The position numbers were made by a program, and so were the translations under genes. DNA of 45,689 bases from Fulvivirga sp. (lineage in GTDB: Bacteria; Bacteroidota; Bacteroidia; Cytophagales; Cyclobacteriaceae): NCBI GenBank assembly GCA_028280565.1, contig JANQLQ010000208.1:1-45689 (forward strand). The letters run 5' to 3'. This document shows positions 1 to 45,689 of this stretch, one piece after another (position 1 is the first letter of the stretch; each line of letters opens with the position of its first letter). Under the pieces are notes generated by a model, which worked only from the letters and a program-made list of their open reading frames with translations, had not been told where the DNA came from and searched no databases.

Positions 1-268
1 CGCATCGCTAAGGCCAGCCCGCTGGGTTCGCGATGACGGTAAAAACGGATCGTCACGGCGAGTGGTACCATTTTTACGAAAATGCTTGAAGTTGGAATGG
101 CAAAACGGGAAAATAATCGTCACCGCGAGGCTGGTGTGGCCATTGGGCTGGTTACGAAGCGGCCTCCCTCTCGTGTGTGATCGAATGGAACCCGTTCTCG
201 TTCCGCGAGTGGGGGATCGCTTCACGCAACCCCAAGGCCCACCTGCTGGGTTCGCGATGACGATAACC
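1..268 (-). repeat. Dispersed intergenic repeat, copy A (composite)
   Basis: Non-coding stretch at the window edge. Read on the minus strand it closely matches 36884-37150: 17-bp blocks at 245-261 and 211-227 are identical to blocks at 36884-36900 and 36918-36934, with further matches such as tccattcgatcaca. Positions 1-39 are a second, window-truncated unit of the same family, nearly identical to 36882-36920 in inverted orientation. The stop-rich reading frames here do not resemble proteins. Positions 269-367 hold nothing else recognisable. Confidence 0.75.
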
Positions 269-367
269 TTTCAAGCGCAGCCCCAGTGTTCCCAAAGACG
301 GAAACGGGATTCTTGAGCCATTTCCAAGCTTTTTAAGAAAGTAAAAATTCCTTTTTGAAAAAACCAC

Positions 368-1873
368 TTATTCATGATCCCATTTCACAATCCACGGATC
401 ATTTGTTTTTTGCTGGAATGTCCTTATTCGGCTTTGTAGAGCCATCAAAAGCTCCTGGTGGCTTGCGCTATTTATTAAATTGATAGACTCAAGTGGATCC
501 TCCTGCAGGTTGTACAACTCAAATTCCGGCCTGGAAGTGTAAGAAACGATATCCCTGGCCCCGTATTTCGGGTTATCGGATTCCAGGGCCTCCTGCCATG
601 TAGCCGAAGCCCACAAATCGGATGCATGCGGATAGGGTAATGGGTGGGCCAGGTTCCATATTAACTTGTAATCCCCCTTTATGATAGACCTCATCGGGTA
701 ATACATGGTGATCTCGTGGAAAGTGTGGCTCGCAAAGCTCTCTGTCCTGGCTTCCTCTCCGGGGGACTCCAGCACATTTTTAAATGAAATGCCATGAAAA
801 TCATCTACTGGGGTTTGAAGGTGTTGCCCTCCGGCCGCGTAATCTTTAAATGAATTCTTCAATGAATCAGTCGCTGGTCCCAGGATCCCCGCCAAATCCA
901 AAATGGTGGGGGTAAGATCCGACCAGTTTACGAGCGCTTCGGTGACAGATCCCGCATTTTGCTGGTTTACGTTTTTAACGATCAACGGGAGATTGATACC
1001 GGGCTCATAAACATTGGTCTTGGCTCCCGGGAAGGCTATTCCATTATCAGAGATGTAAATTATGATCGTATTGTCCCATTTTCCTGCTTCTTTAAGATAG
1101 CGCATTAACTTCCCTACCCCCTGGTCCACACGATTTACAGATGTATAGTATTGTACTAATTCTGCTCTTGTCGCTGGTAGATCGGGAAGATACCCTGGCA
1201 CCAAAACGCTATCGGGACTTATCCCATACTCCTCTATCCCTTCATATCCCTCATCCCTATTACCAAACCGATCAGGCTTCAAGGGGTGCGCCTCTACCCT
1301 GCCCCCACCTCTATGAGGGTCATTGGTGCAGAAATACAGGAAAAAGGGATGGTTCGTCGTTTCTATGAACTTGATCGATTCTTCCACCATTTTTGCCGTA
1401 TTCCGACCACGGAATGGAAGGACTCGCTGGAACCTGAATACCTCTTCCGGTCCTACATGGTATTTACCGATCCGGGCAGTCCTGTAACCCGCGATTTCCT
1501 CCAAATACGCGGGTAATGATTTCAAAAATTCATGTGATCTGAAATGATGGTAGCTATGTACATGACCGTACATACCATTCAGGTGATTGTACAAACCTGT
1601 CAGGATCACGGAGCGACTGGCCGCACATGATGGAGCCGTAGCATAGGCCCTCGTAAACCGCAAACCTTCTGATGCCAGCACATCTAGGTTGGGGGTGCTT
1701 ATGGCCCGGTTGCCATAGCAGCCCAGGTCATTCATGCCGTGGTCATCAGCAACGATCAATATGATATTGGGCTTTTTTCCCAAGGAAAAATTAGCGCCTT
1801 GATCTTTTCGTTCCTGGCAACCGATCAATACAAATAAGAAGGTGATGAGTAAAAGTGAAGTTCTCGATGACAT
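368..1873 (-). CDS. Sulfatase (S1 family, heparan N-sulfatase-like), lipoprotein
   Basis: Predicted arylsulfatase-superfamily enzyme that hydrolyses a sulfate ester or sulfamate on a glycan, anchored as a lipoprotein (hydrophobic leader, lipobox L-I-G-C with Cys19). The N-terminal metal-binding Asp pair is D43-D44 (V-A-D-D-H-G). The formylglycine signature is C83-A-A-S-R87, an acceptable C-x-[P/A]-S-R core whose Cys83 would be converted to formylglycine. A second metal-site motif I-S-D-N-G is visible in the middle. Length (501 aa) is normal. The D-D-H-G / G-C-Y-G-N pattern resembles N-sulfoglucosamine sulfohydrolase-like sulfatases; substrate is not determined. It follows the next sulfatase by 11 bp, so the two are probably co-transcribed. 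It is the last gene of the long minus-strand series. Confidence 0.9.
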   Translation of the reverse strand: MSSRTSLLLITFLFVLIGCQERKDQGANFSLGKKPNIILIVADDHGMNDLGCYGNRAISTPNLDVLASEGLRFTRAYATAPSCAASRSVILTGLYNHLNGMYGHVHSYHHFRSHEFLKSLPAYLEEIAGYRTARIGKYHVGPEEVFRFQRVLPFRGRNTAKMVEESIKFIETTNHPFFLYFCTNDPHRGGGRVEAHPLKPDRFGNRDEGYEGIEEYGISPDSVLVPGYLPDLPATRAELVQYYTSVNRVDQGVGKLMRYLKEAGKWDNTIIIYISDNGIAFPGAKTNVYEPGINLPLIVKNVNQQNAGSVTEALVNWSDLTPTILDLAGILGPATDSLKNSFKDYAAGGQHLQTPVDDFHGISFKNVLESPGEEARTESFASHTFHEITMYYPMRSIIKGDYKLIWNLAHPLPYPHASDLWASATWQEALESDNPKYGARDIVSYTSRPEFELYNLQEDPLESINLINSASHQELLMALQSRIRTFQQKTNDPWIVKWDHE

Positions 1874-1884
1874 GATCCAATATA

Positions 1885-3357
1885 CTATTTTTTCATCTCA
1901 TCTTGGCCTAATTGCCCTGTACCTGTACTTTTTGATACCGCCGGCTCAAAGTCTCCAGGGATCCACCTTCTCATTTCTTCCAATACAGGCGCATACTGAT
2001 CATTAGATGCCAGGTTATTCCATTCCAGGGAATCCGTATCATGGTCATAAAGCTCTTCTGAACCGTCCTCATAAAGTATATACCTCCACTTTTCGGTTCG
2101 TACGCTGCTCCTGTTAGGCTGATCAAACGAGACCGAAGCATACGGCCACTCCAGCTGTGGATTACTGAGTAGGGGTGCAATGTTCCGTCCATCATTCCCA
2201 GGGTTGGCCGGAAGCCCTGCCAGGTTAACTAACGTGGGATACAGATCGAGTAAATTGACCATTTTATCACTGCTAGTCCTAGGTTGGGTCACACCTGGAA
2301 CAGAAATTATCAAAGGTACCCTGCAAGCCTCTTCCCACATGGTAAATTTCCTGTAGTGCAGTTTCTCCCCCAAATGCCAGCCATGGTCTCCCCATAAGAC
2401 CAATATGGTATTATCCTTGTTCGGGTTTTCAAGGATCGCCTCCAGTAAGATACCCAGGCAATCGTCAGCATAGGCCATGGAAGCTAAGTAGGCTTGCACC
2501 GCCTCCTTTTGAAGTCCATGCTTTTTGATCCGCTGGAAATCTTTGTCCTGCTTGAGTCCCCCAGAGTTTTGTTTTGCCAGCTTTCCCAGGTCATCCAGGT
2601 CATTTTCATTGATCTCGGGTACAATTACCTCATCGATCGGGAACCTGTCATAATACTCTTGCGGAACATACCATGGTAAGTGAGGCCGGAAAAGACCTGC
2701 CGCAATGAATTTTGGCTTTTCACTTTCTTTTAACAATTCATTGGCCGCCCATTTAGCCACGTGATAATCCTGGGTTTCTTCGATACTTAAATTATTGGAG
2801 GCCCAGTCAAGGCCATACTGAAAAACTCCCTGGTAAGGCATCCCGTTCGCCAACATTCCATCTTTTCTTCCCGGGTGTTGCCCCATGCTATTCCCAGTAG
2901 GATTTTGCCAATCATCCCATTCGTCGGGATGAGACATTGGACCTTTCATGTGGTGAAACAACTTTCCTTTACCGGAAGTATGATAACCATGTTTACTAAG
3001 GTACCGAGGCAATGTGGCCACCTTACCATAAATGGGTGATCGAGAAAGTGAATCCCGGTTTTTGTAAATACCACTTCTGTGTGGAGATACCCCCGTTAGC
3101 AGTGCTGCTCTTGACGGATTACAAACGGGAGCTGCGCAGTAGGCCCTTTCGAAAACCAGCCCCATACCGGCCAGGCGGTCCAGGTTTGGCGTTTTTGCTT
3201 GCGGATGGCCTCCTAGAAATCCCACCCAGTCATTCAGGTCGTCCACGGCTATCATGAGAATATCTGGCCTGGTCGGTTGCTCAGCCTGTTGCTGGTTGCT
3301 ACATCCCAATAGAATGAAGCATATAATTAAAAAAGTTATGGATCTTCCGGTTTGCAT
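1885..3357 (-). CDS. Sulfatase (S1 family, iduronate-2-sulfatase-like), lipoprotein
   Basis: Predicted exported sulfatase of 490 aa. It has a lipoprotein leader with lipobox L-L-G-C (Cys19), an N-terminal A-V-D-D-L-N-D-W metal motif (D39-D40) and the formylglycine signature C79-N-P-S-R83. Further on come the L-F-R-P-H-L-P segment and W-G-D-H-G-W-H-L-G-E, typical of iduronate-2-sulfatase-like S1 sulfatases. A C-terminal R-T-E-K-W-R-Y segment followed by E-L-Y-D-H is the usual sulfatase tail. It lies upstream of the sulfatase ending at 368 with an 11-bp gap and downstream of a GH43. Family resemblance points to 2-O-type sulfate removal, but sulfatase specificity cannot be read reliably from motifs. 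Confidence 0.9.
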   Translation of the reverse strand: MQTGRSITFLIICFILLGCSNQQQAEQPTRPDILMIAVDDLNDWVGFLGGHPQAKTPNLDRLAGMGLVFERAYCAAPVCNPSRAALLTGVSPHRSGIYKNRDSLSRSPIYGKVATLPRYLSKHGYHTSGKGKLFHHMKGPMSHPDEWDDWQNPTGNSMGQHPGRKDGMLANGMPYQGVFQYGLDWASNNLSIEETQDYHVAKWAANELLKESEKPKFIAAGLFRPHLPWYVPQEYYDRFPIDEVIVPEINENDLDDLGKLAKQNSGGLKQDKDFQRIKKHGLQKEAVQAYLASMAYADDCLGILLEAILENPNKDNTILVLWGDHGWHLGEKLHYRKFTMWEEACRVPLIISVPGVTQPRTSSDKMVNLLDLYPTLVNLAGLPANPGNDGRNIAPLLSNPQLEWPYASVSFDQPNRSSVRTEKWRYILYEDGSEELYDHDTDSLEWNNLASNDQYAPVLEEMRRWIPGDFEPAVSKSTGTGQLGQDEMKK

Positions 3358-3428
3358 TCCACTAAATTAAACCTGTTCCTGGTTCATGATTTGCTCTAAA
3401 CGATTAGACTTTTGCCCGGTTCGACAAG

Positions 3429-3445
3429 ATGCTTTAGGAAAGCAT
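3429..3445. other. Small perfect hairpin between GH43 and sulfatase
   Basis: ATGCTTT-agg-AAAGCAT, 7-bp perfect arms and a 3-nt loop, in the 144-bp gap between the GH43 ending at 3502 and the sulfatase starting at 3357. It has no T-run on either side, so it is not a classical terminator. It could be an mRNA processing or stability element, or chance. Confidence 0.35.
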
Positions 3446-3501
3446 AGTGCGTTGCATACTTATCTTTGATTCAGTTTGGGGTATTATGTCATTCAAGAGA
3501 G

Positions 3502-4932
3502 TCAGTTTAAGACCAGCCAGTTCACATTCATTATTTTTGTTGTACCACGACGGCTTTTGAAAACCAAGAATAAGTCATGCACTCCTTCTATTTTTTCCAG
3601 CAATCCTGTCTCAACGGTTTTCCAGCTATTCCATCCGCCTGTGTTTTGTGAACGTATAGTAGCAATCTTTTTTCCATCGATACTATCAAGATAAACATCC
3701 AAAGTTCCGGCCGTAGTTACGCCTGAAATTCTTGCGGTAAGTTTACGGGCTGTTCCACCACCGAAATCAACCCTGTTAAAGCGGACATAAGCGTCCCGTT
3801 CTGTTTCACATATCATCCAACCGTCCGGTTCTCCCCCACCGACAAAGGCCGTTTTAGCTCCATTGATTTCGTTATACCGGTCTACTTGTAGGGTATCCCC
3901 CAACGTGGGTGTACCAATGCCACGCAAGGTAGGGATCACTTTCTTTATTGCCCCGGGTAGTATCCTGCGCCTCGGTTTGTCAAAATACATGTAATCGGCA
4001 CGTATGGAACGTAATTTATTATCACCACTGACCTCCCATTGGTGGTAGAATAATATCCAATTTCCCTGGTATTCCACCACGGAATGGTGATTCGTGCCAT
4101 CACCAATATTATCAATAATTTTTCCCCGGTAGCGGTAAGGGCCCATAGCCTTATCCGACGTGGCGTAACCAATGGTATACCCTTCATCTCTAAAAATATG
4201 TGCAAACGACAGGTAATAGATGCCATCCTTTTTGAAAGGGAATGCACCTTCCATATATCCGCCCGGAAGACCTTGAACGGAGACAGGTTCCTGCGCTAGT
4301 TCCTTCATGTTTTTCTCCAGGGGCGCCACATGGATCTCGTGCCCACTTCCAAAGAACATATAAAATGTGCCATCATCATCTTTTAGCAGGCCGGGGTCAA
4401 TCCCCTTGGTCCCTGGGATATAGTCTTGTTCTACTTTAAATGGCCCGGTGGGGCTGCTGCCTACAGCCACACCGACCCGGTGCACGGAATCTGCCGCTCT
4501 CACAGGGAAATAGAAATAATATTTGCCATCCTTTTCTATACAATCCGGCGCCCACATGCTGTAAGAACCTTTCAAAGCCCAGGGTACCTCATCGTTATTC
4601 AAAAACCGGCCATGATCTTTCCAGGTAACGCCGTTTTCCAATGAAAATATGTTGTAGCCTGGCATACAATGCTGATATCTCGTGTAATCGGAAGGAGGTA
4701 CCGTGTCACTGGAAGGATAGATGTACAACTTACCTTCAAAGACCCTGGCAGTAGGATCGGCAGTGTACATATGAGTGATCAACGGATTCTGAGCTTGTAA
4801 AAAGCAAGTATAAAGCACCAGTACCAGGCTGGGCAGAAACAGCTTTTTTTGATGGCGCACTGGAAAAGACAGGATTGTCAGCTTTGTACGGAATTCCATT
4901 GAGTCTTTTAAGAGGTGATTCAGTTGCTTCAT
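3502..4932 (-). CDS. GH43 glycosidase with C-terminal CBM6
   Basis: Predicted secreted five-bladed beta-propeller glycosidase, most likely an alpha-L-arabinofuranosidase or beta-xylosidase type exo-enzyme. The GH43 triad is recognisable: base D59 (T-A-D-P-T-A-R-V), pKa modulator D179 (G-I-D-P-G-L-L) and acid E228 (Y-M-E-G-A-F). Residues about 350-476 form a CBM6-like beta-sandwich (aromatic W-N-S-W and C-terminal N-V-N-W-L). The signal peptide lies at about 29-48, leaving an unusually long n-region from the first Met; an internal Met at residue 12 (start 4899) may be the true start. It stands between sulfatases, suggesting that desulfation and arabinosyl/xylosyl removal go together. Specificity within GH43 is inferred only. 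Confidence 0.88.
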   Translation of the reverse strand: MKQLNHLLKDSMEFRTKLTILSFPVRHQKKLFLPSLVLVLYTCFLQAQNPLITHMYTADPTARVFEGKLYIYPSSDTVPPSDYTRYQHCMPGYNIFSLENGVTWKDHGRFLNNDEVPWALKGSYSMWAPDCIEKDGKYYFYFPVRAADSVHRVGVAVGSSPTGPFKVEQDYIPGTKGIDPGLLKDDDGTFYMFFGSGHEIHVAPLEKNMKELAQEPVSVQGLPGGYMEGAFPFKKDGIYYLSFAHIFRDEGYTIGYATSDKAMGPYRYRGKIIDNIGDGTNHHSVVEYQGNWILFYHQWEVSGDNKLRSIRADYMYFDKPRRRILPGAIKKVIPTLRGIGTPTLGDTLQVDRYNEINGAKTAFVGGGEPDGWMICETERDAYVRFNRVDFGGGTARKLTARISGVTTAGTLDVYLDSIDGKKIATIRSQNTGGWNSWKTVETGLLEKIEGVHDLFLVFKSRRGTTKIMNVNWLVLN

Positions 4933-4966
4933 TTGTTTCGATCCATTTTTACAAGTTATACTTCTA

Positions 4967-5083
4967 CTATTTAAAAATTGGTTCGTGCATAGCTCCCAAT
5001 TTTTCCACCGGGATCTTGATCAGTTCGCTATCTTGCCAACATGTAATATTTTCCGGATGGGCTACAGAAGTTATAAATGAGTT
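4967..5083 (-). pseudogene. Fragment of a Crp/Fnr-type cyclic-nucleotide-binding regulator
   Basis: A 38-codon open stretch without a start codon, bounded by in-frame stops (TAA at 5084-5086, TAG at 4967-4969). Its translation begins N-S-F-I-T and continues E-N-I-T-C-W-Q-D-S-E-L-I, ending in L-G-A-M-H-E. This pattern (S-F-[IL]-T, E-x-I, D-[SC]-E-L, then an E-L-x-x-[LM]-[HY]-like helix) is what Bacteroidota Crp/Fnr cyclic-nucleotide-binding domains look like just before the dimerisation helix. There is no beta-roll start and no helix-turn-helix, so it can only be a relic. The assignment rests on remembered family patterns, not a search. Confidence 0.45.
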
Positions 5084-5098
5084 TTACTCAATTTCTTC

Positions 5099-5218
5099 CT
5101 AATCAATAAGCATGACAGGCATGAGGAACCACTTAAAACCGAGCATTTCATCCAACCCTGCTTCATTCTCGCCAGTCACATGTTGAGGAGATTGCACGGA
5201 CCTCCTAATTGATCTCAT
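5099..5218 (-). CDS. Possible 39-aa ORF overlapping the sulfatase stop
   Basis: ATG at 5216-5218 overlaps the TGA of the upstream sulfatase by 4 bp (ATGA), the same coupling used by real gene pairs in this window. The product starts M-R-S-I-R-R and ends G-F-K-W-F-L-M-P-V-M-L-I-D. I do not recognise it. It could be a small peptide, the 5' relic of a decayed gene (a regulator fragment follows in another frame at 4967-5083), or chance. No signal peptide is seen. Confidence 0.25.
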   Translation of the reverse strand: MRSIRRSVQSPQHVTGENEAGLDEMLGFKWFLMPVMLID

Positions 5219-6822
5219 TGAGGAAATTGACCCGGTGTACGAGACAACTCCCGGTCAAGTAACTGCTCCAATTCATTGGCTACCGAAACATAAGCCTTTT
5301 TGCCCATTAAATTTTCGAACTCGAACGGATCTTTCTCCAGGTCATAGAGCTCCCGATCTCCATTTCTGAACCTGATAAACCGATACTGATCTACTCTTAT
5401 GGCATGGTTGTCTTTGCCATGCGTATTGAGTACCGGGCCCCTCTTGGAAGTTTCCAGGGTGAGCATCTTTGACAGGTCATAACCATAAATGTGATCAGGA
5501 CGCGGTAAACCGGCTAAAGAGACTACCGTGGGGTAGAGATCTTGCAAGCTGACAGGAGTTTGAATGGTACCTGTGTTGGCATTTCTATAATCCCTGGCTA
5601 TCAAATTACTGTGGTTGGCTCCTTCCCATAAGGTAGTTTTCCCTGTCCTGTTTTTATCTCCTACATGATATCCATGATCACTCCAAAGCAACACAATGGT
5701 ATTATCCTTTCCCGGGCTTTTCTTAAGTGCATCTATCAGGAATCCAATGTTTTGATCCGAATAAGCTACGGTGGCCAGGTAGGCCTGGAGATAGGCTTTC
5801 CATGCGTTTAGATCTCCACCCTCGCCGTCTACCTTTATACCGTACTGTCTAAGCCGTGTAAAGCCGGTTTTTCGTGTGACTTCTTTGCCATAGCCCGAGA
5901 GGTCCTGCCGGTCCTCCTTTATCCAATCCAGTAACTCCTGGTCAATGGACATTTCCGAGACCGGGAACAAGTCGTGAAAAGACTGCGGCACCACCCAGGG
6001 AAGGTGCGGGGCAAATAACCCACAGGCAAGAAACCAGGGTTTATCTTTTGGGACTTCCACGTGCTTTTTCTGCTTTCTGAAATCCACCATTTCTGCCCGG
6101 CCGGATAGCACCAGGTCAGCAATAAACTTTGCATTCAGGAAGTCATTGGCTTTTTCCCTGGGAACTTCGGTAGTGCCAAACCGGGTATAGTTACGCACAT
6201 TCCCGGTCTTGTTTTCCCAGTACCTGGAGATCTTTTCCTCCCGGTCAACGGAAGCCCCCGCTCCTACGCCAGTGCCTGTCCACGTTTCAACCCAGTCATC
6301 CCAGGAAAACAGTTGGTCGGGCCAGTCACTGAAGACCCCCCTGTCCAGGTAAGACTGGCCTTTGTGAAAGACTTTGCCAATGCCACAGGTATAGTACCCG
6401 TTTTGCTTTAGGTATTGCGGGAGGGTGACTGCATCCGTCAACGTCTCGTAACCTCGAAAATGCTGATCATGATGATAATACCCGGAAACATGAGGCGGCA
6501 CGCCGGTAAGCAGTGCTGTCCTGGAGGGACCGCAAAGCGGGGCGGCACAATAGGCCTTTTCAAATACTATCGCTTCTTTTGCAAAGGCATTCATACGAGG
6601 AGTCAGTCGATTGATCACTGATTCCCTCAGCTTGTCATCGGGGTATATTTTCTCCAAAAAATTTCCCGGGAAGTTTCCCAGTACTGTATTGTAGATGTTC
6701 AGGTCATCTACCGCAATGAATAGAAAATTTGGCCGGCTCGGCTGGGGCTTTTCCCTCCCTGCCCACCAAAAACCTCCTGAAACAAGCACAGTGAAAAGAA
6801 GAAATGCACGTATGTATTTCAT
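5215..6822 (-). CDS. Sulfatase (S1 family, iduronate-2-sulfatase-like), long form
   Basis: Predicted exported sulfatase, 535 aa. The N-terminus is a signal peptide or membrane anchor (hydrophobic 5-20, no lipobox Cys). The metal motif is A-V-D-D-L-N (D39-D40). About 25 extra residues (50-75, N-F-L-E-K-I-Y) separate this from the formylglycine signature C97-G-P-S-R101, so the spacing is longer than in its neighbours. L-F-A-P-H-L-P-W and W-S-D-H-G-Y-H-V-G-D confirm the alkaline-phosphatase-superfamily core. The 172-bp gap upstream holds two hairpins. A possible tiny ORF starts inside its stop codon. It is probably a different sulfatase subgroup from the gene at 1885, so a distinct sulfate position is plausible but unproven. 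Confidence 0.9.
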   Translation of the reverse strand: MKYIRAFLLFTVLVSGGFWWAGREKPQPSRPNFLFIAVDDLNIYNTVLGNFPGNFLEKIYPDDKLRESVINRLTPRMNAFAKEAIVFEKAYCAAPLCGPSRTALLTGVPPHVSGYYHHDQHFRGYETLTDAVTLPQYLKQNGYYTCGIGKVFHKGQSYLDRGVFSDWPDQLFSWDDWVETWTGTGVGAGASVDREEKISRYWENKTGNVRNYTRFGTTEVPREKANDFLNAKFIADLVLSGRAEMVDFRKQKKHVEVPKDKPWFLACGLFAPHLPWVVPQSFHDLFPVSEMSIDQELLDWIKEDRQDLSGYGKEVTRKTGFTRLRQYGIKVDGEGGDLNAWKAYLQAYLATVAYSDQNIGFLIDALKKSPGKDNTIVLLWSDHGYHVGDKNRTGKTTLWEGANHSNLIARDYRNANTGTIQTPVSLQDLYPTVVSLAGLPRPDHIYGYDLSKMLTLETSKRGPVLNTHGKDNHAIRVDQYRFIRFRNGDRELYDLEKDPFEFENLMGKKAYVSVANELEQLLDRELSRTPGQFPQ

Positions 6823-6902
6823 ATTCTGCCTTAATTGATTTATTGATCGTGATCTTGTACAATCATCTTTTGCCCGAAGAATTGATTTTCACTTTACAGT
6901 AA

Positions 6903-6960
6903 TCGGCCGGAGGCCGAAATTATAGCCGTCACTTGGCGAAACCAAGCGACTGTTTTTTTT
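6903..6960 (+). terminator. Double hairpin with T-run (plus-strand orientation)
   Basis: Two adjacent inverted repeats: tCGGCC-gga-GGCCGa at 6903-6917, and GTCaCTTGG-cgaaa-CCAAGcGAC at 6928-6950 followed by a run of eight T (6953-6960). The second has the shape of a rho-independent terminator for plus-strand transcription, although the flanking genes are on the minus strand. It may stop antisense transcription, act as an mRNA 3' stem for the beta-helix gene ending at 6995, or be a dispersed intergenic repeat. Confidence 0.45.
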
Positions 6961-6994
6961 ATTTTATAGACGAACACGACTAGCTGATAGAGCT

Positions 6995-9451
6995 TTATTC
7001 CTTAATAAATTTCCCAACATCGGCATTCTCACTCTTAACGAGATACACTCCCCCGCCCAGCATAGAAACATCAATCTCCCGGCCAAAGGCGGTGAGTACC
7101 TTAGCTCCAAACATACTATAGATCTCAATTTGAGCACCGGGCGACACATTGGCTACATTAAGAATGTTTCCAGCAGGGTTAGGATATACTTTTAAGCCCG
7201 TGGGGACTGCAACTGATACCTCCTTGGTGTCATTCCCAATTCTTCCACCGGCCGATAGGGCACCAGGCACACTAGTAAACTTCCATTGGGTGTTGCTTCC
7301 CGTCCAGGTGGTGGGGCCAAGCTGGAAATCTGTGACTCCATCGGGTTTTAGATGCAGCCATTTGGTGAATTGCCTGTTCTCCAGTCTAAACCAGCCGCCG
7401 CTGGCATCTATCCATCTCCATTGTGCGCTGTTATCGGTGCTGGTGGCTAACACAGTATTGATCACATCACCATTCGTAGTGGCGTTGAGCTTTCTACCAC
7501 TGGCTACATGCACCAGGTAGAAGTAACCGCCGCCGGCATCAACTTCTTCCCAGCGTACCTGGTTGCCTGTAGCTGTAGCCGCTTTGACACCAACTGCTCC
7601 GCCTGATGCATTGGCCTTCAGCCGCTGACCACTCGAGTTATGGTCGATGAAGAACAGGCCTCCACCGCATGTGGGCGTTAAGACGGACGGCTGGTTGGAC
7701 GCCCCGGCCGCTGCACCATTGTCCAGTACCCGTACCTGGTAGATGTATGCAGTGTTTTCAACAACGTTATTGTCCGTATATGTTTCTGCGTTGGCGGCAA
7801 CATCTCCCAGTGTAGTAAATGTCGCTTCCCCGGAAATCTTGCGACGTACGCGGTATCCACTCTCACCGGTGCTGTTATCTGTCCAGTTCAGCACTACCCG
7901 GTTGCAGCTATTGGCAGTGGCAGTCAAGTCGGTTATATCATTGAACACTTTGTTTACACTACAAACCTGGCAATCAGCGGGGTCGGATGGGTTCATGTAG
8001 CCTACATACTTTGTGCCCGTAGTATCCATGTTTATGGTCACCGTTCCCAACGTCTTAAAATCACTTTGAGCTACGAACCTGTTGCCATACCGGACATTCT
8101 TGAGGTTCAGTTCGATGGACGTACCTCCACCACCTTTACTGGCATAAAGCCAGCTTGTTTTAGTAGTCGCCTGCTCTAAAGTGACATTTTCCAGGACCAG
8201 GTTTTCATGGGTTATGGGTTCGAACTGGTATCCATTTAAACATACGAGCCCGGAGATGGGTCCCTGGATGTATATGTTTCTAAATAGGTTATCCTTTCCT
8301 ATTTTTCCGGTTGATTCTGCTTCCCGGTGATTAATAAACGAACGTGCGATACCCCCCTGTCCCAGCGCCGGGTCCCCAATGTTGGCTTCCCACTCGAGGA
8401 CTTCGATGTTTTCAACCAGGCAGTTATCCCCGGGATCCAGGTTATTCCATCCGAACTGGAAAATGGCGCCATTGGATTGTTCGTAGAAAACACAATTCCG
8501 GACATGGATGTTGTCGGCATATAACTTGACGTGGTCATCATTACATTTGAAAAAGGAATTTTCAATGGTGGAGTTGGCCCCTGTTTTGGTCCCATCGTTA
8601 TTCGCCCTGTAACCGTAAAGCTTGATATTCCTAAGGTGGGCATCATCACTGGTACGAATGGCAAAATGGCGTGCGTTAACGATCGTCACCCCATAAATTT
8701 TATGACCATTGCCTCTATTCAGCTCCATGGCATTGTATCGCATTTTGACATTATTGGCAGGTTTTGCCACGAAACGGCAAATGATCATTCCCCGGCCCTG
8801 CACGGTTAGCGGTGTAGTTCTATCCGATTCGACATGAACTGTCCCCTTGAACAGCGCGCCATCTTCGATCACGACTGCATCTACGTTGTTCGGTACCGTA
8901 TATCGATCATACTCGGCAGTTTGCTCGTGGATCCTGCCATCAGTCCCACCATCAAATACAACAACGTTAGCACCTGCCGGTATGGCCGGATCGTTGTATG
9001 GGTCGACATGGATCATGAGGGGATTGGCAATATCTCCCGGCATTCTTACCATCAGTTGCTTCATGGGGGCACACACCTCGATATACATGGCGCCATCGGC
9101 GAAAGAGGTAGTTACACCCTGGTATGTTTTGTTCCGTAACTCAATGTTCGAACTTGAAAGGCTCGTGCCATTTTGAAGTGTGATCTTAATGGTTGCGGGC
9201 CCACCTGCCGGATCGAACCCAAACATGGCCAGGTGCTCCATTTGAGTAACACGACCGCCGTCATTTGGAACGATAGCATACGTATGAATGTCCTGGTATG
9301 CGCTGTCACAAGCCTTGACCTCTACATTATATTTATTGGACAATCCAAAGCCGATCGAATTATCGGGTGGAAGCTGCCTGTACGTTCGCACCTGGCTGAA
9401 TATTGCGCTGGTGATACAAGCAAATATGAAAAGTAGTGTAGTCTTTTTCAT
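6995..9451 (-). CDS. T9SS-secreted right-handed beta-helix glycanase (GH28/GH49-like), multidomain
   Basis: 818 aa. Signal peptide 1-20. A beta-sandwich-like N-domain (about 25-155) precedes a parallel beta-helix (about 160-500) rich in N-x-x-V/I-x-N turns. Within it N-N-D286-G and C-N-D305-D306-H-V-K form an Asp / Asp-Asp set like clan GH-N. The 19-residue spacing equals that of the catalytic D376/D395/D396 of GH49 dextranase. Then come a fibronectin type III domain (about 515-600), a ricin-like beta-trefoil carbohydrate-binding region (about 605-735, Q-W-R-W and Q-W-K-F repeats) and a type A T9SS sorting tail from V-Y-P-N-P to the C-terminus. It is the only clear T9SS substrate here and a good candidate for the endo-acting first step on the polymer. 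Substrate is unknown; a lyase cannot be excluded. Confidence 0.8.
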   Translation of the reverse strand: MKKTTLLFIFACITSAIFSQVRTYRQLPPDNSIGFGLSNKYNVEVKACDSAYQDIHTYAIVPNDGGRVTQMEHLAMFGFDPAGGPATIKITLQNGTSLSSSNIELRNKTYQGVTTSFADGAMYIEVCAPMKQLMVRMPGDIANPLMIHVDPYNDPAIPAGANVVVFDGGTDGRIHEQTAEYDRYTVPNNVDAVVIEDGALFKGTVHVESDRTTPLTVQGRGMIICRFVAKPANNVKMRYNAMELNRGNGHKIYGVTIVNARHFAIRTSDDAHLRNIKLYGYRANNDGTKTGANSTIENSFFKCNDDHVKLYADNIHVRNCVFYEQSNGAIFQFGWNNLDPGDNCLVENIEVLEWEANIGDPALGQGGIARSFINHREAESTGKIGKDNLFRNIYIQGPISGLVCLNGYQFEPITHENLVLENVTLEQATTKTSWLYASKGGGGTSIELNLKNVRYGNRFVAQSDFKTLGTVTINMDTTGTKYVGYMNPSDPADCQVCSVNKVFNDITDLTATANSCNRVVLNWTDNSTGESGYRVRRKISGEATFTTLGDVAANAETYTDNNVVENTAYIYQVRVLDNGAAAGASNQPSVLTPTCGGGLFFIDHNSSGQRLKANASGGAVGVKAATATGNQVRWEEVDAGGGYFYLVHVASGRKLNATTNGDVINTVLATSTDNSAQWRWIDASGGWFRLENRQFTKWLHLKPDGVTDFQLGPTTWTGSNTQWKFTSVPGALSAGGRIGNDTKEVSVAVPTGLKVYPNPAGNILNVANVSPGAQIEIYSMFGAKVLTAFGREIDVSMLGGGVYLVKSENADVGKFIKE

Positions 9452-9532
9452 GTTAGCGAGTTTAGGTGTAAGGTTTTTTTAATCGTTCAATGTGGGTTTT
9501 CATGTTCGATAATTGTCAATTAGCCCGGGTTT

Positions 9533-9647
9533 AATGGTGTTAAGTTTAGCATACCCATCGCACCCCTGACCCCTTGAGGGGCAATCCGCCACGCGGTTGG
9601 TTCCCCTTTAGGGGCCAGGGGTGAGCATTAGCCTCAACGGCATTGAC
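9533..9647. repeat. Dispersed hairpin repeat family 2, copy 1
   Basis: Lies between the sulfatase ending at 9657 and the beta-helix gene. It shares gtttagcatacccatc (9544-9559) and ttcccctttagggg with a second copy at 18698-18803. Arms 9561-9581 and 9603-9623 form a long near-perfect inverted repeat (CACCCCTG-[AG]-CCCCT... against its complement), and each arm holds its own CCCCT..AGGGG palindrome. The ends (AATGGT... / ...GGCATT) are weakly inverted. It is a REP- or MITE-like element and may also end transcription. Confidence 0.7.
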
Positions 9648-9656
9648 CCGGGTGTT

Positions 9657-11102
9657 CTATTCCGTTTCGGTTACCCCGGTTACGATTCCATTGATCATTT
9701 TAGTCCACCGCCCCGGGATTGCCTCGAGCATTTGGTCCGGAACATATTTTTTCAATTGACTTTTCACTTTCTTGTATTTTTTTAAGCCTGCCAGGTTATT
9801 CAATTCCCATGGATCACGGGTATGATCATAGAGCTCTTCTCCTCCATCCGGGTAGGTGATGTAGCGATACTTCTCACTGCGTATGGATACCCAATTTTTT
9901 CCAAAATAGGTAATGGAAGGGTGCTTCCAATTCGTGTTTGGATCCTCTAACAACGGCCTTATGCTGTGCCCATCAATGGGGTTGCGTGGGTTGATCCCGT
10001 TAGCGCCAAAATCAACAAATGTGGGATACAGGTCCAATAAGTTCACCGGGGCGGCACAAATCTTCCCGGCCTGGGGAGAACCGGGCATATAGATTACCAT
10101 GGGCGTAATGGCGGATTGCTCCCAAAGGGAGTTCTTATCAAACCGGTCTTTCTCCCCCATGTGAAAGCCATTGTCTGAAGTGACAATGATGATGGTATTT
10201 TTGGCAAATTGGCTGCTTTCCAATGCCTCCAATACCCTGCCGATGTTGTAATCCGCAAAGCTGTAACTCGCGAAATAGCCCTTTAGGTATTCTTTCCATT
10301 TTTGTTCGCTGCTGACTATTTCATTGAACTCACCCTGCTGGCCCTTCGACTCGATGTAGGCTTTGGGTATCGGTGGCATATCGTCGATATCATTTTTGAG
10401 ATACCCCGGTGGGATCTCTATGTCATTCACATCATACATATCCAAAAATCTTTGGGGACAGGTATAGGGGGAATGTGGCCTCCAAAGCCCGTACATAAGA
10501 AAAAATGGCTTCTCCTGGTCCTGCTCCAGTAAATCAATAATGGCATCCGCATTTTGAACGTCGGGAAAGTCTTCATCCGGAAACGCTTGTATTCCCCTGA
10601 AGCGACTATCGCTTCCAAACGTGCGATGCTCCTCATCCGGGAAGGGACCAAAGCCCGCTTTTCCTGTTCCCTTTGGAAAGTTCTTGGCCACACGATCCTT
10701 TGAGATATCCGAATGAAATAGTTTACCATACCCATACGTAGCATAGCCGGCGCGTTGAAACCACTCAAGCATGGTTTCCTGCTCTTTCATGATACCCGTC
10801 TCCCAGGCTTTACTGCCGTTGTAATATTTCCCTGTTTTATGGGGGGACAATCCACTGAGGAAAGCGGTACGTGAAGGACTGCATGCCGGTGCAGGGCAGT
10901 AAGCCTGGCGGAAGGTAATCGCCTTTTCCCTAAAAGCATCAAGGTTTGGCGTTTTGACTTGTTTATCACTCCCCAGGAATCCATATTGGTTCATATCATC
11001 CGCCATGATGAGGACAATGTTCGGACGATCTTGCGCAAGCAAAGGTGAGGCAGGACCGAAAAGTAAAATGATGGAAATGAATAGTGGATGTAGGTTATTC
11101 AT
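9657..11102 (-). CDS. Sulfatase (S1 family, iduronate-2-sulfatase-like)
   Basis: 481 aa predicted periplasmic sulfatase with a cleavable signal peptide (about 1-24, ending L-L-A-Q-D). Metal motif M-A-D-D-M-N (D35-D36), formylglycine signature C74-S-P-S-R78, then L-W-R-P-H-S-P and T-S-D-N-G-F-H-M-G-E. The C-terminal region has I-R-S-E-K-Y-R-Y and E-L-Y-D-H. Unlike its lipoprotein neighbours it has no lipobox, so it should be soluble. It starts 18 bp after the GH43-like gene ending at 11121 and is probably part of that operon. The 205-bp gap on its 3' side carries a hairpin-rich repeat and likely marks an operon end or mRNA processing point. Confidence 0.9.
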   Translation of the reverse strand: MNNLHPLFISIILLFGPASPLLAQDRPNIVLIMADDMNQYGFLGSDKQVKTPNLDAFREKAITFRQAYCPAPACSPSRTAFLSGLSPHKTGKYYNGSKAWETGIMKEQETMLEWFQRAGYATYGYGKLFHSDISKDRVAKNFPKGTGKAGFGPFPDEEHRTFGSDSRFRGIQAFPDEDFPDVQNADAIIDLLEQDQEKPFFLMYGLWRPHSPYTCPQRFLDMYDVNDIEIPPGYLKNDIDDMPPIPKAYIESKGQQGEFNEIVSSEQKWKEYLKGYFASYSFADYNIGRVLEALESSQFAKNTIIIVTSDNGFHMGEKDRFDKNSLWEQSAITPMVIYMPGSPQAGKICAAPVNLLDLYPTFVDFGANGINPRNPIDGHSIRPLLEDPNTNWKHPSITYFGKNWVSIRSEKYRYITYPDGGEELYDHTRDPWELNNLAGLKKYKKVKSQLKKYVPDQMLEAIPGRWTKMINGIVTGVTETE

Positions 11103-11120
11103 CGGATTTTGTTTTAGAGA

Positions 11121-12176
11121 TCAAAACTGTTGTACTTCCTCCTTGCCGGGATACCTGTAATCTTCGTCTTTGGGATACACCAGGATCTCCCCGTCTTTCA
11201 TTTTTATTTCCATTGGCACGAGGGTTAATCCTTGCTTATTAATCGTATAGGCAGTTTGGCTGAGATCTTTGGTGCTGGCATCTCCAGGGTCAAGCGCAGG
11301 TTCGTTGGCGTTGTAAAATGCGGTACACCACCACCGGCCTTTCTTGTCTTTGAAAAGTGTACCATGCCCCAGGAATCTTCCTGCAAACTTCCTTGGTCCG
11401 TATGGCCCTTCAATTTTGTCGGCGGTAGCATAGTAAAGGTTATAGGTTCCATGCCTCATTTTATCGGTGGACCATCCTGTCCCAAGTAGCACATATTTTC
11501 CTTTAAACTTGATGATGAAAGCTCCTTCATGCCCCATTTTGCGGTTTTCCGGATCCAGCCGGGTGGGTTCTCCATCAAAGCCCGAAAGATCTGCTTTGAT
11601 CTTGATGATTTCGGTACACTTGGCTACCAGGTAGTGACTTCCGTCATCGTCAGTAAAAATGGAGGGATCATGGTGGCGTCCAAAACCCGTTCCCCAATCC
11701 GTAAACCCGGAATTCAGACCTTTCCCTTTGGTCACTACGAAGTTGCCCAGCCCCGTATTGGAAGTATGTATGAATACCCATCTTCCATCCAGAAAATACA
11801 TCTCCGGCGCCCACATTCTCAAAGGCTGGGGCTCCTGCCCTACTCGCTCCGCATTTCGCTTGTCCAGCCTTTGCCGAAATTGTTGTGCATTGGAGGCTTC
11901 ACTGATACGATAGGGAAATCCTAAGAACTCCCAACTCGCTAAATCATTACTTCGCCAGGCCGGCATGCCCTCATCCCCGGTTTCGTTCTTTTGCTGGGTA
12001 GCCGTAAGGTAATACTTATTGTCCGGGCCAATGGTAATATACGGATCGCGCATCCAGTTATCCAGCAGGTGGACTGCCTTTTGGTGTTTTTTTATTTCTT
12101 TTAGGAGTCCTTTATGCTGTGCATTCACAATCGCTCCAAAAACGACTAAAAAACTTATGGGTAAGACTTTTTTCAT
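11121..12176 (-). CDS. GH43-family glycosidase, secreted
   Basis: 351 aa from the Met at 12176; the frame stays open further upstream but that part lies inside the GH27 gene and lacks protein character, whereas M-K-K-V-L-P-I opens a clean signal peptide (about 1-20). The start overlaps the GH27 stop by 4 bp (ATGA). GH43 residues visible: base D44 (W-M-R-D-P-Y), pKa modulator D170 (H-H-D-P-S-I-F) and probable acid E217 (G-H-E-G-A-F). Blade motifs W-A-P-E-M and L-G-T-G-W-S fit the five-bladed propeller. It is translationally coupled to GH27 and GH2, so these three probably act on one oligosaccharide. Arabinosidase versus xylosidase or galactosidase activity is open. Confidence 0.85.
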   Translation of the reverse strand: MKKVLPISFLVVFGAIVNAQHKGLLKEIKKHQKAVHLLDNWMRDPYITIGPDNKYYLTATQQKNETGDEGMPAWRSNDLASWEFLGFPYRISEASNAQQFRQRLDKRNAERVGQEPQPLRMWAPEMYFLDGRWVFIHTSNTGLGNFVVTKGKGLNSGFTDWGTGFGRHHDPSIFTDDDGSHYLVAKCTEIIKIKADLSGFDGEPTRLDPENRKMGHEGAFIIKFKGKYVLLGTGWSTDKMRHGTYNLYYATADKIEGPYGPRKFAGRFLGHGTLFKDKKGRWWCTAFYNANEPALDPGDASTKDLSQTAYTINKQGLTLVPMEIKMKDGEILVYPKDEDYRYPGKEEVQQF

Positions 12177-13540
12177 CTTAGTTGAATGAGTTTGACTCCA
12201 TGTGGATTGACCGTATGCTTGATTTTGTTCCTCGCTTTTCCCAGCTCCTTTCCTTCCCAAAGGTCCCGTTGAGAAACAGGTCCATGGAGTCCCAGTTCTT
12301 GCAGGGTAACTTCTATTGACTTTTGCTCTCCTGACAGGTTGAATAGGGCCACATTTTTTACCCCGTCCACCAGGTCGCTTACCCATACCACCCGGTCATC
12401 TTTCCGCCATAGCTGTTTTTGGTTTTTCCCTTGCTGGTTCAAGGCGATCACCCCCGGGTTAGTCAATAGTGCTTTGACAAAAGGTGTATTCTCTGGCATA
12501 TTACCGCCCATCATGAGGGGAGACCTGGCGATCATCCAAAGGGTTATGTGTGTCCTCTGCTCATCTTCGTTGAAATAGCTAAAGCGCTCCGGTCCTTTTG
12601 GTCCGCGCTTACTGATCTTCCCGACCTGTAGCATATCAGCGTCTGGCCAGCTGTCCGGGCCCGTGAGCGCATTCCATTGGTTTACCAGGTCAAATTGGGC
12701 TTTCAGCTTTTCCCAATCATCCCAAAAGTCCTTGGAAATACGCCAGAGCTGGCTGTTGGTCTGAACATGATCCCTGTTTTCATACTTCATGTTGAGGGAA
12801 AGACTGAGCACGATATCACTGTTGTGAAAATCCAGTGCCTTTCGTATCGCTTCGACTTCTGATTTACGATAGGGATAGTTTTCGTGCAAATCAATATCGT
12901 CGACCTTGATGTAATCCACCCCCCAGGATTCATATAATTCTATGAGCGAATTGTAGTAGGCTTGCCCTCCGCTCTTACTCATATCAACCCCGTACATCGT
13001 ATTCAGCCATGGGCAGAGTGAGGTGGTATCCGTCACCTTATCGGCGGTAATTCCATTTGCATTTTTTATCGGTGTTTTGGCCCAGGCTGCCTGGCGAGGA
13101 ATTCCGCGCATAACATGGATGCCAAATTTTAACCCCTTACCATGGATGTAATCCGCCAAGGGTTTAAATCCTTTCCCGTTTGCCGATGAAGGGAACTTAC
13201 GTGGGTCCGGGAGCAACCTGCCGTATTCATCCATAGGAATCCACGGCACGGGAGCCTTATCTTTTGATAGTCTGAATTGGGGTGGATTGTTTTGAATGCT
13301 GTTTGGAGGATGCGGATAAAACCAGCAATAATCGACCACTACGTATTCCCAACCCAGGTCTTTCATATGCTCAGCCATGTAATCAGCATTTGCTCTTACC
13401 TCTGCTTCCGTAACGGCTGCGCCAAAGCTATTGTAGCTGTTCCACCCCATCGGGGGCGTAGGTGCCAGTAGTTTTTCCTGGGCAAGGATCCCGGAGAAAG
13501 CAAGCATTAAAAACGATGATAAAATACGTGTTCTGATCAT
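12173..13540 (-). CDS. GH27 glycosidase (alpha-galactosidase family; possible beta-L-arabinopyranosidase)
   Basis: 455 aa, signal peptide 1-20. TIM-barrel GH27 with P-P-M-G-W-N-S-Y at 29-36, K212-x-D214 (Y-I-K-V-D-D, nucleophile D214), W-R-x-x-x-D271 (acid/base) and W-P-D-A-D-M-L. A C-terminal beta-sandwich follows. The motif that binds galactose O4/O6, normally D-D-C-W, here reads D70-Y71-C72-W73, so the second Asp is Tyr. GH27 beta-L-arabinopyranosidases are known to differ from alpha-galactosidases around this acidic site, and L-arabinopyranose lacks the C6 hydroxymethyl of galactose. With an L-arabinose operon in the locus, arabinopyranosidase activity is a reasonable inference, not a proof. 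Overlaps of 4 bp on both sides tie it to GH2 and GH43. Confidence 0.88.
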   Translation of the reverse strand: MIRTRILSSFLMLAFSGILAQEKLLAPTPPMGWNSYNSFGAAVTEAEVRANADYMAEHMKDLGWEYVVVDYCWFYPHPPNSIQNNPPQFRLSKDKAPVPWIPMDEYGRLLPDPRKFPSSANGKGFKPLADYIHGKGLKFGIHVMRGIPRQAAWAKTPIKNANGITADKVTDTTSLCPWLNTMYGVDMSKSGGQAYYNSLIELYESWGVDYIKVDDIDLHENYPYRKSEVEAIRKALDFHNSDIVLSLSLNMKYENRDHVQTNSQLWRISKDFWDDWEKLKAQFDLVNQWNALTGPDSWPDADMLQVGKISKRGPKGPERFSYFNEDEQRTHITLWMIARSPLMMGGNMPENTPFVKALLTNPGVIALNQQGKNQKQLWRKDDRVVWVSDLVDGVKNVALFNLSGEQKSIEVTLQELGLHGPVSQRDLWEGKELGKARNKIKHTVNPHGVKLIQLR

Positions 13541-15366
13541 TTGTTTCCCTGGTATTTCTCTTTCATCCTGTCTTTTGCGTAAGTGGACCTGTTGGCATTC
13601 GTTACAGCCTCCTTGTCCAGCTTGATCACCTTACGGTCATAGGTATAGATGCCGTTCATTTCGTTTTCCACGTCCGTCCATTGCGTATATACCGCCCCGC
13701 TCAGACCTTCTTCCTGGAACTCATGGATCATTTCGATGAATTTGACGTACTCCCCTGTCGCAGCCTTTTTGTCTTTGTAATTATGATGCACCCAGGGGCC
13801 GTCTTCATCCCATATATGACCTTTGACTTTATAGCCGATTGCCCCGTATTCCCCATTGACCACCGCCCGTGTGTCATTACCAAAAGGGACAGAAGGAGGA
13901 CGGTATGAGTGGTTGTCCTTGATATGGCCTACCACGTAATCTACATCGGGTTTACCGGCATCTATGCCGCTGTTTCCCGTAACAAGCCTGGATGGGTCCA
14001 GTTCCATGATGGACTTAGTGATCCGCTGCACATCGTAAGCTCCCCAATGCTCGTTGAAAACCACCCAGTTGATGATGGATGGATGGTTCCAGTGGGTTTT
14101 CACCATCTGTAGAAGCTCTACTTCGAATTGGGTCTTTTCTTCCTCCGTTCGCTTTTTGTGCGTATTGGGCATGTCTTGCCACACCAGTATTCCCAACTTA
14201 TCACACCAATAGTACCATCGCTGCGGCTCTACCTTGATGTGCTTACGGATCATATTAAAACCAAACGCTTGGGTCATTTCAATGTCCCACTTTAAAGCTT
14301 CGTCTGTTGGAGCGGTGTAAATACCATCCGGCCAATATCCTTGATCCAACGGACCCATTTGGAATAGGAATTCATCATTCAGCACGATCCGCTGGATATT
14401 CTTGAACTTCTTCATGGAGATCTTTCGCATGCCAAAATAGCTCTTCACCTCATCCACGACATTTCCCTCTTTGTCTACCAGTTCTATTTTTACATCATAG
14501 AGAAATGGATCGGTGGTTGACCATAGTTTTGGACCTGGAACTGGCACGTGAAATGGCACATTCGGGGAACCGCTTCCTTTACTTACTTCTCTACCTTCAT
14601 CCATGACATAGACCCTGGTTTGAATGTTTCCAAAGTCCTGGGTGGAGACATTGACATTTACTTCGATCATTTCGCTATCCACATCCGGGGTGATGTGAAT
14701 ATCCGTCATGTACTTTCCGGGCACAGCTTCTAGCCAAACGGTTTGCCAGATCCCTGAAGCCGGCGCGTAAGCAAACTTTTGGGGATCGTCAAAACGAGTG
14801 TTGTTTTGCTTCCCTGTTGCAATCCCTTCACTGTTTCCCGGGTCATAGACTTTGACGATCAATTCCTGGCTTTGACCTGCGATCAACGCGTCAGTGATGT
14901 CGAAATAAAACGCATCAAACCCTCCCTTGTGGATACCGACCGCCTGACCATTCACATAGACGGTAGCTTCCCAATCGACAGCTCCAAAATGCAGTAAAAC
15001 CCGCTTACCTTTCCAGGCACCCGGGATCGAGAAGTTCCTCCTGTAGAACGCCGAATAAGAATCGAATTGCTGCTTTACCCCTGAAAGAGTGGATTCCCAT
15101 GGAAACGGCACCAATATTTGACCCGTAAGATCTTTACCTATTGGCACCCGGTCTCCCGCTTTCATTTCCTGGAATTGCCAAAGACCGTTCAGGTTTTGCC
15201 AATCCTTGCGAACCATTATCGGCCTGGGGTATTCGGGAAGTACATTTTCCGGGTCCACATCTTGCGCCCATGGAGTGGCTAAAGGTGCGTCTGCCATTTT
15301 CCAGGATTGTGCCTTTAGCAATGACACCTGGACCAGGCAAAGTATTGCGAACAATGATCTAATCAT
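13537..15366 (-). CDS. GH2 family glycosidase, secreted
   Basis: 609 aa using the Met at 15366, chosen because it opens the signal peptide (M-I-R-S-L-F-A) and lies one base after the upstream sulfatase stop. Earlier in-frame codons fall inside that gene. Domain order: sugar-binding jelly roll (W-Q-N-L-N-G-L-W-Q-F, then P-F-P-W-E-S), Ig-like domain, and TIM barrel with acid/base E439 (V-V-F-N-E-H-W) and nucleophile E506 (V-V-N-G-E-Y-G-A). It is shorter than LacZ-type enzymes and lacks the small-chain domain, so it is one of the compact GH2s, which include beta-galactosidases, glucuronidases and others. It overlaps GH27 by 4 bp. It may remove a galactosyl or arabinopyranosyl unit exposed by desulfation. 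Confidence 0.87.
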   Translation of the reverse strand: MIRSLFAILCLVQVSLLKAQSWKMADAPLATPWAQDVDPENVLPEYPRPIMVRKDWQNLNGLWQFQEMKAGDRVPIGKDLTGQILVPFPWESTLSGVKQQFDSYSAFYRRNFSIPGAWKGKRVLLHFGAVDWEATVYVNGQAVGIHKGGFDAFYFDITDALIAGQSQELIVKVYDPGNSEGIATGKQNNTRFDDPQKFAYAPASGIWQTVWLEAVPGKYMTDIHITPDVDSEMIEVNVNVSTQDFGNIQTRVYVMDEGREVSKGSGSPNVPFHVPVPGPKLWSTTDPFLYDVKIELVDKEGNVVDEVKSYFGMRKISMKKFKNIQRIVLNDEFLFQMGPLDQGYWPDGIYTAPTDEALKWDIEMTQAFGFNMIRKHIKVEPQRWYYWCDKLGILVWQDMPNTHKKRTEEEKTQFEVELLQMVKTHWNHPSIINWVVFNEHWGAYDVQRITKSIMELDPSRLVTGNSGIDAGKPDVDYVVGHIKDNHSYRPPSVPFGNDTRAVVNGEYGAIGYKVKGHIWDEDGPWVHHNYKDKKAATGEYVKFIEMIHEFQEEGLSGAVYTQWTDVENEMNGIYTYDRKVIKLDKEAVTNANRSTYAKDRMKEKYQGNK

Positions 15367-15367
15367 C

Positions 15368-16954
15368 TTATAGCGGCTTTTTGGGTAGGACATAGTTCTT
15401 TTGAGCCCACTCGCTCCATTTGGTATCCAGTTCTTTTACAAGATCGGGATATTGAGAGGCCAGGTCATTTTGCTCGGCCCGGTCTTTACTCAAGTCGAAA
15501 AGTTGCCAGGTTTCATCGCTTATCTTCTTCACTGCCTTCCAATCCCCTGTGCGGATCGCACAGTTGCTTTGGTGCTCCCAATACATGTATTCATGCTCTT
15601 TGAATGCTGCATTGTCATCAAAAAGGGGGAACAGGCTCTGGCCAGGCAGGGAATGTGCCGTAGTGGTGACATGATAGTCCGAAGGGTATTCCGTACCCGT
15701 GACGTCCAGGATGGTGGGCATGATGTCTACCAGGTATCCTTTGGCATTCGTTATAGATCCTCCGCGTTTGATCTTCCTGGGCCAATGCGCGATCAGTGGG
15801 GTGGAAATCCCTCCTTCATACGTTTGTACTTTGTACTCATAAAAGGGGGTGTTTGAGGCGTTGGCCCAGCTGATCCCATAAGAAACAGCACCGGAATAGC
15901 TCGCCCGGTTGATCCATGAGCCCGGTTTGGTACCAAATTCATCATACATCTCCGCACAAGCGCCATTGTCCGATAGGAAAAAAATAAGGGTGTTCTCAAA
16001 CTGACCGGTTTTCTTTAAATGATCGGTCAGCTTTTTAATGTTGTAATCCACGGCATATACCTGGGCAGCATAAACCGCCATTCTGTAATCGGAACGAATA
16101 CGTTGTGTACTGTCCACTTCGGCCCAGGGTCTTACCCTTGCATCTCTTTCGGCCATCGGAAAATCGTCTTTAAAGAGCCCCATCTCTCTTTGCCTGGCAA
16201 ACCGGGCCTTTCTCATCTCATCCCAGCCTTCCATGTACTTTCCTACAAATTTTTCAATGTCCTCTTCTTTAGCATGCAATGGCCAGTGGGGAGCAGTATA
16301 AGCCAGGTACAGGAAAAACGGATCATCATCTTCCTGGTCTTTTAAAAATCTGATGGCATAATCCGTAAAAGCATCCGTAGTGTAGTATGAATTGGAATCC
16401 GGGGGTGGTAAATGTTGATTCATCAGGGTGACAGGCCTTTTTCCATGTGGATAGAAATAGCTGGTAGCCCCTGCAATGCTGCCATAAAACCTCTCAAAGC
16501 CCCTTTGCAAAGGCCAGCGTGTGGTATCGTGATAGCCGAGGTGCCACTTACCTGCCATATAGGTGTGATATCCGTTGGTGGAAAGTGCCTCTGCAATGGT
16601 GACACATTTTTTATTCAAATATCCCTGGTAACCCTCCGTACCCCACTTTTGATTCTCTCCTTTCGTCCCGTTCGCCATCTGGCCGATACCTGTTTGATGG
16701 GGAAAAAGACCGGTGATCAAACTGGCTCGAGTAGGGCAACAACGTGCTGTATTGTAAAACTGGCTGAACCGGAGACCTCCGTAGGCCAATTCATCTATGG
16801 CAGATGTTGGTATTTCTCCCCCGTAGCTGCCAATATCGGAGAAGCCCATATCGTCTACCATGATCAGTACAATATTAGGACGCTCCTCTTCGGTTTTAGA
16901 AGCGCAGCTAAACAATAAAAGACTTATGAAAAGGGTTGAAATCGTTCGATACAT
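15368..16954 (-). CDS. Sulfatase (arylsulfatase A-like), lipoprotein
   Basis: 528 aa. Lipobox L-F-S-C (Cys17) follows a short hydrophobic leader. Metal motif M-V-D-D-M-G-F-S-D (D34-D35). The formylglycine signature is C72-C-P-T-R76, that is C-x-P-T-R with Thr in place of Ser, as in the arylsulfatase A-like group. H-W-P-L-H-A, F-F-L-S-D-N-G-A and the C-terminal G-D-W-K-A-V-K complete the fold. It is clearly paralogous to the next gene upstream (shared N-T-[AS]-R-C-C-P-T-R-A-S-L, P-H-Q-[TA]-G-I-G-Q-M and A-P-H-W-P-L-H-A). It is 1 bp from the GH2 start, hence one operon. This group differs from the iduronate-sulfatase-like genes to the left, so a different sulfate position is expected. Confidence 0.92.
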   Translation of the reverse strand: MYRTISTLFISLLLFSCASKTEEERPNIVLIMVDDMGFSDIGSYGGEIPTSAIDELAYGGLRFSQFYNTARCCPTRASLITGLFPHQTGIGQMANGTKGENQKWGTEGYQGYLNKKCVTIAEALSTNGYHTYMAGKWHLGYHDTTRWPLQRGFERFYGSIAGATSYFYPHGKRPVTLMNQHLPPPDSNSYYTTDAFTDYAIRFLKDQEDDDPFFLYLAYTAPHWPLHAKEEDIEKFVGKYMEGWDEMRKARFARQREMGLFKDDFPMAERDARVRPWAEVDSTQRIRSDYRMAVYAAQVYAVDYNIKKLTDHLKKTGQFENTLIFFLSDNGACAEMYDEFGTKPGSWINRASYSGAVSYGISWANASNTPFYEYKVQTYEGGISTPLIAHWPRKIKRGGSITNAKGYLVDIMPTILDVTGTEYPSDYHVTTTAHSLPGQSLFPLFDDNAAFKEHEYMYWEHQSNCAIRTGDWKAVKKISDETWQLFDLSKDRAEQNDLASQYPDLVKELDTKWSEWAQKNYVLPKKPL

Positions 16955-16977
16955 AATGACCTGTTAAAATAGTATTT

Positions 16978-18678
16978 TTAGTTCGTGTTATTTTTCATCC
17001 GCTCGGGAACCGCTGGCTGCGGGTAGACCATTGTCCGGTTGGCTTCTTTTTCATAAACCGCTTTTAGTTCTTCCAGCTTTGAAGGATTTTCGGAGGCCAG
17101 GTTATGCATTTCCGTCCTGTCTTCCGCCAAGTTGTAGAGTTCCCATTCTCCCAACGGCAAGGAAACCAGTTTCCAATCCCCCACCCTGATGGCTCTCGAA
17201 TAGAAGTGCTCGAAAAATATGGAGGAGTGCCCTTCACGATTACCTGTCTTCAGCGCAGGCACCAGGCTCTTGCCTTCTATGGCTATCGTTTCTACACCGT
17301 TAAACGTCCTGGGCTGCGCTACACCTGCAATATCCAGGCAGGTAGCCATAAGATCAATAACATGACCGGGTTCGCTGGAAATTTTACCGGTTTGACCGGT
17401 AATGCCCAGGGGCCAATGTACCACGAGTGGTGTACAGATCCCTCCTTCAAAAGTTCTCGCTTTCCAGTAGCGAAAGGGTGTATTGCTCACATTGGCCCAA
17501 TCACGACCAATCCCCGCATAGGTGGTTTGACTTCCGGGTAAGACCGATTGATCGTTGCGCGTGTAAATGACTTCCCTCCCATCCCGGGTCTGGCTATTCC
17601 TGTCAAATCCCGCTTTGGCAGGTGTTTCAGGACTTGCTCCATTATCCGATAAAAAAAATATCACCGTGTTATCGTATTGCCCGTTCTCCTTCAGTTTCTC
17701 AATTAAACGCCCCATTCCCTGGTCGACCCGATCGATCATGGCAGCATGCACGGCCATTTTCCTGGCATGATAGGCTTGATTTTCCAATGAATCCCAGTTT
17801 TTCACAGCTCGCATCTCGGGAGATAGTGCCGGCATTTTTTCAAACAGGCCAAGCGCTTTCATTTTGTCATAGCGTGCCTTTCTAATCTTATCCCAACCCT
17901 GTGTATAGATATCTTCATATTTTTCGATGTCTGCCGGGAGTGCATGAAGGGGCCAGTGAGGTGCAGTGTGTGCGATGTACAGAAAGAAGGGATTATCGTT
18001 TTTAGAAAACTGCTCTACATAGGCCACGGCAGAATCTGAAAGCGCGTCGGTATGATAGTATCCACCGGGTACGGATGGCACGGGTTTATCACCATTAACG
18101 AGGCTAAACGGATCGAAAAAGTCCACTACCCCCCAAATGTTCCCGTAGTACTTATCAAATCCCCTGGCGGTAGGGTACGCATCCAACTCCCCGAAGTCAC
18201 TATCCAGGAAACCCTGGTGATTGAGCCAGGCCAACTGATTCTCTCCATTGGCCCCACCTTGCTGTGCTTTCGTTCTTGATACGTGCCATTTTCCCACCAT
18301 CCCGGTTTGATAACCATTTAGCTTTAGCGCTTCTGCAATGGTGATCGCATTCTTTTTGAGTTGTCCTTCATAACCGGGTAGTCCCTTGTCACCAGTCATC
18401 TGGCCAATCCCGGCCTGGTGCGGATACAGGCCTGTGAGTAGTGACGCCCGGGTGGGGCAACACCTGGAAGTATTGTAAAACTGGGTGAACCTGATCCCAT
18501 CGAAAGCAAGTGTATCCAGGTTGGGAGTCTGGATCTCACCTCCATAGGAGCCCAGGTCCGAGAAGCCCATATCATCCACTAGCACGATGATAAAATTAGT
18601 TTGAACCCGTGGGGACTCGCTGGAACAACTTACTAAAAAAATGGCAACACCCAGCAGGAACATTAGTCGTAAGGACAT
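16978..18678 (-). CDS. Sulfatase (arylsulfatase A-like), lipoprotein, tandem paralogue
   Basis: 566 aa from the Met at 18678, preferred over an in-frame Met 45 bp upstream because it opens a normal lipoprotein leader (M-S-L-R-L-M, lipobox L-V-S-C, Cys18). Metal motif L-V-D-D-M-G-F-S-D; formylglycine signature C73-C-P-T-R77. It is longer than its neighbour because of an insertion after K-W-H-V-S (T-K-A-Q-Q-G-G-A-N-G) and another near R-N-D-Q-S-V-L. It is the first gene of the operon that runs on through sulfatase, GH2, GH27, GH43 and sulfatase (23-bp gap to the next). The promoter should lie in 18679-18932, shared with a divergent GH43 operon. Tandem duplication followed by divergence is the simplest origin. 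Confidence 0.92.
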   Translation of the reverse strand: MSLRLMFLLGVAIFLVSCSSESPRVQTNFIIVLVDDMGFSDLGSYGGEIQTPNLDTLAFDGIRFTQFYNTSRCCPTRASLLTGLYPHQAGIGQMTGDKGLPGYEGQLKKNAITIAEALKLNGYQTGMVGKWHVSRTKAQQGGANGENQLAWLNHQGFLDSDFGELDAYPTARGFDKYYGNIWGVVDFFDPFSLVNGDKPVPSVPGGYYHTDALSDSAVAYVEQFSKNDNPFFLYIAHTAPHWPLHALPADIEKYEDIYTQGWDKIRKARYDKMKALGLFEKMPALSPEMRAVKNWDSLENQAYHARKMAVHAAMIDRVDQGMGRLIEKLKENGQYDNTVIFFLSDNGASPETPAKAGFDRNSQTRDGREVIYTRNDQSVLPGSQTTYAGIGRDWANVSNTPFRYWKARTFEGGICTPLVVHWPLGITGQTGKISSEPGHVIDLMATCLDIAGVAQPRTFNGVETIAIEGKSLVPALKTGNREGHSSIFFEHFYSRAIRVGDWKLVSLPLGEWELYNLAEDRTEMHNLASENPSKLEELKAVYEKEANRTMVYPQPAVPERMKNNTN

Positions 18679-18697
18679 ACTTTTTAGAATTAAAACC

Positions 18698-18803
18698 AAT
18701 GCCATTAGGTTTAGCATACCCATCTACTCTTAAAACTCACAGCGCGTTGGGCTTCCCCTTTAGGGGTTAGGGGGGTGTAGGCCATAACACGAGTGGCATT
18801 GAC
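18698..18803. repeat. Dispersed hairpin repeat family 2, copy 2
   Basis: Sits in the 254-bp divergent region between the sulfatase operon and the GH43 operon. It shares gtttagcatacccatc (18709-18724) and ttcccctttagggg with copy 1 at 9533-9647, in the same order and orientation. The left half of the large hairpin is degenerate here; only the CCCCTTTAGGGG palindrome is intact. Ends AATGCC... and ...GGCATT are inverted. Its place in a shared promoter region could influence both operons. Confidence 0.65.
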
Positions 18804-18932
18804 TTAAAAATAGTGATATCCTATTTCCATTCGACTATATAGCCTGAAGGAAACACTTTCCAGCAAAAGCAATGAATATTCGAGCAACAGCCTGGTACGG
18901 CATAAAACTAACTTGCTCACAAGCTTTCGCCA

Positions 18933-20465
18933 ATGACCAGGTTCTTCATTTCGGGTATTTTAGTATTGTTGCTCTACCAAGTTTCCTATGCCCAACAAAA
19001 GGTAAATGCACAAGTAATCCAGGAAAAGCAACCCTTGGCCGATCAAGGGAATGGTTACTACAAAAACCCCATCTTTCCCGGTAACTATGGTGATCCGTCC
19101 ATTGTTACCGTCGGCGAAGACTACTACATGGGTTTTAGCAGGGGAAACGGTTTTATGATTTGGCATTCAAAAGATCTTATCAACTGGAAGCCCATTGCCA
19201 GGCACACGCTCCCAAAGGCATATAACACGGTATGGGCCATTGATCTTCAATATTTTGATGGGCTTTTTCACGTGTATATGCCCATACGGCAGTACCCGGG
19301 GAAAACGGATATCCCATTTGGTAATTATGTAGTAACGTCACCTTCACCTTCCGGTCCGTGGAGCGATCCCATTGACCTGCAAATTAAAAAACCGGGGGGT
19401 GATTATACAGGCATTGATCCGGGTTTTATTTCGACGCCTGGAGGTGAAAAATATCTTTATGTTTCTCATGGCTGGGTAGTAAAACTTAATACATCCGGGA
19501 CAAAAGCCATTTCAGATGCCCGGAAGGTATATACCGGCTGGGACTATCCTGCCAGCTGGGACGTAGAATGCAAATGTCTGGAAAGTCCCAAACTTTTTAG
19601 GAAAGGAAAGTATTATTACCTAATCTCTGCCCAAGGTGGTACCAATGGCCCTTCTACAGCCCATATGACCGTGGTTGCCAGATCTGAAAGCCCTACAGGC
19701 CCCTGGATAAATTCGCCTTATAATCCCCTCACGCGTACCTATTCGCAGGATGAGCCTTTTTGGCACCAAGGTCATGGCACTGTTTTTCAAGCTGCGGATA
19801 AGCGCTGGTGGACGGTCTACCATGGCCGTCTCAATGGTTTTGAAAAAATGGGCAGGCCCACCTTGCTCATGCCTGTGGAATGGACCGAAGATGACTGGCC
19901 TGTCATAAAAGATCAACTCCGGCCAGGTGGTTTTTTAGAGATCCCCGCAGGTAAAAAGATCACTCATGGCATGCCACTTTCAGATCCCTTTTCAGCAGGT
20001 AAAATTGGGCTGCAATGGAATGGAGATGCCACCACTTTTGAAAACCTCAACGTCACAACGGACGGTTTGAAAACAGTAGAAAATAGAGATTGGGAAATAT
20101 GGCAATATGCCGTCAATAAAAGTTTTGAAGTTTCGGTTAAGCTGATGGGGGTAAGCGCTGGAGGGAAAGCTGGAATCAAACTTGGGACTACTGGTATTTG
20201 TACCGATGGGGAGAATGTAAGGTTTGCAGATGGTCCACCCTGGAGACTCCATCAAAATATGTATCCTATCACCCCTGGAAAAGCTGTTTGGCTTAAAATA
20301 AGAAATCTAAAAAAGGATCTGAGCTTTTACTTAAGCCGGGATAGAGAAAGCTGGGAAAAGTTCAATTCTTCTGTTCGCTCCGACGATAGCTATAAAATTA
20401 TACTATTTTCAACCGGAGACAGCCCGGTAATATTCAAGGATTTTAAATATCAAGGCGTAGAATGA
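18933..20465 (+). CDS. GH43-family glycosidase with C-terminal beta-sandwich
   Basis: 510 aa, signal peptide 1-20 (ends S-Y-A-Q). GH43 propeller with base D54 (N-Y-G-D-P-S-I-V), pKa modulator in G-I-D-P-G-F-I, and acid Glu in C-L-E-S-P-K-L-F. The last 180 residues (from about 345, L-S-D-P-F-S) form a concanavalin-like beta-sandwich as in the C-terminal domain of GH43 beta-xylosidases (W-L-K-I-R, D-R-E-S-W-E-K-F). That layout resembles xylan 1,4-beta-xylosidase or arabinofuranosidase-type GH43s. It is the first gene of a plus-strand two-gene operon divergent from the sulfatase operon. Its stop overlaps the start of the next GH43. Confidence 0.87.
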   Translation: MTRFFISGILVLLLYQVSYAQQKVNAQVIQEKQPLADQGNGYYKNPIFPGNYGDPSIVTVGEDYYMGFSRGNGFMIWHSKDLINWKPIARHTLPKAYNTVWAIDLQYFDGLFHVYMPIRQYPGKTDIPFGNYVVTSPSPSGPWSDPIDLQIKKPGGDYTGIDPGFISTPGGEKYLYVSHGWVVKLNTSGTKAISDARKVYTGWDYPASWDVECKCLESPKLFRKGKYYYLISAQGGTNGPSTAHMTVVARSESPTGPWINSPYNPLTRTYSQDEPFWHQGHGTVFQAADKRWWTVYHGRLNGFEKMGRPTLLMPVEWTEDDWPVIKDQLRPGGFLEIPAGKKITHGMPLSDPFSAGKIGLQWNGDATTFENLNVTTDGLKTVENRDWEIWQYAVNKSFEVSVKLMGVSAGGKAGIKLGTTGICTDGENVRFADGPPWRLHQNMYPITPGKAVWLKIRNLKKDLSFYLSRDRESWEKFNSSVRSDDSYKIILFSTGDSPVIFKDFKYQGVE

Positions 20466-21607
20466 TGAGCAAAAAACTTTTACTTTTTGCAATGGCAGTC
20501 ACACTGGTGAGTTGTGGTGATAAGCCGTCAACAGAAAAAAGTAATTCCGAAAATGTCTTTAGCTACACCAACCCCATCAAGTCGGGGATTGATCCGAATG
20601 GACTGAGGGATTGCCAGGTGCTTCGAGATGGAGATTGGTGGTACATGACCGGCACATCCTACCCGCATTGGTCAAGGCAGGAGGTTGACGGAAACCTCAA
20701 TAAAGGTGTTGTCCTGTACAGATCCAAAAACCTTACGGACTGGGAATTTATCAAGTATATCGTAGAGCGGGGAGATTCCACCAAATGGTACTATCGCAGG
20801 TTTTGGGCACCCGAGATCCAAAAAATAAAAGGTAAATATTACGCACTGTTCAACTGCCGCAACGACGCGCTCGGCTTCCCGGGACAGCATACCGGGTATG
20901 CGGTCGCTGATCATATAGAAGGGCCCTACAGCATAGTCACCGAAGAAAAACCTTTGAGCCGGGGAAATGATCTCACTTTTTTCGAAGATGATGATGGTAA
21001 GGTTTATGCTTTTTGGAACAGGGGGCGAGAGTTTGGGATCGGGTTCGCAGAGCTGGACCTGGAGACTGCCACTTTCCTTACAGAACCAACATCCGCCATT
21101 CAGCCGGCCAAAGTGGACTATGAAATAGATGAGGAAGGTAAGGTTGTAATGGAGCCTAACTACGATAAAACAGCCATGAAAAAGAAAGTAGCCAAGTATT
21201 ACGACTGGGACGCCATTGGGATCGAGGGGACATACGTGATTAAAAATGAGGACACGTATTACTTGTTTTATTCCAGCTGGACACGCGGCTATGAAATCGG
21301 CTATGCGACAGCCGCTTCAGTTACTGGCCCATGGACCAAGTCTCCCACTAATCCCTTCTACGGAGCGATGAGCAAGCAAGCTTGTAAAAAGAACAAGATG
21401 GTATTTGAAGGTGACCCTGACAACCCTTTCAACGCGGTCGGTCACAACGAAATATTCACTGGACCGGACGGGCGCCTGTGGCTTTCATGCCACGGCATCA
21501 CCGAAGGCCAGCCTCCATTTTTGGTGATCGATCCCATTGGGTTTGACGAGGAAGGAAATGTAAGATCCGATGGGCCTACGTATACGGAACAGGTGGTGAA
21601 GCTTTAA
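20462..21607 (+). CDS. GH43-family glycosidase, lipoprotein
   Basis: 381 aa. Lipoprotein leader with lipobox L-V-S-C (Cys18). GH43 features: base Asp in G-L-R-D-C-Q-V-L (D preceded by R, followed by C rather than the common P), W-A-P-E-I, pKa modulator in G-N-D-L-T-F-F-E-D-D-D-G and acid Glu in G-I-E-G-T-Y-V. It is a single propeller without an accessory domain. It overlaps the upstream GH43 by 4 bp; a second ATG three bases later is an equally good start. Its 3' end overlaps the convergent ATPase gene by 4 bp with no terminator between. The two GH43s of this operon differ strongly in sequence, so they should attack different linkages. Confidence 0.85.
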   Translation: MMSKKLLLFAMAVTLVSCGDKPSTEKSNSENVFSYTNPIKSGIDPNGLRDCQVLRDGDWWYMTGTSYPHWSRQEVDGNLNKGVVLYRSKNLTDWEFIKYIVERGDSTKWYYRRFWAPEIQKIKGKYYALFNCRNDALGFPGQHTGYAVADHIEGPYSIVTEEKPLSRGNDLTFFEDDDGKVYAFWNRGREFGIGFAELDLETATFLTEPTSAIQPAKVDYEIDEEGKVVMEPNYDKTAMKKKVAKYYDWDAIGIEGTYVIKNEDTYYLFYSSWTRGYEIGYATAASVTGPWTKSPTNPFYGAMSKQACKKNKMVFEGDPDNPFNAVGHNEIFTGPDGRLWLSCHGITEGQPPFLVIDPIGFDEEGNVRSDGPTYTEQVVKL

Positions 21608-22767
21608 TTATCGGGATTGAGTTTTAAAAGAAAATCATGAAGCCCTATGGTAAAGATGTCATGTTTCATATGAAAAGAATCTGTGCCTTGATAGATGATA
21701 TACTTTTCATTAGGTTTGATATCTTCACAAGCTTCATAAAAACCTCTTTCTAATTGAGGTACAGAGCTTTTTTTGATTTCAACAGCATAAGTGTATCCAT
21801 CAGCATATCTTATCAATAAATCGATCTCTGCACCCCCTGAAGTCCGATAAAAGAATATTTCTGCTTCTTTGGGTATTACACCTGCAATGTTTTCAATCAC
21901 AAAACCTTCCCAACTGGAACCCACTACCGGGTGCGAAAGCAGCGCATCTTTATTTTCGATATTTAACAACGCATGGAGGATGCCCGAATCACGAACATAG
22001 GTTTTCGGGCTCTTTGTGATCCGTTTACCCGTATTAGCATACCATGGCTGCAACTTCCTGATCAAAAACAGGTCGACCAGCAGATCAATATATCGGCTTA
22101 CGGTCTGGTTGCTCACCCCTAAGGAAGAAGCGATCCTGGAAGCATTCAACGTAGAGCCTTGTAGGTGTGCAAGCATTGTCCACAACCTTCGCATCGTAGT
22201 GGAAGGTATCCTGGGGCTGAAAAAAGGGATGTCCCTTTCCAGGTAGGTAGTAATAAAGGCTTTTCTCCACATCAAGCCCTGGTCAGTACTCTTAGCTAAT
22301 AAACTATCAGGGAATCCACCAGATAACCAAAGACGATCCAGGTCTTGTGGATATTCTTTTGAAAGAACAGGCACCATTTCTTCATAAACAATACGGCCCG
22401 CAAGACTCTCCGAAGACTGACGCAATAAGTCAACGGAAGCTGATCCAAGAATAAGAAACTGTCCATTCTTGTGACCCGCCCTACGGTTTTGATCAATGAT
22501 TCCCCTAAGAATAGGGAACAACTCCGGCTTACGCTGGATCTCATCTAGGATCACCAGTTTCCCACGAAGGTTGGTTAAATATTCCAAGGGGTCTTCCAAC
22601 TTGGTAAGGTCCAGCGGGTTTTCCAAATCCAGGTAAATGGAATCGACATGACTACCTACTTCTAAAGATAAGGTAGTCTTACCCACCTGGCGAGGACCGA
22701 TAATCCCCACTGCGGGAAAAAAGGACGTTTTTTCCAGGATACTAGGAAGAGCTAGACGTGTTATCAT
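21604..22767 (-). CDS. AAA+ ATPase with DUF4143 domain
   Basis: 387 aa cytosolic protein. Walker A G-P-R-Q-V-G-K-T-T at 24-32, Walker B L-V-I-L-D-E-I-Q at about 70-77, an A-S-R-I-A-S-S-L-G-V-S winged-helix-like segment near the middle, and a C-terminal DUF4143 nuclease-like part (G-A-E-I-D-L-L and A-V-E-I-K-K-S, a PD-(D/E)XK-like D...E-x-K pattern). The family is very common in Bacteroidota, often in many copies; function is unsettled. It has no evident link to glycan degradation and is flanked by genes of two different operons. Two palindromes lie directly upstream, the first touching the start codon. It looks like an inserted, self-contained unit. Confidence 0.9.
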   Translation of the reverse strand: MITRLALPSILEKTSFFPAVGIIGPRQVGKTTLSLEVGSHVDSIYLDLENPLDLTKLEDPLEYLTNLRGKLVILDEIQRKPELFPILRGIIDQNRRAGHKNGQFLILGSASVDLLRQSSESLAGRIVYEEMVPVLSKEYPQDLDRLWLSGGFPDSLLAKSTDQGLMWRKAFITTYLERDIPFFSPRIPSTTMRRLWTMLAHLQGSTLNASRIASSLGVSNQTVSRYIDLLVDLFLIRKLQPWYANTGKRITKSPKTYVRDSGILHALLNIENKDALLSHPVVGSSWEGFVIENIAGVIPKEAEIFFYRTSGGAEIDLLIRYADGYTYAVEIKKSSVPQLERGFYEACEDIKPNEKYIIYQGTDSFHMKHDIFTIGLHDFLLKLNPDN

Positions 22768-22804
22768 CCTTGCAAATTTACCAGTAGTTGGTAAATTTGC
22801 AAGG
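22768..22804. promoter_or_regulatory. Perfect 16-bp palindrome touching the ATPase start codon
   Basis: Arms CCTTGCAAATTTACCA (22768-22783) and its exact complement (22789-22804) with a 5-nt spacer. The left arm begins on the base next to the ATG (22765-22767). On mRNA it would form a strong hairpin across the ribosome-binding region; on DNA it could be an operator. A related imperfect palindrome follows at 22817-22857. Confidence 0.7.
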
Positions 22805-22816
22805 TTAAATTAAAAT

Positions 22817-22857
22817 AACCTTGCAAATCTTCCATGAGTTGGTAACTTTGCAAGGTT
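22817..22857. promoter_or_regulatory. Second, imperfect palindrome of the same motif
   Basis: AACCTTGCAAA (22817-22827) and its exact complement (22847-22857), with a less symmetric centre. CCTTGCAAA or its complement thus occurs four times in 90 bp upstream of the ATPase gene. Paired sites at this spacing fit cooperative operator binding or recombination-end repeats. Confidence 0.6.
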
Positions 22858-22876
22858 AGCTAATTGTAAGGTCAAC

Positions 22877-24694
22877 TCAAATTTTGGTCAGCTCGATCAC
22901 CCAATCACGGCCATTTTCCTTTTTGGGAGCAGACAGGTCTACTTTTTTACCCCCGGTAATTTTAAATGACCTCTTGTGAAAATTTCCAGTCCTGGGATTA
23001 AACCATTTGCCTTCAAACTCCCCGTTTACACCCACTAAATCGAGTGTTGTAGCTCCTCCAAATCGCAGATAAACTACATACTTTTCTCCTTTTTTGGCGA
23101 AGCAGTAGTCTTCGGTTGAAAGTAACTCATCGGCTGGGTCCATTTCAACGAACGGTAAAGTATTGAAATAGTCAAGCGCTATTTTACATTGATCCCAGAA
23201 AAGATCCCGGGAACGATAATCCTGGCAGGTAAGATCAGAATGATCATGCTTGTACCCAAAGTACCATTCCACGCCCCAGGCACCGGCCGTCATGGCTCCC
23301 CAGAGCGCGTTTGCTCTTGCAGTATCGTGTTTGGCATCTTCCACATCCGGGAGTAGGGAATGCTGGGCATCTCCCGGTTCATCCAGCGCAACCGCCCATT
23401 TCTTACCCGCCTTTGAAGATTTATTTCTCCATTCCAGGACAAAATCATGTACCCGGCTAAAATCTCTTTTAGTGGTTTGAAGCGAAGGCCCGGTGTATTT
23501 TGAACCCGGCACCAAAATGTCGTCATAAAGTGTTTTTGACCCGTTGTGGATCACAATGTGATGATGGTACGGATCATGAGCGTAGAAGTACTCTGCCATG
23601 GCCAGGAACTCCTGCTGAAATTGTGGTGGAGTTTTATGGTTTTTTACCCAATCCCCACTTTCTTCCCCCATGTTCCAGTTTAATGCCAGGTGATGCCCAA
23701 ACCGGGCAATTAACTCCCGGTAGTAAAGCTTTCGAAATGCTCCTACTCCGCCATTGTCAAGCAGTCCCTGGTTTTCATTTTCCTGGGTTTTAAAATGCAG
23801 GAAAATACCTAACCTTTGCACATGATCAAAAACAATTTCCCACTGATCAAGCTTTGACACATCAAAGCGATCGTAGGTATCATAATCTATATAGGGAAAT
23901 ACATTTTGATCGTCCCCCATGATGTTTAATGTAAGGAACGAAACTACATTTAGTCCTTTGGACGCCAGGTAGTTCATTGCCCCAATGATGGCTTTGCCTT
24001 TTCCTTGCTGCCACGTGGGATCACCTTCACCCCAGTCCTTCTCATGGGCTTCCCAGCTCTTTACCAAATGATCTTTATGGCCATCGTTGTGAAACGTACC
24101 ATCAAAATCAACGTACGAAAGCAAATTTTCCGGTGCATCCGGTCCCTGTTTCAGGAAGTATCCCTTTGTACCTTCAAATTGTAAATAGTGTTCCCCTACA
24201 TAAGAAAGTCTGCCTTTCGCCCTGAAATCCCTACCTGTTTTATCCGTTGCAGTTACTTCAAAAGACCCTGTAGCACCATCCATGAATTCGCCGGAAATCC
24301 CCGGGGTTGCCCGCTCACTGACCGCTACCCATCTCCCTTTTCTAAAGTCAACGCGGTATGTCCATTCTCCTGTTAAGTCCGGCGAAAAATGCGCTCTCCA
24401 GGCGTTACCGGAAGATGCGGAGGTATTCCCGGCATTCCCGTCAGCCGCAAAATATCCTGGCACCACAAAAATCTTTCCCGAGGAATGTTTGAATTCTACT
24501 GTTAACCGATAGTTGAAAAATGGATTGTAATCATCAGTCTCTGATACTTCCGGTCCTTCAAAATCCAGGGTGACCTTGTGCCACTGCTTTAGTTCACCAT
24601 GGATCCTGGCCGGTGATTGTGCCAATGCCTGGATACTCAGCAGGATGAAGGAAAGTGATATTAGCTTATTCATACTCGATGTTTTAGTTTTCAT
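22877..24694 (-). CDS. Putative glycoside hydrolase: DUF5060 domain, TIM barrel, collagen-binding-like C-terminus
   Basis: 605 aa from the first Met; a second Met at residue 8 (24673) is an equally good start and opens the signal peptide directly. An N-terminal beta-sandwich of DUF5060 type (about 30-150: G-E-L-K-Q-W-H-K-V-T, Y-F-A-A-D-G, G-E-W-T-Y-R) precedes a TIM barrel of clan GH-A type. Candidate acid/base is E344 or E345 in W-N-M-G-E-E-S and candidate nucleophile the Glu in A-L-D-E-P-G-D. The last 80 residues look like the putative collagen-binding domain found at the end of such enzymes (Y-V-V-Y-L-R-F-G-G, W-F-N-P-R-T-G). Activity of this architecture is not known to me, making it a real candidate for new chemistry. 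It ends the araB-to-GH43 operon after a 46-bp gap. Confidence 0.78.
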   Translation of the reverse strand: MKTKTSSMNKLISLSFILLSIQALAQSPARIHGELKQWHKVTLDFEGPEVSETDDYNPFFNYRLTVEFKHSSGKIFVVPGYFAADGNAGNTSASSGNAWRAHFSPDLTGEWTYRVDFRKGRWVAVSERATPGISGEFMDGATGSFEVTATDKTGRDFRAKGRLSYVGEHYLQFEGTKGYFLKQGPDAPENLLSYVDFDGTFHNDGHKDHLVKSWEAHEKDWGEGDPTWQQGKGKAIIGAMNYLASKGLNVVSFLTLNIMGDDQNVFPYIDYDTYDRFDVSKLDQWEIVFDHVQRLGIFLHFKTQENENQGLLDNGGVGAFRKLYYRELIARFGHHLALNWNMGEESGDWVKNHKTPPQFQQEFLAMAEYFYAHDPYHHHIVIHNGSKTLYDDILVPGSKYTGPSLQTTKRDFSRVHDFVLEWRNKSSKAGKKWAVALDEPGDAQHSLLPDVEDAKHDTARANALWGAMTAGAWGVEWYFGYKHDHSDLTCQDYRSRDLFWDQCKIALDYFNTLPFVEMDPADELLSTEDYCFAKKGEKYVVYLRFGGATTLDLVGVNGEFEGKWFNPRTGNFHKRSFKITGGKKVDLSAPKKENGRDWVIELTKI

Positions 24695-24740
24695 TGGGTT
24701 GCATATAATGACCTACAACAAGGCCCAGGAGGTAGTCGAT

Positions 24741-25730
24741 TTACCTCGCTAACCGGATCCGATCGCCTAAATCCTCGATCTCAAATAGTCGGGCCCGTTC
24801 AAGCTTTCCTCCATTGGGCTGATGAAGCGTGAGCATCAATTTTCCTTGCAGGGTCTTGAATATCATCCCATGCCCTCCATTTTCTGTAAACAGTGGCTCT
24901 TTAATATGCTGCCAGGGGCCATAAATGCTTCCATTTTCGCTAACCGCCTGGATCAGTGCATACCCGGCTGGGCCGAACGTGGACCAGATCATGACCAACT
25001 TCCCCGTCTTTGTTTTAAATACAAAGTTACCGTCCGTAACGTACCCGTGATGTTTGGATCCCCTATCCCTGAGGCTGACTGCCCATGGAATGTCTGTTGT
25101 ACCGAATAGCTGGATAGGCGTGGAAATCGCTTCGGAAAGATCGCCTGAAAGTTTCACCACGTCGATAGTGCCCTCTTTAATTTGCGCCCATTCATGGCAA
25201 AATACCATGTAGGGTTGTTCATCCTCCACCCACAACGAACCATCCAGCGACATCCATTCGGGTGGGGTTTGTGTGCCTTTCGAAATGGTTTTAAAGGGTC
25301 CCAAAGGGCTTTTTGATCTCAAGACCTGGGTCCCTCTTTTCCATTGGGGGGCCGTACTTCTTCCGGGGTAATCCAGCGTGTCATAGCTGGTGAAGGTTAC
25401 AAATAAATAGTAGTCACCCCTATATTCATGCACCTCTGGCGCCCACACCGATTTTCTGCCCCAGAAATCTTCCGGCGCCTCAAAAACAGGCGTTGGACCC
25501 GACCATTTCTTCAAATCCTTACTTTGATAGACCTCCACACCCACTTCTCCAGGTGTGCTGTTCAGCCTGTTTTGCATTTGGGCATAGAGATAGTAAGTCT
25601 TGCTTTCTTTGTCCACCAGGATAAACGGGTCCCTGATCCTGATATCACTCAAATCGACCAATCCCTGTGCCATAGCAGGTAATCGCCCTACTAACATGAT
25701 CAAAAAAAGAAGGTAGAAAGCTCTTTTCAT
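24741..25730 (-). CDS. GH43-family glycosidase, secreted
   Basis: 329 aa, signal peptide 1-21 (ends A-M-A-Q). Compact single-domain propeller: base D34 (I-R-I-R-D-P-F-I-L), W-A-P-E-V-H, S-L-D-G-S-L-W as pKa-modulator region, and V-T-D-G-N-F-V-F near the position where the general acid is expected. The usual [SG]-E-[AGS]-P acid motif is not obvious, so the acid residue is uncertain. Its ATG overlaps the symporter stop by one base (TAATG), so it is co-translated with the symporter and the ara genes. This direct link to L-arabinose uptake and catabolism is the best contextual argument in the window that its GH43s release L-arabinose. Confidence 0.84.
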   Translation of the reverse strand: MKRAFYLLFLIMLVGRLPAMAQGLVDLSDIRIRDPFILVDKESKTYYLYAQMQNRLNSTPGEVGVEVYQSKDLKKWSGPTPVFEAPEDFWGRKSVWAPEVHEYRGDYYLFVTFTSYDTLDYPGRSTAPQWKRGTQVLRSKSPLGPFKTISKGTQTPPEWMSLDGSLWVEDEQPYMVFCHEWAQIKEGTIDVVKLSGDLSEAISTPIQLFGTTDIPWAVSLRDRGSKHHGYVTDGNFVFKTKTGKLVMIWSTFGPAGYALIQAVSENGSIYGPWQHIKEPLFTENGGHGMIFKTLQGKLMLTLHQPNGGKLERARLFEIEDLGDRIRLAR

Positions 25731-27562
25731 TACATCCAGAATATTGAATATAAAGTCACTATAATCACGAGTATCCCGATGGCGCCTATGTTAAAGGCAC
25801 GATTTGTTATAAAAATTTCGGACTTCACTACGATAGCTTTAGCATCTTGAACTTCCATGGTGGCATTGGTATAAATGACAATGCCAAGCATAAGGAATAA
25901 TGTACCCAACACGAAAATTGCTTCAAAACCAAAATCTGCCAGTGGAGCGGAAAGGAAAACACCACAAAGCAATAAAAGTATACCTATTCCAAGCAATAAA
26001 TAGCCGGACCTAAGCATTTTCTTCTTTTTAGCCCCGTCTATCACCGGGCTTGCCACTTTTCCACCTTTATCGAGAAAGCTGATGGTTAGCGCTACAATAC
26101 ATAAAATCATAAACACATATCCCATCCTGAGAATAAACGGGGTACCGGGTAGGGTCAAATAGAAAAACACCCCGGTGGGTAAAGTCAGGATAGCGGTGTA
26201 AAGGGCTGCTTTATTGGTGATCTGCTTCCAGAACAAGCCCAGCCCAAAGACCACAACTACACCCGGGTATACAAAACCTGTTACCATTTGGATGTATTGA
26301 AAGACCTGGTCTAACGTCTTTAATGCCGGGGCGACAACAATGGCAATCAGCATAGCCACTACCGCAATGGTTCTCCCAGAACGGATCAATTCTTTATCAT
26401 TCGCATTCGGACGAATATAGGCTTTGTAGATGTCCATGGTAAATACGGTGGAGGTACTGTTGATCATGGAAGCTAAAGATGACACTACTGCCGCTACTAA
26501 CGCCGCAAAAGCCAACCCCCTTACTCCGACCGGCACGAAATTTTGAAGAAGCCATGGATATGCCTCGTCCGACTTTGTGATCTCTCCAACGGTATCGGCG
26601 GCGAATCCAGGGTTATTGGAAATGACGTACGCGGTAATCCCCGGGATCACTACCAATAATGGGATGAGTATTTTCAAGTACCCAGCGAAAATCAATCCTT
26701 TCTTTGCCTCTTGCAGTGTTTTACCCGCCAACCCTTTTTGGATGATATACTGGTTAAATCCCCAATATCCCAAATTGATGAGCCACATAGACCCCAGTAT
26801 AACTGCGAGTCCCGGAAGGTCATTGTAGGCATCTTTCATACTACCTTCTCCGCCAGGAATGGACATGGCTCCTTTTGAGACGATCATGGAAAAATGATCT
26901 CTTGCCCCTTCATAGATATGACCCAACCCTTTTAAAACGTCTCCCCCTCCTACAACACTTAACGAGATAAACGTAGTGACCAGTCCGCCCCCAATTAGAA
27001 AGGTAACCTGGATAACATCCGTCCAGGCGACGGAAGATAACCCACCATAGATGGAATAAATGCCGGAAAATAGGAGCAATCCTATGATTCCATAAAGGAG
27101 CGGAACGCCCATGATCTTTTCCATAGCCAAGGCCCCAAGGTAACTCACCGAAGTCAGGTTGACAAAAATGTATACGAGGATCCAAAAGCCCGCAAACAGT
27201 GAACCCACCAAACGGCTAAACCGGTCATTCACAAATTGAGGCATGGTATAGATCTTTTTCTCCAGGAAAATTGGCAGGAAGTACTTGGCCACCAAAATCA
27301 ATGCTACCGCTGCTATCCACTCATAGGCGGCAATTCCCAAACCGATGGCATATCCTGAACCAGACATGGCAATAAAATGCTCGGCAGAAATATTGGCTGC
27401 AATCAGTGAAGCACCAATCGCCCACCACGTGAGGGAATTACTGGCCAAGAAATAATCGTTTGCTGTTTTGTCCTTTTTCCTGTTAGACACATAAAGCCCT
27501 ATAAAGAGAATGATCAAACAATAAATGGCAAAAACTATATAGTCAAGAGTAGAAAATCCCAT
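25730..27562 (-). CDS. Sodium:solute symporter (SSS/SLC5 family), probable sugar transporter
   Basis: 610 aa integral inner-membrane protein with about 14 hydrophobic helices. The SGLT-like first segment (L-D-Y-I-V-F-A-I-Y), the S-L-T-W-W-A-I-G-A-S-L-I-A-A-N-I-S-A-E-H signature in the first helices and G-G-L-S-S-V-A-W-T-D-V-I-Q place it with vSGLT-type sugar/Na+ symporters. In Bacteroidota arabinose loci an SSS symporter next to araA commonly imports the pentose, and its position between araA and a GH43 supports L-arabinose (or a small arabinoside) as substrate. It lies 149 bp after araA, the only sizeable gap in the operon, and that gap contains a lipoprotein-leader relic. Confidence 0.92.
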   Translation of the reverse strand: MGFSTLDYIVFAIYCLIILFIGLYVSNRKKDKTANDYFLASNSLTWWAIGASLIAANISAEHFIAMSGSGYAIGLGIAAYEWIAAVALILVAKYFLPIFLEKKIYTMPQFVNDRFSRLVGSLFAGFWILVYIFVNLTSVSYLGALAMEKIMGVPLLYGIIGLLLFSGIYSIYGGLSSVAWTDVIQVTFLIGGGLVTTFISLSVVGGGDVLKGLGHIYEGARDHFSMIVSKGAMSIPGGEGSMKDAYNDLPGLAVILGSMWLINLGYWGFNQYIIQKGLAGKTLQEAKKGLIFAGYLKILIPLLVVIPGITAYVISNNPGFAADTVGEITKSDEAYPWLLQNFVPVGVRGLAFAALVAAVVSSLASMINSTSTVFTMDIYKAYIRPNANDKELIRSGRTIAVVAMLIAIVVAPALKTLDQVFQYIQMVTGFVYPGVVVVFGLGLFWKQITNKAALYTAILTLPTGVFFYLTLPGTPFILRMGYVFMILCIVALTISFLDKGGKVASPVIDGAKKKKMLRSGYLLLGIGILLLLCGVFLSAPLADFGFEAIFVLGTLFLMLGIVIYTNATMEVQDAKAIVVKSEIFITNRAFNIGAIGILVIIVTLYSIFWM

Positions 27563-27643
27563 ATATCAATGATTAGTAGTTACGGTTTGATGTAATGTTT
27601 GAATGTGATCCATGTTGGCTGCCATCTTATTTTAGGGGGAAAA

Positions 27644-27712
27644 TCATATATCTCCTGGTCGGGGACTACACGATAACAATGCCATAACGGTCAACAGTGA
27701 TAAACTCTTCAT
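27644..27712 (-). pseudogene. Bare lipoprotein signal peptide after araA (gene relic)
   Basis: 22 codons. The ATG (27710-27712) overlaps the araA stop by one base (TAATG). The product starts M-K-S-L-S-L-L, has a hydrophobic core and a lipobox L-L-S-C at Cys15, then ends seven residues later at TGA (27644-27646). That is a full lipoprotein leader with no body, so it looks like the surviving 5' end of a deleted gene. Bacteroidota arabinose operons often carry an aldose 1-epimerase or another exported protein at this place (context inference). A genuine tiny lipopeptide is the alternative. Confidence 0.5.
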
Positions 27713-29211
27713 TACATTTTATTTTGAAACAAGTGGTAGTACACTTCATTCCATTGTATGGCTTGCTTAAAGTCACGGACTTTTGTCTCGTTGTCAATGA
27801 CCAGCAATTCTATTTCCGCTATTTCAGCCAGGTCTTCGAAGAAAGAGGTATCCAGGGCCTTGCTGAATACGGTGTGATGTGCTCCCCCTGCTAAAATCCA
27901 TGTGTGTGCAGCAATAGTAAGGTTTGGTTTTGCCTCCCAAAGCACCCGCGCCACTGGTAATTTCGGAAGCTCATTTTCGGGAGATACTGCCTCTACTTCA
28001 TTGACCAGTAACCTGAATCTATTGCCCATGTCTATTAAAGAGGCATTGATCGCCGGGCCTCCATCCACATCAAATACCAGTCGTGCGGGATCTTCCTTCC
28101 CCCCGATCCCAAGCGGATGTACTTCACACCTTGGCTTGTTGTTGGCAATAGTCGGGCATATCTCCAGCATATGTGAGCCTAATACCCTCGCTCCGTTCGG
28201 GTTAAAATCATAGGTGTAATCTTCCATAAAAGAAGTACCTCCTTCCAACCCCACATCCATGACCTTGACTGCTCTCAGCAGGGCCGCCGTTTTCCAATCT
28301 CCTTCTGCTCCGAAACCATATCCCTCTGCCATCAATCTTTGAACAGCAATTCCCGGGAGCTGCCGCAAACCATAGAGATTTTCGAAAGTATCTGTGAAAG
28401 CAGTAAATCCTCCATCTTGCAGGAAAGCCCGAAGCCCCAACTCAATCCGTGCGGCTTCTTTGATCGATTCATCTTTTGGAGTTACTTGCTCGAAAGTATA
28501 TTCCTGCTCGTAGACCTGGATCAATTGGTTGATCTCGGCATCTGTTACCGCACCTACAAACTTTGCCACATCTCCCAGCCCATACCCGTTGACCGAAAAT
28601 CCAAATCTCATTTGTGCTTCTACCTTATCTCCTTCGGTAACCGCCACCTCTCGCATATTATCTCCTATCCGGGCTACTTTCGTGCGCTGCAGCTCATGCC
28701 AACCAACGGCTACCCGGGTCCATTTTCCGAGCTTTTCCTGCAGGCTTTTCTCCTGCCAGTGCCCTACAATAACTTTTCGTTGTTTTCTCAACCTACTGGC
28801 CATAAATCCAAATTCCCGGCCTCCATGGGCAGATTGATTTTCATTCATAAAATCCATGTCAATTTCTGACCACGGGATTTCCGTATTGTATTGGGTATGT
28901 AAGTGCGCAAGCGGTTTCTTAAAATTCTTCAAGCCTGCGATCCACATTTTAGCCGGGGAAAAAGTATGCATCCATACGACTACACCCACACATCGGTCAT
29001 CTTGGTTGGCTTGCTGGAGTACCTGGTAGATCTCACCAGGCGTAGTAACTAATGCTTTGTAGTTAAAATCTACAGGTATGTGGGGACTGCTATTCAGCCC
29101 AGAAGCAATTTCTTTGGCATGTTTGGCTACACTTTTCAGCGTTTCTTCACCATAGAGGTGCTGACTTCCAGTGATCATCCATACCTGGTATTGATTGAGA
29201 TTTATGTTCAT
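27712..29211 (-). CDS. araA: L-arabinose isomerase
   Basis: 499 aa, the standard length. Converts L-arabinose to L-ribulose in the cytosol (EC 5.3.1.4) with Mn2+. All metal-site and catalytic motifs of the E. coli enzyme are present: G-A-E-G-D-W-K (E306 equivalent), F-M-E-D-Y-T-Y (E333), G-S-H-M-L-E (H350) and A-H-H-T-V-F-S (H450). The N-terminus has the typical [12 protein letters not shown]. Its start overlaps the upstream HAD gene by 4 bp. It is the third enzyme gene of the operon although it performs the first reaction. Assignment is firm. Confidence 0.98.
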
Positions 29212-29867
29212 CGGTGGTTGAATTTTAGTAGCTGGCTGATTGAGAATTGATCATAATTTTTTATAAATCGGGTGATTCCCGGTATATCGTTGAAATCGCT
29301 TTCCTCATGCGTGGTAGTAACAATCACCAAAGGGCATCCTGCTGAAGAAGCCGAGATAGCGCCGGTTGGAGAGTCTTCAAACACGAGGCAATCTTTTGGG
29401 TCCAGGCTTAACTGGTCCGCGGTTTTTAAATATATCTCGGGATCCGGCTTGCCTTTTTCCACATCCCCGGCACTTAGAATAGCACTGAAAAAGTGCCTGA
29501 TGCCCAGGTTATCGACCACGAAATCTACGTTTTCCGGGGGTGCGGCGGATGCAATAGCGAGTGGAAGGCCTGGTGGACGAGATTCTTTTAAAAACCTGTC
29601 TAGCCCCGGTATGAGCTCAAGTCGATCAAGAAAGATCCGCCGGTATGCTTCTTCTTTCTCAGCAGATATCTTTCTTCTTTCCCCTAGGGAAAAACGGTCT
29701 CCAAACAATCTTTCGAGTATTTCTTCATTGATACCATGTACTTTTTCTTTGACTTCACTTAGCGATAGCGAAAGCCCCAACTCTTTCAGCTTCGATTGCC
29801 AGGCCCTGTGATGGACCATCATATTGTCCACCATGGTCCCATCAAGATCAAAGATCAGGCCCCTCAT
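29208..29867 (-). CDS. HAD-superfamily phosphatase / beta-phosphoglucomutase-like
   Basis: 219 aa. Motif [10 protein letters not shown] (nucleophile D7 and D9 region), a helical cap domain, motif II Ser/Ala-rich I-A-S-A-A-P, the lysine in K-G-K-P-D-P-E and motif IV E-D-S-P-T-G. This is subfamily I, like beta-phosphoglucomutase and sugar phosphatases. It is translationally coupled (4-bp overlaps) between araD and araA, so it should act on a sugar phosphate of the L-arabinose route. It may hydrolyse excess L-ribulose-5-phosphate or a side product (metabolite repair). The classical araBAD set does not include it. Mutase activity cannot be excluded. Confidence 0.9.
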
Positions 29868-30565
29868 GATTGTCCGTAGTAAGCATCCTTACCGTGTTTT
29901 CTTTGGTAATGTTTTTGAATAAGGCTTTCTTTCAGCCGGGGAGATTGTGGATTAACCTGCTCGGTCAGGAGTGCCATCTCGGCAATTGTTTCCAATACTT
30001 TACTATTGTATACCGCCTTTTCGGCAGTTTTTCCCCACGTAAAGGGTCCGTGATTCCCGATCAGCACCATTTCAACTTCGCGATGATCAATTTTCTTCGC
30101 CTTAAAGCAGTCCATAATTTGTTGTCCCGTCATGTGTTCATAGTCTCCTTTGATCAGCTCATCTTTCATGGGAGGAGCGCAAGGAATATCTTCCGTGAGA
30201 TGATCAGCATGAGTAGTTCCATAAACAGGAATATCACGTTGTGCCTGTGCCCAGGCTACCGAATAGGTGGCATGTGTATGAGCGATGCCACCTATTGATT
30301 CCCAGTGTTTATAAAGAAATGCATGTGTTTTAGTATCAGACGAGGGCCTCATCGAGCCTTCGATGATTTCATTTTCAAAATTGACGATTACAATATCTGC
30401 TGGCTTCAGTATTTCGTAAGGCACTCCACTGGGTTTGATCGCAAAAACTGAATGTGCACGGTCCACTGCACTTACATTCCCGAAGGTGTATACCACCAAC
30501 CCCAGGCCGGGAAGCTGCATGTTGGCCTCATAGCACTCCTCTTTAAGGTTTTTATACTGGCTCAT
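29864..30565 (-). CDS. araD: L-ribulose-5-phosphate 4-epimerase
   Basis: 233 aa class II aldolase/adducin-fold enzyme that turns L-ribulose-5-phosphate into D-xylulose-5-phosphate (EC 5.1.3.4), feeding the pentose phosphate pathway. Zn2+ ligands are seen in I-A-H-T-H-A-T-Y and I-G-N-H-G-P-F-T-W-G. The G-N-V-S substrate loop, K-P-S-G-V and T-H-A-D-H-L follow the E. coli AraD pattern. Length is standard. It overlaps araB upstream and the HAD gene downstream by 4 bp each. Confidence 0.97.
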   Translation of the reverse strand: MSQYKNLKEECYEANMQLPGLGLVVYTFGNVSAVDRAHSVFAIKPSGVPYEILKPADIVIVNFENEIIEGSMRPSSDTKTHAFLYKHWESIGGIAHTHATYSVAWAQAQRDIPVYGTTHADHLTEDIPCAPPMKDELIKGDYEHMTGQQIMDCFKAKKIDHREVEMVLIGNHGPFTWGKTAEKAVYNSKVLETIAEMALLTEQVNPQSPRLKESLIQKHYQRKHGKDAYYGQS

Positions 30566-32223
30566 ACATTTCCATTCATGGTAGACTCAACATAATTACC
30601 CAATGACAGGTAGCTCTTGTATCGTTGTATGTAGTGCAATACCTTACCCCGCTCCGGTTCATAGATTTTTTCAAAACCATTACCCATTTTTTTCATAGCG
30701 ATCTCGATGTTTTCATGAATTCCTGCTGCCACCGATGCATACATGGCGGCTCCTAATGCGGGTGCCTGTTCGGATACTGCGATCTTGATCGGCATATTCA
30801 ATACATTGGCAAGGGTTTGCATAATGAAGGCCGATTTTTTTGCTACTCCACCAATACCAACTACGGATTTGATCTCAACTCCTTCGTCCTCGAACCGATC
30901 TACAATGGCCTTTGACCCATAGCATATGGCCTCTACCAAAGCTTTGAATATTTGAGGTGCCCCGGATCCGAGGCTTAGATTCAGCATGGCCGCTTCCAGG
31001 TTTTGATTGGCATCCGGGGTACGTCTGCCGTTGATCCAGTCCAAGGCCAGTACATCATGATCATGATCGGGCAATTGTTCCGCAGCCTCTGAAAGTCCCT
31101 GGATGATTGATTCCTTTAGCTTATGTTTTTGATCCTGGGGCAATACATCATCTTGCAATTGATCTATGGGCCAGGATACCAACTCCCTGAACCAGGCCAA
31201 AACATCTCCAAAAGCAGACTGACCCGCTTCCAGCCCAATCATACCCGGGAGAACCGAACCATCGACCTGCCCACAGATACCTTTTACGGTGCTATCACCT
31301 ACCACACTTCCGGGAGAGACAATAATATCGCAGGTAGAAGTACCCATGACCCGGACCAAGGTAAACTCTTCTACCTCGGCACCTACTGCCCCGGCATGGG
31401 CATCGAATGTGCCTACAGAAACCTTGACGTCAGTCGATAGTCCTAGTCGCTCCGCCCATTCGGCATTCAAGGTCCCAGCAGGTACATCGGAGGTAAATGT
31501 ATTTTCGTACAAATGCTTCTTCACTTTTGGGAGATAGGGATCGAGCTGCTCCAAAAAAGGATCTCCCGGCAGTCCGCCCCACGACTCGTGCCACATCGCT
31601 TTATGCCCAGCAGCGCACCGGCTTCTTTTGAATTCAGCAAGATTGTTGTTTCCAACAAGCATATATGTCATCAAATCGCAATGCTCCATCCACGAATGAG
31701 CATTTTCTTTCACTTCCTTATCATTCCTGGCGATATGAAGAATTTTAGCCCAAAACCATTCCGAGGAATAAATTCCTCCTTCATACTTTGTAAAGTCTTC
31801 TCCTCCCCAGCTCCTGGCAAGGCGATTGATCTCTTCGGCCTCTTCTATTGCCGTGTGATCTTTCCAAAGCACCAGCATAGCATTTGGGTTCTCTTCAAAC
31901 CCAGGTTTTAGGCAGAGTGGGGTACCCGTTTCATCTACGGCTATTGGCGATGAGCCTGTCGTATCTATACAGATCCCCTTGACCTGGCCTATATCTACAC
32001 CTTTGCTGCGGATCACTTCGATAATGGTGTTTTCCAGGCCTTCTATATGATCTAAAGTGTGCTGTCGAAACTGGTTTACACCTGGGTTACAATATTTACC
32101 CGCATTCCATCTTTGATAGTGATGTACGTGGGTGGCCAGGGTGTTGCCATTCGAACAATCGACAAGAAGTGCCCTGACCGAATCGGTACCATAGTCTATA
32201 CCAATTGTATATTCCTTGCTCAT
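30562..32223 (-). CDS. araB: Ribulokinase (L-ribulokinase), FGGY family
   Basis: 553 aa. Phosphorylates L-ribulose with ATP (EC 2.7.1.16). The N-terminal phosphate-binding G-I-D-Y-G-T-D-S-V-R, then W-K-D-H-T-A, the F-D-A-H-A-G-A-V-G segment, and the ATP site G-T-S-T-C / G-I-G-G-V-A-K-K-S fit AraB of the FGGY kinases; length matches. It is the first gene of the operon araB-araD-HAD-araA-symporter-GH43. A 9-bp inverted repeat directly abuts its start codon. No AraR/Nudix-type or AraC-type regulator gene is next to it. Confidence 0.96.
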   Translation of the reverse strand: MSKEYTIGIDYGTDSVRALLVDCSNGNTLATHVHHYQRWNAGKYCNPGVNQFRQHTLDHIEGLENTIIEVIRSKGVDIGQVKGICIDTTGSSPIAVDETGTPLCLKPGFEENPNAMLVLWKDHTAIEEAEEINRLARSWGGEDFTKYEGGIYSSEWFWAKILHIARNDKEVKENAHSWMEHCDLMTYMLVGNNNLAEFKRSRCAAGHKAMWHESWGGLPGDPFLEQLDPYLPKVKKHLYENTFTSDVPAGTLNAEWAERLGLSTDVKVSVGTFDAHAGAVGAEVEEFTLVRVMGTSTCDIIVSPGSVVGDSTVKGICGQVDGSVLPGMIGLEAGQSAFGDVLAWFRELVSWPIDQLQDDVLPQDQKHKLKESIIQGLSEAAEQLPDHDHDVLALDWINGRRTPDANQNLEAAMLNLSLGSGAPQIFKALVEAICYGSKAIVDRFEDEGVEIKSVVGIGGVAKKSAFIMQTLANVLNMPIKIAVSEQAPALGAAMYASVAAGIHENIEIAMKKMGNGFEKIYEPERGKVLHYIQRYKSYLSLGNYVESTMNGNV

Positions 32224-32248
32224 TTAGCGATTAAGTTTGATCGCTAAA
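32223..32248. promoter_or_regulatory. Inverted repeat at the araB start codon
   Basis: TTTAGCGAT (32223-32231) and its exact complement ATCGCTAAA (32240-32248) separated by 8 nt. On the coding strand the palindrome ends at the A of the araB ATG. It could be an operator for an arabinose regulator or a translation-controlling hairpin. The layout is like the ATPase gene at 22767 but the sequence is unrelated. Confidence 0.5.
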
Positions 32249-32860
32249 AAGCTTAAAAAAGAGCCATTATGAGTTTTGTGGCGTACAAATCTTTAACTCT
32301 ATTGTACATGTTAGCTTCCTGGCTTCTAAAAGATAGGTTCAATAAAAAAATAAAATAGGTATCTCCATCTTTAAGAGGCACTAAGGAATCAAGATAACCC
32401 TCGAGCAACCAAGGTATCCTGGTTACAGGCCCAATACTTACCAAAGTTGCTTATTTAATTGCCGGGCAACATCAATGGGAATTAGGGCTCATTGATCACA
32501 AAGAAATAACCAAGTGGTCAAGGACGGGTTGGAAATGAACTTCCCGGGATCTGTTGGCTGATCTTACTGTGTCTTCTTTTGGTGGAGAAAAATTAAAGTG
32601 GTCTACTGAAGAAAGGGTAAAAGTATCACATCATCATTTGGTAACACTATTTTATATTTTTACCACAAAATATATTTTTTTATATTAAAAATGGTAATTT
32701 ATTAAAATTTAGTATATTATATTTTATTAATTATACAAGAAAGTTCGTTTACATTTGATTCATAGGTTCCTATTGCAAGGACCGTAATCAACTTCGAAAT
32801 CCATGCCCTTGGGCACTCATTCTTGGTAATGCAAGGTCATGATTTTAAAACGCTGTTCAC
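32249..32860. other. Intergenic region with AT-rich segment upstream of araB and the ParB-like gene
   Basis: This 612-bp divergent gap should hold the araB promoter and that of the plus-strand ParB-like gene. Positions 32640-32760 are markedly A+T-rich. Positions 32398-32688 contain a degenerate coding-like frame, described separately. A 63-codon minus-strand frame at 32253-32444 overlaps that relic; I cannot assign it. No clear promoter boxes could be fixed by eye. Confidence 0.5.
32398..32688 (+). pseudogene. Unidentified gene relic with an internal stop
   Basis: A 97-codon stretch open except for one TGA at 32536-32538 and without a start codon. Before the stop it reads G-I-L-V-T-G-P-I-L-T-K-V-A-Y and W-E-L-G-L-I-D-H-K-E-I; after it L-L-A-D-L-T-V-S-S-F-G-G and W-S-T-E-E-R-V-K-V. 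Composition is protein-like, but I do not recognise the family. Because a minus-strand frame overlaps it, chance remains possible. Confidence 0.25.
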
Positions 32861-33871
32861 ATGTATGAAAACCATCATACACGTCTAAAGCTTGATACAC
32901 ATAAGCCTGCGGCAGCAACGAAAGGATCAATATGTTTATTTTATAAAATACAACACTATCTTTACAAGAACGTTGATAAAGATAAAATTTACCTTAAAAC
33001 AAGGCAAACCGTGAGTTCTTCTGAAAAACACCCATCTCCTCGTCTGCAAATACTTGACGAGCTAAGGAATTTTATAGTGCCCCTCTCTGCTGAAGAAAAG
33101 ACACTACTTGAAGCTAATATTCTTGACGAAGGTTGTCGAGACCCTATTGTAGTATGGGAGCACCAGGAAAAACACTATATCATTGATGGACACAACAGGT
33201 ATGGTATTTGCTTGCATCATGACCTGCCGTTCAACATTAAAGTCCTGCAGTTCTCCTCCATTGATGAGGTGAAAGCCTGGATGTTGGATAACCAGCTGGG
33301 CCGGCGTAATCTCACTCCCGACCAGTTGAGTTATTATCGCGGTTTAAAGTATAATTTAACTAAGGCTAAAAAAGGGGGATACAAGGCCCCTGTACAAGCG
33401 GGAGGTAAATCAAGTACATCAGAAAAGCTATCCAAAGAATTCAATGTCAGTGAACGTACCATCAAAAGAGATGGAAAATTCACCGAGGGTCTTGAATTGA
33501 TCGGTAAATCCAATCCTACATTAAAAAAGGATATCCTGGCCGGTAAAGTCAAAGTCAAAAAGTCAGACATTGAAACTTTACTGGAAGAAGAACGGCAAGA
33601 TTCCTTAAGGGTCTACAACGGCAAGGATATTGCCATTAAGGCGGATAAGATCAGGAAAAAGTCTTTACAGGAAAGTAAACCCCAGTCACTTCTGCAAGAG
33701 GACGCAGAAGGCAATGCTGAACCTCTTTTCCCTGATAGTGATTATCGTCTCACGCGAATTAAAGCCCAAATTATATCGGCCGTAAATCAAACTATAAAAC
33801 AAAAGGATGCGAAGTCCGTCCATACAGTGAAGGAATGGGTAAAAAAATTAGAAGTAGAGGTCCTCGGTTAA
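32861..33871 (+). CDS. ParB-like nuclease-domain protein (orphan)
   Basis: 336 aa from the ATG at 32861; the first 50 residues look poorly structured, and a GTG at 33011 (V-S-S-S-E-K) is a likely alternative start. A ParB/Srx-type N-terminal domain spans about 60-150 and includes D-P-I-V-V-W and the signature G-H-N-R-Y. A helix-turn-helix-like region follows (L-T-P-D-Q-L-S-Y-Y-R-G, L-S-K-E-F-N-V-S-E-R-T-I-K-R-D), then a lysine-rich tail. Unlike chromosomal parB it has no parA partner. Such orphans are common on mobile elements, and this one lies in AT-rich DNA beside degenerate sequence. Probably a DNA-binding protein; no link to the glycan genes is evident. Confidence 0.85.
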   Translation: MYENHHTRLKLDTHKPAAATKGSICLFYKIQHYLYKNVDKDKIYLKTRQTVSSSEKHPSPRLQILDELRNFIVPLSAEEKTLLEANILDEGCRDPIVVWEHQEKHYIIDGHNRYGICLHHDLPFNIKVLQFSSIDEVKAWMLDNQLGRRNLTPDQLSYYRGLKYNLTKAKKGGYKAPVQAGGKSSTSEKLSKEFNVSERTIKRDGKFTEGLELIGKSNPTLKKDILAGKVKVKKSDIETLLEEERQDSLRVYNGKDIAIKADKIRKKSLQESKPQSLLQEDAEGNAEPLFPDSDYRLTRIKAQIISAVNQTIKQKDAKSVHTVKEWVKKLEVEVLG

Positions 33872-33946
33872 TCCCTTCAAAAAGATCCGGGCGCAGATCT
33901 ATTGATTCCATTTAAAGACCCATTTCATTGCGTGGAAAGGCAAGTG

Positions 33947-35308
33947 TTAAATGTCACCCAGGCCAAAAACGGGTTTACGTTTGATCCATCGACCTCCTGT
34001 GAAATCCGGGATATGTTGTGGCATGCCTTGCTGTTGGATCGAACGCTCTGAAAGGGGCGTTATGGACCTCCAGGTTGCCGCATCATACACATCCAAAACC
34101 GGGGCTTCCTTTCTCCTAACGCTTTCCACGAATGCCCTGTCCAGAAAAAAGTCCATACCACCATGGCCGGAGCCCAAAGCCTTGCTTTCATACTTTCGCC
34201 AAAGCTCGTGGTCATATTTTTTCAACCAACCTTCGGCATCATCCCAGCGGTGCGGTTGGGATTGATCTTCTATGTAGATGCGCCTAGTCCCGTAATCGAA
34301 ATCTATGAGTCCTTCTATTCCCTGTACTCTAAAACCTAACGAATAGGGACGAGGCAAATTAGTATCATGGGTAAGAATGATGGTTTCCCCCCTGGCCGTA
34401 GTAATGGTCGAGGTCACTACATCACCCAGGCGCCAACTTATTTTATCGTATTCATGTTTTTCACCTCCCTTGGGGTGTTTCCGAATATAGTTTTTAAGAG
34501 AACGAGACTTGGTAGCTACTGACGAAATAGTGGTCAACCGGTTCCCCCGGTTTTGATCCATCATCACACCGACCGGGCCTAGTCCATGGGTCGGGTACAG
34601 GTCCCCGTTGCGATGGACAGAATGTTCTGTTCGCCATCTCGCTTCTCCTGCTGCATGTTCTCCAAAGGCCAGCCCCCCTTTCCCGTCATTGAATTTCACC
34701 TTTCGCAGATCATGGAGGTATCCTCCCCTAGCATGGATCAGCTCTCCAAAGAGATTGTCCCTTGCCATATTCAATACTGCCATTACATCACGTCGATAGC
34801 AAACATTTTCCAGGATCATAAGGTGAGTTCCCGTTTGCTGATGTGTATTTACGAGATCCCAACATTCATCTACCGAAAAAGCCCCGGAGACCTCTACGCC
34901 CACATAGACACCGGCCTTCATAGCATCCAAACACATCGGGGTATGCCAGGTCCAGTTCGTTGATATAACTACACCATCCAGCTTTTCCTTCTCCAGCATG
35001 TCACGGAAGGAATACTCATCGGATGCATATACTTTAGGCTGTGATAGGCTTTTGTTTTTGAAGATTTCCCGCGTCAGCTCCACGGCCTTGGGATCAATAT
35101 CGCAGATGGCAGGACAAACCACCCCTTCGAGGTCCAGTATATTGTTCACATGGGTTCTACCCCTGCCTCCTGTACCAATGAACCCGATCCTTACCGGGTC
35201 TGCTTTTCGTTTTTTTGCCTCCAAAATGGATGGCCCGGCAATCACGGAGCCGGCAACGGCTAAAGAACTATTTTTCACAAAACTTCTTCGATCAATAGGA
35301 TGGTCCAT
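33947..35308 (-). CDS. GH109-type alpha-N-acetylgalactosaminidase (Gfo/Idh/MocA fold)
   Basis: 453 aa. Twin-arginine-like leader (D-R-R-S-F-V-K) with export signal, then a Rossmann fold (I-G-F-I-G-T-G-G-R-G). NAD-dependent GH109 enzymes remove terminal alpha-GalNAc. The match to the known Elizabethkingia GH109 pattern is strong: V-E-V-S-G-A, D-E-C-W-D, L-E-N-V-C-Y-R-R-D-V-M-A, Y-P-T-H-G-L-G-P, N-R-G-N-R-L, L-T-H-D-T, G-S-G-H-G-G-M-D and S-I-T-P-L-S-E. The substrate-region Tyr/His sets lie in those blocks. It stands alone, convergent with the ParB-like gene and 641 bp from the SDR gene. With the GH20 nearby it suggests that hexosamine-containing glycans are also targets. Confidence 0.9.
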   Translation of the reverse strand: MDHPIDRRSFVKNSSLAVAGSVIAGPSILEAKKRKADPVRIGFIGTGGRGRTHVNNILDLEGVVCPAICDIDPKAVELTREIFKNKSLSQPKVYASDEYSFRDMLEKEKLDGVVISTNWTWHTPMCLDAMKAGVYVGVEVSGAFSVDECWDLVNTHQQTGTHLMILENVCYRRDVMAVLNMARDNLFGELIHARGGYLHDLRKVKFNDGKGGLAFGEHAAGEARWRTEHSVHRNGDLYPTHGLGPVGVMMDQNRGNRLTTISSVATKSRSLKNYIRKHPKGGEKHEYDKISWRLGDVVTSTITTARGETIILTHDTNLPRPYSLGFRVQGIEGLIDFDYGTRRIYIEDQSQPHRWDDAEGWLKKYDHELWRKYESKALGSGHGGMDFFLDRAFVESVRRKEAPVLDVYDAATWRSITPLSERSIQQQGMPQHIPDFTGGRWIKRKPVFGLGDI

Positions 35309-35949
35309 ATCATATTATGTTTAACTTCTAGGCCTCAAAAATGGCAAATACTGATCCATGGAAACAGCATGGGAGTGCATCTCCCCCAATGAGTAGCCTG
35401 GAGGACTTTGTTCCTGGAATTTTGCATATTGTCAAAAAACAGAATCAGAACTGCCTAAACAAATATAGTCCCTAGCTAGGAGACATATTAATTTTTACAG
35501 GTTTTATGAGTTCGATAAATGCAGAACATTTGAATATCTACTAAACATTTTCCATTCGTATTCTCACGCTTATAATGTTAAAATTATGTTACTGCTATAT
35601 CCAGTACTTTTTTTACAAAAGCCAATGCTAATTTTATGTTTATTTTAGCCACGCTCATTAAACAATGGTTGCAGGGTACTTACACCCAACAAAACTAACG
35701 CAGAATAAAACTCACCTGTGAAGAAATGAACTCGCCGTCAATCTGTGAACTCATCGAACGGCAACCTGTGCACTCAAAAAAAGAGTAATTCGTAACCAAA
35801 AACATATTAGATTCTCCATAGTAATACATTAGGCCGCTCACTGCCCAACCCCCAAGGCGAACAGGACGATGTTATCATGACGGGTTTACGATAGTAGGAG
35901 TGATTATTATTCAGCCATTGATTAGACTAAGGTTGTACAGGAGCAGGTC
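35309..35949. other. Gene-free, AT-rich interval
   Basis: 641 bp between the GH109 start and the SDR stop. Positions 35460-35720 are A+T-rich. A 44-codon plus-strand frame at 35341-35475 (starts M-A-N-T-D-P-W-K-Q-H) and a shorter one near 35726 (M-N-S-P-S-I-C-E-L) are the only ORFs I would note; neither is recognisable. It must contain the GH109 promoter. No repeat, tRNA or terminator with a clear stem was seen. Confidence 0.5.
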
Positions 35950-36699
35950 TCAAGTTGCTAAAAAACCACCGTCAACCACAAAGTTACTTCCCGTGATCCA
36001 CCCGGCATTTTCACTGAGCAAATGCAACACCGTATGGGCTATGTCATCAACAGTACCTAATCTTTTCATGGGCAATTTCCGGGAGGTTTCATCCAGGATA
36101 TCTTCGGGATTCTCGAATGCCCGGATGGAGTCCGTAAGCAAAGGGGTGACCACCTGTGCCGGGGAGACCAGGTTAATACGGATATCGGGACTGTAATCAA
36201 GGGCCATCTGCCTGACCAGCGCGGGTAATGCCCCTTTAGAAGCGGTATATGCCGGATGACCGGGAAAGGCATGCAGCGCCGCCACAGAACCCATGATCAC
36301 GACACTGCCTTTTGCTTTGCGTAAATGGGGAATAGCATATTTAAACAGATAAAAGACGGCATTGAGGTTTGTGGCAATCGTATCGTGCCAATCCTCCAGT
36401 GAAAGCTGGTCGATTTTACCGATCCCCAGCTGTCCTGCCGACATCACCACCATATCCAAGCTACCAAAAGATTGAATGGCCTCTTCTACTAATCGTTTAT
36501 TGTAACCCGGTTGTTTAACATCACCTGCCAAAAAGCGGGCATTTGACCCCAATTGATCACAAATACTCTTACCTTTTTCCGTATCGCGACCACTGAGCAT
36601 CACACAAGCTCCTTGAGCATGAAGCGCCTCGGCAACCCCTTTTCCTATGCCACTCGTTGAACCGGTGATAATAGCCGTTTTGTTCTTGAAGTAATACAT
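35950..36699 (-). CDS. Short-chain dehydrogenase/reductase (SDR)
   Basis: 249 aa from the Met at 36699 (M-Y-Y-F-K-N-K), chosen because the nucleotide-binding motif T-G-S-T-S-G-I-G then falls at residues 12-19; the longer in-frame extension is in repeat-like DNA. Classical SDR features are present: S-A-G-Q in place of N-N-A-G, catalytic Ser in M-G-S-V-A-A-L, Y-T-A-S-K catalytic pair, and C-terminal I-T-G-S-N-F-V-V-D-G-G. NAD(P)-dependent oxidoreductase of unknown substrate. Because a fucosidase and galactosidase are nearby, a sugar dehydrogenase (for example L-fucose type) is a possibility only. It is preceded by a 530-bp repeat-rich gap. Confidence 0.92.
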   Translation of the reverse strand: MYYFKNKTAIITGSTSGIGKGVAEALHAQGACVMLSGRDTEKGKSICDQLGSNARFLAGDVKQPGYNKRLVEEAIQSFGSLDMVVMSAGQLGIGKIDQLSLEDWHDTIATNLNAVFYLFKYAIPHLRKAKGSVVIMGSVAALHAFPGHPAYTASKGALPALVRQMALDYSPDIRINLVSPAQVVTPLLTDSIRAFENPEDILDETSRKLPMKRLGTVDDIAHTVLHLLSENAGWITGSNFVVDGGFLAT

Positions 36700-36730
36700 T
36701 GTTTCGTTATCATGACATATTCTAATATTT

Positions 36731-36800
36731 ATCGTCATCGTGAACCCAGCGGCAGCCTTTAGAGTTGTGGTAAGCGATCCCCCCCATTCATGGTACACGA
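36731..36800 (+). repeat. Dispersed intergenic repeat family 1, partial copy
   Basis: Starts atcgtcatcgtgaacccagc and contains taagcgatcccccc and atggtacacgaaatg, a diverged partial copy of the element at 36882-37150 in the same orientation. It lies just upstream of the SDR start. Confidence 0.6.
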
Positions 36801-36881
36801 AATGAAGTCCGTTACCGGTTTTCAAGAAGGGGATGGCTTCGTAGCCCACACATTAGCATCGCCATAACGATCTGTTTTTTT

Positions 36882-37180
36882 TCGTCATCGCGAACCCAGC
36901 CGGCTGGCCTGAGCGATGCGTGAAGCGATCCCCCGCTGGTGGAACGAGAACAGGGTCCATTCGATCACAAGAGAAGGGGGCAGCTTCCTAACCGGCCCAC
37001 CATCCACGCCTGCCTCGCGCCATAAGCGTCCCTTTGGGGCTGTGATGATTATTTTTCCCGTTTTATCATTGCCACTCCATGTATTTTGACGAAAATGGTG
37101 CCACTCGCCGTAACGATCCATTTTTATCTTGTCATTCCCACTTCAAGTATTTTTTCGCAATGTTTGCATTCGCAATAACG
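36882..37180 (+). repeat. Dispersed intergenic repeat family 1, copy B
   Basis: About 270-300 bp, inverted relative to 1-268. It contains exact 17-bp blocks at 36884-36900 and 36918-36934 shared with copy A, tccattcgatcaca, and a 3' part with two similar segments (cattgccactccatgtatttt and cattcccacttcaagtatttt). An extra 20-25 bp near 37019-37043 is absent from copy A. It fills most of the 530-bp gap 36700-37229 between the SDR and GH20 genes; nothing else is seen in that gap. Confidence 0.75.
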
Positions 37181-37229
37181 AAAATGAATCACTGTCTAAG
37201 GGATTGAAAATTGACCATTTTGTACACCA

Positions 37230-39545
37230 TCAATGACTTAACATATTTGCAGGGACTTCAACCTTTTCTCCATCTTGTAAATACTTAAACGTCAAGCCCT
37301 GTCCGCCACCGCCTTCAAAAAAGCGGATCCTGAGCGGATGCTTCCCCCTTGCCAGGACGATTTGTCCTTGCACCTCTCTCGGAGCATGGTAGCCATCGTT
37401 ATCGATCACCAACTTAGTGCCTATCTCCATGCTGCTGCCATCGTCCGATGCCAGGTAAAAGGTATAAATGTCATCCCGAGGTACCTCTATGAACCCTTCA
37501 AAGACCAAGCCTACCTGGTCTTCCCGCACATAGCCCGGGATGTTCACGAGGGGTTCAATGGTAGTTCTCTTAAGACTACCTGCTCCCAGTTCGGAAACTG
37601 AACGAAACTCGTTTTCATAGTAGTCCAGTTTAAGACCCGGGGACGTATTTTGCACTACTGCCGGCCGATAGGATTGTTTTTCAAATTTCAAATCGTACAC
37701 CGCCGCTCTCCTATTATTGACAAAGGTAGCCACTTTGAAATGCGTGGATGTGGTTACCGTTATCTCCCCTTCATACAGGCCGGACGTTACTGTCGGAGTA
37801 CTGCCGTCTACAGTATAGCGGATCTCGTCAATGATTGCCGGTTTGGTGAGATCGAGGACCGCCGAATCGATGAATACCAGCTGTTCCGGTAGGTCGGGGA
37901 TGTCTGGCAGCCGGTAATTGACGCCCATTACATCCAGGCGTTTGTACAGTTGATCTACCCTGTTTTGAAACGAAGCTTCGTTCTTATGCTGGGTCCAGGC
38001 CACTTCTGCCAGCGCCATCATCCGCGGCATAGACATGTATTCCAGCCGGGCTGGGGTGGGAATGTATTCACTCCACAGGTTGGCTTGTACGCCAATAATG
38101 CGCTCTTCATGTTTTCCCTTTAAGGCATCGGGGATGGGGTCAAATGAATAAACGTGCATGAGACTTTGGTCATCCGGGGCGTAATCAAAATAACAATGAG
38201 AAGTGGGGGTCATGATCACATTATGCCCACTCTCAGCGGCTTCCACCGGTACCCCGGGGATCCAGCCACGCCAATACATGATCGTGGTCGTAGGGTTGAT
38301 CCCTCCTTCCAGGGCCTCATCCCAACCGATCATTTTTTTCCCTTTCTTCTCCAGGATGGCTTCTACCCGTTTTACAAAGTAGCTCTGCAGCTCTTCCACC
38401 GTTTCCAGTCCTTCCTGTTTCATCAGGGACTCACATACCGGGTTTTTCCAGGTGCCTTTTTCCACTTCATCCGCACCGATGTGGATGTATTCGCCGGGGA
38501 ATAATTCCGCTACCTCACCGAGCACATTTTCTACAAATTCATAAGTACTCTCTTCACAGGGGCAAAGGGGCACCGAAAAAGTCTGTCCCCATCCGGCTCC
38601 TTCCGTACAGCTCAACTCGGGGAAAGACTCGATGGCCGCACTCATGTGACCGGGCATATCGATCTCCGGCACAATGGTAATGCCCCTGGCAGAAGCATAG
38701 GCCACCAGCTCCTTCATCTGCTCTTGTGTATAGTACCCCCCATAAACCTCTTTACCTTCCTTTTCAGTGAAAAACTCACGGGGCAGGGCAAAGTCAGGAT
38801 TGGTTTTGGCATTTTCTATGCAAACTTTGTCATGGCTATTCATGGTCCTCCAGGCCCCTTCTTCCGTGAGTTCCGGGTATTGTTTGATCTGTAGCCTCCA
38901 GCCCTGGTCATCCGTGAGGTGCAGGTGGAAACGGTTAAACTTAAAAAGGGACAACCGGTCAATAAAAGTCTTTAAGTAATCCAAGGAAAAAAAATGCCGG
39001 GACACATCCATTTGCATTCCCCGGTACACAAAACGAGGTTCGTCCCGAATAGAGACGGCCGGCACTGACCAAGGTACTTCAGCTATGTTTTCACCTTCGA
39101 CCTCTTCCGGCAGGAGCTGCCTGGCGCTTTGAACACCATATAAGATGCCCGCGGCTGTCCTAGCCCGGATCACTATATTTTTTGACGTCACGTCAAGGGT
39201 ATAGGCTTCCCTCTTACCCTCGAAATCACCATCCAGGTGCAGGAAGACCGTATTCTTGCCAGCAGAAGCGCCTACCTCGGCAGGAAGACTGAACCCTGCT
39301 GATTTTTCCAACAGGCCGGAAAGATAACTACCCAGGAAAAAAAGCGCTTCACTTTCCTGTGAAAGAATGATCCTGGTACTTTCGTCAAAAGTAAAAACGC
39401 CCTTTTGCGGTGTGAGAAATTGCGGTGCGGGGATGATCGTATAAACATCCGTGGAGTTCAATTCTTCCTCACCAGCAGAACATGAGCCTAGCGCCCAAAA
39501 AAGGATTATGCAAAATATGGATCGAAGAAACAGTCTTATCGTCAT
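37230..39545 (-). CDS. GH20 beta-N-acetylhexosaminidase with PA14 domain, lipoprotein
   Basis: 771 aa. Lipobox L-G-S-C (Cys22). GH20b N-terminal domain (about 35-165), TIM barrel with D-V-S-R-H-F-F, H-L-H-L-T-D-D-Q-G-W and catalytic pair D359-E360 in H-I-G-A-D-E-V, a chitobiase-type C-terminal sandwich (about 540-625), and a PA14 carbohydrate-binding domain at about 635-771 (L-K-L-D-Y-Y-E, Y-T-F-Y-L-A-S-D-D-G-S). It removes terminal beta-GlcNAc or beta-GalNAc by substrate-assisted catalysis. It follows the LacZ-type GH2 by 55 bp and is probably co-transcribed with it. The PA14 domain suggests binding to an insoluble or branched glycan at the cell surface. Confidence 0.95.
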   Translation of the reverse strand: MTIRLFLRSIFCIILFWALGSCSAGEEELNSTDVYTIIPAPQFLTPQKGVFTFDESTRIILSQESEALFFLGSYLSGLLEKSAGFSLPAEVGASAGKNTVFLHLDGDFEGKREAYTLDVTSKNIVIRARTAAGILYGVQSARQLLPEEVEGENIAEVPWSVPAVSIRDEPRFVYRGMQMDVSRHFFSLDYLKTFIDRLSLFKFNRFHLHLTDDQGWRLQIKQYPELTEEGAWRTMNSHDKVCIENAKTNPDFALPREFFTEKEGKEVYGGYYTQEQMKELVAYASARGITIVPEIDMPGHMSAAIESFPELSCTEGAGWGQTFSVPLCPCEESTYEFVENVLGEVAELFPGEYIHIGADEVEKGTWKNPVCESLMKQEGLETVEELQSYFVKRVEAILEKKGKKMIGWDEALEGGINPTTTIMYWRGWIPGVPVEAAESGHNVIMTPTSHCYFDYAPDDQSLMHVYSFDPIPDALKGKHEERIIGVQANLWSEYIPTPARLEYMSMPRMMALAEVAWTQHKNEASFQNRVDQLYKRLDVMGVNYRLPDIPDLPEQLVFIDSAVLDLTKPAIIDEIRYTVDGSTPTVTSGLYEGEITVTTSTHFKVATFVNNRRAAVYDLKFEKQSYRPAVVQNTSPGLKLDYYENEFRSVSELGAGSLKRTTIEPLVNIPGYVREDQVGLVFEGFIEVPRDDIYTFYLASDDGSSMEIGTKLVIDNDGYHAPREVQGQIVLARGKHPLRIRFFEGGGGQGLTFKYLQDGEKVEVPANMLSH

Positions 39546-39568
39546 AGTTCTTTAATTAATAAAAGTAT

Positions 39569-39590
39569 CCGCGTAGCGCGTTTTTCGCGG
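39569..39590 (-). other. GC-rich inverted repeat between GH2 and GH20
   Basis: CCGCG...CGCGG arms (39569-39573 and 39586-39590) with an internal GCGC, in the 55-bp gap; on the minus strand a short T-rich stretch follows. It could be a weak or partial terminator, or a processing stem. Weak evidence. Confidence 0.3.
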
Positions 39591-39600
39591 TTTCTAAGAT

Positions 39601-42777
<3,177 letters not shown>

Positions 42778-42798
42778 CTAGTTTTGAAGATGAAAGTA

Positions 42799-43692
42799 TT
42801 AATAATTATGCGGATGATAGGTATTTTCGATGGTTCCGTCTTCGTATAGATCGAGAATAGCATAGCCCGGGGGTGTTTCTTTTACCCAATATTTTTCAGC
42901 CGATTCCTCATCTCCATCTTCCCACCAAAAACCGCTCATTGCCCCGTTACAAAAATACTGTACGTTGTTATACACTACATAATCCAAGAGGTGTATATGC
43001 CCGCTGACGCAGGTAATTTTTTTGTCCTTATGTTGATAGAAAAGATCTGTCATGTAATCCCGGTCGGAATGTGTGCCCCCGTTTACACCAAGTATAGGGT
43101 AATGCGACATGAACAGCACATTGCTACCCGGGTGGAGTTCTGCCAGGTCTGATTGCAGCCACTTACGCTGTTCTTCGTCCAGGGAACCGGCGTTTTTATT
43201 ATTGCTGTCAAGAATGACAAAATGCCAACCTTTCTTGTTGAAACTGTAGTATCTCCCGGGGATTTCCAACTGTTTGACCGCGTAGTCTTTTCCATACATA
43301 GGATCGTTCTTGGCAGGAGCGGCCCACCACATGTCGTGATTGCCCAGGCAGCTATGGATTTCGTACTGTGTTATTTCTTTTCTAAGTTCTTGCCAGATCG
43401 TCCATTGTTCATCTACTCTTTCTCTTTTGATATGGGAATAATCTGCCGCATAAATTGTATCGCCACCATTCAGAAAAAAGTCTACCCGGTGTCCTATGAT
43501 GTCCTGCAGGCACTTCCTAAACCTGGTAGGCGCATTGTGTTCGGGACGGATATGCACATCTGTGATGTGGGCGATCCTCAAACTTTTCTTACTCTTTTTA
43601 CCAGGTTTCGGAGCGGCGTCAAGCACTCCCGGGATTAACATTGCCCCTGCCGAGGCCAATCCCGTTTTTGTAATGAGTTCTCTTCTTTTCAT
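42799..43692 (-). CDS. Calcineurin-like metallophosphoesterase, Tat-type leader
   Basis: 297 aa from the Met at 43692 (M-K-R-R-E-L-I), preferred over a Met 30 bp upstream because the twin-arginine then sits at the N-terminus. The leader ends near D-A-A-P. Dimetal motifs occur in order: D-V-H (I-T-D-V-H-I), G-G-D-T, G-N-H-D-M, M-S-H-Y-P and S-G-H-I-H. That is a complete active site of an exported phosphodiesterase/phosphatase. It lies 30 bp before the LacZ-type GH2. An exported phosphatase in a glycan locus may remove phosphate decorations, but it could also simply scavenge phosphate. Confidence 0.92.
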   Translation of the reverse strand: MKRRELITKTGLASAGAMLIPGVLDAAPKPGKKSKKSLRIAHITDVHIRPEHNAPTRFRKCLQDIIGHRVDFFLNGGDTIYAADYSHIKRERVDEQWTIWQELRKEITQYEIHSCLGNHDMWWAAPAKNDPMYGKDYAVKQLEIPGRYYSFNKKGWHFVILDSNNKNAGSLDEEQRKWLQSDLAELHPGSNVLFMSHYPILGVNGGTHSDRDYMTDLFYQHKDKKITCVSGHIHLLDYVVYNNVQYFCNGAMSGFWWEDGDEESAEKYWVKETPPGYAILDLYEDGTIENTYHPHNY

Positions 43693-43702
43693 TGATTTGC
43701 TA

Positions 43703-43801
43703 TTACCACTCTTGATTGGCATTTTGGGATAGTTGGCAGCCCATTGCCGCCAGGAGCAATGAAAAATGGCGCCACGATTCTGAAACTTGCTTCCTGGTCA
43801 T
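43703..43801 (-). CDS. Possible 32-aa lipoprotein-like ORF
   Basis: ATG at 43799-43801, TAA at 43703-43705, 10 bp before the phosphoesterase start. The product begins M-T-R-K-Q-V and has a hydrophobic run F-S-L-L-L-A-A-M-G-C that resembles a lipoprotein leader, then only 11 more residues. It may be a tiny lipopeptide, the leader relic of a lost gene, or chance. Confidence 0.22.
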   Translation of the reverse strand: MTRKQVSESWRHFSLLLAAMGCQLSQNANQEW

Positions 43802-43838
43802 ACCTATTTTCTTATATTTCCCATTCCTGTATTTTCTT

Positions 43839-44897
43839 TTAAGGGTTGAGCGGTATACAAACGGTATAGGAATTATCTCCATCCCGGGCCGCCAGGCTCA
43901 ATACCGTTGGTCTCCCATTTTCCGTATAGATGAATGGCCTTTCCAGCCTCCCCGGTTTCCATATCGTACCGTCTTTCATCCTGATATTTTTGGTGGTAAT
44001 GGTATGGTCATGGGCCTTTTCCCAGTTGAGCCCGCCCGGTGAGGTAATGAGGCCAATGAATGTATGCGCATGAAAAACGCCATAGAACCGTTCCCGGGCT
44101 TCATCATACCAGGTAGACATGTCCTCGGTATCCATGTAATCGATCACTGGCTTTTCATGCATCCTGAAAGGACCGGTAGGAGAATCGGAAATGGCTATGG
44201 CCTGGTTGCGTACAAAATTTGTTTCGTTAGGCTTGTCGCCTTTCACTATCAAATAATATTTTCCATCCTTTCCCTGGTCTATCGCCGGGTTTACGGTTAG
44301 GGTAGTAATAGGGCCAGAGGGCTCTATCAACGGTTGGTCCATGCGCTTCCAAGGGCCATAGATAGAATTAGAAACTGCTACCCCGGTACGTTGATTGGGT
44401 CGAAGGATCTTCCAGTTGGAATGGTCGTACCCGGTTTGCGCTGTTTCTACTAACTCAGCCTGGGAAAAGTCCCTGTCCCCAAGGTTAGTGGAAATATAAT
44501 AGAGGTAATATTTCCCGTCAAAGTATTTGATCTTCGGATTATGAGCTGTGATGGCATCCCAATGTCCCTTTCCCCTGCCCCGCAATTCTGTCTGTTTGTA
44601 TTCCCAGGGCCCCGCCGGATGTTTTGAAATGGCATGGGCGATCTCGGAATGGGTAAGCCAGCCATAAAAGCTGTACTCTTTTTTCCAGCGGGAATAGAAA
44701 AGATGGTAAAGACCGTTCTCATCTTTGCAAATGGAGGCTCCCCAGTTATAATAGCCCGGGGTTTTCAAAATTTGCGCTTCGGAAATTTCGGGGATCTTAT
44801 CGCTTAGGACGAGATCGTCCCCCCTGGGTTGTACAGTGCAGGCTATGACCAGGGATTGAAAAAGCAGCAGCGGCAGTGTTAAGCTCTTCATATTCAA
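43839..44897 (-). CDS. GH43-like beta-propeller glycosidase, lipoprotein
   Basis: 352 aa (a Met two codons later is also possible). Lipobox V-I-A-C at Cys20. Five-bladed propeller repeats are evident: Y-N-W-G-A-S-I-C, Y-H-L-F-Y-S-R-W, W-D-A-I-T-A-H-N-P-K, K-Y-Y-L-Y-Y-I-S, P-S-G-P-I-T-T and S-T-W-Y-D-E-A-R. It belongs with the clan GH-F-like proteins usually labelled GH43; the canonical N-terminal D-P motif is not clear, so catalytic assignment is weaker than for the other five. It lies 146 bp upstream of the phosphoesterase and 291 bp downstream of the fucosidase fragment. Confidence 0.75.
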   Translation of the reverse strand: MNMKSLTLPLLLFQSLVIACTVQPRGDDLVLSDKIPEISEAQILKTPGYYNWGASICKDENGLYHLFYSRWKKEYSFYGWLTHSEIAHAISKHPAGPWEYKQTELRGRGKGHWDAITAHNPKIKYFDGKYYLYYISTNLGDRDFSQAELVETAQTGYDHSNWKILRPNQRTGVAVSNSIYGPWKRMDQPLIEPSGPITTLTVNPAIDQGKDGKYYLIVKGDKPNETNFVRNQAIAISDSPTGPFRMHEKPVIDYMDTEDMSTWYDEARERFYGVFHAHTFIGLITSPGGLNWEKAHDHTITTKNIRMKDGTIWKPGRLERPFIYTENGRPTVLSLAARDGDNSYTVCIPLNP

Positions 44898-45188
44898 ATG
44901 GGTTTAATAATGTGAACATCCAGTATTTTACTTCTTTGGCTCCAGCATGATGGTGGTCGTATCCCTGCGGGCACTTTTTTGCCTCTATCCCCCTTTTCCA
45001 TTGTGAAGTGGTGAGCTAATCGTATAGTTTGCTTTAACATTTTTACTCCAAAAGCTTAGTTAAGGTATATACTGCATTCCCATGTTTCTTCAAAAAGTTG
45101 AGGGAAAGAGGCGTCACCCACATACATCTGTCAACCTCATGAAAATTTTGACCTGCCAGGAAATTGCCTGGGATCCACCATGTCCTGT

Positions 45189-45689
45189 TTACTTTTCATT
45201 TTTTAGCATTTTACCTACTTCCAATAAAATGTCAATACTTTCTTCGGGTATCTCACCGTTACCATCCGGGCCCACGTTGAGCAATAAGTTCCCCCCTTTA
45301 TTGTTTATATCTTTCAATTTATTAAAGATCGTCTGTGGTGATTTCCAGCTATTATCACTTTTTTTGAAGCCCCAGGAATGATTCATGGTGTAACAAGCCT
45401 CCCAGTAGTGCTCCAGTGAGCCTCCCGGGTGTTGCTGCTCTGGCGTTCCGAAGTCCTTTTTGAAAAGCCGTCTTTTGGCCACCCGGTTATTGATGATGAT
45501 CCCCGGCTTCAATTCCCTGATGTATTGATATAATTCTGTCCCGGTGGCCATGTCCCACCAATGGACCCAATCCCCATCAAACCATAGTATATCCGTATCG
45601 TATTCTTCCACAAGCTCCCTGATCTGATCCTTCATGTAGGCCACATATCCTGCTTTTCTACCGGTTTTCATACGTACTTCACCCCAGTG
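45189..45689 (-). CDS. GH29 alpha-L-fucosidase, 3' part (cut by window edge)
   Basis: The frame is open to the last base of the window, so the 5' part lies outside; the first visible codons read H-W-G-E-V-R before the internal M-K-T-G. About 166 C-terminal residues of the catalytic barrel are seen, including I-L-W-F-D-G-D-W, whose Asp is the GH29 nucleophile, then I-I-N-N-R, S-W-G-F and L-L-L-N-V-G-P-D-G-N-G. These are standard GH29 landmarks. The protein stops soon after the barrel, so no C-terminal accessory domain is present. An exo-fucosidase activity on fucosylated glycan side chains is expected. Confidence 0.92.
   Translation of the reverse strand, partial: HWGEVRMKTGRKAGYVAYMKDQIRELVEEYDTDILWFDGDWVHWWDMATGTELYQYIRELKPGIIINNRVAKRRLFKKDFGTPEQQHPGGSLEHYWEACYTMNHSWGFKKSDNSWKSPQTIFNKLKDINNKGGNLLLNVGPDGNGEIPEESIDILLEVGKMLKNEK

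What the first reader, a model, noticed from the sequence alone, without database searches (positions are those of the whole stretch)
368..32223. Candidate utilisation locus for a sulfated, L-arabinose-rich glycan without SusC/SusD
Seen: six sulfatases, five GH43-like genes, GH27, GH2 and a secreted beta-helix enzyme lie next to araB-araD-HAD-araA, and the ara operon itself continues into a symporter and a GH43 (1-bp TAATG overlap). Known: algal (for example Codium-type) cell walls contain sulfated arabinans and arabinogalactans; GH43 and some GH27 enzymes release L-arabinose. Inference: extracellular desulfation and debranching feed L-arabinose into this operon. It is unusual that no SusC/SusD pair is present in 45 kb, so the uptake route would rest on the symporter and on an unseen outer-membrane channel.
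Basis: partly seen in the sequence, partly recalled or inferred. Interest (0 to 1): 0.78.

Follow-up and report, generated by a model that had tools for sequence, protein, structure and literature searches.

The report
Seaweed sulfated-arabinose sugar-eating gene cluster
A probably marine bacterium carries a gene cluster that most likely strips sulfate from and dismantles an arabinose-rich green-seaweed polysaccharide; it is a relative of a gut-bacterium cluster that responds to Codium seaweed glycan, and the uptake genes thought to be missing probably lie just past the contig edge.

Summary
The genes are there: six S1 sulfatases with intact active sites, five GH43, GH27, GH2, a T9SS-tagged beta-helix enzyme, and araB-araD-HAD-araA-symporter-GH43. 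The substrate idea is supported and sharpened. GH27 is nearest to a solved beta-L-arabinopyranosidase, GH2 to a beta-D-galactofuranosidase and GH43a to beta-xylosidases. This fits published sulfated 4-linked beta-L-arabinopyranans of Cladophora (Galf and Xyl branches) and Codium. Much of the gene set recurs in Phocaeicola plebeius, almost certainly at PUL13, the locus induced by Codium glycan (PMC8406133), in Agaribacillus and Flavobacterium, and, with araABD, in a Verrucomicrobiota MAG.

'No SusC/SusD' is probably an assembly effect. The window is a whole contig, and its first 85 bases equal the last 85 of contig C100, which carries three SusC/D pairs, a hybrid two-component regulator and another GH49-like protein. 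The overlap lies in a dispersed repeat, so the join is probable, not proven. A sister genome lost the ara cassette by deletion, yet the enzyme genes show low dN/dS. Extracellular desulfation is not supported: only the beta-helix carries a secretion tail. All specificities are inferred.

The parts
1..266 (.). Dispersed repeat at the left contig end; bases 1-85 equal the last 85 bases of contig C100
368..1873 (-). S1a sulfatase, lipoprotein-like start; best PDB match N-sulphoglucosamine sulphohydrolase 4mhx
1885..3357 (-). S1b sulfatase, lipoprotein-like start
3502..4932 (-). GH43a with CBM6; PDB matches include beta-xylosidases
5215..6822 (-). S1c sulfatase
6995..9451 (-). GH49-like beta-helix protein with fn3-like, RicinB and T9SS sorting domains; proposed secreted backbone-cutting enzyme
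9657..11102 (-). S1d sulfatase
11121..12176 (-). GH43b (likely start 12176, ORF open to 12386)
12173..13540 (-). GH27, beta-L-arabinopyranosidase type (motif DYCW)
13537..15393 (-). GH2, nearest named solved relative beta-D-galactofuranosidase 2
15368..16954 (-). S1e sulfatase, lipoprotein-like start
16978..18723 (-). S1f sulfatase, lipoprotein-like start
18933..20465 (+). GH43c; PDB matches beta-xylosidase/alpha-L-arabinofuranosidase
20462..21607 (+). GH43d, conserved in related loci at 50-72%
21604..22767 (-). AAA_14/DUF4143 ATPase gene inside the locus, role unknown
22877..24694 (-). DUF5060/collagen-binding-like protein, last gene of the ara run
24741..25730 (-). GH43e, best PDB match 'endo-arabinase' 5c0p; 1-bp overlap with the symporter
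25730..27562 (-). SSF sodium/solute symporter (sugar specificity not tested)
27712..29211 (-). AraA, L-arabinose isomerase
29208..29867 (-). HAD phosphatase-like protein (below the beta-phosphoglucomutase family cut-offs)
29864..30565 (-). AraD, L-ribulose-5-phosphate 4-epimerase (subfamily model)
30562..32223 (-). AraB, ribulokinase
32224..32331 (.). Upstream region of araB, the last stretch shared with the sister genome

Best explanation
This is most of a polysaccharide utilisation locus for a sulfated, beta-L-arabinopyranose-rich green-algal glycan of the Cladophorales/Bryopsidales type. The locus probably continues leftward into contig C100. Proposed working: (1) the T9SS-tagged GH49-like beta-helix protein, perhaps with a second GH49-like protein on C100, cuts the arabinopyranan outside the cell; (2) SusC/SusD pairs on C100 import the fragments; (3) six S1 sulfatases in the periplasm or on membranes remove the sulfates; (4) GH2 removes beta-D-galactofuranose, GH43a and other GH43s remove xylose or arabinofuranose, and GH27 removes beta-L-arabinopyranose; (5) the SSF symporter takes L-arabinose across the inner membrane, and AraA, AraB and AraD convert it to D-xylulose 5-phosphate (pathway recalled). 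Shown here: gene content, operon packing, active-site residues, family relationships, recurrence of the gene set, low dN/dS, the 85-bp overlap. Inferred: all substrate specificities, cell locations, the C100 join and the order of steps.
For: GH27: best PDB match is 4nx0, a GH27 beta-L-arabinopyranosidase (E 4e-123); where alpha-galactosidase-type proteins read D-D-x-W the window reads D-Y-C-W and 4nx0 reads D-I-Q-W. 0 of 83 rows of this GH27 set have Asp there (54 I, 20 Y, 5 F, 1 L, 3 gaps), against 5 of 7 alpha-galactosidase-type rows from the genus; the other 2 of 7 were wrong frames. ara genes lie in the fetched DNA of 7 of 80 GH27 loci, including araB-araD-GH27-araA in two Mucilaginibacter. 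GH2: nearest named solved relative is 9j6n, beta-D-galactofuranosidase 2 (E 2e-157). GH43a: beta-xylosidases; GH43c: beta-xylosidase/arabinofuranosidase; GH43e: 5c0p, 'endo-arabinase'. Published glycans fit: 4-linked beta-L-Arap backbone with 3-O and 2-O sulfate and beta-D-Galf or beta-D-Xylp branches in Cladophora (PMC5694217, passages); a Galf-bearing 4-linked arabinan in Codium isthmocladum (PMC9695659, passages); review PMC7550628 (passages). Homologous loci. C100: overlap; gene families. dN/dS.
Against: No enzyme here has been assayed. The C100 overlap is only 85 bp and lies in a repeat with dozens of copies; the search that found it scored 40 of 121 candidate stretches, so other equal ends cannot be excluded. 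The C100 SusC/SusD segment has no close match in the sister genome. SusC identities to related loci are 26-35% over near full length. SusC also lies near 4 of 8 control GH2 loci, so it is not special to this kind of locus. The window GH2 scores against 9j6n much as it does against a second, 43-47% identical GH2 clade, so Galf specificity is a guess. The symporter passes only superfamily models. Arabinogalactan protein or coral mucin would fit part of the kit. ara genes lie within 20 kb in only 1 of the 11 other GH2-marked loci, and the sister genome lacks the linked ara operon.
Confidence: 0.66

Rival explanations
1. The target is a sulfated arabinogalactan protein (beta-1,3/1,6-galactan with sulfated arabinose), as PMC8406133 describes for the Codium preparation that induces P. 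plebeius PUL13, rather than a pyranosic arabinan.
For: The only experimentally induced homologous locus was tested on a preparation described as AGP (PMC8406133). GH2 and GH43 families also act on AGP. GH2, GH43d and GH27 are shared.
Against: The P. plebeius locus, like this one, carries a GH27 of the non-Asp type. The galactan-backbone enzyme (GH43_24) of that study is in another locus, PUL5. Of the four window GH43s compared with the PDB (a, c, d, e) none has an exo-beta-1,3-galactanase as best match; one appears only as a weak hit for GH43a (5flw, E 4e-9). GH43b and GH43f were not compared. Codium also makes sulfated beta-L-arabinopyranan (PMC7550628), so the preparation may contain both.
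Confidence: 0.2
2. The target is arabinose-rich sulfated mucin of coral mucus, or a polymer of the cyanobacterial mat in which the sister species lives; the neighbouring GH20, GH109, LacZ and GH29 genes would work on the same glycan.
For: The sister genome matches 'Flammeovirgaceae bacterium BBD 1991-12', from a black band disease cyanobacterial mixed culture (PMC4918915, passages). Acropora cervicornis mucus is about 49% arabinose (PMC11575353, passages), and arabinose marks complex-clade corals (PMC11189453, passages). GH109, GH20, LacZ and GH29 genes follow at 33947-45689.
Against: In the sister genome homology stops about 100 bp upstream of araB, so that cluster is not a conserved part. 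Related loci occur in Phocaeicola, Bacteroides, Flavobacterium and Verrucomicrobiota records, not only in coral bacteria. A galactofuranosidase-like GH2 has no evident use in mucin. The passages I saw do not say whether coral arabinose is D or L.
Confidence: 0.1
3. The ara operon is only a chance neighbour: a second copy of a general L-arabinose operon next to an unrelated sulfated-glycan locus.
For: A second ara operon exists at C144 (63-75% protein identity by gene). The sister genome deleted the linked copy and has one elsewhere. Only 1 of 11 other GH2-marked loci has ara genes within 20 kb.
Against: GH43e and DUF5060 share the run with ara (1-bp overlap) and remain intact in the sister genome beside symporter and araB remnants, so the linkage predates the split. 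A similar combination, araABD + SSF + GH27 + sulfatases, occurs in a Puniceicoccaceae MAG with 0 SusD matches, and sulfatase-GH27-araB-araA in a Pseudarcicella MAG.
Confidence: 0.15
4. The locus works without any SusC/SusD, taking up products by another outer-membrane channel.
For: None found among the window proteins scanned. A Verrucomicrobiota genome with a similar gene set has 0 SusD matches, so the pathway may run without SusD there.
Against: Whole contig; C100 overlap; 74 SusD matches in the genome; SusC matches within 20 kb of the marker GH2 in Agaribacillus, F. flevense, Flavobacterium sp. SUN052, B. ilei, P. plebeius and G240.
Confidence: 0.1

Closest known systems
Phocaeicola (Bacteroides) plebeius PUL13, induced by Codium fragile sulfated arabinogalactan (PMC8406133)
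   Same: GH2 (60-61% identity), GH43d-type (67%), GH27 (42%), sulfatases and GH49-like beta-helix proteins in one cluster. The fetched locus L097 has Ser at position 76 of the sulfatase that would be BACPLE00986, as the paper's S76C variant implies; I did not see locus tags.
   Different: The window has six sulfatases against two in L097 (those overlap L097 only; more lie further right), its own araB-araD-HAD-araA-SSF genes, a DUF5060 protein and a T9SS-tagged beta-helix. Its SusC/D are not on the contig. [quoted passage not shown]
GH27 beta-L-arabinopyranosidase Abp (PDB 4nx0; source organism Geobacillus stearothermophilus is recalled)
   Same: Best PDB match, residues 26-454 of 455; aspartates 214, 215, 300 and 302 conserved in nearly all aligned rows; no Asp at the second motif position.
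   Different: Tyr instead of Ile at that position. Y/F-type loci have a sulfatase in the fetched DNA in 14 of 22 cases, I-type in 2 of 54, but the Y/F switch needs only 2 changes on the tree and gives 2 independent pairs, so this is not independent evidence.
GH49 isopullulanase/dextranase
   Same: phmmer matches to isopullulanase 3wwg (E 3e-8) and dextranase 6nzs (E 2e-7). Asp 286, 305 and 306 are invariant in four aligned relatives; the same spacing (+19, +20) is in the C100 protein.
   Different: No Pfam GH49 hit for the window protein and no Pfam hit at all for the C100 protein. Carries RicinB and T9SS domains. Specificity unknown.
L-arabinose operons (araB, araD, araA with an SSF symporter)
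   Same: AraA and AraB exceed NCBIfam equivalog cut-offs; order araB-araD-araA-SSF as at C144 and G010:C266.
   Different: Contains a HAD phosphatase-like gene between araD and araA, and continues into GH43e and DUF5060.

Membership tests
S1 sulfatases | Sulfatase profile and C/S-x-P/A-S/T-R active site | tested here: met
   PF00884 in six of six; motif in six of six.
GH27 beta-L-arabinopyranosidase subgroup | Closest to a characterised beta-L-arabinopyranosidase, catalytic Asp kept, no Asp at the second motif position | tested here: met
GH27 beta-L-arabinopyranosidase subgroup | Hydrolysis of beta-L-arabinopyranosides | not testable with these tools
   Needs an enzyme assay.
GH49 | Match to the family profile | tested here: not met
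   Pfam gave only the secretion tail and RicinB over cut-off, plus fn3 below it; hence called GH49-like.
GH49 | Three catalytic Asp with matching spacing, beta-helix fold | tested here: inconclusive
   Asp 286/305/306 invariant in four rows; the GH49 spacing itself is recalled. AlphaFold model poor, mean pLDDT 43.
Bacteroidota SusC/SusD polysaccharide utilisation locus | Adjacent SusC/SusD pair | tested here: inconclusive
   None in the window; three pairs on C100, whose last 85 bp equal the window's first 85.
Bacteroidota SusC/SusD polysaccharide utilisation locus | Clustered co-oriented CAZymes and a sensor/regulator | tested here: inconclusive
   CAZyme runs met; no regulator recognised in the window; hybrid two-component regulators on C100 (Pfam) and on C98 (46% similar to one in the Agaribacillus locus).
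PUL13-type sulfated arabinogalactan locus | Shared GH2, GH43d, GH27 and sulfatase genes | tested here: met
PUL13-type sulfated arabinogalactan locus | Induction by Codium sulfated glycan | not testable with these tools
   Needs culture and RNA.
L-arabinose catabolic operon | AraA, AraB and AraD | tested here: met
   NF002795 (AraA) and NF003154 (AraB) equivalogs and NF006047 (AraD subfamily) above cut-off; AraD is below the TIGR00760 equivalog cut-off.

The most novel reading that the evidence does not exclude
The GH49-like beta-helix proteins of these loci are a new kind of enzyme: endo-hydrolases of sulfated beta-L-arabinopyranan. C1-C4 of beta-L-arabinopyranose have the configuration of alpha-D-galactopyranose (PMC7550628), so a 4-linked beta-L-arabinopyranan resembles polygalacturonan without its carboxyl, the substrate of the fold-related GH28 enzymes (recalled). 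If so, the true substrate of P. plebeius PUL13 would be the pyranosic arabinan in the Codium preparation rather than arabinogalactan protein, and the locus here would be a marine-side counterpart of a pathway for which PMC8406133 could find none.
Probability: 0.3. Interest if true: 0.72.

Novelty: new variant of a known kind. Interest (0 to 1): 0.55.

Why it matters
[quoted passage not shown] This window, the black band disease genome and Agaribacillus (marine by recall; the window's own habitat is inferred from its sister genome) offer counterparts, and the kit predicts which sugar is attacked. Sulfated pyranosic arabinans are important wall polymers of Cladophorales and some Bryopsidales (PMC7550628). 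Five literature searches listed no described enzymatic route for them apart from the PUL13 paper, judging by the titles and abstract openings shown; not all matching papers were listed.

Tried and rejected
Tried with little result: AlphaFold models of the DUF5060 protein (mean pLDDT 53) and the beta-helix (43) were too poor, so no fold search was run. PDB sequence search for DUF5060 gave nothing meaningful. Rfam: no match at gathering thresholds; tRNAs: none. Finding the SusC by homology to Agaribacillus gave no clear orthologue: C100 is first of 117 matches in G000, but at 33% identity and only narrowly. The C100 SusC/D segment has no close match in G010. G010:C40 was fetched and not analysed. 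Folding the dispersed repeat gave no special structure (z 0.54).

Considered and rejected: ulvan (no lyase or GH88/GH105 family hit among the 30 window ORFs scanned); a SusC/D-free uptake system as the leading idea; a strong reading of the Y/F-type GH27 link to sulfatases (Fisher p 4e-8), because the tree needs only 2 changes for the Y/F switch and offers 2 independent pairs. In that tree two of the seven alpha-galactosidase rows were dropped because the wrong frame had been taken, and one row (L131) whose locus has a sulfatase was coded as having none; it bears neither I nor Y/F, so the counts I quote do not use it. No background control was run for the 7 of 80 GH27 loci with ara genes.

Selection: I chose 13 of the 80 GH27 loci by their surroundings for the GH2 search; 10 of those 13 genomes have the high-identity GH2. 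Their joint occurrence of genes is therefore biased; only G240 was found by GH2 alone (where three candidates were scored per genome). In one search, 1 of 11 other high-identity loci (G024, a 19-kb contig) has no sulfatase, and only 5 of 11 have GH27 within 20 kb; of 8 low-identity control loci 2 have a sulfatase and 4 a SusC match. The pairwise dN/dS does not separate the time before and after the deletion in G010, and the araB remnant is only 70 codons.

Full report
Observation. The window is the complete contig G000:C251, 45,689 bp, of a 9.05-Mb genome in 337 contigs. Two tight runs carry much of the interval: S1f-S1e-GH2-GH27-GH43b-S1d (gaps 23, -26, -4, -7, 18 bp), and araB-araD-HAD-araA (three 4-bp overlaps), SSF (149-bp gap), GH43e (1-bp overlap), DUF5060 (46-bp gap). 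GH43c and GH43d are a pair on the other strand. The window holds 6 of 71 sulfatase matches and 6 of 19 GH43 matches of the genome.

Where the locus ends. The closest relative, G010, matches a named record, 'Flammeovirgaceae bacterium BBD 1991-12', from a black band disease culture (PMC4918915, passages only). Its contig C124 carries S1c, beta-helix, S1d, GH43b, GH27, GH2, S1e, S1f and part of GH43c at 95-98% protein identity, and another sulfatase in place of GH43a-S1b-S1a. Its contig C138 carries the rest (97% DNA identity over 5,466 bp), then jumps from window 25,837 to 32,008. There the last 35 codons of the symporter abut codons 3-74 of araB in a different frame: the cassette was deleted, leaving remnants. 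Thirteen intact gene pairs (AAA_14 included) have dN/dS 0.057-0.148; the araB remnant has 0.42 over 70 codons. So the other genes look constrained although the linked ara genes are gone, with the caution that pairwise values also cover time before the deletion. G010 has another ara operon at C266, and G000 has one at C144. Homology in G010 stops at window 32,331, so the GH109-SDR-GH20-LacZ-GH43f-GH29 stretch to the right is not a conserved part.

SusC/SusD. The genome has 74 SusD matches. Window bases 1-85 are identical to the last 85 bases of C100. That was the only full-identity match besides the window itself, which scored 40 of 121 candidate stretches. Among nine whole contigs (six of G000, three of G010) compared end to end, it was the only overlap of 25-250 bases. 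C100 carries a hybrid two-component regulator, two SusC/SusD pairs, a 347-aa GH49-like protein, then a third SusC/SusD pair and a lipoprotein-like gene without Pfam hit, the last three pointing at the window. The third SusD would end about 1.5 kb left of base 1. The 347-aa protein is 29% identical to the window beta-helix over 128 residues (E 1e-9), has the same spacing of three Asp, and is 54% identical to a protein inside the Agaribacillus locus. The overlap lies in a dispersed repeat (window 1-266; one search lists 66 matches in G000, window included, nearly all to this repeat), which explains the break but weakens the join. G010 has no close match to the C100 SusC/D segment.

Substrate. 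GH27 is nearest to solved beta-L-arabinopyranosidase 4nx0. Where alpha-galactosidase-type proteins have a second Asp (its role in binding galactose C6-OH is recalled), 0 of 83 rows of this set have Asp. In 7 of 80 loci GH27 lies in fetched DNA with ara genes, twice inside araB-araD-GH27-araA. GH2 is nearest to 7sf2 (no specific function named) and 9j6n, beta-D-galactofuranosidase 2. GH43a matches beta-xylosidases. Published Cladophora polysaccharide is 4-linked beta-L-arabinopyranose with 3-O and 2-O sulfate and beta-D-xylopyranose or beta-D-galactofuranose branches (PMC5694217, passages). [quoted passage not shown] The match of kit to polymer is my inference.

Relatives. PMC8406133 (parts 1-3 of 6 read, and passages) shows susC of P. 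plebeius PUL13 induced by Codium glycan, with sulfatases BACPLE00986 (studied as S76C) and BACPLE00990. My fetched P. plebeius locus has Ser76 at the active site of the corresponding sulfatase, and beside it GH2, GH27, a GH43d fusion and a second sulfatase. I therefore take it to be PUL13; I did not see locus tags. Using GH2 as marker at 56% identity or more, of 11 other loci 10 have a sulfatase within 20 kb, 7 a GH49-like match, 6 a GH43d-type gene, 5 GH27, 6 a SusC match and 1 ara genes. Of 8 loci of the 43-45% clade, 2 have a sulfatase, 4 a SusC match, and none GH43d-type, GH27, GH49-like or ara genes. Ten of the 11 were reached through GH27 loci that I had picked by their surroundings. In a class-wide draw, 1 of 394 other genomes had the high-identity GH2 (G240). 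Its 60-kb stretch also has DUF5060, GH43e, GH43d, two GH27 and two SusC/D pairs. A Puniceicoccaceae MAG with 0 SusD matches has GH2, two GH27, 11 sulfatase matches, SSF and araABD in about 55 kb.

Working. Of the proteins scanned in the locus only the beta-helix showed a T9SS tail. Sulfatases a, b, e and f and GH43d have lipobox-like starts, and c and d ordinary export-like starts (crude pattern reading). Desulfation in P. plebeius is placed after uptake (PMC8406133). So surface cutting, import, periplasmic desulfation and trimming, then symport and araABD, is the best reading; each step is inferred.

Verdict. A real, well-formed locus of a known general kind, with a new combination, a probable answer to the missing SusC/SusD, and a testable link to an open question about PUL13's marine relatives.

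Noticed in passing
window 1-266 and 36729-37126: Dispersed repeat; one search lists 66 matches in G000 (window included, nearly all to this repeat, 40 of 121 candidates scored), often in tandem, and few in G010; it sits at the broken left contig end.
   Followed up: partly
window 21604-22855: AAA_14/DUF4143 ATPase gene with palindromic repeats just upstream, conserved at 99% identity in G010.
   Followed up: no
window 33947-45689: Second glycan cluster: GH109, SDR, GH20, LacZ-type GH2, metallophosphatase, marginal GH43 and a GH29 cut by the contig end.
   Followed up: no
window 32861-33871: Gene without Pfam or NCBIfam hit whose sequence looks like a ParB-nuclease-type protein (reading by eye).
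   Followed up: no
L036 (G000:C98) 2297-12977: Regulator-like gene (46% identical to the hybrid regulator in the Agaribacillus locus), a second GH27, a sulfatase and a 750-aa GH43: perhaps another part of the same pathway.
   Followed up: partly
L055 12710-14367 (G008): araB matches in two different frames in this single-contig genome.
   Followed up: no
window 5215-25730 against L035/L049: dS between the sister genomes varies from 0.04 (GH43d, AAA_14) to 0.19 (S1e) within one locus, hinting at recombination.
   Followed up: no
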